Assembly: GCA_905250025.1 (NCBI GenBank)
Contig: CAJNOJ010000208.1
Span: 1-64,000 of the forward strand
Origin: Adineta ricciae
Lineage: Eukaryota > Rotifera > Eurotatoria > Adinetida > Adinetidae
Length of the DNA stretch: 64,000 nt
Reading direction: 5' to 3'
A program made the position numbers and the translations under genes. The notes beneath the pieces were generated by a model. It was given only the letters and a program-made list of their open reading frames with translations, was not told where the DNA came from and made no database searches. This document shows, one piece after another, positions 1-64,000 of this stretch (its first letter is position 1; every line of letters begins with the position of its first letter).

Positions 1-580
1 GAAGACCGTATTCATCAGTGGGATGCGATGCTAATTTTTGTAAAACAGATGTAGTAATTCCTGAACCGATGCCAACAATGATGACAGTCATGCCAAAATT
101 GTCTTCTAATTGACGAATACGAGCTTCAGCAGCTAGATCCGGTGATGAGGTAAATATAACCGTTACTCGCGAAATTTTTTCCCGGCAAGACGCATAACAT
201 GCTGCATTAACCGAGTCTAAAGCTGCACTAAGACTTGATGGATTTAATTGTGTCGCTGTATATTGCTTCAAATCAACACTCTTAGAAACAGTCGCGGCAG
301 AATTAGAGCCAAACGGCACGACTGTATCAACTAATGATGTAGATCCATAGAAGTAAACGCCAAAGTAAGGTGTCGAGCTTTGCGGTTGCAAATCAGTAAC
401 GATGTTCTTCACAGTAATCTTTATTTGCCCAAATTGTACTGGAGTTAACCTTGAAGTGTTCTCATCGACTAAGATAAACAAATCGATCGCTCGATTGTTC
501 ATTGGATTGTCATAGATTCGTAGTTGATTGGCTTGTATTCCACTAAGGAACAAGATTGCCAGTAAAAAATGAGTTAACAT
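1..580 (-). CDS. Secreted von Willebrand factor A domain protein, 3' part cut by window edge
   Basis: An open frame of at least 193 codons starts at the ATG at 580 and runs off the left edge without a stop. The first 17 or so residues are a signal peptide (MLTHFLLAILFLSGIQA). The rest has the alternating strands of a vWA fold: DLFILVDENTS near residue 34, a helix-rich middle, RVTVIFTSSPD near 135 and MTVIIVGIGSG near 163. vWA domains bind proteins or carbohydrates through a metal-binding MIDAS (DxSxS). Here the corresponding motif reads DENTS, so the first serine is an asparagine and metal binding may be altered. Two cysteines near residue 125 could pair. Function beyond extracellular adhesion or binding cannot be said, because the C-terminal part is outside the window. 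Confidence 0.75.
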   Translation of the reverse strand, partial: MLTHFLLAILFLSGIQANQLRIYDNPMNNRAIDLFILVDENTSRLTPVQFGQIKITVKNIVTDLQPQSSTPYFGVYFYGSTSLVDTVVPFGSNSAATVSKSVDLKQYTATQLNPSSLSAALDSVNAACYASCREKISRVTVIFTSSPDLAAEARIRQLEDNFGMTVIIVGIGSGITTSVLQKLASHPTDEYGL

Positions 581-2706
581 AGTCGTAGAGTCCGGCTTTC
601 GCTATTGTATGATTGCTAGTAATAGTTTTTGAATATCTACTTGAAGAATATTTACATCAACAACAGCTTTATATAGATAATTAAGAAGCGAAGTTTTTCT
701 TCTGCGAAAAACAAAGTGAAAATGATGATGTGACGTGTAATCATCTGAGAGAATCTGAATCTGGTATGTAAAATCGAGGTTTTCCACACGCAGTATATTC
801 TACGAAAATAAATGCTGAGTGAAATACGTCACCTGAAAACCACTAATATATTATTTTTCTCGCACATCGTCACTTCTATCGACTGACAGCTACCTATGAT
901 ATTTAATCAATTCGAAACAAGATACCACGCATTTTCTATTACAATATTAATGTGTAATTAATACACCAAAACTTATCTGTAAAATACTAATATGCATGAC
1001 CACATTGCCTACAAAACTGCATAATAGTCTGACTGCAGTACGGTGGAGGTGCAACGCTTCCCTAGACTTTGTAGATTGGTGATACTTCATGACTGATTAT
1101 ATTTGTCGCTTGTAATGGTGATCTAGTGACAGAAGCAAATATATGAAATTGAAAATTGTAAGGGTCAATGTATACTCACGTGATATAGAATTCTTCCGGG
1201 GGGGAAAAGCGGATCCTATGAAATTTTTGGATCCTCATCGGTCCTCATGGATTGTACTATCGTAGAAAGCGCGAATCCATATCAATTCTAAATGTGAGGA
1301 CCTGTGAGGATCCAAAGATTTCATAGGATCCGCTTGTTACCCCTTGGATGGAACTCTATATAGAAAATAACTGCGACTATTTTGAGCATCTACTAAAATC
1401 AACATACAAATATTATTCCTTTTTCATATTCTCTTTTCATGTTGGTAGAAGCTTTTTGTAGCTATAACTACTATAGATTTAATCTAGCAGGGTGCTAGAA
1501 ATAAATCCAAGATGAAGTTACTGTGTTTGTTATTGAGGACGAGAACTTATACTACATTTTGTCTTAAAAAACATTTAATATTCACGGCTTTATACAATTT
1601 GAAACATCAGGATCAGAACTTTTGGTACGCCCTAAGTATAACCGTTAAAGTTTTCGAAAAAAAACATCATCTAGGGTGGTCAGTCTCAGAAAAGCTTATA
1701 GAGATAATATGGAAAGTGCATCGTAAAAAAGACAAACCATAGTGCATTCGATAGCGATGAACGTGCTCTATCAAATGAACCATTAAAAAATTCGAGAAAT
1801 TTGCCTTTTAAGATGGAGGGTGCCTTAACAAGATGGGCCCGCTTGAGACATGACGCCAACGCTTTTCAAATGATTTGATATTCATCGAAATCCATTTTCA
1901 CTATTGTGTATAAACTGAGTTTATTTTAAATAAAGCTGAAAGTTCGCCTAAAAACGCCTGTGAACATAGAGTAGTGACGTAATAAAGGTTTTACTCTAAT
2001 ACGCACTTCGTTTAGAGTAAAGTACAATATTACGCTCTAAAGTAGTTACATCAATTATATTGAGAAACCTGACTTTTGGACAACTTTGATCCTGATCAAT
2101 CGTAACTAGACATATACATCAACATTGCGAAATAATCATAAGATTTCAATTGATATAATTGTGGGTATCTCGATACCAATCGATCAAGTTTTACGTATGC
2201 GCAAAGCATTTTCGCGACGATTTCACATGATTATAACTATGCAAAATTAGAGATATTTGAATTGCGTTATACTACGTTTTGCATTTGTGGCTCATGATGT
2301 GGGATGAGATTTGCTTCCATCCTATTTTTACAGTAGCAAAGCGCACTGATAGAAATAATTGCAATGTATTTTGTGCGATTGGACTGCAAGTAAAACGAAT
2401 TAACGATGACGACATCGACACGCATGGTGACACCCACATTGTCGAACAAAATAGTGATAACTGTAAGGTGATTTGGTTTGTTTTGGCAAGATTTTCATAC
2501 ACAAATATTCGTACGATTATGTTCTCCTCTTTTATATTCATGCACTAAGTATAAAAAAAAAGTCTAGAACATATCCTATAGAAAGATCGGAGTATATAAT
2601 AATGTTGAAATCATTCTCTCATCATAGTAAGAACGATAGAAAAGACATTTGCAAAACCGTATACTGTTTATATTCTTCATTTTACTTTTGTTTTCGTTAT
2701 CAGACG
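581..2706. other. Intergenic, 2.1 kb between divergent genes
   Basis: No convincing coding region was found. Small open frames (for example 1512-1742 +) have no family resemblance and an AT-rich random composition. The stretch holds the inverted repeat at 1184-1360 and presumably the promoters of the two divergent genes. A pyrimidine run ending in TTATCAG lies just before the ATG at 2707, so the downstream gene may have a 5' UTR intron. Confidence 0.5.
1184..1360. repeat. Fold-back inverted repeat (MITE-like), about 177 bp
   Basis: Two arms of about 65 bp (1184-1248 and 1294-1360) are imperfect reverse complements. Each contains AAGCGGATCCTATGAAAT followed by TTGGATCCTCA and GGTCCTCA on the corresponding strand. 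The arms are separated by about 45 bp. The outer ends read TATAGA and TCTATA, compatible with insertion at a TA, but a target duplication is not clear. There is no coding capacity, so the structure would be a non-autonomous fold-back element or a strong hairpin. Seen directly; the mobile-element interpretation is inference. Confidence 0.65.
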
Positions 2707-5700
2707 ATGTCTTCAGACAAAAATGATCAGACACAAATTGACTTCAACTCATATTGGGAATATTGCTCTCGACCGACAAGTAATCAGTCAGACGATAAAT
2801 TATTGTCTCAGGATTCAGATGTTGGTTCACAATGGTTCTCTGTGACATTACCACACATTCCTGCATCTGATCAGCGATATAATTACTGGTATCGAAAGCA
2901 CTTCGATTGGATCATACCTGATGAACGACATGAACAGCAGGTTTATCTTTTCTTTGACTCGTGCGATGACGAGGAACAGCAGTCGAATGCACCAAATATA
3001 ACCGGTAGTATTTGGTTAAATGATAAAGAAATTCTCTCGAGTTCGTCATTACAAGGAAAGTCAATTGAATTAACCAACCATTTAGTACAATCGAGTGAGG
3101 ATGGTAATACGTCAAGCAATATCCTCCTTGTTCATTCCATTGGTACAAGGTTAACTCTCAATGCTCGTCTCATTGTGTTTGGCACAATGATTTGGACTTC
3201 GGCACAATTGAAAACAGAAAGCAGAAGCGAACAAGACGCTGATGAATCGAATTCTGACGAAGAGAATAATAATGTTGACTACACAGTTCGCGTCGATGGT
3301 GCCGATAGACGTATCAGCGTTGTATTTTCAACTCCTAACGAAGACTATCAATCTTCACTGCCAACTTTTAATCGATTTCATGTCGTCGAAGAGGAAGAAC
3401 ACTTAGAAAATATCTCAATCGTACCTCGTCTTACAATTGTTATTCTAATTGTTGGGACAAGAGGTGACGTTCAACCATTTATTGCGTGAGTTTGTCAAAA
3501 TATCTGTTTATGAAGAAAAATGCTCCTCGTTTAGTCTTGGTAAAGAACTTCTAGCCGTTGGTCATCGTGTTCGATTAGCTACACACGAAGTATTTCGATC
3601 TTTTGTTCGTGAAAATGGTCTGGAATTCTATCCACTAGCTGGAAATCCAGCTGATCTAATGTCATTTATGGTGAAGAATGCAGGTATTATTCCTTCGATG
3701 AGCAGTATCGTGGCAGGTGATGTTGGAAAACATCGTCATATTCTTGCTGACATTCTGAAATCAACTTGGTTAGCTTGTACGGCTAACGATGATGAAACAT
3801 CATTACCATTTACTGCTGAAGCAATCATTGCTAATCCGCCATCGTTCGGTCATATACATTGTGCAGAAAAACTGCAAATTCCTCTCCATATGATGTTTAC
3901 GATGCCATGGTCTCCTACCACTTCTTTTCCGCATCCATTCTGCAACATCGATAGTTCGAGAGGTCCAACAGGAAAAATCAATTTCCATTCCTATCATGCT
4001 GTTGAGATGCTCGTAAATTTTTGATTAGAAAGGAGTATCTACTAATTACTATCAATTTCTTTTATATAATAGACATGGTCCGGCATGCGTGGTATTATCA
4101 ACCATTTCCGTAGGAAAATTCTAGGACTTTCTTCATTGCATGCACAGGAAGCGACAAGTTTACTTGTTGCTGAATCTGTGCCACATACGTACTGTTGGTC
4201 GCCAGCACTTGTTTCGAAACCACCAGACTGGCAGTCACATATAAATATTTCTGGTTTTTTCTTTCTTGATCTATGCACTACTTACACGAATCCACCGCAA
4301 GATCTACTCGATTTTCTTGGCATTGATAAAGACCGTCCCCAGGATGAACCGAAATTACCTGCGCCAATCTATATTGGCTTCGGCTCGATTACTGGACATG
4401 ATTCTCGACGCCTCCTTGATGTTGTTCTTGACGCTCTCGAACGAACTGGTCATCGTGCCGTCCTATCTGGTCTTGCTACAGATGCCGATCAAATGCCTAA
4501 GAACGTTTTTAAGATCGGAAGTGTTCCACACGATTGGCTTTTTCAATATGGTGAGTAAACTTGAATATTTAGCGGGTATTTCTATGGAGGTTTTCTAATA
4601 GTGTGGGCTGTTTGCCATCATGGTGGAGCAGGTACAACAGCAGCTGGTCTGCGTGCTGGTAAACCAACTATTGTTGTACCATTCTTTGGCGATCAATTCT
4701 TTTGGGGTAATGTTATCGAGAAGAGCGGAGCTGGTCCTAGTCCTCTGCCTGGAAGATCCATCACAGCGACGGCATTAGCTGAAGCGTTGGTGTTTGCAAG
4801 TCAACCTGCTGTACGGCAGTCAGTTGAACATATTCGTGATTGTATTTTGAAAGAAAATGGTTGTCAGGCAGCAGTTCGTTCATTTCATGCCAATCTGCCG
4901 CACGCTCTCCTGCGTAGCGATCTCGAATCAACGTTTGCCGCATGCTATAGAATCAATGGACTCAATATTCAAATATCACGTCCTGTTGCTCATGTTCTTC
5001 TTTCGGCAAACATTATAGATGCGTCACAACTTCATTCGCATCATACTTGCAGATGGCGAGCAAAAAGTGAACGAAAATCACACAAGCTTAGTGATGACTT
5101 TTCGGGCGATATCAAAAGATCACACTCGCGAACAACGGCTGATAACGATATCCATCTAGCATTAGTCAGTAACAGTAGCGCTAGAACTCTCGGATCAGAT
5201 AGTTATAATAATACAGAAAGTTCATCATTTCAGTCATCACTCTCGTTCCCGACAGTAAGTGATACATCCGACAGTGTATATTCATTGAGCAATAACGAAA
5301 GGTATGTTACCGGAAGGAGATTTACGATGATGAAAACACGATTTTTTTTGTTTTTAGTGAGACGAATGAAGATCAGGAATCTGATGACAATAAATTGAAA
5401 ACAAGTTTTTCATCAGCTGTATTGTCACTGTGTCATAAACGAAAATCGAATCTTCTCAAGTTTTTGAAACGATCACGATTTGGTCATCAGGAAAGTGAGG
5501 AACTTCGTGTCACTGCTGATGCTTTAATTGCTACAACAAAATGTGCGATACAGCCTGCAGTTTGTTCCATTTCAAAATCTCCAAACTGGTTTAGTACGAA
5601 TTCACCACAGCATACTTGCGTAAGCGCATTAATTCAGACGATTGAGACACAATCCTGTCCTAAAGATAAAGACTCAGAATTACCCTCAGCCATTATCCAG

Positions 5701-5898
5701 GCAGCAGTCGCGATATCAGGTTTCGAGCCAAAAACATGTGAACAAATCCTTCAAGAATTCGATCAAATGAAAACAAGACAACACCAAGTCTTGTCTCCTT
5801 CGCCCATATTTAAAAGACAGTCAAAGCATAAATTTCATTTTCGGCGACAACGCAGCCATTCCACTTCTGAACTCGAACAAACCGAAGAATGTTTTTGA
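2707..5898 (+). CDS. UDP-glucosyltransferase, sterol 3-beta-glucosyltransferase (UGT80/Atg26) type
   Basis: Five exons (2707-3485, 3535-4012, 4073-4550, 4602-5301, 5358-5898) join in frame to 991 aa; introns are 49, 60, 51 and 56 bp. The GT28-type N-terminal Rossmann motif (VGTRGDVQPFIALGKEL, around residue 250) is split by intron 1. The sugar-nucleotide signature HHGGAGTTAAGLRAGKPT followed by VPFFGDQFFWG lies around residues 585-615. Enzymes of this family transfer glucose from UDP-glucose to sterols or related lipids at membranes. The first 240 residues are acidic and unrecognised; they do not look like the PH/GRAM region of fungal Atg26. The last 300 or so are Ser-rich and basic, without a recognised domain. 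Acceptor specificity cannot be read from the sequence. The family is common in plants, fungi and bacteria, so lateral acquisition is possible but unproven. Confidence 0.88.
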
Positions 5899-6230
5899 TT
5901 GTTGTTCTTATCTTTCATTTTGGAAAAATATTCGTGCTGATAACAATATTAATCTGTTTATGATATGCTAACATATGTACATATAACTTTCTCTATTGTG
6001 TGCTAATGCATCCTGGATATTATACGTAATAATATAAACATTTCTATTTCAGTTGCCAGCTAGAAGTGGACTGTTTGAGTTTTATTAAGAAGTATTTTTA
6101 TACAAAAATCTTTATCATACATTAATTTAGTTGACAATCTCCTACGTGGGAAAAAACTATCTAGAGTCAACCAAAATTCATTCTTTTACGCATAGTTCAT
6201 ATGCTCACAAAACTTTAACCAAATTTCACA
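5899..6230. other. Intergenic, convergent gene ends
   Basis: This is the AT-rich interval between the 3' ends of two converging genes; nothing beyond likely 3' UTRs is visible. Confidence 0.5.
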
Positions 6231-7065
6231 TTAACCTTTTGGAGGTTTGGTGAGGCCTTTTGTGGAACGAAAAGTAGTTGTGGTAGTTGTTCCACCTTTT
6301 GTATAAAACGTTGACTGAGTACTTCTACAACAAGCACGGTTACTTGGACAGCACTGGTATGATGTAGTCGAAGATGTCGTCGGCGTTGTTGGTGGCGTTG
6401 TAGTCGTTGTTGGTGGTGTTGTAGTTGTACTACCACTTGTGCTGCTAGTACTACGTATGGTGGTAGATCTGGTGGCTTTGCTTCGCATCGTTGTTGTTGT
6501 TGTCGTGCTGCTGTCGGTAGTACTACTCGTACTCGCGCTGCTCCTGCTGGTAGTAGTAGTTCTGGTGGCTCTAGTTCGCACTGTTGTTGTTCTTGTTCTT
6601 GTCGTGCTGCTGCTACTGCCGCCGCCACCGCCGCCGCTAGTACTACTTGTGGTGATGGATCTGGTGATCTTGGTTTGCATTGTTGTTGACGTTGTCCATG
6701 ATGATTTTGTTCCTTTCCCTCCCGTCGTTGTGGTCGTACTTGCTGCTAAAGTAGTATCTGTGGCTAAATCACAAAAGAATTCACTTTAGCTTTGCTTTTC
6801 TCATCTTCTCATACATCTTTACCTTCGGAATCTTTCTTGACCATCGTTGGAATTAGAGCACCAACAGCAATCAACATACCAGCCACGCAAGCGCCAGCAA
6901 TAGCCAGTGCAATAAAACGTCGGTTTCTTGTCCAAAATCTAATTCACAAATGCATAGTTATGATTGCTGTGATATGAAAAAAGATAGAGCATACGTCGCA
7001 TGTGATCGTTTCGATTCAATAACACGAAGTTCTCTCATATCCATTCGCATTTGTCGTGCTGCGCG
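6230..7065 (-). repeat. 836-bp duplicated segment, copy A (partner 16197-17032)
   Basis: The reverse complement of this interval matches 16197-17032 almost base for base, including both introns, which are identical by eye. Similarity begins abruptly at CGCGCAGCACGACAAATGCG inside the first coding region and ends one base past the stop codon. The flanks on both sides are unrelated. Confidence 0.85.
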
Positions 7066-7101
7066 TTCAGACGCCATACTCGCTAATTCTCTACTCGCCA
7101 T
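6231..7101 (-). CDS. Ser/Thr-rich mucin-like single-pass membrane protein, copy A
   Basis: Three exons (6995-7101, 6823-6938, 6231-6763) give 251 aa; introns are 56 and 59 bp. A basic N-terminal cytoplasmic segment of about 40 residues (MASRELASMASERAARQMR) precedes one membrane span (IALAIAGACVAGMLIAVGAL). The long ectodomain is made of Thr/Ser/Arg low-complexity sequence, including a run of six Gly. It ends in a compact Cys cluster, YQCCPSNRACC, and a lysine-rich tail. This looks like a type II or III membrane mucin-like protein with O-glycosylation potential; no known family was recognised. A near-identical copy in the opposite orientation starts at 16087. The two differ in the first exon and in the lengths of the Gly and Ser/Thr runs. 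Confidence 0.7.
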
Positions 7102-7683
7102 CAGTCTTGTGATAAATAAACGCGAACTATTTCACTGAGTGGAATGAAAGTTTTTTTGAAATTATTTATTTGTAGACATATATCGACGTCATCAGCTTTT
7201 TAAACAAAACAATTAAAGGGAACGTCAGTTTGGAATTCGAACAACTCTCGATTTTTCTCTTTGTCCATACATACAATGCATTAGTATTGAAAAATATACA
7301 AAGGGTGTTTTGTTTTCGAAACTATTAATGATTTTTGTTATATTTTCAGCAACGCGGACGATTGCTGTTAATGCTAAAAGCAACAATTGAAAAGATTTGC
7401 GAAAATATTCAATGCACAAACATTTAAGAGGAACAAAATGTGTACTTTCAGTCCAGAGAAAATTTTACGCCGATGATGTTCATCAGAATACTAGTTAACG
7501 GGATAAGTTTATTTCTCTAAAAGATAACTCCTTTTCCAATCGAGCAAGTTAATCAAATACCAATACCAATTGTTCTCATATTCATTTATTATGAAGGAAA
7601 AGAAAAACATGTTTTCAATTTACTAAAAGCATCGCTTTTCGTTTTCTTTCTCTCGAAGAATAATAGTTTGCGCAAACTGCATG
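7102..7683. other. Intergenic
   Basis: AT-rich, with no supported gene. It lies between the 5' end of the mucin-like gene and the 3' end of the deiminase-like gene, so it should hold a promoter and a 3' UTR. Short open frames here look random. Confidence 0.45.
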
Positions 7684-8640
7684 TCACGACGTAGGCGGTG
7701 GTAAAATTTTCATTCGAATCGAATCTTTCACTTGCCAAGTTAGACATCGAATGCTCCCTCCCATCATGCAAACGTTCTCAGCCGGTACTGCGACGACAGA
7801 TTTGTCCGTATACGACTGAAATTGTTTCAACATTTCATCGTCATGTTTGCTATTGAACGTCGGCATATAAATGTAATGGTCAGTGACAATTGAATTGACA
7901 TAAACATTGCGAGCTGTAGTGAAATTTTTCCAGGTTTCATCGACAAAATAATTCGGAGTCTCGATAATTTCGACATTGGGAAATGAAGCTTTTAATTCAT
8001 TGATAATTTCCGAATTTAATGGTTCAGTTTCACTTGCAAATAAGATCCGATCATCAGTGGCCCACATAACCATTCCATCTGCATGTCCAGTTGTATCACC
8101 GGGCAATTGTTTGATAATGGCAATTTCATTCACACCAAGTATTTGTCGAAGTTTTTCTTTCGCACTAGCTTTTGTTAGCGACGGATTGTCTTGGAGGACA
8201 CGATCAGTGATAATCACTCGCGTTCCGGATGGATTATCGACGATATTTCCTGCATCGAGAATAATATCGGATTTTTCAGAAAAATGAATAGCATGTTTTG
8301 AACACCAACGAAGAAAACTGTTTTCAACATGAGTTGAATCCGACCGCTTTATATATGATGGTGCATATTTGAATTTGATTTGCCGAGCAGGTATTGCTGG
8401 AGAAAAGTCACGAATCCATATATCATCAATCTGCGCTTCGATTAACTTGTTTGGATCGATCTTTCCTTGGAAAGATGGAAGAGTATCCGTATCGGCAAGA
8501 ATGATCAAATCATCTTTTCCATCAGCAAATTTAGCAAAGTTTGTCATAAACTCGATGATATCCGCGAATTTCTCTGAATAATACTTGGATTTTATCGATG
8601 GTGCAGCTAACACCAGAAGAGTTTTTACTTTGCTTGCCAT
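7684..8640 (-). CDS. Agmatine deiminase / bacterial-type peptidyl-arginine deiminase family protein
   Basis: Single exon, 318 aa from the ATG at 8640; the frame is open four codons further but without an ATG. Family landmarks are in order: DDIWIRDFSP (Asp near residue 78), GHADGMVMW (catalytic His near 186) and GGSIRCLTWQ near the C terminus (catalytic Cys near 299). Members hydrolyse guanidinium groups, turning agmatine into N-carbamoylputrescine and ammonia, or deiminating peptidyl arginine. Length is slightly below the usual 340-370 aa for agmatine deiminases. No signal peptide is visible, so it is probably cytosolic. The family is mainly bacterial and plant, and the gene has no intron, so horizontal origin is plausible. 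Substrate is not certain. Confidence 0.85.
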   Translation of the reverse strand: MASKVKTLLVLAAPSIKSKYYSEKFADIIEFMTNFAKFADGKDDLIILADTDTLPSFQGKIDPNKLIEAQIDDIWIRDFSPAIPARQIKFKYAPSYIKRSDSTHVENSFLRWCSKHAIHFSEKSDIILDAGNIVDNPSGTRVIITDRVLQDNPSLTKASAKEKLRQILGVNEIAIIKQLPGDTTGHADGMVMWATDDRILFASETEPLNSEIINELKASFPNVEIIETPNYFVDETWKNFTTARNVYVNSIVTDHYIYMPTFNSKHDDEMLKQFQSYTDKSVVAVPAENVCMMGGSIRCLTWQVKDSIRMKILPPPTS

Positions 8641-9353
8641 GAACGTACTCAATAAAAGTCGAACGACACCTAACGATTCGAAATTTCTAATTGATTATGT
8701 GTCACTTGTGGGAGCTTATATTTTTCTGCATTTGCTTATATACTCGCATCATTAGTCATATATAGTTTATATCATTCGTTATTATATTATAGATCTTATA
8801 CAGACAAAAAATGAGTCGCTTTAGTTTGACTGATGTAAATTCCTGAGACAGAACGACAGCTATTCACTTAAAACGCGAAATAGCCAATGAAAAGGAAAGC
8901 CTCTGCGATGTACTGTCACATGTCGCTAGCATACGCGTACGTGTAACAATAGTTATGTTCATAAATTTAGGAAATATTTAAAATATTTTTATATGATAAG
9001 TTCATTGTCTCTTCCTCTGAAAAAAATCGATGTATGCCATTGTCAAAGCACTGTTCAGAACATCTGTTTTCAATGTATCTGAACGAAGTAAACTGTATAG
9101 GGTGGGTGTGGGTGATTGAGTATACTATGGAAAATGAAATAAGTCATCAGAAAATTGTGAAAAATTGAGCAACTATAGCAATAGTCCATCAGAAAAAGAC
9201 TACATGTATACCGAGCGCCACAAGCTTATTTTATTGGTGGAACGGCTTGTTGTGTGATTGGCGCATTGCTGTTGAATTGTCTCGAAACAGATGATTTTTC
9301 TATTCTATCTCGTCCTGACTGATTGAGCTATTGGGACAAATCGACAAAAAGTC
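8641..9353. other. Intergenic between divergent genes
   Basis: No gene is supported. The interval should carry two divergent promoters. It contains a short G-rich stretch, GTGGGTGTGGGTG, near 9102, which resembles two units of a TGTGGG telomere-type repeat but is too short to interpret. Confidence 0.4.
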
Positions 9354-10100
9354 ATGCCGAGCCCGGTGGTCCATGTTGGTTACGCATTAGGATTTGGAAC
9401 ATTGATTATGACGGCAACAAAAGGATCTTTTACTGCTAGTCATTGTCTACTCTTGGCTGTGAACAGTTTCTTCGGACCGGATATTGGGTCTTTTATCGGA
9501 TGGTGTCTATCGCTAACATTTCCGGCGCTGGCAAATACAGCTATGAGTTATATCCACGATAGCATTGGTTATATTATACTGATAGCACCTCTCATAGCAT
9601 TCTTATCTTCGAAATTATTGAAAAAATGCAGTCGTTGGTATGACGAGAACAATTCCAGTTTGATTTCATTAAATTTGAAAAATTGTTATTTATTATCGAT
9701 TGCTGGTTGTTTGTTACATTTCCAAATTGATCATATCTTTGAAGAGAATGGCCAAGATAAGTTCTATCAATGGATCCTATCAACTGGTTATTTTCAAAAG
9801 CCGACGCCACCATTTTTACCATTATCAGTCATTTTTGTTGGAGCGTGTACATTATCGTTATTTTTCGGATTTGCTTGGATTCATCTATCAACAAGAGAAA
9901 CCTTATCAGTCAGATTAAAATATACATTGATATTATTTGTATCTGTTGCAACTATTTATCTCACGTATTTAGTAGTTTCTCAAATTATTTTGAAAAAAAT
10001 TGCAGTTGTTGGGGAAGAAGCAGATTTGGGCGTATTGATTTTCTTAATAGTATTTCACATTTTACCTTTCATTCTCTGTTTGCTTTCTATGCAATATTGA
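9354..10100 (+). CDS. Multi-pass membrane protein with spaced His/Asp residues
   Basis: Single exon, 248 aa, with about six hydrophobic segments (for example IGYIILIAPLIAFLSS and LKYTLILFVSVATIYLTYLVV). Polar residues sit at places that could bind metal: His near residue 7, NSFFGPDIGSF with Asp near 43, HDSIGY near 68, and FQIDHIFEENG near 125. This spacing is reminiscent of bacterial YdjM-type membrane hydrolases (H, PD, H...H), but the match is weak. The CMAH-like gene starts 130 bp downstream on the same strand. No function is assigned. Confidence 0.6.
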   Translation: MPSPVVHVGYALGFGTLIMTATKGSFTASHCLLLAVNSFFGPDIGSFIGWCLSLTFPALANTAMSYIHDSIGYIILIAPLIAFLSSKLLKKCSRWYDENNSSLISLNLKNCYLLSIAGCLLHFQIDHIFEENGQDKFYQWILSTGYFQKPTPPFLPLSVIFVGACTLSLFFGFAWIHLSTRETLSVRLKYTLILFVSVATIYLTYLVVSQIILKKIAVVGEEADLGVLIFLIVFHILPFILCLLSMQY

Positions 10101-10230
10101 TCATTGTGATTTTTTATATGATAAGAAACACAAAGGAAATAGAATGTCACAGCTGTTGCATTTTTTTTCTTTTTCTTCTGCTCAAGAAAAAGTCAATGTC
10201 ATTCGATTCCGCGTCGTTCATTTCTAATAC

Positions 10231-11952
10231 ATGTCGTCGTACTATTATATTTCATCCAATCCGATTCCATATGCAATTCTTTGTTGTTTATCTTCGTTAC
10301 AAATTCAAAAATTACGATTTGGTCTGAATTTTCTCGAACTTCCATCGAGAGATCCAAGTAGAAGCAAAGCAAAATTTATTCGCTTGATAATCTATCAGAA
10401 CTCGGACAAAAGTTTGATTATCTGTCGTAACTTATGTCGTCACGCAGGAGGAAACTTTATTCATGACATCGAAGACTCGCCAGAAATCGTTCGGTGTGCT
10501 TTTCATGGATGGAAGCTCAATGTTCAAACATTAGAATATACTCATCCGGCCGATTGCCTCAAGCAAAAGCGGTTAGAGATTGATCAAACCAATGAAAATG
10601 AATGGTTGATCTTAGAACCAGCATTGTACGATCCATGGATGATCGATGCGAAAGAAAAACAAGTTTTACATCCTGATGAATTAACCATTACCTTTATTAG
10701 TCACGCTTGTATAGAAATTCAAGCTGGTCCAACCCGATTGTTCATTGATCCATGGTTAATCGGTCCAGCTTATGATCGAAGTTGGTGGTTGTTACATGAT
10801 ATCGATGCGAATTCTTTGGAAAGGATCGCCAATGCTGATGGAATTTTCATCTCGAAATCCACTCCGGACCATTTCAATCGATGTACTCTACGACGTATTG
10901 TGCAACTCAATGCGTGTATTCATGTTTATGCTCCGGAAATGTTGATTAATTCGCTTGAACAATTAGGATTTGTTAATACACATTGCATTCGATTAGGTAT
11001 TTGGGAAGAAATGCCGACGAGTGAATGTCGTATGATGATTTTACCTGATCATAAACATCCATATGATGACTGGACATTCCTGTTCGAATATAAAGGCTAT
11101 CGAATATTGAATTTAGTCGATTGTTCAAGTCCGAATGGAGATTTTCTTCCCTATGGTGTTGATATTTTACTGACAAATTTTACTTCGAATAAAAATGCTT
11201 ATCCATCATGTTTTATGGATCAATTTAACGAGAAGAAGGTATTGCAATTGGCGAAGAACAAAGATGAAAAGTTTATCAAAAGTATCATCAGATTTATTCA
11301 ATTGAGTAGTCCAACTGTCTGGATTCCAGTTGGTGGTTACTTTCTCGAAGCGGACGAACAAATCCGACGTTTAAATTGGAAAAATGATCCGATGGATGTT
11401 GCTGAGCAACTTCGAGCACGATTCCGATATTTAAAAACATGGTGTCCTTTTCCGAATGGAAAATATGATGTCGGAAGTAGTATTGGAGATTCGCCAAAGA
11501 GATCTATGGATGATTACTTAGCCAAATCGACGGATTTTCAGCACTATAATGATCGATTCGAGCGAATTTTGAATAATCCATCTTTAGAAACAATGAAAGG
11601 CGTTGAAGAATATTTCAAATGGACGTTATTCAATAACTATGATCTTATTCTTCACATAATCGAAGTTAAGGATGACTTTTCTGATATAATTCAGGAATAT
11701 TATATTGATTTTCTCAATTCATCTCCGTTATTTCCTCCATCTCGTCCAATAGATCGTCCTTACTTACGTATTCGTATCCATGCATCAGTTATTCGTCATG
11801 TATTTTTTCACGGTTTATCATGGAATTATGTCTTCAATAGTTTCAGTGGAAGATATCTCGCCCAACCAGATGTATATCATCGAAAGTTCTGGAATCATTT
11901 CAAATACAATCTCCCAAGCACTCCTCCTCGATTCGACGAATCGTCTGAATAA
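10231..11952 (+). CDS. CMAH: CMP-N-acetylneuraminate hydroxylase (CMAH)-like Rieske / metallo-beta-lactamase-fold protein
   Basis: Single exon, 573 aa, close to the vertebrate CMAH length. The N-terminal Rieske [2Fe-2S] centre is intact: CRHAGGNF (C69, H71) and VRCAFHGWKL (C89, H92). The second domain is recognisably CMAH (IDPWLIGPA, SWWLLHDID, ILNLVDCSSPNGDFLP, RFWNHF-type C terminus). CMAH hydroxylates CMP-Neu5Ac to CMP-Neu5Gc using cytochrome b5. The metal-binding HxHxDH of the lactamase-like domain reads K-S-T-P-D-H here (209-214), so two histidines are missing while Asp and the last His remain. Either the chemistry has changed or the domain is structural. Whether this animal makes sialic acid is unknown from the window. 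Confidence 0.85.
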   Translation: MSSYYYISSNPIPYAILCCLSSLQIQKLRFGLNFLELPSRDPSRSKAKFIRLIIYQNSDKSLIICRNLCRHAGGNFIHDIEDSPEIVRCAFHGWKLNVQTLEYTHPADCLKQKRLEIDQTNENEWLILEPALYDPWMIDAKEKQVLHPDELTITFISHACIEIQAGPTRLFIDPWLIGPAYDRSWWLLHDIDANSLERIANADGIFISKSTPDHFNRCTLRRIVQLNACIHVYAPEMLINSLEQLGFVNTHCIRLGIWEEMPTSECRMMILPDHKHPYDDWTFLFEYKGYRILNLVDCSSPNGDFLPYGVDILLTNFTSNKNAYPSCFMDQFNEKKVLQLAKNKDEKFIKSIIRFIQLSSPTVWIPVGGYFLEADEQIRRLNWKNDPMDVAEQLRARFRYLKTWCPFPNGKYDVGSSIGDSPKRSMDDYLAKSTDFQHYNDRFERILNNPSLETMKGVEEYFKWTLFNNYDLILHIIEVKDDFSDIIQEYYIDFLNSSPLFPPSRPIDRPYLRIRIHASVIRHVFFHGLSWNYVFNSFSGRYLAQPDVYHRKFWNHFKYNLPSTPPRFDESSE

Positions 11953-12098
11953 TTATGATAAACTCTTATTGTTTTATTAGTTTTTTTGTTCGTAAAAGAA
12001 AAATCGAGAATGATATTGTCGTGTTTATTATGTAGAATAATAAATTATGGTTCAGGATGTGGTACACTCAGATTCCACCGACGATGAGGATAGGAATT

Positions 12099-12644
12099 TT
12101 AGTGACCACCTGGTACCCAATCTCTTGGATGTTGAACAACAGATGATGATGCAGCTTCTGTTTCCATTTCATTCATCGTTGTCTTTCGTTTCGTTGGTCT
12201 ACTTGGCGTATGCCCATAATACCCCGGTCCGCGGTAATGATCCTGGTATGTTGTAATAGGTGCATTTGAACTTGACGATCGTCTGGCTGTGTATGGACGT
12301 TCTTCAACATAGGATGGATACTGAACATACTGAGTAGCATTAACGCTAGCATTAGCAGATGCGATGCATTCAGGGCATGAACTACTCGAGGTATTTTGAC
12401 TCGAAGTATAATACGTAGGATAATATTGTTGTTGTCTGAGTGCTCCAATATCATTTCGAAGGGCACTTAGCTCACGGCGAATAGCAGCAGTTTCAGATAG
12501 TAGCGAATTATTTGGACAATAGTGGCCGCAATATGACACTTGATACGGATTGTAATATGATACCGTAGCCGTACATGGACGTCGATGAATGCATTGATCT
12601 ACAGGTTCGGTGATGTCAATTTGAAATCGTTCTGGTAATTCCAT
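12099..12644 (-). CDS. Hypothetical protein with short coiled coil, Tyr/Ser-rich
   Basis: Single exon, 181 aa, ATG at 12644. A Cys-containing N terminus (VDQCIHRRPC, SYCGHYCPNN) is followed by a predicted coiled coil, ETAAIRRELSALRNDIGALR (about residues 51-70). The rest is Tyr/Ser-rich and probably disordered, with a basic SRPTKRKTT near the C terminus that could be a nuclear signal. The family was not recognised. Codon use resembles the neighbouring genes and the frame is long for this AT-rich DNA, so it is probably real. Confidence 0.55.
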   Translation of the reverse strand: MELPERFQIDITEPVDQCIHRRPCTATVSYYNPYQVSYCGHYCPNNSLLSETAAIRRELSALRNDIGALRQQQYYPTYYTSSQNTSSSSCPECIASANASVNATQYVQYPSYVEERPYTARRSSSSNAPITTYQDHYRGPGYYGHTPSRPTKRKTTMNEMETEAASSSVVQHPRDWVPGGH

Positions 12645-13228
12645 GAGATTGTTTAAAATCAGTTCTCGCCACTGACTGGTAGTGGAATAGAAATGCGTGT
12701 TTTATTTTTCTTTTGACAATACTCGAACGTTTGATTTTGGCTTTGTTCTGAAACACTACCAAGGCAACGAGAGAAAGAGAATGTGTATTTCGTTGATGTG
12801 TTCTCTTTCTTACTTTGTAGTCGTAACGCGATGCATTTTGTAAATACATTTTATTTTGAGTTAACGACAACAAGAAAGCAAAGATGTTGACAGACGATAG
12901 AAAGAAAAGGAATGTATGAAAATGATCGATTATCAAAACAATTTGTCAATTCTGTTCTGGTGGTGACATTCCATTGACGACAAATAAAAAGAAATTTTTT
13001 GAGAATAGATGATGGAGACTTATTATTCGTTATTTTTTTATGTTATAGAACAAAATTGACATTGCAATGATCTATGAAGGGAAAGTGAAATTGAATTCTA
13101 CCTAGATGCTCTTTTTGACATATTCTATTTATTATCATTAAAAAGAATGAAAAGAAAAAAGATAACGCGTCGATGTAATGTTATCTCACTTATGCTCGAG
13201 CATTTAGACGAAGAAAAAAGTATAAGAT
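12645..13228. other. Intergenic between divergent genes
   Basis: AT-rich, no supported gene; it presumably contains two promoters. An open frame at 12616-12936 (-) has no domain resemblance and overlaps the 5' end of the previous gene. Confidence 0.45.
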
Positions 13229-14146
13229 ATGGTTGTTCCAAAATTGAAATTCATTCGAACACTTTGGGGCGCTGAAGCTCAATTTTCAACAGACATCAAC
13301 GTTCTTCTCGCTGAAATTCATCGTTTAGGTTACGCAGGCGTCGAAGTGACTCTAAGCGATATTCATCGTATTTCAGCTAATGATCCCGATGCTTTTCACC
13401 GCGCATTAAAAACTCATCAACTAGACTTAGTTGGATTAGCGCAGACAAACTATCCAACTTATAAAGATGGTACTTGGGAAGATTTACCAATCGATCAACA
13501 TATCACGAATCTTGATATTCATCTGAAGGAGTTTCTGCCGTACAATCCTATACATATAAATATTCAAGGAGGTCAGGATTCCTGGTCTCGCGAAGAGAAT
13601 GAAGAATTCATTGAGAAAGCATTGGAAGTGCAAGCAAAATATCCACAATTGACAGCATCGCACGAAGTAATTATTACACATCTTTCGATCATTTCTTATA
13701 TGAACTTTTAGACACATCGAACGCGTGTACTCTACAACCCATTCATCACTGCACATCTTATCAAACGTTTCCCTAATCTACGTATCACAGCAGATTATTC
13801 ACATTTTGTGCTTGTCTGTGAACGTTTATTAAATCACGCAACTGATGATGAACGTTTTCGATTGTTTGCTTCGCGTGTGGATCATCTACACGCTCGTGTC
13901 GGTACTGCTGAACATCCCCAAATCAGTAATCCTCGGGAATCTCCGATTGAATGCGAACAGATGCAACGCTGGTGGGAGATGATATGGGATGCGCAAAAAG
14001 ACCGCGAGTGGATTACTTTAGTGCCTGAGTACGGACCAGCACCATATGCAATGACGGCTGATATTGATGTTTGGGCTTTGACTAATCAGGAAATGGAACG
14101 CCAAAAGAAAAACTACTATGAATGGGCAAGCAAAAACCAAAAATAA
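13229..14146 (+). CDS. Xylose-isomerase-like TIM-barrel protein (sugar phosphate isomerase/epimerase)
   Basis: Two exons (13229-13666, 13712-14146) with a 45-bp intron give 290 aa. The first strand-helix unit, INVLLAEIHRLGYAGVEV, is typical of the AP endonuclease 2 / xylose isomerase-like superfamily. Likely metal ligands follow in order: Glu in ASHETHRTR (created by the splice), Asp and His in ITADYSHFV, His in DHLHARVG, and Glu in LVPEYGP. Members isomerise or epimerise sugars or sugar acids. The substrate cannot be named. No signal peptide, so probably cytosolic. Confidence 0.8.
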
Positions 14147-14406
14147 CATTCAAAACCAGACATACTCCTTTCCTATTGATTAAATAACATATAATCCTAA
14201 TCTGAAGTATACATTAATTTAATGAAAAAATAAATTTTTATGACTTAAAGGCAGTTTTGCTGATAAAAGAATATCTAAATATAATAATATGATCACTGTA
14301 CTCTTCATTCATTTGCATAGCCATGAGAAATCTTTTTATGGATTGAGAATCTAAAGAAACACACGTGATTCACTTTTTTCTCACTTGTGATTGAGCGAGG
14401 TACAGT

Positions 14407-15372
14407 ATGTCGTCAACTACGGAATTAGTACGGTCTCTCACTATCTATGTTGGTATACCAATATTCACCATTGGAACAGTAGGAAATCTACTGAACGTAC
14501 GCTGTCTATGGCGAACTCGTCGCAATCCCTGTGCTTTTATATTCATATGTTTATCACTAATCAATTGTCTGGTTTTATTCTATGGTTTATTCACGCGAAT
14601 CTTAGGTGTAGGTTTCAATCTCGATTGGGCAACGAGCAACTTAATTTGGTGTAAATGTCGTGCGGCATTTAGTCAAGCAGTCTTTTTCATGTCGTTAACA
14701 TGTGTTTGTTTGGCAAGCATCGATCGATACTTTGCAAGTTGTCGAGAAGAAAAATATCGTCGTTTAAGTCGGTTATCTTATGCAATATGTGCTGTCCTGT
14801 TGACGTGTGTATTCTGGGTGCTGCATTCAATTCCGGATTTGATCTATGGGACTATAGCACGAAACGCAGTGACAGGAGTAATGACCTGTACAAGTTCTGC
14901 GCCTAAGTATTTTACAAACTATCAAATATACGTTTCACTACCCATGTATCTTGGTGTGTTTCCCGCCCTGATTTTAATCGCGTCAGGTTTATTGACATAT
15001 AGAAATACGAGACAATTACAAGCTGAACGTCAACGTGGAGTGATACAGAAACAACTGACGAAAATGATGCTTATGCAGATACCAATCATACTTGTTTCAA
15101 CTGTACCATATATTGTGTTTACGGAATATTCCATCTTTTCGGCAACAACAGCGAAGTCTACGGCACAACGAGCGACTGAGAGTATAATTAGTAATTCGAT
15201 TACACTGATGTTTTACTTATCATTCGCCGCGTCGTTTTTCGTCTTTTTCGTATCGTCGAATTCATTTCGACATGAAGCGAAATTATTTATCCTTTGCCGA
15301 AAGCGAGGGTCTGATGGAAATACTCAAGTACAACCTTTCTCGACAGTTGCTCTGAAAAATACCATTGTATAA
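14407..15372 (+). CDS. Class A (rhodopsin-like) G-protein-coupled receptor, orphan
   Basis: Single exon, 321 aa, with seven hydrophobic segments. TM1 contains GTVGNLLN, the conserved Asn. The end of TM3 reads LASIDRYFAS, an intact DRY-type motif near residue 105. Extracellular cysteines near TM3 (WCKCRAAF) and in loop 2 (VMTCTSS) can form the usual disulphide. TM7 (ITLMFYLSFAASFFVFFVSS) lacks a clear NPxxY. The layout is like invertebrate peptide receptors of the FMRFamide-receptor type. The ligand is unknown. Confidence 0.82.
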   Translation: MSSTTELVRSLTIYVGIPIFTIGTVGNLLNVRCLWRTRRNPCAFIFICLSLINCLVLFYGLFTRILGVGFNLDWATSNLIWCKCRAAFSQAVFFMSLTCVCLASIDRYFASCREEKYRRLSRLSYAICAVLLTCVFWVLHSIPDLIYGTIARNAVTGVMTCTSSAPKYFTNYQIYVSLPMYLGVFPALILIASGLLTYRNTRQLQAERQRGVIQKQLTKMMLMQIPIILVSTVPYIVFTEYSIFSATTAKSTAQRATESIISNSITLMFYLSFAASFFVFFVSSNSFRHEAKLFILCRKRGSDGNTQVQPFSTVALKNTIV

Positions 15373-16086
15373 GATGATTGCAGACAAATGCGCTCACAGG
15401 ACAAAGGATTACATTTTGATTCACTTCTGTAGTTTTGTTTGTGAGAAAAAATTACCTGGCGAAGAACTTGAAAGTAATTGTTCGGGATTTCTTTATTGAC
15501 ATGCCGAATTTCGTGACAAAAGTGAAGCAAGTTAATGAATGTTCTGAAAATCGGTTTGTTTTGTTATTGCAGCGAGATAAAAGAAAAATTTGCAAAACTC
15601 CATTCGGTGACGTAAGAACAGCACACACAAGCAATTGCTGATTATATATGAAAGAGTGCAGCGTACAAGTTATGACAGATTTATTGAAACAAATGTATTC
15701 CACGTGATCAATTCACTGCTCTAGACTTTTGATGTTTTTCTGTCGGATGAAGAAGTATTTTAAGAACACTTTTCTTTCTGTGTCGTAAACTGATAAAGTA
15801 GTTCACAATCAAAACAATGAAGCGAATATTTGCCTATTCTTTCAAAAATAAAAACAAATTGTGTGTGGGCTATTTCAAAGCAGTTATTATCCAACAAACT
15901 TTTGGGTGTTGTTTCTCTATTTATATACTACAGCTTTATGCTTATTTTTTCAGTTTCTCATTCTTTCGTCTCAAGTCTGAAACAGTCTATAGAAAAACAA
16001 ATGCATATATTTCCAGCACAATAGACGAAAGGCATTTCATTCTTGTCTAAACAATAGTGACTTCTTATTTGTACCGCTTTTCAAAA
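15373..16086. other. Intergenic
   Basis: No supported gene. Several small frames on both strands look random. It should contain the 3' UTR of the GPCR and the promoter of mucin-like copy B. Confidence 0.45.
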
Positions 16087-17031
16087 ATGTCCGCAATCGG
16101 AGAAGGAGGTATGGTAGGTTTTTTACCAACTCACATCTATCTTGTCTTTCGGCGTGTCAATATGTATCGCAATTGGATTTTATCTAGGGATCTCGTCGCG
16201 CAGCACGACAAATGCGAATGGATATGAGAGAACTTCGTGTTATTGAATCGAAACGATCACATGCGACGTATGCTCTATCTTTTTTCATATCACAGCAATC
16301 ATAACTATGCATTTGTGAATTAGATTTTGGACAAGAAACCGACGTTTTATTGCACTGGCTATTGCTGGCGCTTGCGTGGCTGGTATGTTGATTGCTGTTG
16401 GTGCTCTAATTCCAACGATGGTCAAGAAAGATTCCGAAGGTAAAGATGTATGAGAAGATGAGAAAAGCAAAGCTAAAGTGAATTCTTTTGTGATTTAGCC
16501 ACAGATACTACTTTAGCAGCAAGTATGACCACAACTACGGGAGGAAAAGGAACAAAATCATCATGGACAACGTCAACAACAATGCAAACCAAGATCACCA
16601 GATCCATCACCACAAGTAGTACTAGCGGCGGCGGTAGTAGCAGCAGCACGACAAGATCAAGAACAACAACAGTGCGAACTAGAACTACCAGAACTACTAC
16701 TACCAGCAGGAGCAGCGCGAGTACGAGTAGTACCACCGACAGCAGCAGCAGCAGCACGACAACAACAACAACGATGCGAAGCAAAGTCACCAGATCTACC
16801 ACCATACGTAGTACTAGCAGCACAAGTGGTAGTACAACTACAACACCTCCAACGACGACTACAACGCCACCAACAACGCCGACGACATCTTCGACTACAT
16901 CATACCAGTGCTGTCCAAGTAACCGTGCTTGTTGTAGAAGTACTCAGTCAACGTTTTATACAAAAGGTGGAACAACTACCACAACTACTGTACGTTCCAC
17001 AAAAGGCCTCACCAAACCTCCAAAAGGTTAA
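16087..17031 (+). CDS. Ser/Thr-rich mucin-like single-pass membrane protein, copy B
   Basis: Four exons (16087-16113, 16188-16267, 16324-16439, 16499-17031) give 251 aa. The last three exons match copy A (6231-7101) nearly perfectly: basic segment RAARQMRMDMREL, one membrane span, Thr/Ser/Arg ectodomain, and YQCCPSNRACC. The first exon encodes only nine residues (MSAIGEGGM). It is joined through a 74-bp intron ending in TTTTATCTAG, so the N terminus differs from copy A. Without that intron there is a TAG in frame just upstream, which supports the spliced model. The Gly run is shorter (three) and a Ser run longer than in copy A. Function is unrecognised. Confidence 0.7.
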
Positions 17032-17032
17032 T
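16197..17032 (+). repeat. 836-bp duplicated segment, copy B (partner 6230-7065, inverted)
   Basis: Same length as its partner although internal low-complexity runs differ. Both introns are identical to those of copy A. The boundaries are abrupt, and the downstream one falls one base after the stop codon. Confidence 0.85.
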
Positions 17033-17519
17033 ATACGATTTGACGAAAGATTTATCAACAGTAAACCAACTGTCGAACAACGACACTAGCTAGTATATTT
17101 TTCTAGTGAAAGAACAAAACACATTTGGATGAATTGGGTAAATCTGTTTCACGAAATTTTTCTTGTAGAATGCATTTAACTGTTTAAATCTCGATATCAT
17201 GTAGAAATTTCTTGTCTAATAAAATAAATAATAAATCGATGGGTTCTCTGTCTTAGAGAAGATACGTACTTATATGCTGTTATAAAAAGTTCACGAAAAC
17301 GTGACGTAACGAATCACTAGGATTAAATTTAACATCGATTGTTGTGATGTTCTTAAAACAAGCCGTCTGAATCAAAGAACAAATGTATTTTAAGTTTAAA
17401 CTTATTCACGAATAAAATTCAAATGTTTCTTTCATTCTACTTAACGTAAAGTAAAGAGAAAAAAGAGAATTTGTTTCGGTTTAGCCGCGTGATGCAAAAT
17501 ACGTCACCGATTCAATAAA
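17032..17519. other. Intergenic
   Basis: Nothing beyond AT-rich spacer is visible. Sequence after 17032 has no similarity to the DNA next to copy A. Confidence 0.45.
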
Positions 17520-18856
17520 ATGCGTCGAACTTTTTTCATTACTATTATTAAAATAAGTATCGCATGCTGTTGCATTGTATATCTACTCAAACTCTTAGCA
17601 AACGATGTTTCCAAACGATCAGCATACATCCGAACGCGTCGACTCACCATTTGGTGTAATGACTATCATATCAGGTACTGAAATAATTCTCATTTCTTCA
17701 TCTGCTTTCGACTTTTTCTAGTCCAATATACGATATTAAACATCAATTGAAGCCATTCAACGTTGAGTTTCTCGACAAAAGTCTATCAGGTGCTTGTCAT
17801 GAGACGAAGACGTGTGCTAAGAATTTGAAAGTCTTACATGTAGGTAATGCCATGATGCCTACGGAAAAAGTCCGACAAGAATTTTACGAAGCTTACAAAA
17901 ATGACGTCGAAATGAATCGAGTGGATATCTTCATGTGTTTTCATCCAGTAGCGATGTGTGAATTATTCATGGCATTTAATCGAACAATAATCGTTCTTGC
18001 TTCTACTCGGTACGAGTTAGGACGTTACAAAAAAGAGGCATGGATGAATTGGAATAAAAACCTTCAAATCATCGCCAAAAATGACCGGTAATTAGTTAGG
18101 AAATTCTCAAATTACGGAGGATATTTGTCTAACTTTAGAAATGTGATATCTGCAAATAATCTCTATGATGCGGAATACATTCGTTATTTTACCGGAATTA
18201 AACCCATTGTTTTACCATCTTTATGCAGTTATACAAATGCATCGTATCAGCCCGATATGCACAAACCAGTTTTAATCGCACCGATACATGGAAAACAATT
18301 TCATATGGAATTTCGATTAAATTTAAGCAACACTTTAGAAAAATTGAAAATCCCCATCAATGTAAGCGACCTACGCGAAGTTTATAAAGATCGCTACGAA
18401 TACTCTCAACTTGTTCAACATCCAGCCATCATTTATGTACCATATCAAGTTTCATTAATGAGTTTATTCGAACAATATCGAATGAATATTCCCCTATTTT
18501 TTCCGTCACTTGATCTTCTTGCCGATTGGCATTTCGCGTATCGTGTTGTTCGCGAACGAACTTGGGGTGGGGTCATCGAAGATCTTCGTAACTCTTCACT
18601 TATATCCGGCGTTTTAGACAAGCACCGTCCTGATCCGAACAATGAATTCGATCGAAATGCGATCTATTACTGGTTAAAATTTTCTGATTACTATCAATGG
18701 CCATATATAACCTATTTCGATTCTGTTGATGATCTCGCTGTGAAACTAAGTCAAACAAACTTGACGGACATTAGTGAAAAAATGAGTTTATATAATGCAC
18801 ATGTAGAAAAAGATTTACATGAAAAATGGCGTGGAATACTTGAGAAAATAAACTAG
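17520..18856 (+). CDS. Type II membrane protein, possibly a glycosyltransferase-like enzyme
   Basis: Three exons (17520-17674, 17722-18087, 18139-18856) with 47- and 51-bp introns give 412 aa. A short basic N terminus and one membrane span (FFITIIKISIACCCIVYLL, residues 5-23) suggest a Golgi or ER type II protein. The body has alternating alpha/beta elements (LKVLHVGNA, VDIFMCFHP, RTIIVLASTRYELGRY, PVLIAPIHGKQ, PAIIYVPYQVSLMSLFEQY, IPLFFPSLDLL) that resemble a GT-B fold. Several NxS/T sites lie in the lumenal part. No diagnostic nucleotide-sugar motif was identified, so the enzyme assignment is a guess. Confidence 0.6.
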
Positions 18857-19064
18857 ATTCTGTGTGTGAATCGAATGTTTTCGATAGATGAATGATTAGC
18901 TTGGATTTACTGTTGGTGTTCTAACATGGAGATTTATAAGTAGATTCTTGGTATTTGACAAACAAATTTCTTATTATTTTTGATAATGATCAATGATTAC
19001 ATGACATGTGTATGTGATTTTATTAGAAAAGAACACTAGGTATAGTTTTTGAAGATCATGCTAG

Positions 19065-19507
19065 TTAGATGCGTTTAACTTTCTTTTTCTTTGTTTCTTG
19101 ACGATTTTTTCGTTGCTTTGTTGCTGCAGCCTTTCTTACATTGAGTTCTTCAAACGCTTTCACTATTCTATAGAATAAACAGTGAAATGAGTAGTTTATC
19201 ATTTGTTCTGATCTCACCGTTGTTGATCAGCTCGTTTAAGTGTGCGAAAGTCATAAATTTCATGAGGTCCTTCCAATTTCCGTGTCTCAGGATGTTTCCA
19301 AAAACAGTCGAAATGATTCCAAGCGGTACTCTTGTAGCCTTCTTCGTCTTGTAACATCAATGCTATCCGCAATTGATTCTGTTCGATCTTTTCATCACAT
19401 CCGTGACACATTGCTCGTGAAGATTTAGCATAATCTGCTTTACTATGATAACCAACACGACGGCTAGCTGATTCTCCTAATTCGTGGTTGGCGAATCTTT
19501 TTAACAT
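19065..19507 (-). CDS. Small stand-alone PARP-type zinc-finger protein
   Basis: Two exons (19218-19507, 19065-19167) with a 50-bp intron give 130 aa. The zf-PARP ligands are visible as CHGC (residues 34-37) and NHFDC, with the conserved aromatic residues between them. Such fingers bind DNA breaks in PARP1 and DNA ligase III. Here the finger is alone, followed only by a very basic tail (KQRKNRQETKKKKVKRI) that looks like a nuclear signal or nucleic-acid-binding extension. A role in DNA-break recognition is plausible inference. Single-finger proteins of this kind are known in other eukaryotes. Confidence 0.78.
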
Positions 19508-20071
19508 TCGTAATAAAGATTGAGAATAACAAATACATAAGTTAGCAAGTTTATCTTTATGTATCTATTACTTTATCTCATTGCACAACAAAATAAAGAT
19601 GTTGTGAAAGATATATGTATGCAAATTTGTTGGCCAAGTGAATATCAAATCATTCAGGTACGTTAAATAACGATTATTGACATTGGCATAGCTCGTTTAA
19701 TCTCAGTTTCATACTATAAGCATGATTAGGATTACTCTTTTGTCAGTCAACTATATCGATATACATCCCTTCAATCACAAAGAACTCACAGCAAGAAGAG
19801 CATCAGGTGCAAAACTTTCATTCATCGATTTTTTTATCGTGTAGAATGCTAGAAACTCATGCGTTCATCTGCAAAATCAATTTTCAAAGTGATCCTCGCC
19901 CAAAAAATGTTTGTTGTCTTTTTAGTTTTATTTGATAATCATATACAATCAAAATACCTCTGCTTCCATGTGTTGAACAACAAAATACTAACAAATATAT
20001 ATATATATATACTTAGTCTCATGTTCGCTTTTGCCTTTGAAACTTAAGAGTGTAATAGAATAATTCACGTT
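19508..20071. other. Intergenic with a (TA)n tract
   Basis: No supported gene. A simple TA repeat of about 17 bp lies near 19995-20011. The remainder is AT-rich spacer. Confidence 0.45.
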
Positions 20072-20620
20072 TCAAAAATAAGTTTTCATTCCTACAAAAC
20101 TCGATAACAAAACAGCAGAAAACAGCACTTCAATTCTGTTTGCTGCAGAGTGAAGTCTGGTAGCGATCGTGTTACACTGCGAGTCTTTAGGATTGATAGC
20201 CGAAATAACTTTGCTATCTTCACTCAATGATAGACTAAGAGAAAAGCCAAATAGGTCGAACGGCATTTTGAAGTCCTTTGGCATGTTGACCTCGCTGAAT
20301 ACAATTAGGTTACTTCTACATATACCAATTCCATCGACTTGTCCTATGATTCGTAATTTGGTTTCATTTGCGACAGCTGAAGTAGTGATTTGATCAAAAA
20401 GACAGCAGCACGCAAGCTTATTACACTTCGTGTCAGTACTCCAAATACCAATCCAATCCGGTGCCGCTGCAGAATCACTTTCAACGACTGCATCTATTCA
20501 ATACAGCAAATGGCATATAAATTCATAATGCATAAATATTCTTTCGTACGTACTTGCTTTTATAACTGTCATCAAAATGCTTGTAGTCGCGAAGATATAC
20601 CAAAGTTTGCTTGTCATCAT
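20072..20620 (-). CDS. Secreted or GPI-anchored small protein, unrecognised
   Basis: Two exons (20554-20620, 20072-20493) with a 60-bp intron starting GTACGT give 162 aa. Exon 1 encodes only a signal peptide (MMTSKLWYIFATTSILMTVIKA). The mature part has a cysteine cluster (CNKLACCCLFDQ), one further Cys pair and a hydrophobic C-terminal stretch (IEVLFSAVLLSSFVGM) that could direct GPI attachment. No family was recognised. The model rests on signal peptide, splice signals and frame continuity. Confidence 0.6.
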
Positions 20621-21221
20621 TCTATAGATGATTTGTAAAAGATGAATAGTAATCAATCAAAATTTTCGTGTGACGAGATGCTTCGATGAATATCTAAATA
20701 TATATAAATACACCTGAGACAAGAAGGTTCTGAGCAACGTCAATGTTACAAAGATTATTCTCACTTTTTATATGTGATATGACGACAAACCTTTAAATAC
20801 AATGAGAAATTCTCTTATCAAAAAATTACTCATGTTTTACACTGTTGATATATGACGCTAGTGGTTGTAGTTTTAACCGAGATGTTCTCGATTGTGCTTC
20901 AAATGTAACAGTAAATGACTCTGAATATGAAGGTTGCTTTTAGTTATACGTATAACACTCATTCGTCCTCCTTTTTTTTTCTTTCTAATCAATGATTCAC
21001 ATGCAAAGAGAAGAGAATATAAAATTGTCGCATTTTTCATCTGATAGCTTGCTGTTAACTTATCCTGCGTCACTCTGGTACTATTGACATACGAACGCAC
21101 ATGAGAATTCTTGTTCACATAGTTCTTTCATAGATCTGATCGACTTTGTCGAATAGATTTATTTAGTTTAAGAAATTTCCACGAAAGAGAATACATTGAG
21201 AGCAATTTGTTTTCGAAGTGA
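20621..21221. other. Intergenic
   Basis: No supported gene. A TATATATAAATA element near 20700 could be the TATA region of the gene to its left. The 81-codon frame at 20873-21118 (-) looks random. Confidence 0.4.
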
Positions 21222-21874
21222 TTAGTTTCTTGGAAGAGCATATTTTCTTACAGACATGAGCGCTTTACGATCAAATTCTGCTCGATTGTACATAAATTCT
21301 CCAGCTATTTCTGAAGAAAAACAAAAATACGTTTAAAAAAAAAGACATCAAGAACATATCAGTATAACTAACCGTGGTTTAGTATAAATTGAAGGTTAGG
21401 ATGGTCAATATAATCGACAAGAGCTCTGATGATTTCAACTAATGAACGTCTAGGACTCCATAGAAGATCGCGTTTCACCGTTTCCGAAGACAGACGACCT
21501 GAATGAAAAATAAATTTGGTATTTTCGTTCAAGATTAAATCTAATTGAATTTACTCACCATCATCTGTAACACTTATATGATAAATAGGAGTAAGAAAGC
21601 GTATTTCAGGCGGGTCTGATGGATACATTGCTGGCAGCGCTATTTCTATTCGAAAGGAACCTTCTCTGTATATGGCTGAATTGGGAAATATTCGTCCTAT
21701 GATGGTAAGACGGTTTGAGCTGACACCGGTAATTTTTTCATTATCATCATCGTCGTCATCATTATCGAATGGTGAGCGTTCTAAGACAAATTTAACGTCG
21801 CTATTGGCATCCTGACATAATTTTAACTTTGTAATTTGGAAGTAAAGCTCTTTGTTTAGCCGTGATCCAAACAT
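21222..21874 (-). CDS. Ubiquitin-conjugating-enzyme-like (UEV-type) protein lacking the catalytic cysteine
   Basis: Three exons (21559-21874, 21373-21498, 21222-21310) with 60- and 62-bp introns give 176 aa. The start is the ATG of MFGSRLNKEL, a normal E2 first helix. An acceptor-like TTTGTTTTTAG upstream suggests a 5' UTR intron. The E2 fold is clear: FRIEIALPAMYPSDPPEIRFLTPIYH, then LLWSPRRSLVEIIRALV. An acidic insert (DNDDDDDDNE) lies near residue 40. Where active E2s have HPN..G.ICLDIL, this protein has YHISVTDDGRLSSETVKRDL, so the catalytic Cys and the HPN motif are gone. It is probably a non-catalytic E2 variant that presents or positions ubiquitin (UEV-like). Partner unknown. Confidence 0.78.
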
Positions 21875-23265
21875 TATACTCAACACGATGTCGTCTAATA
21901 CAGTTTTGTATTTTTGATTGATTACTAAAAACAAATGAAATAGCTACAGATTTTCTTGTACTTCCTATAGCCTTATCTGTACCTTCTCACGCTACGATGT
22001 GAATAACAGAATGAAAAGTGTAGTTCATTTCTATTATTTTCTTTCTTTTCTGTTTGCGTAGTGCACCATACCACGCAGCACAGGTAGTCATAATTTTCTG
22101 TCGCCAAAGCTATTTGTTGGAAATTACCAAGTTGTATATACATATGTATTTTTATTATCCTTGTGATCATACAAAAAGTTGGATTCTTGCATTTTCTAAG
22201 GGTGATTAGGATATGGTTAAGACACAGATATTATATCTAGCTGTAGTTGGAAAACACAAGGCGCAAAGTATGGTATGTTGCTAAGTAGTTGACTTATTAA
22301 TACCAAGAACGTTGAGATTTCGCACTATGCATAAACATTTCATGAAACTAAAAACTGAACATTTATTCTACGCTACTTGCGACATTGCTTTTCGTAATGC
22401 CGCTGAACAACTAGTTTTCGAAAAACTACTGGGAAAACAGTGTAAACGTTCAAACAACGGCGAAGGATGAAATCCTTAACATCAGTACATTGCTAAAGCT
22501 ACGAAATACAGAGTCATAATGCATCCAACTGAGACAACTCGCATTGTTTTATGGCATGGCAATACCAATGTGTAGAAAATGTGAAAGTTTCACGAGATTT
22601 GTTCGGAAAATAACGATGAGTACTCGCGGAAATGTATAATAACTTAGATTTTGACGTAATTGTCGATCGATGATGGGATGAAAAACATAAGGAGAATACT
22701 ATAGACGAAAATGACACATTTGATGTTTCGCGTCGTTCAAAGCCGCAGAAGAATGAGAAGCTTGTAGAATTCTTTTCTGCAGAACTCATTTTGCCTTAGT
22801 TACAAGCGGAGTAGAAAACATGCATCTTAGTCTACGGTTACACTCTGTTTGTGACAGGGAAAAGGTGGCGATGCAGCAATACTTCACACAATGAGATAGA
22901 TTGACTAAAAGCGTTAGCAGACTTGAAATGTCGCCACAGTGATGCATCGCATAAAATCACACTACGTGTATAAGATTACCTCACGGTAATAGTCTTCTCT
23001 CACGAATAATTTAACATTCTGACTATGATTTGAATATAGAATGTAAAAATGTGGCAGTACTAGAAATTATGTTTAATGAATCATCCTGTATTATTTTGCA
23101 CGAAACTGGACCTATAATATATGCAGTGGTAGTATAGGAACAAATCATGAGTATATTGCATATGAAACGAGCTCTTATTACCGATTCAGATTATTATTTT
23201 GTTTTTTTCCTATTCTCATCTAAAGTGCATATGTTTATAATTTGAAGAGCAAATGCAAAATGAAT
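21875..23265. other. Intergenic, 1.4 kb
   Basis: No supported gene. A 91-codon frame with a true ATG at 22514-22789 (-) has no recognisable domain or splice partner. Sequence is AT-rich without visible repeats. Confidence 0.4.
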
Positions 23266-24360
23266 TTATTTCGTAAATTCTATGCATAAATTATCAATTC
23301 CAAACGATGTTTCTCTGCCTTTCGCATTTGACTTCGAATCCTCAGCTGAGAAAGAGACAGTTTCCAGGAATGACCAATCCAGATCTACACGTTGCGATTG
23401 CATTTGTAATGTGATTCTTCGTGTATTGGAAATCGTTCCACCGCGCTTGCCTGTAATTTCTAATATAAGATTGTTGTTCCAAGCAGATGCTACTATCAAC
23501 GATTTCAAACTAAAACTCTTAGCAGCGTTATTGATCATGTGTAGATTTTGACCATCTTTATTCACTGCAATAAAATGACCACTTGTCAGGGCATTAGAAT
23601 AGCCTGATGAGCCATTAATCTGCTCATGATAAGTGACATTCATGTAATTTGCATTTACCCATTGAAAACCAGAGTATCCAGGTGGAATGGGTTGTGGTAT
23701 GCGGACAGCATTAAGAATATTATCAAACGTTATTAACCTTGGACATTCTTCGTAAAAAGAAAATAATACGAATAGTGAGACAAAACAATGTAACATTACT
23801 CGGTTGGACAGAAGTCGTGGTTGTAGTTGACCACGGTATCGATGTCGTTGATGTAACTACTATACCAAAAAGAATTGTAAAAGTTTTCGATAAAACGTTA
23901 CCATTGGACGGCAATACCTGTTTGTTGAGTTGTCGCTATTTATAGAGAAAGATTGTAATTGAGAAAGATTAGTTCTGTATTTACTTGTCGTTGGTGGACA
24001 CACCCGTTGATCAATCATTGACACAGGATAACAAACCGGTGCATTTTGACATCGAGGATGATGAACACAGACCGTATCCGACGACTGACAAGTGTTATTT
24101 GCAGAATTGCATGATGAAAGATGCGAACAACTTGGCCAAAGAAAACCGCATACACCAGCGTTGTCAGCATTCACCATATGAAAACAACCGCAGGCACTAT
24201 TGACCGAACATTGCCCGTATTGATCAACATTCTGACATACTTGAGATTTCACTCGAACTGTCATACTAAAATGAAAAATTCGGAACCAACTTTAAAATAA
24301 TGAAGATAGCACTCACCTGAGCAGAAAGAGTGCGAAATACGAGATGGTGGTTTTCATCAT
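23266..24360 (-). CDS. Secreted two-domain protein: Cys-rich domain, Thr-rich linker, beta-sandwich-like domain
   Basis: Five exons (24317-24360, 23985-24265, 23918-23935, 23800-23859, 23266-23747) give 294 aa; introns are 49-58 bp. The N-terminal signal peptide is MMKTTISYFALFLLS. A domain with about 14 cysteines follows (QYGQCSVNSACGCFH through DQRVCPP). A Thr-rich linker is encoded partly by an 18-bp micro-exon. The C-terminal domain begins CPRLITFDNI and contains PIPPGYSGFQWVNANYMNV and SFGIDNLCIEFTK. That domain resembles secreted jelly-roll or lectin-like modules in fungi and oomycetes, but no family can be named with confidence. A role in carbohydrate or surface binding is inference. 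Confidence 0.68.
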
Positions 24361-24579
24361 ATTGAATGATTGATATGCAAACGATATCGAACTGATACCA
24401 ATTTAAGAAGAAACGAAATATGCCGAGTAATTCTACATATCATGTTTCACATGTTTATTCGAGCCACGTAAAAAACAATAAGATTTATATAAGATTACGA
24501 AAAAAACGCGAGATAATGAAGATCAGCATGTGACTCTTTCAAAGTGAGAATACCGCGTTTCAATATGATTCGAATTGTC

Positions 24580-26344
24580 TTACAATTTTATCGTTACAAT
24601 ATTCCTGTCTTGAACTAAATCACAGATGAAAATCTTTCCTTGGCAATATTGTTCGTTATTCTTATGGATATATTTAAAGATAAATTCGCAGATGAAATCA
24701 GCGATAACCATCCAACTAATTCCCGATCCTGAAAGAATCGAACAGTACAGACTATCGGTCTAAGTTCACCGAATGAAAACTCACCAATAGCTAAAAACAG
24801 ATAATACAAATCGAATCCTCCCACTTCGCCAGTGATTGCCAATACAAAACGAAGTCCATACATTTTGGTCAACGTGCGATATTCAATTCCGTTGACACGA
24901 TATTTGTTCACATATCTAAAACCAAGAACGATGTAGTAGCAAAGAGGAACTAATGAACGTCCTACCGGTAATTGATTCCTGGTGAAAAAAGATCATCTCC
25001 ATCTTGCAACAATTTGAAAGAGTAAGTAGGAAAACATCCGGTACGGTCGATTTCGAAATCGAAATTACACTTCCAGTTTTGTTTGATCTCGATTAAACCA
25101 CCCTAGTGGAATTCAAAGGAGAATATGTAACAAAATACGGAGTCATTCCAGTATTACATGAGAATACAATGCCGTCAGATTCTTTGTGGAATCTTCCTTG
25201 TGAAGTCTTTCTAGAATATAACCAATACGAAAAATCGGACAACGTGCAGCAGTATCAGGATTGAACCGACAGGAGAATTCTGTGTCAACCTTCACAGTTC
25301 GTCTATAGAAATCAACGAAAATGAGTGTCAACGAAAATAAGAGAGAAAAGCCAACATACAGTTTTATGTTGAATTCGCCGAACGACACGATTGTTTTAAT
25401 AAAAACAGTAAAATTCTGCAGATCACTCACATCAAGTTGATCGTCTCTAAAACAAAACTAAATCTAGACTTTTCTATTTGGAATTAATCGAACATCGCAC
25501 GTCGAATTGGTTAGTTCTTCAGGACACCAAGCATTTATTTCACAGACGCGTTTTGTTCGATCTTCAAAACTCGGCACACATTTTCCCGTTTGAAAACCTA
25601 CGTATAAAAACTGCATAGTATAAGACAACAAGCATCGATCTGCATATCTATTTACCAAATGTATTATTTGTTGGTTTTCCTTGTTTACAAGGATTATTTA
25701 TTTCATTACAAAACAATTGTTCATTCAACGCCTACATTTTCACACATATGTATGCGATGTTTGTTACAACTGAATTGCAAACTTACACTCGGACAGACAC
25801 TGAGTGTTTGGTCGTAAGTAATTGTTTTGCGAGTGGCAATGAAGAACGTATTTTCTTCCTGTAATCATAGAATTCATTTGGGTAAGGAAAATAGAGTGCT
25901 GAGTGATACATACGATTGGTGGAATAGCGAATTCACTTGCATCCCATAAGACTTGCGTTTGATTGTCTAAATATATATTCAAAGAAAATCATCCTATATC
26001 TGTGAAATGTCTGCTGAGATACCAGGGAGAAATAATGGATTCCCTACTACAACACGTCCGATTCCTTTGACTTTAATAATGCTTGAGCCATGCGGTTCTT
26101 GAAACCGTTGGTATCCTTTCCTTCTCCAGACAATATAGCTAAGAAAGATAATTGAGATCATGGAATAAAGCAAAACGTCTGTGACTACTAACAGAAAGAT
26201 ATAGGATAAAACAATAAGTTGAAGTACACGATGTAGTATGCCGACGAACGTGCGTTGTACTTCGATTTCTCGTACACTCGAGTAGTTGAAAAAGAAAGCG
26301 GAAATTCTCGATGAGAATTTATGCAACTTTTCTGATACGGCCAT
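24580..26344 (-). CDS. P2X purinoceptor (ATP-gated cation channel)
   Basis: Eleven exons join in frame to 404 aa, with ten introns of 50-58 bp: 26193-26344, 26023-26138, 25914-25966, 25787-25858, 25656-25731, 25470-25597, 25360-25415, 25158-25302, 24966-25102, 24785-24915, 24580-24728. TM1 (VLQLIVLSYIFLYIVW) leads into RKGYQ and the ATP-contacting KVKG. Ectodomain landmarks follow: CEINAWCPEE, NFTVFIK, CPIFRIGYI, GGLIEIKQNWKCNFD, then SPGINYRY (the NxR ATP site) and LTKMYGLRF (last ATP-binding Lys). TM2 is LYYLFLAIGSGISWMVIADF. Most conserved ectodomain cysteines are present. The protein should form a trimeric channel at the plasma membrane. The usual GKAGKFD before TM2 is changed to GEVGGFD. 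Confidence 0.92.
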
Positions 26345-26692
26345 TGATTAAATAAAACTACATTGAACTATACGCAAAGGAAAATGTATACTTGTGAAAA
26401 TTCTTCTGAAAGATATTTGATTCTTTCACTCGGTAGTTATTCCGTCTTGCTTTTGTTAACGTAGACATCAATCTGCTCAGTGTTCAACAAGAAAGAAAAA
26501 ACAACAACATTGATTATTTCTGTTATATGAAAATCAAACAGAAAAGTCAGTCATCTGATCAGTTATTCTCACTTGTGAATGCAAACAAATATGACTCATC
26601 GGTTTTGTCAGATGCAGTTTCCACTTTATATTAAAAGGAATAAACAAAACACAAAAAAGAGTCTTTTAGTCGGCTGCACCTATCATTTAGAC
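26345..26692. other. Intergenic
   Basis: Nothing supported. It lies between the P2X promoter side and the 3' end of the NTPase gene. Confidence 0.45.
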
Positions 26693-28195
26693 TTAGTCTT
26701 CTTTCAGAACTTCGGTTTCGACGATCTTGCGCACAGCTTCTAGATCGTCCTCAGTGGCAATGAATGGTGGATTTCGTTTGGTACAAACTGTATTCATACG
26801 TTGAATTAATTTCTTGAAAAATATATTTAAATCACGAGGATGCCGTAGGAGCCGTATGTATTTGCTGCATAACTTCTCGTCGCCAAATAACGAACATATA
26901 TCTGGTAAGGGACGGCATTGATGTTTTGCTTGTTTTCGTAAGTGATCCAAAACATAATCGGCATAATTAATCAGCTTGAGTTCGTCCCATTCTAATTTAG
27001 TGACAGGAATCTTATCTTGCCGACTCCACGAAATTTTAAATGGAGCTCTCGGTATTTCCGGAATAAAGAAATGAAAGGAAAGCTTATTGAATTTATTACC
27101 TCCTTTACCCCAATTACCCAATACCATTTGCAGAACTTCATCATTAACTGAAGAGTTCACAAACGTTTGCAATGCGCTGAAGTTGATGTCTTGTTTATCG
27201 AAAAAAATCTCTGTTTCATCAAGCGAATCCATTATCACCGTTATACCAATATCCATCATGTTGAGAAAGTTCACAAGTATGCGTAATTGATCACGATAAG
27301 AACGCTCTAGTAGTGATGCTAAATCGTATCCGGTTTTAACCTTCATTGCTACTAGTACTTTGAGTGCATCCGTATTTGTGCGGTCCAGTTTGACTCTAAT
27401 ATCTTGATGTTTCGCGGTCAAATCATCGAACACTTCTTTGTCGAGGATTGGTTCCGAAATGGCATCATCACACAATTTTCTACTCCAAAAAAACCAAGTA
27501 GAAGTCTTTGTTTCAGGAAGTAATAGTTCAACCATGTTGCATAAAGTTTGGGAATTCTTTGTTGAAGAAAATCCTAATAGAGCAGCAATATCTTTACGGA
27601 TTTGTAAGGTAAGTTGATGAATGTTTTGTTTTACGATTGGAAAGTATTTTTCGTCAACAAGAAGTGCCGACATTTCAGTTAACATAACATGCAGAAAGTC
27701 TTACGTTGACCAAAGGTTACGAATCTGTTCAAAACCATGTTTAGTATCATTGGAGTGGGTATTTTTAATGAAGTTATCTAAATAAGTTGTAATATCTACT
27801 CCATAGATTTTCACCAGCATATGCTTCTCGAGAGGAAGCCGAGAGAGTACACATTGTCTAATCTGTGTTTTACCAGCACCTCGGGCTGCCAGAATTATTC
27901 TTGACTCAATCGATGCAGTATTATCAGGTGGTAAAATATTCATCGCATCATAAAACACACGACATTCGCTGTTGGCAGTATTAGATTGCTCTGCACTACG
28001 GATCAGTAACGGATTGCTAACACCCATAAGACCGTAATATATGTTGAAATCACGTTGGAAAACTCCAGTTAAATTGCATGCATCTGGTGTTTTATTAGAC
28101 CATATCCAATACATTAAGAGCGCAATAATTACGGTCACCACCGATGGTAGGACGAATTTTTTGGTTGTAGTTTGTCTAAGTTCGTTGGGAACCAT
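26693..28195 (-). pseudogene. Membrane-anchored P-loop NTPase (STAND/KAP-like) interrupted by one in-frame stop
   Basis: From the ATG at 28195 the frame encodes 164 aa, then a TAA (27701-27703), then 335 more codons in the same frame to a normal stop at 26693. The first part has a membrane span (PSVVTVIIALLMYWIW, residues 17-32) and a Walker A (AARGAGKT, 103-110). The second part has a Walker B-like VIMDSLDET and alpha-helical sequence. No in-frame intron could be found that removes the TAA: GTAAG lies across it, but there is no phase-compatible acceptor. The gene may be a young pseudogene, a null allele, a stop-readthrough case or a sequencing error. An acceptor TTCTCATTGCAG just before the ATG suggests a 5' intron. 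NTPases of this type usually act as signalling or scaffold ATPases; function here is unknown. Confidence 0.65.
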
Positions 28196-28591
28196 GCTCT
28201 GCAATGAGAAGAAAAAGGACGATTTATGCCTCAACTGGTTGCGTTCTGTGATAATTTTATTCCGCTATGCTTCGGCCAGTAGTGTCAAAGTTGAAAGATG
28301 AATTCAAGTTTCAAGTTATACATATACGCAACATAATGCGTGTGTGGGCATTGGATAATTCCCAGCATATGAAATACACGTGAAAGGAAAATCCGATATA
28401 TGTTGCAATGGATATCTATGTAGTCAAAACTAAGAAATGATACTAATGCTTAATAGTTCGTACAAGACATTCGGAACAAAAATTGATGCGCTTGGATTAT
28501 CCGACATTGCGCGTTGATAGTGTTATTTGCACGCAGTATATAAAACTCGATTCGCGATGCTATATTTAGTACAACAGTCTTCTTTTTCGTT
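28196..28591. other. Intergenic
   Basis: Spacer between the NTPase 5' side and the 3' end of the acetyltransferase. A TATATAAAACTC element near 28539 is TATA-like. Nothing else supported. Confidence 0.4.
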
Positions 28592-29296
28592 TTATCCAAC
28601 ATTATGAGACATCACTGAAGGCCAAAGAAAAAGTGTTGCCGTGAACGGAACAAATCCTTCGGAGATTTTCTGATTCCAATCAGCAATCGGTTGAAATTGA
28701 TTTTTCCGAAAACAATTCGCTGATGCCGCATTACAATAAGGTGCTACGATAACAAGTGTGCACAGTCCTTGACTACTTTGCAGTTTAGCAAGGTTAATTA
28801 AATGTGTCGCGATGCCTCGTCGATGATAATTCTTGTTAACACCTATTTGTTTGATGTAATGAATCGCCGGAGATGAGGTCCATTGTATCCATTGTTGATC
28901 AGTTATTGAATTCTTGTCGAGAATAAGTTCTCCATGTTGGGAATCTGTGTCTTTATGAAAATATTCGATGGATGTTAATAATAAATAACCTGCTAATCGA
29001 TTTTCAGCAGTATCCACGATGCAGATTAATGTTGATTGCGGAGATGACAGAATATCTTTGAGTTTTTCTAATGACCATTGATGAACAAGAAAACCAGCTT
29101 CATCTGTAGAGTTCTTCATATTTTCGAATAATAAACTTGATTGACATTGAATCACTAATTGGGATATTCGATCGAGTTCAACATGATTTCTATTGATGAC
29201 ATATCCAATTAAATATTCGCTGAAATCTTCCTTGCAAACCAAACCATTGTGCAAATCGTCCTCGAATAACGATCGTACATCCATTTTATCGGCCAT
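28592..29296 (-). CDS. GNAT-family N-acetyltransferase
   Basis: Single exon, 234 aa, ATG at 29296. The acetyl-CoA-binding motif A is visible as IKQIGVNKNYHRRGIATHLI (about residues 148-167), with the R/Q-x-x-G-x-G/A signature RRGIAT. Motif D/B-like NAASANCFRKNQFQPI follows, and the central strand LICIVDTAENRLAGYLLL precedes it. Members transfer acetyl from acetyl-CoA to amines of small molecules or proteins. The long N-terminal helical part (about 85 residues) has no match I recognise. Substrate unknown; no targeting signal. Confidence 0.82.
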   Translation of the reverse strand: MADKMDVRSLFEDDLHNGLVCKEDFSEYLIGYVINRNHVELDRISQLVIQCQSSLLFENMKNSTDEAGFLVHQWSLEKLKDILSSPQSTLICIVDTAENRLAGYLLLTSIEYFHKDTDSQHGELILDKNSITDQQWIQWTSSPAIHYIKQIGVNKNYHRRGIATHLINLAKLQSSQGLCTLVIVAPYCNAASANCFRKNQFQPIADWNQKISEGFVPFTATLFLWPSVMSHNVG

Positions 29297-29689
29297 CCTT
29301 GCTTTTCTTCTCTACGCATGGTTTTAAAACATAGATAACTCGTTTTGTCGTTCTGTCGATTGTGAGAAAAGAATCACGTTGCTTAATCGATCCGAAGTTT
29401 GTTTTATCACATGTTTTTTTTCACGTGGAGTTGTTTATTTTTCATCTAATCAGCGAAGTTTAAATACTTAAGACCTAGACTGGTAAACACGAACATTGTC
29501 TTAGGAATCTTCGTAGCGCTCGAATATTTTCTTTGTTTTTCTCTTGGTAGTTATGATGTTCTGATTTTGAATTAGATGCGGGATGCCAATTCTATCTGAA
29601 CTTGCTTTTCAAAATAAACTCTAAGAACGTCACGAGCTTGCTGAACCCAAAACGATCAAATCAATGATTTGAATTCATTTTCTTTTCGA
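29297..29689. other. Intergenic
   Basis: AT-rich spacer, nothing supported. Confidence 0.45.
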
Positions 29690-30048
29690 TTAAAACACTC
29701 GGCTGAATTGAAGTTCATCATCACCCAATTCGAGTAGCATCCCTGTTATTTTGCCTTTGTCATTTTCATTGCCATCTGACAACTGTTGAATTATTGGGGA
29801 AATACATTCACCGAATGCTTGTTTTCCTTCTCGCTTTGTCGTTGCAGTTTGAAGAAGACTTTTGGAGTTCGCCCATTGCTGCCATTTGTAACATCTCAAA
29901 GAATAACTTAAACTTACCTATGTGTTTTGATTCAAACTATATCAACTGCATGTGGATCAAATACTCGTTGCAATTGTTCGACTTGAGATACATCAATCCA
30001 TGCTAATCTTATACATGCTGAGCAGGCACGATTAGGACGGGAAGCCAT
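29690..30048 (-). CDS. Small protein consisting mainly of a PABC/MLLE peptide-binding domain
   Basis: A two-exon model (29938-30048, 29690-29878) with a 59-bp intron gives 99 aa. The C-terminal 60 residues match the MLLE domain at the end of poly(A)-binding protein and the ligase UBR5: KQAFGECISPIIQQL followed by GKITGMLLELGDDELQ. The hallmark KITGMLLE is intact. The N-terminal exon contains a CSAC pair but no RNA-recognition motif. In PABP this domain binds PAM2 peptides of translation and deadenylation factors. A free MLLE protein could compete for PAM2 partners. The first exon and its donor (GTTTGA) are less certain than the domain. Confidence 0.55.
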
Positions 30049-30721
30049 TTTGTATTGCAGATAAAGATTTTAAAAAAATTGTTTCTTTTTATTCTACGTG
30101 TTCGATAGACGCGATGAATCATACATCAATTAAGAAATAATGTCGGACTCGAAAAAATCATTCATGTTCGGAGCGGTAGTTGCTACCGTGGAAAACGAAA
30201 CATTATATTTAACTTATATCTGTCACTTCGAAAAGGCTAATTTGCAGTTGTATTGTTTCCAGCGTCGTTTCGTGCATGCAAACATCTGAACAAACGAAAC
30301 TATGGCGACGAGATAGACAAGAGGAGCATGAATACACTTTTTGCCAGAAAAAAAAACAGTGATCACATGTTTGCTGCATGATGGAATGTAAAAGTCGTCA
30401 ATTCTAAAGATAAGAACAAAAACAATTATAAACGGGTTGAAGCGTTTTGCGACAAACTAAAACTTCTCGGTAAATACTTCACCTATAGAACGTATACGGT
30501 TATATATTTGTCGCCGAAAATTCTCACAAACAGTCTGATGGCTTGAGTTTGTGAGAACGACGTACAGCCTGAGCAGAAAGAACTCTTCTCTCATGACAAA
30601 AAAACGCACTCCCTTCTTTATTATATTATAGATATCTCTGACCGATCTTACTGAACAATTCGCACACCACATCCTTTATTATTTCAGCATTAAGTGTTAG
30701 AATCAACTGCAACGTATATAT
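30049..30721. other. Intergenic between divergent genes
   Basis: No supported gene; a 71-codon frame at 30457-30672 (-) looks random. GTATATATATGG directly before the Hint gene ATG may be TATA-like or a coincidence of AT content. Confidence 0.4.
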
Positions 30722-31537
30722 ATGGCTAGCTCAACTACCATGAATATATCAACCCTCATATGCGCCATAATTGTGGCACTGCTTATCAAAACCAACGAAA
30801 TATCTGCTGCTTCCCAAACTTATGATTCCACTTGCAGTTGTCTTTCGCTCAACGGCAGTGTTTGCATGCACTATTCATGCAAAACAACAGTATCAATATC
30901 CTGTTTCGCTAGTGTGAGTCGTGTCGAACTTCCAGATGGATCGTCAAAATCTGTGTCTCATCTACAAATCGGCGATCGTGTACGAGTGAATAAAAACCAC
31001 ACCTACGAGCCAGTTATTGCTTTCATTCATGCAAAACAACATGGTCTCTTCGACTTCCTTCAAATCACCACCCGTTCACTTCTCTCCAACTCAACTTCCG
31101 TTTTGCTCGTGTCTCCGGATCATCTCGTATTCGACTTCGATTCGAACATTGCTCGTTTTGCAGGCAAATTTCTTGTGGGCGATCGACTTCAGTTCATTGA
31201 AAATGAACAGACAGTGCCTGGTGAGATCATTAGCATAAAACTGATCAAAGCACAAGGATACTATGCACCTCTCACTCCATCTGGAACTATCGTTGTCGAC
31301 GGTGTTGTTTCGTCAAACTATGCTACTGTGAGCAACCATGCTCTGGCTCACTTCTTCATGGGTGCATATCGGTGGTGGGTGAATGTTGTAGGCTCGCCCT
31401 CACCGTCTGAGAAGGTGCACTGGTTAGTGGATGTGATGCAGTATATTGAAGGTATGATTCGATGGTGTGGTGCAGAGATCTGGAGTGGCTATGAAGTATA
31501 TGATGGTGTGTTTCAAGTGTCATCCATTGTGATGTGA
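30722..31537 (+). CDS. Secreted Hog/Hint-domain protein without Hedgehog domain, copy 1
   Basis: Single exon, 271 aa. A signal peptide (ISTLICAIIVALLIKTNEISAA) is followed by about 30 Cys-rich residues and then a Hint module of the Hedgehog C-terminal (Hog) type. Its landmarks are SCFASVSRVELPDG (nucleophile Cys near 61), LQIGDRVRV, VSPDHLVF (His near 134), VGDRLQF and the Hog-typical APLTPSGTIVVDGV. Hint modules splice or cleave themselves at the residue before the first Cys. In Hedgehog they attach cholesterol. Here the segment before Cys61 would be a short Cys-rich peptide. The usual ASCYA after VDGV is SSNYA. Copy 2 is 1545 bp downstream. Confidence 0.82.
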   Translation: MASSTTMNISTLICAIIVALLIKTNEISAASQTYDSTCSCLSLNGSVCMHYSCKTTVSISCFASVSRVELPDGSSKSVSHLQIGDRVRVNKNHTYEPVIAFIHAKQHGLFDFLQITTRSLLSNSTSVLLVSPDHLVFDFDSNIARFAGKFLVGDRLQFIENEQTVPGEIISIKLIKAQGYYAPLTPSGTIVVDGVVSSNYATVSNHALAHFFMGAYRWWVNVVGSPSPSEKVHWLVDVMQYIEGMIRWCGAEIWSGYEVYDGVFQVSSIVM

Positions 31538-32266
31538 GGTTCAATGAACATCGTATGTGGTGAGAATAAGAAACATTGAACACATCATTTTTTTCTATAT
31601 CTTCGAGATCATATATTCTGCCCCATGGAAAAGCTTTTCTTTCTTATAAAATGTTCTTCATCGCGTTTCAGTACGTTTCTATTTGTTTAAATACTTCAGT
31701 CGGAAATACTCTGCTGTTCGATTTTTAGCTGCTAGAAGAAATCGCTGATAAGAGTATATCCACTAGCTTTTTACAATATATGCAAGATTCGGAAGATGCA
31801 TATCACGGAAAAAAAGTCACTTTCCAACATAGAGAATAAAAAAACTGTTGTTATGTAGGTATTTGTAGACATCTTTTCACGTGGCCACCTTGAATAAACT
31901 GTCATAGTGCTTTTGAAACAGAACAGCTTTCGGAGAAAGAATTCTCCTTCGTAAATAATGACCTGATAAGAACACAATCAAAGCTATTTTAGAACTTAAA
32001 AAAAAGATTCTTGAATTATTCTGAACGCTATTCCAACCTAATATCAATACGAAATAATAGAATTCAGTACCAGATCTCTTTACAGTTTTTAAACTTGAAT
32101 TCCTATGCTTTTACACGAGCATAGTATATCATGAAATGGGCAAATTTCAACGTTCAGTTTTTAATAGCTGAGTATATATTGTCATCTACCACTACTCTTC
32201 CTTTTCAGATTTTCTATAAACTTTATTTTAATTCTCCGCCGTTCTCCTATATTATTGCTTTCATAA
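31538..32266. other. Intergenic between tandem Hint genes
   Basis: AT-rich spacer, nothing supported. The 3' flank of copy 1 is similar to that of copy 2 for only a few bases. Confidence 0.45.
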
Positions 32267-33082
32267 ATGACCTTTCAAGTGCTCTACACCGTGATAATGG
32301 CTGCAATTTACAACCTCGAGACTACTTATACTTACAATCACTTCGCTATTTACCACTATGGGTATACGCACGCGTGTACCTGTCTCTCAGTTTCAAATGA
32401 TGCCTGTGAGGAATATGCTTGTTCGATGGAAAAGATTACAGCTGTGTGTTTTGCTGGCTCGAGTCTCATTGAGCTCGCCAATGGCTCATCGAAATCTTTA
32501 TCTCATCTACAAATCGGCGATCGTGTACGAGTGAATAAAGATCACACCTACGAGCCAGTTATTGCTTTCATTCATGCAAAACAACATGGTCTCTTCGATT
32601 TCCTTCAAGTCACCACCCGCTCACCTCTCTCCAACTCAACTTCCGTTCTGCTCGTGTCTCCTAATCATCTCGTATTCGACTTCGATTCGAACATTGCTCG
32701 TTTTGCAGGCAAATTCCATGTCGGCGATCGACTTCAGTTCATCGAAAATGAACAGACAGTGCCTGGTGAGATCATTAGCATAAAACTGATCAAAGCACAA
32801 GGATACTATGCACCTCTCACTCCATCTGGAACTATCGTTGTCGACGGTGTTGTTTCGTCAAACTATGCTACTGTGAGCAACCATGCTCTGGCTCACTTCT
32901 TCATGGGTGCATATCGGTGGTGGGTGAATGTTGTAGGCTCGCCCTCACCGTCTGAGAAGGTGCACTGGTTAGTGGATGTGATGCAGTATATTGAAGGTAT
33001 GATTCGATGGTGTGGTGCAGAGATCTGGAGTGGCTATGAAGTATATGATGGTGTGTTTCAAGTGTCATCCATTGTGATGTGA
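32267..33082 (+). CDS. Hog/Hint-domain protein, copy 2
   Basis: Single exon, 271 aa. From about residue 75 to the stop it is nearly identical to copy 1 (IGDRVRV, VSPNHLVF, APLTPSGTIVVDGV, RWWVNVVGSPSP). The first 70 residues differ strongly, ending in ITAVCFAGSSLIELANG with the nucleophile Cys near 61. The N terminus (MTFQVLYTVIMAAIYNL) is a poor signal peptide, so an unannotated upstream exon is possible. Near-identity of the 3' two thirds together with a diverged 5' end suggests recent gene conversion. It forms the left end of the duplicated 13-kb block. Confidence 0.78.
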   Translation: MTFQVLYTVIMAAIYNLETTYTYNHFAIYHYGYTHACTCLSVSNDACEEYACSMEKITAVCFAGSSLIELANGSSKSLSHLQIGDRVRVNKDHTYEPVIAFIHAKQHGLFDFLQVTTRSPLSNSTSVLLVSPNHLVFDFDSNIARFAGKFHVGDRLQFIENEQTVPGEIISIKLIKAQGYYAPLTPSGTIVVDGVVSSNYATVSNHALAHFFMGAYRWWVNVVGSPSPSEKVHWLVDVMQYIEGMIRWCGAEIWSGYEVYDGVFQVSSIVM

Positions 33083-33512
33083 GGTTCAATGAACATCGCG
33101 TTTGGTGAGAAGGACTAACTTTTCTTTGTTTCCTAAATGATGTTTTATTGACAATGTATAAAACTGTTTCAATTGCACTGTTTTTCAATATTATGCCTTC
33201 GCTGATAAAACCGCTTCACCATCTTATGCCTGAAAACATTGCTTCTCCATCCTTGTCTAACATTTTATCTTTTTAGATTGTATTCGATCGAAGATTCCAA
33301 CAGAAGAAAATAAATTATTTGTTGAAAACGTTGAGTAGTTTTTCAAGTGATTTGCCTAAAAGCAAGTAAAGATTGTTTAAAACGAGTAAGTGAAGAATGC
33401 ATCCTATCTCGTAATGTTGAGCTTTCAAATATTATTTCTGCTTCAGTCGTTTGTGCTAGTCAGTTTTTTGCTGTTCTCAATATACTCATCACTGTCTTTT
33501 TAGATTAGCAAA
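33083..33512. other. Intergenic, repeated at 46125-46524
   Basis: Spacer between the Hint and TMEM272-like genes. It is conserved between the two blocks except for a short insertion here near 33215-33240. Confidence 0.5.
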
Positions 33513-34169
33513 ATGGCGCGAAATACTGGAACATTTGCACGATCGATGGCGTCGCAATTTCGTTCAATGTACATATCGACCATCGTAGTTCTCATAATCC
33601 TACCGTTGTTCTCAGCTCTTCCATTGGCGTCTTTGGTTGTTGGAATTACGAAAATAAAGGAATGTCCTATCCAACCAAAGATACCAACATATATGATTGT
33701 ATTTGGGGCAGTTGGTTTTGCTCTTTGTATCGTGATCATTTCCATTGTTAGTAATTAATATCTATTTTTTCGTTGGATAACAGATGTCGTATCAGTATTG
33801 CGTTTTTCGTAGATTTTGACAAGAGCAATATGTTGCTACAAATCTGGAGACAATTCTAGATGTGAAGTCACGGCTCTAATCTCCTTCGGTGCTGCTATCC
33901 CACTCTTCTTGTTCTTTTTCGCATGGTTCGTCGTGGTGAGTAGGTCGTATTTCAGCTTCTTATACGTGTACATGTTTTCATAGGGCTGTGTGTGGGTGTT
34001 TAACGTGCGTGCTCAAGTTCAGTTCGATTATGCAGACAAATCTGATTACTGTGACCGATCTCTGTACAATTTTGCATACTGCGTCCTTATAGCACAATAC
34101 AATGTTATGCTTTGTATTTGCTGTATCTGCTATGGTTACGGTCAAGCTTCCAACAAGAGTTCAAGTTAA
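33513..34169 (+). CDS. TMEM272-like four-span membrane protein, copy 1
   Basis: Three exons (33513-33746, 33813-33935, 33984-34169) with 66- and 48-bp introns give 180 aa. Four hydrophobic segments are visible. Family landmarks are LPLASLVVGITKIKECPIQP (the ...GxxxxxxCPxQP motif between spans 1 and 2), IPTYMIVFGAVGF, FFAWFVVGCVWVFNV and SDYCDRSLYNFAYCV. Proteins of the TMEM272 group are widespread in animals and of unknown function. A polyadenylation signal AATAAA lies at 34249. The protein runs convergently into the Ank-ART gene. Confidence 0.78.
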
Positions 34170-34391
34170 TACGGTTGGGTGAGCACAGACGCATCGTAGT
34201 TTTGTGGCAACTTATCCTATATGATGTTTACGATTTTAAATTTTCTTTAATAAATATGAATGAGTAAAAAGTCGCTCACAATGCTGCGTAGCTTAGTTTT
34301 TAGAAAATAAATGACGGGAAAAGATTCCCAAGCCTTCAAAAATAAAAGTAATACACTAGAAAAAGCAAGCACGTCATCATGTTAGATGTCA

Positions 34392-35564
34392 TTACTCTTT
34401 TAAATTGTGCGCGATCGTTACAGCTGCTACTTTTGGAGTTGGTACGTAAGTGAGGGTGATACGATATTCACCATTTTTAGAGTCGACTTTGATTTCTCTG
34501 ACAGAAAACAAAGTGAATGGTAATAGAAGCACTTCTTCTTCATCTTGATGAGCTGATAATGCTGGTAACTTTTCCGAGATCCTATTTAAATTGATCGCAG
34601 TCGGGCAGGTCTCTGAGAAATCGAAGATCAGCATTACTCGATTTCGACGATCATGTCTTTGTCGCTCTGGCTGGATAAAGCTTCGAGCAACAGATTCGTT
34701 CAAAGACATGGATTGTATAGTGCGAGTTTCGAGAACTTGTTCTGGTCGCTGTAGTGCCCAACGATAGGCTCGAATATCATTCTCCGTCATTCGCCCACCT
34801 CGGTATGCTCGACCCTTGTAAGCACGATCTTTCAGTTCTGCCAAATGTAAATAAATCAGGGTTGCAAATGAATCAGCCTCGTTTTGTAAAGTACGGTAGA
34901 ATGGGGTCTCAAGGGTGTACATTGTAAGAAGAGATGACATATCTGACTTCTTCCTGACTTTTTCATGTAGCCTCTTTGCATTTTCATACTGTTGATGATC
35001 ATTTGTAATCGTTCTTGACACGAGCTGTTCAAGCTGCTCCTTACTCTCTGCTTCTATTCGATTCTGAACCAGTTTCTTGAATACGCCTGACGAATCTGCT
35101 ACTGCATGCATGAACTGTGATTCGTAAGCTGTGTTTGCTGTTGTGTGACCTTTGAACCAATCATCTGGTATGCCATCTTTCATGTCAACACTGTTACCCT
35201 TGGGGTTGACCAGTTGAAATGTTTGGGTCATGTGCTCATCGACGAATCTGTCTGATGCAGGTCGATTGAATAATGCTCGAATTTCCTCAGTAGATGCTTC
35301 TTCATATGCTGTGGCTCCATGACGATTCAGAGTTGTACGTGAACATCCATTTTCGAGTAGCAGTCGAACAATATGTGGGTGATTATAGAATACGGCTGCA
35401 TGAAGGGCTGTACTTCCGAGAGGCTCAAGTTGATTAACTTGTTCGTAGGTCATGTTTGGGAGCATTTGGCGAACTGCTGCTATATCACCTTCTTTGCATG
35501 CCCAATAAAACAGACTAGCTTGTCCAATTTTGTATTCGGTCTTCTTACGTATAACATTACCCAT
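34392..35564 (-). CDS. Ankyrin-repeat / arginine-specific mono-ADP-ribosyltransferase fusion, copy 1
   Basis: Single exon, 390 aa. The N terminus MGNVIRKK fits N-myristoylation. Two to three ankyrin repeats span about residues 16-100 (SLFYWACKEGDIAAVRQML, STALHAAVFYNHPHIVRLLL). The C-terminal half has the R-S-E motifs of ecto-ART/chitin-type transferases: AYRGG (Arg near 255), QSMSLNESVA (Ser near 285-287) and DEEEVLLLPF (ExE at 342-344). Such enzymes move ADP-ribose from NAD+ to arginines. Without a signal peptide and with a likely lipid anchor, it should act inside the cell at membranes. It lies downstream of the SIR2-NACHT gene in the same orientation. Confidence 0.85.
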   Translation of the reverse strand: MGNVIRKKTEYKIGQASLFYWACKEGDIAAVRQMLPNMTYEQVNQLEPLGSTALHAAVFYNHPHIVRLLLENGCSRTTLNRHGATAYEEASTEEIRALFNRPASDRFVDEHMTQTFQLVNPKGNSVDMKDGIPDDWFKGHTTANTAYESQFMHAVADSSGVFKKLVQNRIEAESKEQLEQLVSRTITNDHQQYENAKRLHEKVRKKSDMSSLLTMYTLETPFYRTLQNEADSFATLIYLHLAELKDRAYKGRAYRGGRMTENDIRAYRWALQRPEQVLETRTIQSMSLNESVARSFIQPERQRHDRRNRVMLIFDFSETCPTAINLNRISEKLPALSAHQDEEEVLLLPFTLFSVREIKVDSKNGEYRITLTYVPTPKVAAVTIAHNLKE

Positions 35565-36089
35565 TACAGCAGTATTGTTTTGTTGTACGTCTTAGAGAAT
35601 ATTTATTATCAACAATACTTCGCCCTCAGATATACAAATGTTGAATAAGAATGAAGATAAGAAACGGCAAATGTTTTGTAAGCGATGAAAATGTAACAGA
35701 AATTGCATATGTGTTTAAGGTGAGTCAAGTTGGAAAGCAAATAAAAATAAAGTCAACATCGTATTTGAGTGTTCTTCCTTTGAAATCGTGAAGATGTGAG
35801 TGTGATTCTCCTATGGAAATCTGAAGTTGGTAGGAACTGAGGTTCGAAATATGTGACAACGCGGTCAAATAATTTGATTCCGTAACATACAACACTAGGA
35901 CACATGAATGTATTCTCCTTTTGTCATGATATTCATTGAACGTCTAGTTATCGGTCATATTTAGTTTTTGTCATTTACAATTATAAACATAAAACCTTTA
36001 CTTATGTTAAAATAAATCGATATATATTATGTTTATATTTCGAAAAAAAAAACTATTTGTCGTATCTTTACATTGTTCTGATCGTTTAT
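35565..36089. other. Intergenic, repeated at 48584-49018
   Basis: Spacer between the Ank-ART and SIR2-NACHT genes. Compared with the second block it contains roughly 80 extra AT-rich bases (about 35945-36028). No gene supported. Confidence 0.5.
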
Positions 36090-39000
36090 TTATTGATTAG
36101 TTGTCATGGCATATTGTGTTTTACCCGAAAGTCCTTGTATTTTCGTCCATGTTTTATATAATTCATTTTCCAACGTTGTTGTGAATGGAATGCTTACATC
36201 TGTGTAATAATAGCTGACGACTTTCTTCGATTTGAATTCTCCAATCTCGTGAGCTAAATACTGAACAATTTTCGATTTCGTATGCGCGTCGAGTTTCTCG
36301 TCGAGAACGAATTGTGTGATGATTTTTAACGTTTCATAAACTTTAATTGCACTTTCATTTGTTAAAGATTTCAACAAGTCGTCGACAAATTCGTTCGAGG
36401 ACAGATGTATTAGCGGCATTCCAATAGTTGTATATTCTTTGACAAGATTTTCGTCGAATAGTGCGCTCAAAACATCGATAATGATCCGATGATCTGGTAA
36501 ATCGATTGCTGCAAGTAAAATAAAAGCGCTTCCACGTGCGGGGAAGTACGGATGGTGATGAATCGTCTTCACTAGAAGTTTGATCATTTGGAATTTATCA
36601 AATTTTTGATTATTCGTGATTTTCCGATACAGATAGTCTTCTTTTTGCACACATGCTGCTACTAAACTTAGTAAATTATCAGTAATCATTAATGAATATA
36701 TTGAATCATCACATTCGTCGAACATGAACAGTTTTTGTATTAACCATTGTATTAAATTCTCCAGAATTGCTAGAGTAATATGAATGTTCTCGATTCGCTG
36801 TAGTATTTCTCTGTTCAATTCCATGACGGAAACACGAAAATTACAAAAACTGATATCTTGCATTCGATCGTAAGTAGTTCGATGGAAATTTTCCACTTGC
36901 GTTGTACATTGATCGATTAGTTTCGATTCAAGATTCATAAAATAAAATTCATCATTCAAATCGGCTGAAACACAAATTTCCTCCAGAATAAAGTCGATTA
37001 CCTGCAATTCTCGCCTGGTAAGATATACTTTCTCACTAAATCGTGTTGTATCTACAGTGGCCAATACAACGGCGAATTGTTGCCATTGATCCTGTCGAAT
37101 TCTTCCATTGATCGTTAAATTCATCACTGAATGGAGTAATTCTTCTATATAAGAAGCATCTGTTGATAGTTGAGCTGAGTTTATCAGAGCATTCCAAGTT
37201 TGTTGATTGATGAATTTTATTCGATGAAAGAACCACATTCTTCCTGGCCTCACGGGTTTTTCTTCTTTCAATTTCGCTACACTTTTCTGCAAATTTTCGA
37301 AGATCTCCGGATCATCCCAGAGAACATCTGAGAAAAAGCTGCGCAGATAAATTTTAACACGCGGAAGATGCTCCATGGATGCAGTCTGTAGAATTTTCAA
37401 TACTGTTCTTTCTCCTAAGACAGAGATTCTTTTACTTGGTGTCGTCGGATCTCGTTCGGGATGTTGGAAGACTCGTTGGGCTCGATATCTCATCTGGTCA
37501 TTATCTATTTTGAACAAATCCACGATCGTATCGATTGCTGATTCGAAAATGTATTTGCTTTCTGCCAGCAACAGAGCAGCTAATTTGTTGATTTTCTTGT
37601 CGTGATAATCAGTAAACCATCGTTGCACGATTGGCAGAACTTCATTCGATGGTTTGATGATATACGGATATAAAACCGAGATGGCATCTCCTCTTCCTTG
37701 TTGAATTAATTCATCTATAATAACGGCGACCTGCGGAGTGAGAAACAATTCATCTACTAAACCAATTTTCAATAGTTTTTCAAGGTGCGACTGATTGTCG
37801 ACATCTCGATAGAGGTTTATCCAAAGACGAGTCAAGCTTTCATCTTCCCCAATCATCATTTTTGCATCATTCAAGTTTGTAAAGAGTCGAAATAGACATT
37901 CCAATTGATTGTTGGTGGAAAGATCCTTGTACTTTTGAGTACATAGAATTTTCCCGTAGAGTCCATGGACAAAGTTTCTGTGTGTTTCACTCTGAAGATT
38001 GTTAATGATCAAGTTTAACGTGTCGTGAAGATCAGTGTAGATAGACATAAGGGGTTTTAACTTGACGAGAAGTCTGATTTTATCTCTATTTTCATCCATG
38101 TGACTCAAAAATTCCAACGCGTGTGTTAAATATTTTTTGCGAAAGTCACCTGATCCGTAAAACGCTAATCGGATTGATGCGATCGTGCGATCATGAAGAT
38201 GCTCGATCTGATTCCATGTGGAAACCAATTCTCGAATGATCGTTTGAGTGAATGCATTTTGATTTGTTTGTTTGACTTGTAGGACTGCATATATTTTTTC
38301 TAAAACTTGAAACCGCAAGCTTGCCTCTGCAATAATTTTGGTTTGATCGAACGCTTCACTGAGAAGTTCCAGATTTCGTTCATCATCATACTGCGCAAAT
38401 TGATATAATGCTCTTGCTTTATAGTATGGATTAGACATTGATGAGATCCTTGCCATGAGGAATTCTTTTATGTTCACCTCATCTGTTACATCAACAAGTA
38501 ATTTCGCATAGATGTTCGTGATATTTAAGTCTTTTGAGATAACTCCGAAGACTAGTAGGATAATCGATGGAATCAGTTCCGGGTTGCGAACGAAATATCC
38601 ATCACGGATGAAAATGTCACAGATAGTTTCGAGAGCGATGGTCAGGTTCGGATGCATGTTTTCCAGACAGTTGAAGAATGCAATTGGAATATCATCTGTT
38701 TGAATCAGTCGAAAAGAAAACATATCCATTGGCCATGAGTATTCTCGAAGTGGCTTGTAAATCTGAACTGCGTCATTGATTTTTAAAAACGATTGAATAA
38801 GTACATCGCTGTTCATTGATTTCATACATGTATCTAAACATTTTCTAACATCATGCTCCATTTGACCGCGAAAACTGTCCGTCAATTTGAAAGCGAAGTA
38901 TTCGGCGTATAGAGCATATTTATCATTGAGATCTTCTACGGTATCAGCTAATGCACTCGTATCTAATGGTAATCCGCCACTATTAGCAACTGAAGATAAA

Positions 39001-42000
39001 TGGATCGTGCAATAATCAGCAAATTTCAAATCACAGCCACGAGTGTTTGTTTTTACATGATTATAAGTGTTGAGAAGATGTGGTATCATGTACGATGATG
39101 ATCTGGCGATGGGATCCTTCAGGACAGAGATAGTCTGCTCCAATCTACCAACCAAATGTTTGATAAATACGTCATCTTCGTTCTTGATTGTCATTTTGAC
39201 AAAATCGAAGTCTTCTAACACGATCAATACTAGAAATGCTTCGATTTTCGAACCAAGACAACACTGCTGAGTATCAATCTGTTGTCGAAATTCATTCACT
39301 AAGTCGCTCTTAGGTCGTTGTTTCGCCAGTAATTCGCAAATTTTTGTTGTATGAAACGATTCTTTATAAATATCATCTGTACTAATTGTTGGCAAATCAT
39401 ACCAATGATTGTCATTTTCTATCTTATCAGCATGTACAGCCATATTGTAGGCCGGATCTTCTACACCCCAAATATTTTGAAAGTAAAACAGAAACGGTGC
39501 TCTTTCACTGCCACTTAAACAAAGGAATAAACCCAATCGATTAAGCTCTGCGATTGTTGATGCAACATTGTGATTCTTGTGTCCACCGTAAAGTGCAATT
39601 ATCAAACATAGCCACTCCGAATCAGCTTTGACAAAGTTTAGCAAGTCAACGTTCGTGAGAAATTTATGTTTAACTATCAATTGACTTGTCACCGCTGAAT
39701 CTTTGACTTCAGTAGAATAATATCGTAAAAGTGCATCGATCGGCCAATTCCAAACATGTGAGTCGTAGTGTAGATTTTGTAGAAATGTCTCATGAAATTT
39801 CGGGCAATACCATTTCAATTGATGGATTATATTCGCACATGGTGCTAAATGTTGTTTGTCGTGAAGTTTTTCGTTGAACCATCCGATCATTGTTAGGATC
39901 GATATTTTGTTCAGTTTCGAGAAATAGAAGTGAATTAATTCTTGATGCTCTTTTAATCTTGAGAAGCCTGATAGATCTTTGTAATCCGATAATAACATAT
40001 CAGCCAATACGCGAATCATTTGACGTTGACTGCATGTCGATGGAAAATAGATATCACTCAACGAATCGATTATAACAAATGGAACGATCAATGCTGAGAC
40101 TGATGAGGTTTGTTCGTGTGCTAATAGTCTTGTAAGAATTCTATCGAATAATCCATTCTCCCGATGATATTTACTTAGGATTCCGAATGTCATGTGAAGA
40201 GGAACTCGCCAATTGGGAACATCGATTTTGTTTCGAATCGTCTGGAAGATGACATCTTCCGATCGCTGGATGCCATTGGAATAGACAATATTTTTCGCGG
40301 CGAGATATTCTTGAAATGTTCGATGGATGAACCGAAAACTGTTATACCCAAATTCATTCAACAAACCAACTTTATATTTGAATATGTCGACAAGTTTTGA
40401 CGTGGAGTCCTCCGCATCATTGAAAACCTTTTGTTTCTGAATAATATCTCTCAAACTATTCTCCGACAAACCATCAACTCGACTGTGAAGATAGTCCGCG
40501 ATATCTTGCAATATTGTCCATAGCATAGTCACAGTTAATCGAAGATCTTGATGAAGTGAAGAAGTGACCAATCGTTCGATCATTTTCTCAATTGCTTTGT
40601 CATACAAATCGATTCGCTTCTCCGGTAGTTTATCATCGTATTGATTATACACTGCAGCAATTACACTCGCTAACTGCGGATTAATTGCCAGTTGAAAAAT
40701 ATCTTTATTCTCTGTGATATCCGTATACAATTGACTGGCTAATGATTCATCGATGGCTTCTCCTCGGATACATTTCGTATACGAACTACAAAACATTTTC
40801 AACGCTTCATTCGACATGTCTTGAATGGTTAATCTTGGAATGTAGAAGTTAATCTCTTCGAAATAGTTCCCTTCAATTCGACTGGTAATAATCACACGAT
40901 TCCCAATGGTTGGATCTTTAGTGTTGTTGATTTCCTTTTGTTCATGAAGTGAATAAATCAATTTTCCAGATTTTACGTCGTAGTCAATACTTCGTTCTAA
41001 TAGCATGTTGATCTCTTTCATCAAATCGCTTCGGTCAACATGAGCCGGAACTTCATCTAGCCCTTCGAAGATAATCAGAACGTTTCCATGTAATATATAT
41101 TCAGTCATCAGCAATGAAAGATCTTCTCGTTCTTCTTTGGTAAACAACAACGAGTTCATCGTGCTGTTTTCTTGTAGAAATTGAAGTAAACTTCGTTTTT
41201 GTTGTTTGGAATTGTCTTTTATCTGATCAACATATTTCCATATGGGAATTAGTATCGGTATTTTCTCCTTCATGCGATGGTCATTCTTGTTGAAAAGCTT
41301 ATTTGTCTTTCCTAAACATTGTTGAGCCATGTTTATCACCAACCATTTGGATATTGTGGTTTTTCCTGAACCTGGATGACCTAAAACAATGAAATGCTTG
41401 AATTCGTTGTATGCTTGTTGAATTTGATATTGTTTTGCTTCGGTGAGATTGTTGTTTCCAAGAATTTCTCGTTTCAAACGTGAGATTTTACCCTTGATAA
41501 CACTCGCTTCATCTAAAGAAAAGATTTCTCGATTGTTGAGTAGAACGTCTAGCCATTGATCGACCATGAGATCTCGATAGATGGTCTCCGGATTGAACGA
41601 ATGTCGTTCAAAAATCGCTTGAATTAATTTGCTTTTTTCATTCGAGGTAAAAAATCCGTTGGATAAAACCTTTCGTTTGAATTCTTCGTTCATATCCAAC
41701 GCTTTCATTGCTTTTATCGATGGATGTGTTGGATCAAATTTCAATTCAACGTACACACTTTCTAACGGAAGAGAAATATCGTTATTCGCAGAGCCAAAGA
41801 TCGAGACATGTCCGTACTCTTGAATCATATAGTTCAAATATTTCTGACGAACGAGTTCTTGGCGACTAGCAAATGGCAAGTTCTCTCGTCGAAATGTCGA
41901 AAACGACGAGAGATTTTTAGTAAATAGAATCAGATCATCAAATGTATTACCGTAAGGAATTTCGATGATATTTTCTAAGACGGAATATTTAATATTCGAT

Positions 42001-42719
42001 CGTACGAGTTTGTAGATAGTGGGACAATGTGGTGCTGTGATATCAGATATCCATTGCAGAAGTTTACAGAAACTTGGATCGAGTATACCGGTTCCATATC
42101 CAATGAATAGTAAAGTTTTACCTTGAGTAAGTGTTTTTAGTTTTACTTTGGCAAACTTATTCTCATGAAGTTTGTTATAATCATCACTGTTAAAGACCAC
42201 CGTGTCTGTATGTCGAAAACTACCATGTACGTGTAGAATGAAGTCTTTTATGTCTATCGATGGATCTTCGTATTGATATCGACTCCATGTTAACGTACCT
42301 TTGTTGAGCAAATCTCCCAGAAGTGAGTCATAATTTGTTGTTAAGATCGGGCAGTTTAATTCCGCGATAGCCTTCATCATGTCAGGCTTTTGTGGGTGTA
42401 ATTCTCCGAGCGTGTTTATCAACCATTCTTCATACGCATTAGGATGCTTACTAAACCAATGTTTGATTTGATCAGCAATACTTAAATAATCATTCAGTTT
42501 TGTTATGTTAGCGTCCAACTTGCTCATCATATCCTGAAAATTTGCGTCATCGATTTCATTCAAGAGGTAACATTGTCGAAGTCCTTGTTTTAATAATCCT
42601 TTCCAAAAACAAACATTTTCATCGCCATTTGCTGTGTAAACTGATACATCCGAGCCGACGAACACCAGCACATTATTTGCAGCAATATCTTTCTTCAGCT
42701 TTTGAATCTCGTCCACCAT
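36090..42719 (-). CDS. Giant SIR2-like / NACHT (STAND) protein with helical repeats, copy 1
   Basis: Single 6.6-kb exon, 2209 aa from the ATG at 42719. Residues 1-270 form a SIR2-like NADase domain: VLVFVGSDVS (19-27), ILTTNYDSLL with catalytic-type Asn129, LHVHGSF with His165, VVFNSDDY, and LLFIGYGTGILDPSF. A NACHT NTPase follows: Walker A LGHPGSGKTT (447-455), Walker B LIIFEGLDEVP (548-558), VIITSR sensor (610-614) and winged-helix-like FRFIHRTFQEYLAA. The remaining 1400 residues are alpha-helical repeats that would sense a ligand. In bacteria this order is seen in STAND (Avs, SIR2-STAND) anti-phage effectors that degrade NAD+ on activation. An innate-immune role here is inference. The absence of introns contrasts with most neighbours. 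Confidence 0.88.
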   Translation of the reverse strand: MVDEIQKLKKDIAANNVLVFVGSDVSVYTANGDENVCFWKGLLKQGLRQCYLLNEIDDANFQDMMSKLDANITKLNDYLSIADQIKHWFSKHPNAYEEWLINTLGELHPQKPDMMKAIAELNCPILTTNYDSLLGDLLNKGTLTWSRYQYEDPSIDIKDFILHVHGSFRHTDTVVFNSDDYNKLHENKFAKVKLKTLTQGKTLLFIGYGTGILDPSFCKLLQWISDITAPHCPTIYKLVRSNIKYSVLENIIEIPYGNTFDDLILFTKNLSSFSTFRRENLPFASRQELVRQKYLNYMIQEYGHVSIFGSANNDISLPLESVYVELKFDPTHPSIKAMKALDMNEEFKRKVLSNGFFTSNEKSKLIQAIFERHSFNPETIYRDLMVDQWLDVLLNNREIFSLDEASVIKGKISRLKREILGNNNLTEAKQYQIQQAYNEFKHFIVLGHPGSGKTTISKWLVINMAQQCLGKTNKLFNKNDHRMKEKIPILIPIWKYVDQIKDNSKQQKRSLLQFLQENSTMNSLLFTKEEREDLSLLMTEYILHGNVLIIFEGLDEVPAHVDRSDLMKEINMLLERSIDYDVKSGKLIYSLHEQKEINNTKDPTIGNRVIITSRIEGNYFEEINFYIPRLTIQDMSNEALKMFCSSYTKCIRGEAIDESLASQLYTDITENKDIFQLAINPQLASVIAAVYNQYDDKLPEKRIDLYDKAIEKMIERLVTSSLHQDLRLTVTMLWTILQDIADYLHSRVDGLSENSLRDIIQKQKVFNDAEDSTSKLVDIFKYKVGLLNEFGYNSFRFIHRTFQEYLAAKNIVYSNGIQRSEDVIFQTIRNKIDVPNWRVPLHMTFGILSKYHRENGLFDRILTRLLAHEQTSSVSALIVPFVIIDSLSDIYFPSTCSQRQMIRVLADMLLSDYKDLSGFSRLKEHQELIHFYFSKLNKISILTMIGWFNEKLHDKQHLAPCANIIHQLKWYCPKFHETFLQNLHYDSHVWNWPIDALLRYYSTEVKDSAVTSQLIVKHKFLTNVDLLNFVKADSEWLCLIIALYGGHKNHNVASTIAELNRLGLFLCLSGSERAPFLFYFQNIWGVEDPAYNMAVHADKIENDNHWYDLPTISTDDIYKESFHTTKICELLAKQRPKSDLVNEFRQQIDTQQCCLGSKIEAFLVLIVLEDFDFVKMTIKNEDDVFIKHLVGRLEQTISVLKDPIARSSSYMIPHLLNTYNHVKTNTRGCDLKFADYCTIHLSSVANSGGLPLDTSALADTVEDLNDKYALYAEYFAFKLTDSFRGQMEHDVRKCLDTCMKSMNSDVLIQSFLKINDAVQIYKPLREYSWPMDMFSFRLIQTDDIPIAFFNCLENMHPNLTIALETICDIFIRDGYFVRNPELIPSIILLVFGVISKDLNITNIYAKLLVDVTDEVNIKEFLMARISSMSNPYYKARALYQFAQYDDERNLELLSEAFDQTKIIAEASLRFQVLEKIYAVLQVKQTNQNAFTQTIIRELVSTWNQIEHLHDRTIASIRLAFYGSGDFRKKYLTHALEFLSHMDENRDKIRLLVKLKPLMSIYTDLHDTLNLIINNLQSETHRNFVHGLYGKILCTQKYKDLSTNNQLECLFRLFTNLNDAKMMIGEDESLTRLWINLYRDVDNQSHLEKLLKIGLVDELFLTPQVAVIIDELIQQGRGDAISVLYPYIIKPSNEVLPIVQRWFTDYHDKKINKLAALLLAESKYIFESAIDTIVDLFKIDNDQMRYRAQRVFQHPERDPTTPSKRISVLGERTVLKILQTASMEHLPRVKIYLRSFFSDVLWDDPEIFENLQKSVAKLKEEKPVRPGRMWFFHRIKFINQQTWNALINSAQLSTDASYIEELLHSVMNLTINGRIRQDQWQQFAVVLATVDTTRFSEKVYLTRRELQVIDFILEEICVSADLNDEFYFMNLESKLIDQCTTQVENFHRTTYDRMQDISFCNFRVSVMELNREILQRIENIHITLAILENLIQWLIQKLFMFDECDDSIYSLMITDNLLSLVAACVQKEDYLYRKITNNQKFDKFQMIKLLVKTIHHHPYFPARGSAFILLAAIDLPDHRIIIDVLSALFDENLVKEYTTIGMPLIHLSSNEFVDDLLKSLTNESAIKVYETLKIITQFVLDEKLDAHTKSKIVQYLAHEIGEFKSKKVVSYYYTDVSIPFTTTLENELYKTWTKIQGLSGKTQYAMTTNQ

Positions 42720-42942
42720 GTTACACAAATGTTCATGTAAAATTTCAACCGAACAAGTCCTTTTATTCGTGCGATGTATCTATCGCAGAAAGAAAGTAAA
42801 CACATATTCACATGTTGGAAAGAATCATGCATGACACATTTCTTCCTAGGAAGAAAAAAATTGTTCTTTCTTTCTGTTTATTAACGTCATGTAATGTGGC
42901 TTTTTCCAACGACAACAAAAAAAAACTAGTTTCTTTTTCTTT

Positions 42943-44649
42943 TTAAATCCATATAAGAATATTACACGTGCATTTGGGATTGCGAATAACTACACATCCC
43001 GTCGGTAAATGATCTTTTAACCAAAGCGTTCGTTCATCTTCGTTCATCTCTGTATGTACGAACTGTTCATCTCGACATCGCACATTTAACACTCGAAGTT
43101 TCGACATGTTTTCGATCAACGAGATGATGCATTGACAATCTGCAACTAAAACTGATAACTTCTCACATTGTTCGCCTAAAGGCGATAGACTTAATTTCAA
43201 ACAATCTTGCTTATCGAAGCAACAGCTCATATCAAGAAGATCAAGTTCACGAATTGATGCATTCGTGTATTTGAATAGCGACGTTGCTAAAATGGTTGGT
43301 TCTTGTTGGCAAATACTCAATCGATAGAGATTGGGTGTTCGCTTGAGTAATGCCTGTACTTGTGATCGAAACGTATGCGTATGTGACATGATTTTTAATG
43401 TTTGTAATTGATTTAAATTTGGAGTTGCCGTCCAAAATCTTTCATCGATTGGAAGAGATATATGAAGTTCCTTTAATTTCGTAAAATACGCATTCGAAAA
43501 CATCGTCGCACTGAGCATTTCGTAGGAGGAAATTTTCATTAGTGCGTAGTTGATGTCTCGTTCATCATCGTGTGGATCAGTTGAGTTGAATGTTAGTGGA
43601 ATATTCTCTTCAAATATTTTCGATATACTGTATACATAGAACCGCCGGGCTGATGTTAGGCAACGAACAAACCAACGGCGTTCATCGATCCAGAAAGCAG
43701 TTCGGTATGAGTTGAACAATGTCTGGAAACGAGCTACCGGATCTTGTTGCGGGGATAACACCATTTTCATTTTTAATCGAAGAGTTTCAAGTTTAGGTAA
43801 ATGATTGGAAATGATCGTTTCCAAGTCATTACCATTAACAATTTCACATGATAAATCTATGGATAATTGTTGAAGATTGGGCAGATTTTCTAATAGACGA
43901 CTCATATTCGATGCATCGCACTTCACAACTGAATGAATATTCAAATTGGTCACAGTCGGAAGCGGCGCTGGTTGGTATTGACTATCAACGAATGACAGTA
44001 CAGATAATGACAGGCGTTGAAGGTTTGGTGTGAATTCGAATAATTGATTGATTTGTTTCAGTTCGATCAGAAGTTTTTCGAACGATAAAGATTTGAGTGT
44101 CGATGAAATGACTGTTGGCGTGCAAAAGACACATTGTCGTTTGACTGCAATTCCAAGTGTGCAATGAGTTAGTTTTTCTAACGACCAAATTTGATTGATG
44201 ATCGATTGAAAATCGACACAATCATCTTGAAGATAACAGTTGGAGAAAGTGAGTTGAGTTAAGTTTGAAAGTTGAAAGCATCCTTGGAGAATTTGCGTTA
44301 GTATTGCATGCGAACGAAGATATGATATGGAAAGAATTTTCAATTGGCTGAGTTCCTGAAATGATGATAGAGATGAAAGAAATAGTTCGATTTGTCTGGG
44401 AGTTTCTTCACTATCGGAGAGATGAAAACTGCTGATGTATTTCGACATTGTTGGGAAGTGGGATCGGCAGAGAATGTCGAAGTAGCGTTTTGATACTAAA
44501 TGCAAATCGACGGTACAAGTGGGAAATCTTTCGTGAAGAACCATATTGATTCGACAGTTGAGACCATAGAATATACGAAGAAGATCGATACCATTGAAAT
44601 ATTCGAAGATATCGAGTAAAATCTCGTTTGGTAACAATTCAAAACTCAT
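42943..44649 (-). CDS. F-box / leucine-rich-repeat-like protein, copy 1
   Basis: Single exon, 568 aa from the ATG at 44649. An F-box opens the protein (FELLPNEILLDIFEYFNGID, residues 3-22). Irregular leucine-rich segments follow (LTQLTFSNCYLQDD, LPKLETLRLKMKM, LNQLQTLKIMSHTH, LYRLSICQQEP) up to residue 530. F-box proteins recruit substrates to SCF ubiquitin ligases via Skp1. This layout (F-box plus degenerate LRRs) is greatly expanded in bdelloids. It lies about 220 bp upstream of the SIR2-NACHT gene and in the same orientation, in both blocks. Substrate unknown. Confidence 0.82.
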   Translation of the reverse strand: MSFELLPNEILLDIFEYFNGIDLLRIFYGLNCRINMVLHERFPTCTVDLHLVSKRYFDILCRSHFPTMSKYISSFHLSDSEETPRQIELFLSSLSSFQELSQLKILSISYLRSHAILTQILQGCFQLSNLTQLTFSNCYLQDDCVDFQSIINQIWSLEKLTHCTLGIAVKRQCVFCTPTVISSTLKSLSFEKLLIELKQINQLFEFTPNLQRLSLSVLSFVDSQYQPAPLPTVTNLNIHSVVKCDASNMSRLLENLPNLQQLSIDLSCEIVNGNDLETIISNHLPKLETLRLKMKMVLSPQQDPVARFQTLFNSYRTAFWIDERRWFVRCLTSARRFYVYSISKIFEENIPLTFNSTDPHDDERDINYALMKISSYEMLSATMFSNAYFTKLKELHISLPIDERFWTATPNLNQLQTLKIMSHTHTFRSQVQALLKRTPNLYRLSICQQEPTILATSLFKYTNASIRELDLLDMSCCFDKQDCLKLSLSPLGEQCEKLSVLVADCQCIISLIENMSKLRVLNVRCRDEQFVHTEMNEDERTLWLKDHLPTGCVVIRNPKCTCNILIWI

Positions 44650-45206
44650 GATGGTTATCGTCTTTTCGTGCACGTTGTTTTTTTTTTGTGTAATGTATTA
44701 TAAATCAACACGGTGTGTTGTGCAAGATCATTTTTTTCCTTTCTTCCAACAAAGATGACGTATCCGAATGACACATACTGTTGTAAAGAGAAATCAAAAT
44801 CGTTATTCATGTGAACTGTGACGTGCGTTTTGTTTTGCTTTATTATAGCGCTTGTAAAAGCTTTTTTTTCGAATTGCGGTGTGGGATTCGTGCAACATTC
44901 GTTGAAATTTTAGTACGAGATAGATCGTTTTTAAGAGTGGAACTCGGGCGGATACGATACAATCTCGCAGTTCTGGTTCACCAATAGGAAGTTGCCATGT
45001 GAGTACATTAGAAAACTTTCGCACAGTTCGTGTGTTCCTACTCTATGCTTAGATTTCCCTATATCATCGATATTTTATTTTTGGAATAGTATTATATACG
45101 TCATCGCCTGTTCGTCAGTACTGTAGATAAAGTAAACTAAGAATTTTTATTGTTCTTATGATATGAATTCAAAAGAAAAATAAATTGAAAATGACTTTAT
45201 TATTGG
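44650..45206. other. Intergenic, repeated in part at 57571-58030
   Basis: Spacer between F-box and cathepsin-like genes. It is about 100 bp longer than in block 2 because of extra sequence near 45020-45130. Nothing coding is supported. Confidence 0.5.
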
Positions 45207-45898
<692 letters not shown>

Positions 45899-45899
45899 N
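45899..45899. other. Single ambiguous base (N) at a block junction
   Basis: The only N in the window. Left of it is the interior of a cathepsin-L exon on the minus strand, and right of it the interior of a Hint coding sequence on the plus strand. Both genes are cut mid-codon-sequence here, as expected for an artificial or gap-closed join. Confidence 0.95.
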
Positions 45900-46124
45900 T
45901 CAAACTATGCCACTGTGAGCAATCATGCTTTGGCCCACTTCTTCATGGGTGCATATCGGTGGTGGGTGAATGTTATGGGATCGCCGTCACCATCTGAGAA
46001 GGTGCATTGGTTAGTGGAGATGATGCAGTATGTTGAAGGTATGATTCGATGGTGTGGTGCAGGGATCTGGAGTGGCTATGAAGTATATGATGGTGTGTTT
46101 CAAGTGTCATCCATTGTGATGTGA
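45900..46124 (+). pseudogene. 3' fragment of Hog/Hint gene, copy 3
   Basis: Seventy-five codons identical or nearly so to the ends of Hint copies 1 and 2 (SNYATVSNHALAHFF to VFQVSSIVM). The Hint catalytic Cys and His lie upstream and are absent. The fragment begins directly at the N at 45899 and opens block 2. Confidence 0.8.
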
Positions 46125-46524
46125 GGTTCAGTCAACATCGCGTTTGGTGAGAAGGACTAACTTGTTTTTGTTTCCTAATGATGTTTTATTGACACTGTGT
46201 AAAACTGTTTCAATTGCACTGTTTTTCAATACTATGCCTTCGCTGATAAAACCGCTTCTCCATCCTTGTCTAACTTTTTATCTTTTTAGATTGTATTCGA
46301 TCGAAGATTCCAACCGAAGAAATAAATTATTTGTCGAAAACGTTGAGTAGTTTTTCAAGTGATTTTCCTAAAAGCAAGTAAAGATTGTTTAAAACGAGTA
46401 AGTGAAGAATGCATCCTATCTCGTAATGTTGAGCAGTCGAATATTACTTCCGCTCCAGTCGTTTGTGCTAGTCAATTTTTTGCTGTTCTCAATGTATTTA
46501 TCAGTGTATTTTTAGATTGGTAAA
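46125..46524. other. Intergenic, repeated at 33083-33512
   Basis: Spacer equivalent to that in block 1, slightly shorter. Nothing coding is supported. Confidence 0.5.
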
Positions 46525-47184
46525 ATGGCGCGAAATACTGGAACATTTGCACGATCGATGGCATCGCAATTTCGTGCAATGTACATATCTACTATCGTAG
46601 TTCTCATAATCCTCCCGTTGTTCTCAGCTCTCCCATTGGCGTCTTTGGTTGTTGGAATTACGAAAATAAAGGAATGTCCGATACAACCAAAGATACCAAC
46701 ATATATGATTGTATTTGGGGCAGTTGGCTTTGCTCTTTGTATCGTGATCATTTCCATTGTTAGTAATTAATATCTATTTTTTCGTACGATAACAGATGTC
46801 GTATCATCACTATTGTATTTTTCGTAGATTCTGACAAGAGCAATATGTTGCTACAAATCTGGAGACGATTCTAGATGTGAAGTCACGGCTCTAATCTCTT
46901 GCGGTGCTGCTATTCCACTCTTCTTGTTCTTTTTCGCATGGTTCGTCGTAGTGAGTAGGTCGTATTTCAGCTTCTTATACGTGTACATGTTTTCATAGGG
47001 CTGTGTGTGGGTGTTCAACGTGCGTGCTCAAGTTCAGTTCGATTATGCAGACAAATCTGATTACTGTGACCGATCTCTGTACAATTTTGCATACTGCGTC
47101 CTTATAGCACAATACAATGTCATGTTTTGTATTTGCTGCATATGCTATGGTTGTGGTCAGTCTTCCAACAAGAGTTCAAGTTAA
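46525..47184 (+). CDS. TMEM272-like four-span membrane protein, copy 2
   Basis: Three exons (46525-46758, 46828-46950, 46999-47184) give 180 aa, the same as copy 1 apart from a few substitutions (for example a Ser to Ala near the N terminus and Tyr to Cys near the C terminus). Intron 1 is 69 bp against 66 bp in copy 1; intron 2 is 48 bp in both. AATAAA follows at about 47264. Both copies are intact, so both are probably functional. Confidence 0.78.
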
Positions 47185-47410
47185 TACGGTTGGGTGAGCG
47201 CAGACGCATTGTAGTTTTGTTGCAACTTATCCGATACGATGTTTACGATTTTAAATTTTCTTTAATAAATATGAATGAGTAAAAAGTCGGTCGCAATGCG
47301 TGCTACGTAGCTTAGTTTTTAGAAAGTAAATGACGGGAAAAGATTCCCTAGCCTTCAAAAATAAAAATAATACACTAGAAAAAGCAAGCAAGTCATCATG
47401 TTAGATGTCA

Positions 47411-48583
47411 TTACTCTTTTAAATTGTGCGCGATCGTTACAGCTGCTACTTTTGGAGTTGGTATGTAAGTGAGGGTGATACGATATTCACCATTTTTAGA
47501 GTCGACTTTGATTTCTCTGACAGAAAACAAAGTGAATGGTAATAGAAGTACTTCTTCTTCATCTTGATGAACTGATAATGCTGGTAACTTTTCCGAGATC
47601 CTATTTAAATTGATCGCAGTCGGACAGGTCTCTGAGAAATCGAAGATCAGTATTACTCGATTTCGACGATCATATCTTGGTCGCTCTGACTGGGTAAACC
47701 TTCGAGCAACAGATTCGTTCAAAGACATGGATTGTATAGTGCGAGTTTCGAGAACTTGTTCTGGTCGCTGTAGTGCCCAACGATAGGCTTGAATATCATT
47801 CTCCGTCATTCGCCCACCTCGGTATGCTCGACCCTTGTAAGCACGATCTTTCAGTTCTGCCAAATGTAAATAAATCAGGGTGGCAAATGAATCAGCCTCG
47901 TTTTGTAAAGTACGATACAATGGAGTCTCGAGGGTGTACATTGTAAGAAGAGATGACATATCTGACTTCTTCCTGACTTTTTCATGTAGCCTCTTTGCAT
48001 TTTCATACTGTTGATGTTCATTTGGAATCGTTCTTGACACGAGCTGTTCAAGCTGCTCCTTACTCTCTGCTTCTATTCGATTCTGAACCAGTTTCTTGAA
48101 TACGCCTGACGAATCTGCTATTGCATGCATGAACTGTGATTCGTAAGCTGTGTTTGCTGTTGTGTGACCTTTGAACCAATCATCTGGTATGCCGTCTTTC
48201 ATGTCAACACTGTTACCCTTGGGGTTGGCCAGTTGAAATGTTTGGGTCATGTGCTCATCGACGAATCTGCCCGATGCTGGTCGATTGAATAATGCTCGAA
48301 TTTCATCAGTAGATGCTTCTTCATATGCTGTGGCTCCATGACGATTCAAAGTTGTACGTGAACATCCATTTTCGAGAAGCAGTTGAACAATATGTGGGTG
48401 ATTATAGAATACGGCTGCATGAAGAGCTGTACTTCCGAGAGGCTCAAGTTGATTAACTTGTTCGTAGGTCATGTTTGGGAGCATTTGGCGAACTGCTGCT
48501 ATATCACCTTCTTTGCATGCCCAATAAAACAGACTAGCTTCTCCAATTTTGAATCCGGTCTTCTTAAATGCACCATTACCCAT
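47411..48583 (-). CDS. Ankyrin-repeat / mono-ADP-ribosyltransferase fusion, copy 2
   Basis: Single exon, 390 aa, MGNGAFKK start (again a myristoylation-type N terminus although residues 4-12 differ from copy 1). Ankyrin repeats and all three ART motifs are kept: AYRGG, QSMSLNESVA, DEEEVLLLPF. Differences from copy 1 cluster in the first 12 residues and just after the Ser motif (RRFTQSERPRYD against RSFIQPERQRHD). The catalytic residues are unchanged, suggesting retained activity. Confidence 0.85.
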   Translation of the reverse strand: MGNGAFKKTGFKIGEASLFYWACKEGDIAAVRQMLPNMTYEQVNQLEPLGSTALHAAVFYNHPHIVQLLLENGCSRTTLNRHGATAYEEASTDEIRALFNRPASGRFVDEHMTQTFQLANPKGNSVDMKDGIPDDWFKGHTTANTAYESQFMHAIADSSGVFKKLVQNRIEAESKEQLEQLVSRTIPNEHQQYENAKRLHEKVRKKSDMSSLLTMYTLETPLYRTLQNEADSFATLIYLHLAELKDRAYKGRAYRGGRMTENDIQAYRWALQRPEQVLETRTIQSMSLNESVARRFTQSERPRYDRRNRVILIFDFSETCPTAINLNRISEKLPALSVHQDEEEVLLLPFTLFSVREIKVDSKNGEYRITLTYIPTPKVAAVTIAHNLKE

Positions 48584-49018
48584 TCCAGCAGTATTATTTT
48601 GTTGTACGTCTTAGAGAATATTTATTATCAACAATACTTCGTCCTCAGATATACGAATGTTGAATAAGAATAAAGATAAGAAACAGTAAATGTTTTGTAA
48701 GCGATGAAAATGTAATAGAAATGGCATATGTATTTAAGGTGAGTCAAGTTGGAAAGCAAATAAAAGTAAAGTCAACATCGTATTTGAGTGTTCTTCCTTT
48801 GAAATCTTGAAGATGTGAGCGTGATTCTCCTATGGAAATCCGAAATTGGTAGGAACTGAGGTTCGAAATATGTGACAACGCGGTCAAATGATTTAATTCC
48901 GTAATATACAACACTAGGACATAGAACATATTCTCCTTTTGTCATGATATTCACTAAACGTCTTTATATTTCGAAAAAAAACAGTTTGTCGTATCTTTAC
49001 ATTGTCCTGATCGTTTAT
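48584..49018. other. Intergenic, repeated at 35565-36089
   Basis: Spacer equivalent to block 1 but lacking about 80 AT-rich bases next to the SIR2-NACHT stop. Nothing coding supported. Confidence 0.5.
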
Positions 49019-52000
49019 TTATTGATTAGTTGTGATGGCATATTGTGTTTTACCCGAAAGTCCTTGTATTTTCGTCCATGTTTTATATAATTCATTCTCC
49101 AACGTTGTTGTGAATGGAATGCTTACATCTGTGTAATAATAACTGACGACTTTCTTCGATTTGAATTCTCCGATCTCGTGGGCTAAATATTGAACAATTT
49201 TCGATTTCGTATGCGCGTCAAGTTTCTCATCGAGAACGAACTGTGTGATGATTTTTAACGTTTCATAAACTTTAATTGCACTTTCATTTGTTAAAGATTT
49301 CAACAAGTCGTCAACGAATTCGTTTGAGGACAGATGTATTAACGGCATTCCAATTGTTGTATATTCTTTGACAAGATTTTCGTCGAACAGTGCGCTCAAA
49401 ACATCGATAATGATCCGATGATCAGGTAAATCGATTGCGGCGAGTAAAATAAAAGCGCTTCCACGTGCGGGGAAGTACGGATGGTAATGAATCGTCTTCA
49501 CTAGAAGTTTGATCATTTGGAATTTATCAAAGTTTTGATTATTCGTGATTTTTCGATAGAAGTAGTCTTCTTTTTGCACACAAGCTGCCACTAAACTTAG
49601 TAAATTATCAATAATCATTAATGAATATATTGAATCATCGGATTCGTTGAACATGAGCAGCTTTTGTATTAACCACTGGATTAAATTCTCCAGAATTGTT
49701 AGAGTAATGGGAGTGTTCTCGATTCGCTGTAGTATTTCTTTGTTCAGTTCCATGACGGAAACACGAAAATTACAAAAACTGATATCTTGCATTCGATCGT
49801 AAGTAGTTCGATGAAAATTTTCCACTTGCGTTGTACATTGATCGATTAGTTTCGATTCAAGATTCATAAAATAAAATTCATCATTCAAATCGGCTGAAAC
49901 ACAAACTTCCTCCAGAATAAAGTCGATTATATGCAATTCTCGCCTGGTAAGATATACTTTCTCGCTAAATCGTGTTGTGTCTACAGTGGCCAATACAACG
50001 GCGAATTGTTGCCATTGATCCTGTCGAATTTTTCCATTGATCGTTAAATTCATCACTGAATGAAGTAATTCTTCTATATAAGAAGCATCTGTTGATAGTT
50101 GAGCTGAGTTTATCAGAGCATTCCAAGTTTGTTGATTGATGAATTTTATTCGATGAAAGAACCACATTCTTCCTGACCTCACGGGTTTTTCTTCTTTCAA
50201 TTTCGCTACACTTTTCTGCATATTTTCGAAGATTTCCGGATCATCCCAGAGAACATCTGAGAAAAAGCTGCGTAGATAAATTGTAACACGCGGAAGATGT
50301 TCCATGGATGCAGTTTGTAGAATTTTCAATACTGTTCGTTCTCCTAAGACAGAGATTTTTTTACTTGGTATCGTCGGATCTCGTTCGGGATGTTGGAAGA
50401 CCCGTTGCGCTCGATATCTCATCTGGTCATTATCTATTTTGAACAAATCCACGATCGTATGGATCGCTAATTCGAAAATGCATTTGCTTTCTGCCAGCAA
50501 CAGAGCAGCTAATTTGTTGATTTTCTTGTCGTGATAATCAGTAAACCATCGTTGCACGATTGGCAAAACTTCATTCGATGGTTTGATGATATACGGATAC
50601 AAAACCGAGATGGCATCTTCTCTTCCTTGTTGAATTAATTCATCTATAATAACGGCGACCTGCGGAGTGAGAAACAATTCATCGACTAAACCAATTTTCA
50701 ATAGTTTTTCAAGGTGCGACTGATTGTCGACATCTCGATAGAGGTTTATCCAAAGACGAGTCAAGCTTTGATCTTCCCCAATCATCATTTTTGCATCATT
50801 CAAATTTGTAAACAGTCGAAACAGACATTCCAATTGATTGTTGGTGGAAAGATCCTTATACTTTTGAGTACATAGAATTTTCCCGTAGAGTCCATGGACA
50901 AAGTTTCTGTATGTTTCATTCTGGAGATTGTTAATGATCAAGTTTAACGTGTCTTGAAGATCAGTGTAGACAGACATAAGGGGTTTTAATTTGACGAGAA
51001 GTCTGATTTTATCTGTATTTTCATCCATGTGACTCAAAGCTTCCAACGCATGTGTTAAATATTTTTTGCGAAAGTCACGTAATCCGTAAAACGCTAATCG
51101 GATTGATGCGATCGTGCGATCATGAAGATGCTCGATCTGATTCCATGTGGAAATCATTTCTCGAATGATCGTTTGAGTGAATGCATTTTGATTTGTTTGT
51201 TTGACTTGTAGGACTGCATATATTTTTTCTAAAACTTGAAACCGTAAGCTTGCATCTGGGATAATTTTGGCTTGATCGAACGCTTCAGTGAGAAGTTTCA
51301 GATTTCGTTCGTCATCATACTGCGCGAATTGATATAATGCTCTTGCTTTATAGTATGGATTAGACATTGATGAGATCCTTGCCATGAGGAATTCTTTTAT
51401 GTTCACCTCATCTGTTACATCACCAAGTAACTTCGCATAGATGTTCGTGATATTTAAATCTTTTGAGATAACTCCGAAGACTAGTAGGATAATCGATGGA
51501 ATCAGTTCCGGGTTGCGAACGAAATATCCATCACGGATGAAAATGTCACAGATAGTTTCGAGAGCGATGGTCAAGTTCGGATGAATATTTTCCAGACAGT
51601 TGAAGAATGCAATTGGAATATCATCTGTTTGAATCAGTCGAAAAGGAAACCTATCCATCGGCCATGAGTATGCTCGAAGGGGCTTGTAAATCTGAACTGC
51701 GTCATTGATTTTTAAAAACGATTGAATAAGTACATCGCTATGCATTGATTTCATACATGTATCTAAACATTCTTTAACATCATGCTCCATTTGACCGCGA
51801 AAACTGTCCGTCAATTTGAAAGCGAAGTATTCGGCGTACAGAGCATATTTATCATTGAGATCTTCTACAGCATCAGCTAATGCACTCGTATCTAATGGTA
51901 ATCCGCCACTATTAGCAACTGAAGATAAATGGATCGTGCAATAATCAGCAAATTTCAAATCACAGTCACGAGTGTTTGTTTTTACATGATTATAAGTGTT

Positions 52001-55000
52001 GAGAAGATGTGGTATCATGTGCGATGACGATCTGGCGATGGGATCCTTCAGGGCAGAGATAGTCTGCTCCAATCTACCAACAAAATGTTTGATAAATACG
52101 TCATCTTCGTTCTTGATTGTCACTTTGACAAAATCAAAGTCTTCTAACACAATCAATACTAGAAATGCTTCGATTTTCGAACCAAGACAACACTGCTGAG
52201 TATTAATCTGTCGTCGAAATTCATTCACTAAATCGCTCTTAGATCGTTGTTTCGCCAGTAATTCGCAAATTTTTGTAGTATGAAACGATTCTTTATAAAT
52301 ATCATCTGTACTAATTATTGGCAAATCATTCCAATGATTACCATTTTCTATCTTATCAGCATGTACAGCCATATTGTAGGCCGGATCTTCTACACCCCAA
52401 ATATTTTGAAAGTAAAACAGAAACGGTGCTCTTTCACTGTCACTTAAACAAAGGAATAAACACAATTGATTAAGCTCTGCGATTGTTGATGCAACATTGT
52501 GATTCTTGTGTCCACCATAAAGTGCAATTATCAAACATAGCCACTCCGAATCAGCTTTGACAAAGTTTAGCAAGTCAACGTTCGTGAGAAATTTATGTTT
52601 AACTTTCAATTGACTTGTCACCGCTGAATCTTTGACTTCAGTAGAATAATATCGTAAAAGTGCATCGATCGGCCAATTCCAAACTTGTGAGTCGTAGGGT
52701 AGATTTTGTAGAAATGTCTCATGAAATTTCGGACAATACCATTTCAATTGATAGATTATATTCGCACATGGTGCTAAATGTTGTTTGTCCTGAAGTTTTT
52801 CGTTGAACCATCCGATCATTGTTATGATTGATATTTTGTTCAGTTTCGAGAAATAGAAGTGAATTAATTCTTGATGCTCTTTTAATCTTGAGAAGCCTGA
52901 TAGGTCTTTGTAATCCGATAATAACATATCAGCTAATATGCGAATCATTTGACGTTGACTGCATGTCGATGGAAAATAGATATCACTCAACGAATCGATT
53001 ATAACAAATGGAACGATCAATGTTGAGACTGATGAGGTTTGTTCGTGTGCTAATAGTCTTGTAAGAATTCTATCGAATAATCCGTTTTCTCGATGATATT
53101 TACTTAAGATTCCGAATGTCATGTAAAGAGGAACTCGCCAATTGGGAACATCGATTTTGTTTCGAATCGTCTGGTAGATGACACCTTCCGATCGTTGGAT
53201 GCCATTAGAATAGACAATATTTTTCGCGGCGAGATATTCTTGAAATGTTCGATGGATGAATCGAAAACTGTTATACCCGAATTCATTTAACAAGCCAACT
53301 TTGTATTTGAATATGTCGACAAGTTTTGACGTAGAGTCCTCCGCATCACTGAAAACCTTTTGTTTCTGAATAATATCTCTTAAATTACTCTCCGACAAAC
53401 CATCGACTCGACTATGAAGGTATTCCGCGATATCTTGCAATATTGTCCATAGCATAGTCACAGTTAATCGAAGATCTTGATGAAGTGAAGAAGTGACCAA
53501 TCGTTCGATCATTTTCTCAATTGCTTTGTCATACAAATCGATTCGCTTCTCCGGTAGTTTATCATCGTATTGATTATACACTGCAGCAATTACACTCGCT
53601 AACTGCGGATTAATTGCCAGTTGAAAAATATCTTTATTCTCTGTGATATCCGTATACAATTGACTGGCTAATGATTCATCGATGGCTTCTCCTCGGATAC
53701 ATTTCGTATACGAACTACAAAACATTTTCAACGCTTCATTCGACATGTCTTGAATGGTTAATCTTGGAATGTAGAAGTTAATCTCTTCGAAATAGTTCCC
53801 TTCAATTCGACTGGTAATAATCACACGATTCCCAATGGTTGGATCTTTAGTGTTATTGATTTCCTTTTGTTCATGAAGTGAATAAATCAATTTTCCAGAT
53901 TTTACGTCGTAGTCAATACTTCGTTCTAATAGCATGTTGATCTCTTTCATCAAATCGGTTCGGTCAACATGAATCGGAACTTCATCTAGTCCTTCGAAGA
54001 TAATTAGAACATTTCCATGTAATATATATTCAGTCATCAGCAATGAAAGATCTTCTCGTTCTTCTTCGGTAAACAACAACGAGTTCATCGTGCTGTTTTC
54101 TTGTAGAAATTGAAGTAAACTTCGTTTTTGTTGTTTGGAATTGTCTTTTATCTGATCAACATACTTCCATATGGGAATTAGTATCGGAATTTTCTCCTTC
54201 ATGCTATGGTCATTCTTGTTGAAAAGCTTATTTGTCTTTCCTAAACATTGTTGAGCCATGTTTATCACCAACCATTTGGATATTGTGGTTTTTCCTGAAC
54301 CCGGATGACCTAAAACAATAAAATGCTTGAATTCGTTGTATGCCTGTTGAATTTGATATTGTTTTGTTTCGGTGAAATTGTTGTTTCCAAGAATTTCTCG
54401 TTTCAAATGTGAGATTTTACGCATGATAGCACTCGCTTCATCTAGAGAAAAGATTTCTCGATTGCTGAGTAGAACATGTAGCCATTGATCGACCATGAGA
54501 TCTCGATAGACGGCCTCCGGATTGAACGAATGTCGTTGAATAATCGCTTGAATTAATTTGCTTTTTTCGTTCGAGGTAAAAAATCCGTTGGATAAAACTT
54601 TTCGTTTGAATTCTTCGTTCATATCCAATGCTTTCATTGCTTTTATCGATGGATGTGTTGGATCAAATTTCAATTCGACGTACACACTTTCTAACGGAAG
54701 AGAAATATCGTTATTCGCAGAACCAAAGATCGAGACATGTCCGTACTCTTGAATCAGATAGTTCAAATATTTTTGACGAACGAGTTCTTGGCGAGTAGCA
54801 AATGGCAAGTTCTTCCGTTGAAATGTCGAAAACGACGAGAGACTTTTAGTAAATAGAATCAGGTCATCGAATGAGTTACCGTAAGGAATTTCTATGATAT
54901 TTTCTAAGACGGAATATTTAATATTCGATCGCACGAGTTTGTAGATAGTGGGACAACGTGGTGCTGTGACATCAGATATCCATTGCAGAAGTTTGCAGAA

Positions 55001-55648
55001 ACTTGGATCGAGTATACCGGTTCCATATCCAATGAATAGTAAAACTTTGCCTCGAGTAAGTGTTTTTAGTTTTACTTCGGCAAAATTATTCTCATGAAGT
55101 TCGTTATAGTCATCACTATTAAAGACGACTGTATCTGTATGTTGAAAATTACCGTGTACGTGTAGAATGTAGTCTTTTATGTCTATCGATGGATCTTCGT
55201 ATTGATATCGACTCCATGTTAACGTACCTTTGTTGAGCAAATCCCCCAGAAGTGAATCATAGTTTGTTGTTAAGACTGGGCAGTTTAATCCTGCGATAGC
55301 TTTGATCATGTTAGGCTTTTGTGGGTGTAATTCTCCAAGCGTGCTTATCAGCCATTCTTCATACGCATTAGGATGCTTGCTAAGCCAATGCTTGATTTGA
55401 TCAGCAATACTAAAATAATCATTCAGTTTTGTTATGTTAGCATCCAAGTTGCTCATTATATCCTGGAAGTTTGCATCATCGATTTCATTCAAGAGGTAAC
55501 ATTGTCTAAGTCCTTGTTGTAATAACCCTTTCCAGAAACAAACATTTTCATCGCCATTTGCTGTGTAAACTGATACATCCGAGCCGACGAACACCAGCAC
55601 ATTATTTGCAGCAATATCTTTCTTCAGCTTTTGAATCGCGTCCACCAT
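49019..55648 (-). CDS. Giant SIR2-like / NACHT (STAND) protein with helical repeats, copy 2
   Basis: Single exon, 2209 aa, ATG at 55648; the length is the same as copy 1 with no indels. All predicted catalytic and nucleotide-binding residues are kept: VFVGSDVS, LTTNYD (Asn129), HVHGNF (His165), FIGYGTGILDPSF, GHPGSGKTT, IIFEGLDEVP and IITSR. By eye, about 27 of the first 310 residues differ from copy 1, but only about nine of the 380 residues of the NACHT core. The effector end is therefore less conserved than the ATPase. Position and orientation relative to the F-box and ART genes are the same as in block 1. Confidence 0.88.
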   Translation of the reverse strand: MVDAIQKLKKDIAANNVLVFVGSDVSVYTANGDENVCFWKGLLQQGLRQCYLLNEIDDANFQDIMSNLDANITKLNDYFSIADQIKHWLSKHPNAYEEWLISTLGELHPQKPNMIKAIAGLNCPVLTTNYDSLLGDLLNKGTLTWSRYQYEDPSIDIKDYILHVHGNFQHTDTVVFNSDDYNELHENNFAEVKLKTLTRGKVLLFIGYGTGILDPSFCKLLQWISDVTAPRCPTIYKLVRSNIKYSVLENIIEIPYGNSFDDLILFTKSLSSFSTFQRKNLPFATRQELVRQKYLNYLIQEYGHVSIFGSANNDISLPLESVYVELKFDPTHPSIKAMKALDMNEEFKRKVLSNGFFTSNEKSKLIQAIIQRHSFNPEAVYRDLMVDQWLHVLLSNREIFSLDEASAIMRKISHLKREILGNNNFTETKQYQIQQAYNEFKHFIVLGHPGSGKTTISKWLVINMAQQCLGKTNKLFNKNDHSMKEKIPILIPIWKYVDQIKDNSKQQKRSLLQFLQENSTMNSLLFTEEEREDLSLLMTEYILHGNVLIIFEGLDEVPIHVDRTDLMKEINMLLERSIDYDVKSGKLIYSLHEQKEINNTKDPTIGNRVIITSRIEGNYFEEINFYIPRLTIQDMSNEALKMFCSSYTKCIRGEAIDESLASQLYTDITENKDIFQLAINPQLASVIAAVYNQYDDKLPEKRIDLYDKAIEKMIERLVTSSLHQDLRLTVTMLWTILQDIAEYLHSRVDGLSESNLRDIIQKQKVFSDAEDSTSKLVDIFKYKVGLLNEFGYNSFRFIHRTFQEYLAAKNIVYSNGIQRSEGVIYQTIRNKIDVPNWRVPLYMTFGILSKYHRENGLFDRILTRLLAHEQTSSVSTLIVPFVIIDSLSDIYFPSTCSQRQMIRILADMLLSDYKDLSGFSRLKEHQELIHFYFSKLNKISIITMIGWFNEKLQDKQHLAPCANIIYQLKWYCPKFHETFLQNLPYDSQVWNWPIDALLRYYSTEVKDSAVTSQLKVKHKFLTNVDLLNFVKADSEWLCLIIALYGGHKNHNVASTIAELNQLCLFLCLSDSERAPFLFYFQNIWGVEDPAYNMAVHADKIENGNHWNDLPIISTDDIYKESFHTTKICELLAKQRSKSDLVNEFRRQINTQQCCLGSKIEAFLVLIVLEDFDFVKVTIKNEDDVFIKHFVGRLEQTISALKDPIARSSSHMIPHLLNTYNHVKTNTRDCDLKFADYCTIHLSSVANSGGLPLDTSALADAVEDLNDKYALYAEYFAFKLTDSFRGQMEHDVKECLDTCMKSMHSDVLIQSFLKINDAVQIYKPLRAYSWPMDRFPFRLIQTDDIPIAFFNCLENIHPNLTIALETICDIFIRDGYFVRNPELIPSIILLVFGVISKDLNITNIYAKLLGDVTDEVNIKEFLMARISSMSNPYYKARALYQFAQYDDERNLKLLTEAFDQAKIIPDASLRFQVLEKIYAVLQVKQTNQNAFTQTIIREMISTWNQIEHLHDRTIASIRLAFYGLRDFRKKYLTHALEALSHMDENTDKIRLLVKLKPLMSVYTDLQDTLNLIINNLQNETYRNFVHGLYGKILCTQKYKDLSTNNQLECLFRLFTNLNDAKMMIGEDQSLTRLWINLYRDVDNQSHLEKLLKIGLVDELFLTPQVAVIIDELIQQGREDAISVLYPYIIKPSNEVLPIVQRWFTDYHDKKINKLAALLLAESKCIFELAIHTIVDLFKIDNDQMRYRAQRVFQHPERDPTIPSKKISVLGERTVLKILQTASMEHLPRVTIYLRSFFSDVLWDDPEIFENMQKSVAKLKEEKPVRSGRMWFFHRIKFINQQTWNALINSAQLSTDASYIEELLHSVMNLTINGKIRQDQWQQFAVVLATVDTTRFSEKVYLTRRELHIIDFILEEVCVSADLNDEFYFMNLESKLIDQCTTQVENFHRTTYDRMQDISFCNFRVSVMELNKEILQRIENTPITLTILENLIQWLIQKLLMFNESDDSIYSLMIIDNLLSLVAACVQKEDYFYRKITNNQNFDKFQMIKLLVKTIHYHPYFPARGSAFILLAAIDLPDHRIIIDVLSALFDENLVKEYTTIGMPLIHLSSNEFVDDLLKSLTNESAIKVYETLKIITQFVLDEKLDAHTKSKIVQYLAHEIGEFKSKKVVSYYYTDVSIPFTTTLENELYKTWTKIQGLSGKTQYAITTNQ

Positions 55649-55863
55649 GTTGCACAAATGTTTACTTAGAATTTCAACCGAACAAGTCCTTTTATTCGTG
55701 CGATTTGTCTATCGCAGAAAGTAAGTACATGTTCACATGTTGGAAAGAATTACGCATGACACAGTTGTTCCTAGGAAGAAAAACATTTTTCTTTCGTTCT
55801 GTTTATTAACGTCATATAATGTGGCTTTTTCCAACGACAACAAAAAAAAACTAGTTTCTTTTT

Positions 55864-57570
55864 CTAAATCCATACAAGAATATTACACGTGCATTTGGGA
55901 TTTCGAATAACTACACATCCCATCGGCAAATGATCTTTTAACCAAAGTGTTCGTTTGTCTTCGTTCATCTCTGTATGTACGAACTGTTCATCTCGACATC
56001 GCACATTTAACATTCGAAGTTTCGACATGTTTTCGATCAATGAGATGATGCATTGACAATCTGCAACCAAAACTGATAATTTCTCACATTGTTCACCTAA
56101 AGGCGATTGACTTAATTTCAAACAATCTTGCTTGTCGAAGCAATAGCTCATATCAAGGAGATCAAGTTCACGAATTGATGCATTCGTGTATTTGAATAGC
56201 GATGTTGCTAAAATGGTTGGTTCTTGTTGGCAAACACTCAATCGATAGAGATTAGGTGTTCGCTTGAGTAATGCCTGTACTTGTGATCGAAACGTATGTG
56301 TATGTGACATGATTTTTAATGTTTGTAATCGATTTAAATTTGGAATTGCCGCCCAAAATCTTTCATCGATCGGAAGAGATATATGAAGTTCCTTTAATTT
56401 CGTAAAATATGCATTCGAAAACATCGTCGCACTGAGAATTTCTTGGGAGGGAATTTTAATTAGTGCATAATGGATGTCTCGTTCATCATCGTGTGGATCA
56501 GTTGATTTGAATGCTAGTGGAATATTCTCTTCAAATATTTTCGATATACTGTAAACATAGAACCGTCGAACTGATGTTAGGCAACGAATAAACCAACGGC
56601 GTTCATCGATCCAGAAAGGAGTTCGGTATGAGTTGAACAATGTCTGGAAACGAGCTACCAGATCTTGTTGTGGGGATAATATCATTTTCATTTTTAATTG
56701 AAGAGTTTCAAGTTTAGGTAAATGATTGGAAATGACCGTTTCCAAGTCATTACCATTAACAATTTCACATGATAAATCTATGGATAATCGTTGGAGATTG
56801 GGAAGATTTTCTAAAAAACGACTCATATTCGATGCATCGCACTTCACAACTGAATGAATATTCAAATTGGTCACAGTCGGAAGTGGCACTGGTTGGTATT
56901 GATTATCAACGAATGACAGTACAGATAGTGACAAGTGTTGAAGGTTCGGTGTGAATTCGAATAATTGATTGATTTGTTTCAGTTCGATCAGAAGTTTTTC
57001 GATTGATAAAGATTTGAGTGTCGATGAAATGATTGTTGGCGTGCAAAAGAGACATTGTCGTTTGACTGCAATTCCAAGTGTGCAATGGGTTAGTTTTTCT
57101 AACGACCAAATTTGATTGATGATCGATTGAAAATCAACACAATCATCTTGAAGGTAACAGTTGGAGAAAGTGAGTTGAGTTAAGTTTGAAAGTTGAAAGC
57201 ATCCTTGGAGAATCTGTGTTAGTATTGCGTGCGAACGAAGATATGATATGGAAAGAGTTTTTAATTGGCTGAGTTCCTGAAATGATGATAGAGTTGAAAG
57301 AAATAGTTCGATTTGTCTGGGAGTTTCTTCACTATCGGAGAGATGAAAACTGCTGATGTATTTGGACATTGTTGGGAAGTAGGATCGACAGAGAATGTCG
57401 AAGTAGCGTTTTGATACTAAATGCAAATCGACGGTACAAGTGGGAAATCGTTCGTGAAGAACCATATTGATCCGAAAGTTGAGACCATAGAATATACGGA
57501 GAAGATCGATACCATTGAAATATTCGAAGATATCGAGTAAAATCTCGTTTGGTAACAATTCAAAGCTCAT
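55864..57570 (-). CDS. F-box / leucine-rich-repeat-like protein, copy 2
   Basis: Single exon, 568 aa from the ATG at 57570. F-box FELLPNEILLDIFEYFNGID is identical to copy 1. The leucine-rich part differs by scattered substitutions (for example NPKCTCNILVWI against NPKCTCNILIWI at the end). No frameshift or stop, so both copies appear functional. Confidence 0.82.
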   Translation of the reverse strand: MSFELLPNEILLDIFEYFNGIDLLRIFYGLNFRINMVLHERFPTCTVDLHLVSKRYFDILCRSYFPTMSKYISSFHLSDSEETPRQIELFLSTLSSFQELSQLKTLSISYLRSHAILTQILQGCFQLSNLTQLTFSNCYLQDDCVDFQSIINQIWSLEKLTHCTLGIAVKRQCLFCTPTIISSTLKSLSIEKLLIELKQINQLFEFTPNLQHLSLSVLSFVDNQYQPVPLPTVTNLNIHSVVKCDASNMSRFLENLPNLQRLSIDLSCEIVNGNDLETVISNHLPKLETLQLKMKMILSPQQDLVARFQTLFNSYRTPFWIDERRWFIRCLTSVRRFYVYSISKIFEENIPLAFKSTDPHDDERDIHYALIKIPSQEILSATMFSNAYFTKLKELHISLPIDERFWAAIPNLNRLQTLKIMSHTHTFRSQVQALLKRTPNLYRLSVCQQEPTILATSLFKYTNASIRELDLLDMSYCFDKQDCLKLSQSPLGEQCEKLSVLVADCQCIISLIENMSKLRMLNVRCRDEQFVHTEMNEDKRTLWLKDHLPMGCVVIRNPKCTCNILVWI

Positions 57571-58030
57571 GATGGTTATCGTCTTTTCGTGCACGTTCTT
57601 TTTTTTGTAGTGTGTTATAAATCAACACGGTGTGTTGTGTAGAATCTTTTTTTTTCCTTTCTTCCAACAAAGATGACGTATTCGAATGACACATGCTGTT
57701 AAAAAGAGAATATAAAGTACGGCAGGGGAAGAGAAATCAAAATCGTTATTCATGGGAACTGTGACGTGCGTTCTGTTTTACTTTATTATAGTGCTTGTAA
57801 AAGCTTTTCTTTTCCAAATTGCAGTGTGGGATTCGTGCATCTTTCGTTCAAATTTTAGTACGAGATAGATCGTTTTTAAGGGTGGAACTCGGGCAAATAC
57901 TATACAATCTCACAATTATGGTTCACCAGTAGAAAGTTGCTGTACGAGTACATAAGTAAACTAAGAATTTTTATTGTTCTTATTATGTGAATTTAAAAGA
58001 AAAATAAACTGAAAATGACTTTATTATTGA
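57571..58030. other. Intergenic, repeated in part at 44650-45206
   Basis: Spacer shorter than in block 1, with a roughly 25-base insertion of its own near 57705-57730. No gene supported. Confidence 0.5.
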
Positions 58031-59316
<1,286 letters not shown>

Positions 59317-59650
59317 CTATATCACAACAAACCTCGACGTGGTATAAGACTTTTATCTCTTGGATCTTTTTTACATACCTTCACTGCTTCTAACACACGA
59401 AACAAAAGAAAAAGATAGAGTGCAAGTCAACTTTTATTCCATACAAGATGTTTATACTTGAAGTTTATCTCACTTTACACGTGTTTTCTCTATCATTATC
59501 TTTGAGAATGAAAACATATTTCTTTGTCTACTGGTTAATTTCAAACAAAAGAAGATTGGTGATAACGAGCTGTTTTTTTTATTCAAAATGTAAACTACGA
59601 CATTGAAAAAAAAGACGAAGTTCTATCTTTAGCAGCCAAAATCTTTTCGT
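59317..59650. other. Intergenic
   Basis: AT-rich spacer upstream of the cathepsin-like gene; nothing supported. Confidence 0.45.
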
Positions 59651-59953
59651 TCAGACTAACCATCGACGACTAACACATGTTTGAGCAATAGGATAATAAC
59701 ATTGTCCGTTGCAAAGTTTCTGCCCGATCTTACACAGATGTCCGTCGATACAAGTATGCACACCGACATTGAAGTAACATTCACTGCCACATACACTTTG
59801 TCCAATCTTGCAAACATGTCCTTCAATACATTGCGAAGCCACTGGATAGTAACATCTGTTTCCGCATGGACTTTGACCGAAATTGCAGACTAAGGCAGAT
59901 GTACTGTCGACGCAAATGTAAAGTAAAAGAGCGAGAATACTTAACTTGATCAT
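59651..59953 (-). CDS. Small secreted Cys-rich protein with three tandem repeats
   Basis: Single exon, 100 aa. Signal peptide MIKLSILALLLYICVDSTSA is followed by three repeats of about 26 residues with the pattern C-x-x-G-Q-x-x-C-x-x-x-C-Y-x-x-x-x-x-x-C: CNFGQSPCGNRCYYPVASQC, CKIGQSVCGSECYFNVGVHTC without its last residues, and CKIGQKLCNGQCYYPIAQTC. Each repeat probably forms two disulphides. Similar GQ-C-CY-P-C repeats occur as short modules in secreted fungal and bacterial proteins; function is unknown. Possibly a binding or defence peptide, but there is no direct evidence. Confidence 0.72.
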   Translation of the reverse strand: MIKLSILALLLYICVDSTSALVCNFGQSPCGNRCYYPVASQCIEGHVCKIGQSVCGSECYFNVGVHTCIDGHLCKIGQKLCNGQCYYPIAQTCVSRRWLV

Positions 59954-60326
59954 GTCTGAAATGTTACAGTTATGCTTGTCTGTATATGCACAAGTATATA
60001 TACATGTATTTGGGCGGATATTTGCATAAATAATTTATTCTCCAGGTAAACTTATTGGATTTATATGAATGAATAAGACATAAATGCTCTTGGTTTGAAA
60101 AGTAAATGTATGTTTGATTATACTTATTCATGTTATTTATTTCTATATAGTGTATCGTAAATGAAATATGTTATTCTTTTCGCGAATGATGATTAACTGT
60201 GGCATTTTCATAGTGTAATGTTTCTCTTGAAAAGTGCTTTGATGTAGAGTCGAAAGATTTCATCGAACAGTTTCAAAGTGATTTGAATATTCGTTTAAAG
60301 CATTCTGCGGTATAAAATACATATCC
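59954..60326. other. Intergenic
   Basis: AT-rich spacer; nothing supported. Confidence 0.45.
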
Positions 60327-60908
60327 TTAAAATTTGAGAAATTTTTGAATACGTTGATTTCCTACATCGATAACGTACATAGTCAGTGAAGAATCAAACA
60401 CGACTCCGTCAGGATTCACAAGTTGTGTTAAACTGTTACCACCTACGAATTCACCTGCCACCATGATACTCGTCTTATTGTTACGACAAAACATCTGTAT
60501 TCGATGACTTCCATTACCAGCAACGTCTATATTTATAAAGCTATCAATTTTGATACCAATTGGATGGCATGAAAGTGTAGTATTCGATCCTTGCACACCT
60601 GGTATGCCTGCGACAAAAATTCCTTATGTGTCGTTTTCAGCCTATCTCAAAGTAGAATGACTATTTAAACTCATGGTATACATATAATTACTCACAGATG
60701 TAGCATAATGGATAGTCCATGAATAATTGGGCTGGGTAGTGGTATTACCAGCGCCATTTCCACCTACAGCAAGGGTCCCGTTAGCACCCGATGTTGAATT
60801 TGCTCTTAAACGTGTGACACGATTATTATCACATTCAGTGATATGAGCGATGAGGTATATGCCAAATAGAAGCCCATCTAAAACAGGCTTTAGGAGTGTA
60901 TGGTTCAA
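60327..60908 (-). pseudogene. Decayed NHL-repeat protein remnant
   Basis: Two frames carry NHL (beta-propeller) signatures: ECDNNRVTRL with GTLAVGGNGAGNTTTQ on the 5' side (60642-60908), and NPDGVVFDSSLTMYVIDVGNQRIQKF on the 3' side (60327-60596). Between them lies a possible GTGAGT donor but no phase-matching acceptor. The 5' end of a normal secreted NHL gene is missing. NHL proteins are abundant in bdelloids. This one covers only about two repeats, so it is best read as a truncated or decaying copy. A more complex spliced gene is not excluded. Confidence 0.5.
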
Positions 60909-61202
60909 AATCTTGACAGTTACGATTCTATCGATTTTGCAATAAAAATTAATATAGTAGAGAAGAAAATATATGTCGTCAGAGAATTCACACGGAATTT
61001 ATCCAGTAACTCCTAACCATGTTACTTTAATGTCAAAGACAATGACTCTTCCATTCCTTTGTCATCTGTTTTCGGTCTCTATAATTCAATTACGCAACTA
61101 ATTCAGTTTTTCTACAAACATAAAATATTGGCATGCTCTCATGACTAATCAAATATTTAATTCAGTTTGAAAAAATTATCTGTTAAGACTGTTCTGAAAT
61201 CA

Positions 61203-62096
61203 CTAAAACAGTGTTGCAAATATGATAATAAAATAAACACTCAGCAAATTCATAGAAATAATAGCAATGCTTTGCGATGCAGAATTAGTGTCCAAGATAC
61301 CAAGCCAATTATCTTCAATTGCTTTTCTAACCGCTATCGCATTTTCAGGTGAATTGCATCCATCGATATCACATATGAAAAAAAGCATTTGTATTGTCTT
61401 GGTTATTGTATTCATTGATGATATTTCATTTATACGGTAAAAAATTTCAAGACGCTTTTCCTTTGGCTTACAATTGTAAATGGCAGTGTGATTCATGATG
61501 TCGTCCCATATATATTCGCACATGCCATCTTGACATCCGACTGTGCTATTCGGATCTTTATAACATTGTTGTACACTTGCCGAACTACCATTGTTATAGA
61601 GGTATGTATACAAATGAGAATACAAATTTTGTACTTGTTTAGTCGTTTCAAGATAATATGAAGCATATTTGGTAAAATAGTTGCTATTACAGTCATTATC
61701 AGTCATGCAAACATATCGCCAATTTACGTGTTTGTCACTTTGATCAGAAGTGAAACGAGCGGTTGCTTTCAGACTAGCATCAAAGACAACATCGGTGTCA
61801 TTGTCACCATCAAAATTGATAATGCCCATATTTGTAACGTAATCTATACCAAAATTTATTGCACATGCTTTAGATTGAACATAAGATTCGCATTGTGATG
61901 GAATAACTAATGAACTATTCAAGGGAAATTCAAAAGAACAATCTTTGAGGCAACGTATCATTTTGCTCGAAGTTTCGGTGGCGAGTACAAGCGACTTTTG
62001 ATGATGAAATGAATCAGTCTTTGGAGATATTGGTGACTTGTTCTCGACGGAAGCAAAACCAACAAGCATCCATACAAATATCGTTTTACACAGCAT
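61203..62096 (-). CDS. Secreted, probably GPI-anchored Cys-rich protein, unrecognised
   Basis: Single exon, 297 aa. Signal peptide MLCKTIFVWMLVGFASVENK. The ectodomain has about ten cysteines (CLKDCSFEF, CESYVQSKAC, CMTDNDC, CYKDPNSTVGCQDGMCEY, CDIDGC) and several NxS/T glycosylation sites. The C-terminal hydrophobic tail (IAIISMNLLSVYFIIIFATLF) without following charge fits GPI attachment. The spacing is slightly reminiscent of three-finger or Ly-6-like tandem modules, but no family can be named. Confidence 0.65.
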   Translation of the reverse strand: MLCKTIFVWMLVGFASVENKSPISPKTDSFHHQKSLVLATETSSKMIRCLKDCSFEFPLNSSLVIPSQCESYVQSKACAINFGIDYVTNMGIINFDGDNDTDVVFDASLKATARFTSDQSDKHVNWRYVCMTDNDCNSNYFTKYASYYLETTKQVQNLYSHLYTYLYNNGSSASVQQCYKDPNSTVGCQDGMCEYIWDDIMNHTAIYNCKPKEKRLEIFYRINEISSMNTITKTIQMLFFICDIDGCNSPENAIAVRKAIEDNWLGILDTNSASQSIAIISMNLLSVYFIIIFATLF

Positions 62097-62708
62097 TTCA
62101 GTATAATAAAGTTCTTACGATGTTTGATAAACTACAAGCGCACTCCTGTACCTTATATGTGATACGTGACGCGTGTACGTGAATAATCTGTAAATATTAT
62201 AGGCCTTGTACATAGATAAGAGTTTTTGTCTAACGTCGCAAGCATATCTCTGACGTATGCAAAAAGATGAAACGACGTAATCGTAATTACGTATGAAAAA
62301 AACAAACTAGTCTTTTCAGATTGCGCTTTCCTATCGGGTAGTAATCTTGAGAGTGGGTGAGGGTGTTTCATCATCGGCATATAGGATGTTCTGTGTATAG
62401 GCTGGAAGGAGAAACCGACTGATTACCCTCGATAAAACAGTTTTTCACTGTTACTCAATTTCGGAAAGTCAATAATTGATTACATTATATGTGAGGATAG
62501 CTTAGACGTTAAATAGTGAGAAACTCGAGTTCAAAATAGGTGTTCTGATTTCATCCGCATCCTCATTTTTTATTCGCTTTGTTTCTTATATTTATCACAA
62601 TCAATAGAGCTGATAATCATTGAAGGCATTGAATTGGAAAAGTTATCAGTTAATATTTCTATGACAAAATTTAGTTTGTTAAAATTTGCGCGTAAGGAAG
62701 TTGTCTTC
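62097..62708. other. Intergenic
   Basis: AT-rich spacer upstream of the Cys-rich gene. Nothing supported. Confidence 0.45.
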
Positions 62709-63147
62709 TTACACTGTGGAATGATCTGTAGCATCAAACTTTCCATTCCCAGCTGGTCTTCTGGATTTGTACCATTCCTCAGGTGATATTGGAGTTCCTA
62801 TATCAGGACTAATGTACCATCCAAAATGATTATCGACCAAATAACCGACTTCCAGAAAGATATTTAATCTGTAATCCAGTTTCCGTACCTGTAACCTCGA
62901 ATGCGCAATTCAGCATTTTGATTTTTCTCATCCTAGGCTTAGTTCTCGCTAGGGAGTTTGAATATAATCAAAATGAGTAGAAGTCTTATTCACAACGAAA
63001 GTTAAGCCAGTTCGATTAATTATTCTGATCATGAATCGTCGTCTCGCTTTATCAAAATCACTTGCCGTGGGGAAATTTTGCTATAAAACAATTCGAAGCG
63101 TCAAGTGCCGCTATATCAGATTCGCTTGTAGCAATATTCGTAGCCAT
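62709..63147 (-). pseudogene. Disrupted small gene, several stops and frame changes
   Basis: Protein-like segments appear in shifting frames on the minus strand: a start region (MATNIATSESDIAALDASN from 63147), then FMIRIINRTGLTFVVN, then a segment with EVTGTETGLQIKY in one frame and NHFGWYISPDIGTPIS in another, ending at a TAA at 62709. Three stops and at least two frame changes separate them, and no set of introns reconciles them simply. The fragments suggest a small beta-rich protein of about 140 aa. The family is uncertain and the gene appears dead. Confidence 0.45.
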
Positions 63148-64000
63148 TAATTCTAGAAAAAAGAAGTTGTTTCAGTACCAAATTTCAGTTGTATTCGCTA
63201 GAAACTGTGAAACCCAAAAGAGCGATTCTTCGAATATAAATCTAGTCGAAACGTTAACAGATATCGAAGCCAAATTTTTAACTATGTATATTTGAGAAGT
63301 CAGTTTTAGATTTTATAGTCTTTGCTATATTAAAGAAAATTTCAGTATTAAAACAATTGTTGTTAGAATATAACTATCATAGAGTTTTAATATTTACCGA
63401 AATGTTATTGCTTTATATGTGCATCTTCATTTGACTTCTCATCAGTTGTGAAATAACTGATAAACGAACGACAAGAAAATGCTGTCGTTATCCGTCGAGT
63501 ATCAACTCAAAATACGACTCTGTGGTACATCATTATGAGAACTACGATACAAGACAAAAAAAAAACAATCTGAAATGTTAAATTGTTAAACGAGTTCAAG
63601 AACGAGTTGCCGACAAAAGAAACTTTGATTACAGATAACCTATTTTATAATAAAGCAGAATGTTGAGTGAGTGTGCGTGAGAGATAAACTGTACCTATTA
63701 GTATCTCTTTGAATGTATGAAAGAGTGAGTGTTGGTGTAGGCATAGAGTACGGAAATGGAGGTGAGCTTTGACAACTATGATTATGTGTCAAATCTATCT
63801 TTACCTACAACCATACCCATACCTGCACCCTCAAGATGGTTAAGATTCTTGAGTCGACACTCTTGACGTTTCAAAAGTTTTCGGATAAGATCAATCATAA
63901 ACGAAAAAGATCTCTAGCGAGAAATTCTACCGAAAGGAATCCATTGATTTGTTCCAACGGAGTTTTGATTTAAAAATGTTCATTCAGAGTATATACATTT
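63148..64000. other. Intergenic to window end
   Basis: No supported gene. A 77-codon frame at 63062-63295 (+) overlaps the remnant antisense and looks random. A pyrimidine-rich stretch of CCATACC-type motifs near 63810-63830 is the only texture seen. Confidence 0.4.

Follow-up and report, generated by a model that had tools for sequence, protein, structure and literature searches.

How an animal genome comes to hold two intact copies of a gene built like a bacterial immune sensor, and what the encoded protein might do there, is the question raised by this locus of the bdelloid rotifer Adineta ricciae. The window, the whole stretch of 64,000 nucleotides analysed here, contains two minus-strand open frames (36090-42728 and 49019-55657) of 2212 codons each when counted from TTG; a conserved ATG start gives 2209 aa per copy (copies A and B), and no internal stop was met on translation. 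The two intact, intronless copies of the preliminary description are thus borne out, the predicted single-exon structure being supported by colinear full-length homologs in other bdelloids. Both copies sit in a direct tandem duplication whose units, about 13 kb long, are 94-98% identical by self-BLAST. The features of the locus are the following.

32852..45898, no strand: tandem duplication unit 1 (self-BLAST)
45894..58722, no strand: tandem duplication unit 2 (self-BLAST)
36090..42719, minus strand: gene copy A, SIR2-NACHT-solenoid protein, 2209 aa plus stop, predicted single exon
41886..42719, minus strand: copy A SIR2_2 domain, residues 1-278
42333..42335, minus strand: copy A Asn129 codon (TTNYD); Asn in 40/40 rows with a full enough SIR2 domain
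42225..42227, minus strand: copy A His165 codon (HG motif), CAT
41445..41885, minus strand: copy A linker, residues 279-425, with conserved LPLESVYVELKFDPTHPSIKAM (alignment)
40770..41444, minus strand: copy A NACHT nucleotide-binding domain, residues 426-650
41355-41381, minus strand: copy A Walker A
41046-41075, minus strand: copy A Walker B
39885..40769, minus strand: copy A HD1-WHD-HD2-like region, residues 651-945 (FIHRTFQEYLAA), fold match to NOD2, NLRP3 and NLRC4, borders approximate
36093..39884, minus strand: copy A alpha-solenoid, residues 946-2209 (about 1260), putative sensor (model and HEAT/ARM-type matches)
49019..55648, minus strand: gene copy B, architecture as copy A, 2209 aa plus stop
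54815..55648, minus strand: copy B SIR2_2 domain
55262-55264, minus strand: copy B Asn129 codon
55154-55156, minus strand: copy B His165 codon, CAC
53699..54373, minus strand: copy B NACHT domain
49022..52813, minus strand: copy B alpha-solenoid, colinear with copy A and 95% identical over residues 1012-2209

The SIR2-like and NACHT motifs named beforehand were all found as described, with TTNYD at residues 127-131, HVHG at 163-166 and FIGYGTGILD at 205-214, together with GHPGSGKTT (Walker A) and FEGLDEVP (Walker B). The proposed profile check succeeded in part: Pfam SIR2_2 (PF13289) matched at E 1.5e-14 and 2e-12 (54.7 and 47.9 bits against a curated cut-off of 24.5) and NPHP3_N at E 5.7e-06 and 3.9e-06, both over the curated cut-off, but the nSTAND3 and NACHT matches fall under cut-off. 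STAND/NACHT features that are present comprise both Walker motifs and an NLR-type NBD-HD-WHD fold, and profiles and models place an NLR-type NACHT-HD-WHD module at about residues 280-945. The model of residues 1012-2209 is a solenoid made of helices throughout (pLDDT 87.3, pTM 0.87), in keeping with the roughly 1400 helical residues noted earlier, and Pfam profiles and models agree on the order SIR2, STAND, repeat. No LRR family was matched by Pfam at E<=1 in the window proteins, so the earlier idea of an animal NLR-like receptor stands for the fold and likely mechanism of the module and not for an LRR. The NAD-site residues Asn129, Asp131 and His165 are kept in both copies, as claimed for the Asn and the His, and the first glycine-rich loop is degenerate (GSDVS versus GxGxS).

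Bacterial contamination or a decaying insert might be suspected from the single exon, from the relatives in bacteria and from two additional copies, on C105, that are fragmented; we give this reading practically no chance. Between copies A and B there are 138 synonymous and 125 nonsynonymous differences (dN/dS 0.22) and no stop, and both are therefore constrained; dN/dS is 0.22-0.23 in two separate gene pairs. Homologs carry eight bdelloid names, A. ricciae included, one of them (P0005) lying on a contig of 18.1 Mb that bears the name Adineta vaga, and all full-length SIR2-type homologs with a species name belong to Adineta or Rotaria. The GC content of the genes resembles that of the flanks, and the neighbouring genes include some of ankyrin, F-box-like (under the cut-off), papain-type protease and Hint-module type. 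For the window copies, contamination or decay is refuted by selection and by the homologs in several bdelloid assemblies; with the eukaryote-type neighbours, these support the earlier view of an animal gene. Elsewhere in the 130 Mb assembly there are four further SIR2_2 loci, six in total, and four A. ricciae copies are intact (A, B, C98 and C239), the A. ricciae protein P0003 being identical to the C98 copy across all 2201 residues.

The family found in this animal is nonetheless of bacterial type, since the NACHT-plus-solenoid scaffold exists in bacteria with swapped N-terminal effectors, namely TIR/DUF4062 in Ktedonospora, CHAT in Phormidium and caspase on an Anabaena plasmid; other members, with no assigned species, carry phosphoesterase and kinase domains. 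A bdelloid-type profile of residues 860-2209 matched 13 of 30 targets at E<1e-10 (P0033, P0037, P0039 and P0041 among these being close relatives with no host assigned) and 4 of 16 in a second set, and 0/30 shuffled sequences. When two candidates were scored per genome, matches at E<=1e-100 were seen in 4/244 and 4/251 genomes of two samples, and the whole scaffold matched one genome per sample, the query genome itself, so the scaffold is rare. Among nine chosen neighbours of three bacterial members, two had a PADLOC match at E<=1e-5; one was a HEAT-ARM model hitting a WD40 protein and the other a weak mad8 match, and neither is informative. The nearest outgroup of the bdelloid type is P0039, which the linker HMM also matched (5.9e-32), followed by P0044 (3.2e-04) and P0062 (9.9e-04).

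Could the effector instead be of animal descent, a FAM118-like SIR2 gene that became joined to a STAND receptor in rotifers? In the PDB, the SIR2 part has its best sequence match in FAM118B, and an AU test with FAM118B and the bdelloid type as one clade gave p 0.108. Yet FAM118 is described as vertebrate-specific in the text of PMC12700824, and in the best tree of the SIR2 domain, from a set that contained no Avs5 sequences, the bdelloid-type domains group with P0039 (100/99); next to them stand a Micromonospora SIR2 helicase (92/79) and bacterial SIR2-NACHT proteins, and FAM118B lies outside, weakly attached to a long branch. With that long row removed, support for the Micromonospora join was 70/63, and FAM118B met the long branch P0062. 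The phylogenetic comparison proposed earlier thus yields best trees in which FAM118B and the bdelloid type do not group, next to that AU value. Moreover, P0062 combines SIR2 with the scaffold, and the scaffold tree places it outside the bdelloid clade, although its own position is weak; all six SIR2_2 loci found in the genome are of the SIR2-NACHT-solenoid type. We consider such a fusion quite improbable.

In SIR2 domains the catalytic His is regarded as almost absolutely conserved. Across 39 distinct homologs whose SIR2 domain is full enough (40 rows, P0003 and C98 being the same), 21 have H at this position, 15 have Y, two have F and one has Q; His165 is replaced in 18 of the 39, with Asn129 and Asp131 invariant, and at least six switches are forced by well-supported branches. 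Tyr is found in close Adineta relatives (A. steineri, A. vaga and the C98 and C239 copies), and the HG-motif codons of the four intact A. ricciae copies are CAY and TAY. Such variation might point to a SIR2 part that is mainly non-depleting (serving as a scaffold, forming filaments or making a signal derived from NAD), with assembly as the signal and His copies helping or regulating Tyr copies. The SIR2 part of the Tyr copies C239 and C98 is still constrained (dN/dS 0.31), and FAM118B is described as making filaments and FAM118A and FAM118B as processing NAD better jointly (PMC12700824). This reading nevertheless seems rather doubtful to us, as His is present in the window copies and in 19 other rows; in Avs5, Asn at the equivalent place works, whereas Ala or Gln abolished protection (PMC12931631), and a change at His165 may therefore mean loss or may not.

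On balance, we think it probable that the window genes are a bacterial-type STAND receptor family with a SIR2 effector in a bdelloid, of proposed bacterial origin and acting as an NAD+-hydrolysing sensor. The solenoid would bind a ligand derived from an intruder or from damage, ADP/ATP exchange would allow several molecules to come together, their SIR2 domains, once clustered, would hydrolyse NAD+, and the cell would be shut down or killed after NAD+ loss. A bdelloid ancestor may have taken the gene from a bacterium, or from a lineage holding it, after which bdelloids multiplied it; an animal would in this way have adopted a cell-suicide sensor of bacterial style. More tentatively, a whole effector-swapping STAND receptor with a SIR2 NADase may have become a multigene innate immune family in bdelloids, in which copies switch between catalytic-His and Tyr states and active and pseudo-enzyme receptors may cooperate. 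Several observations count against our preferred explanation. Judged from the alignments, SIR2 is the least conserved part (mean pairwise identity over 17 rows 0.50, versus 0.72 for NACHT and 0.52-0.57 for the solenoid), unlike what a sensor-driven receptor would show; the degenerate GSDVS loop and the Tyr-bearing Adineta relatives likewise speak against it, as does the uncertain N-terminal domain arrangement in the model (pTM 0.57), and so do the untelling PADLOC matches and the rarity of the scaffold.

A role for the STAND receptor outside immunity, for instance in transposon control, desiccation stress or germline quality, would fit the fact that nothing in the analysis ties the receptor to infection and that the main text of an A. 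ricciae and A. vaga infection study holds no match for NACHT, NLR or SIR2. We consider it unlikely, however, because the nearest folds are those of antiphage SIR2 proteins and animal NLRs, and a multigene, diverging family suits conflict better. If the bacterial-type sensor explanation is true, these genes, intact, duplicated and under selection in a culturable animal, would show in a natural setting how an animal copes with a self-killing receptor of bacterial type. They would also supply a defined scaffold that takes SIR2, TIR, CHAT, caspase, phosphoesterase or kinase domains interchangeably, as well as a case of recurrent His-to-Tyr switching at a residue regarded as nearly invariant. Whether a transferred bacterial immune gene works as an animal receptor would become testable in one protein family.

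Among known systems, NOD2, NLRP3 and NLRC4 match the HD1-WHD-HD2-like region in fold, whereas their effector is a CARD or PYD and that of the window proteins, which have no LRR, is of enzyme type. The antiphage proteins ThsA, DSR2 and KomC share the SIR2 fold, which superposes with an rmsd of about 3 A across about 245 residues, and differ in their switch and sensor parts. FAM118A and FAM118B share the SIR2_2 fold and the pocket Asn and His, but the FAM118B PDB chain has 371 residues without STAND or solenoid, whereas the 2209 aa window proteins have both. The SAMD9 family of animals and actinomycetes, with a Sir2-like domain and a STAND-like NTPase in animals and a proposed bacterial transfer, is set apart by its description, AlbA_2 coming first and TPR and OB-fold after (PMC5445408); Pfam found no AlbA_2 or C-terminal OB fold at E<=1 in the window proteins. 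One system with many alternative effectors, SIR2 and TIR included, is described for bacterial STAND and related systems by Kaur et al. 2021 (PMC8195603), the main text of which does not mention rotifer or Adineta. Avs5 (AVAST type 5) shares the SIR2-STAND-repeat order, and the bdelloid proteins would work in its mode, with ligand on the solenoid, oligomerisation and NAD+ hydrolysis. A PADLOC search of the window proteins gave no Avs-named match at E<=1, the presence of an Avs5 model in the library not being confirmed, and matched LmuA (SIR2 part) and mad8 only. The likeness to Avs noted earlier can nevertheless be refined into more than analogy, as the NACHT-solenoid scaffold itself occurs in bacteria with swapped effectors. 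The HG variant described for Avs5 is Asn and that of the bdelloid type Tyr, and, as a further difference, the bdelloid type has its solenoid in common with bacterial proteins carrying CHAT, TIR or caspase.

The preliminary description had claimed two intact single-exon copies of a 2209-aa SIR2-STAND gene in the window, and the reading frames confirm this: copies A and B are of equal length and neither holds a stop. They lie in a direct tandem duplication, together with other genes of the window.

Features of the window
10231-11952, plus strand: 573-aa protein with Rieske and metallo-beta-lactamase-fold domains
30722-31537 and 32267-33082, plus strand: twin genes, with a Hint module in the first (E 6.6e-32)
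32852-45898 and 45894-58722: direct tandem duplication of ~13 kb holding copies A and B, 94-98% identical DNA
36090-42719, minus strand: copy A, SIR2-STAND gene, single exon, 2209 aa
49019-55648, minus strand: copy B, SIR2-STAND gene, single exon, 2209 aa
42943-44673 and 55864-57594, minus strand: 576-aa proteins duplicated along with the SIR2-STAND genes; F-box-like match below cut-off in the first

The twin genes share 635 bases that are 96.5% identical. Copies A and B differ by 138 synonymous and 125 nonsynonymous changes over 2209 codons (dN/dS 0.225). At synonymous sites they diverge by 17% in the SIR2 part against 9% over the remaining sequence (Fisher p 0.0016), and gene bases 1903-2202 (300 bases) show no difference at all, a pattern such as gene conversion between the two copies would give.

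Six SIR2_2 loci were counted across the 130 Mb assembly, in which the window is contig C208; the window pair is included in this count. A second pair of paralogs, on contigs C239 and C98, encodes 2202 and 2201 aa; since dN/dS is 0.225 for copies A and B and 0.226 for this pair, four of the six loci are, judged by their sequence, intact and constrained. P0003, a protein named Adineta ricciae, is identical to the C98 copy over all 2201 residues, which makes this bdelloid rotifer very probably the species of the assembly. Two further SIR2-STAND copies lie in tandem on contig C105 (234782-241914 and 251972-258764). Both have their reading frame split in two, single N bases occur close by, and one is without a middle stretch; they are either decayed or misassembled.

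ADP-ribosyltransferase (ART)-type genes were also seen near SIR2-STAND loci.

34392-35564 and 47411-48583, minus strand: in the window
34-852: in locus L001
226703-229761: on contig C105 of the same assembly (G000)

On C239 an ART domain (E 1.3e-06) stands directly upstream of the SIR2-STAND gene, C98 has a similar frame, C105 has two ART matches near its copies, and the window has ankyrin proteins with a sub-threshold ART tail only (E 0.16-0.29). As the genome holds at least 150 ART matches (553 candidates), this proximity may reflect chance or shared gene-family regions.

Some bacterial proteins share the scaffold. A profile covering residues 860-2209, past the NACHT core, was built from 20 rows (12 from this genome or bdelloid-named, 8 unnamed but bdelloid-like) and tested on 30 homologs or loci, with 30 shuffled sequences made from them as controls. 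At E<1e-10 it matched 13 of the 30 real targets, among which four are close relatives without a named host, and none of the shuffled sequences matched any of seven profiles; in a second target set, run without shuffles, 4/16 matched.

Bacterial and unnamed proteins on the scaffold
Phormidium tenue FACHB-1052: CHAT effector, Pfam-supported (scaffold profile E 2e-92)
Ktedonospora formicarum SOSP1-1: TIR and DUF4062 by Pfam, DUF4062 just under cut-off (scaffold profile E 2.5e-53)
Anabaena cylindrica PCC 7122 plasmid pANACY.03: caspase family protein WP_015217806.1, Pfam-supported (E 2.4e-91)
Thermoanaerobaculia MAG proteins: P0049, CHAT; P0054, TIR
Without species name: P0048, phosphoesterase; P0074, kinase; P0050, TIR; P0062, SIR2

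Four short bacterial SIR2-NACHT proteins (L023, L027, L075, L079) gave no match to the solenoid profile. With two candidates scored per genome, 4/244 genomes of the Phormidium phylum sample and 4/251 of the Ktedonospora phylum sample matched at E<=1e-100; only the query genome matched over the whole scaffold in each, the other matches covering the linker and NACHT part, and the scaffold is thus rare and patchy in both phyla. The Anabaena caspase-NACHT-solenoid gene (L097) has transposase, recombinase and integrase genes within ~8 kb of it, so mobile DNA can carry the scaffold. Directly upstream of the Phormidium CHAT-NACHT-solenoid gene are two further genes (L008, 3153-5860), one Double-GTPase-like and the other of WD40 type. 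Bacterial conflict systems are known to combine one receptor with interchangeable effectors (PMC8195603).

The first homolog search returned 47 proteins, of which 24 carry Adineta or Rotaria names (A. steineri, A. ricciae, A. vaga, R. sordida, R. socialis, R. magnacalcarata, Rotaria sp. Silwood1 and Silwood2) and one is the window's own; many of the 47 have no species name, and none is named for any other animal. P0033, P0037, P0039 and P0041-P0043 are 36-41% identical with no host name attached, and P0044-P0047 are distant and either bacterial or without species name. In the scaffold tree (LG+G4, midpoint root, long branches flagged), P0039, P0037, P0041 and P0033 join the bdelloid types (100/100), apart from other effector types. 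Among bacteria the scaffold carries many effector types, among the named animals of this search it is confined to bdelloids, and bdelloids are known to have taken up foreign genes (PMC11258130); together these make uptake from bacteria, or via an intermediate, before Adineta and Rotaria parted the simplest, though tentative, reading. The SIR2 part is not statistically separated from FAM118B (AU test of the two as one clade, p 0.108).

The preliminary description had interpreted the protein as an NLR-like receptor that destroys NAD+. This is supported in part and can be taken further: the animal probably has a family of SIR2-STAND receptors of bacterial type, with a plausible but hypothetical mechanism. 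Going by the matched families and the cited papers, the solenoid would be the sensor, the NACHT switch would exchange nucleotide and then assemble, and the clustered SIR2 domains would cut NAD+. A SIR2 domain of this kind is reported to lower NAD+ upon phage sensing in Avs5 (PMC12931631); for the rotifer protein each functional step is inferred. Counting against this reading, the GxG loop is degenerate, conservation across the alignment is lowest in the SIR2 part, and none of nine bacterial neighbours tested was a telling defence gene. Nor do NACHT, NLR or SIR2 occur in the main text of a 2024 study of fungal attack on A. ricciae and A. vaga.

The SIR2 domain also varies at His165 of its HG motif. 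In an alignment of 46 rows, where P0003 duplicates C98, 40 rows cover at least 220 of 275 SIR2 columns; Asn129, Asp131 and Gly166 are invariant in these, and position 165 is His in 21, Tyr in 16 (15 distinct), Phe in two and Gln in one. A 30-row tree made without the SIR2 part needs seven changes at this position, at least six forced by starred branches, counts that do not tell gain from loss. Codon 165 is CAT and CAC in the window copies and TAT in C239 and C98. Within the Adineta branch of that tree, His is found in the window copies and Tyr in A. vaga, A. steineri, C98 and C239, so that either Tyr had several origins or His was regained. Avs5 is reported to show a related swap of another kind, HG being replaced by NG in about half of the proteins with function kept (PMC12931631), whereas here the replacement of His is mostly by Tyr.
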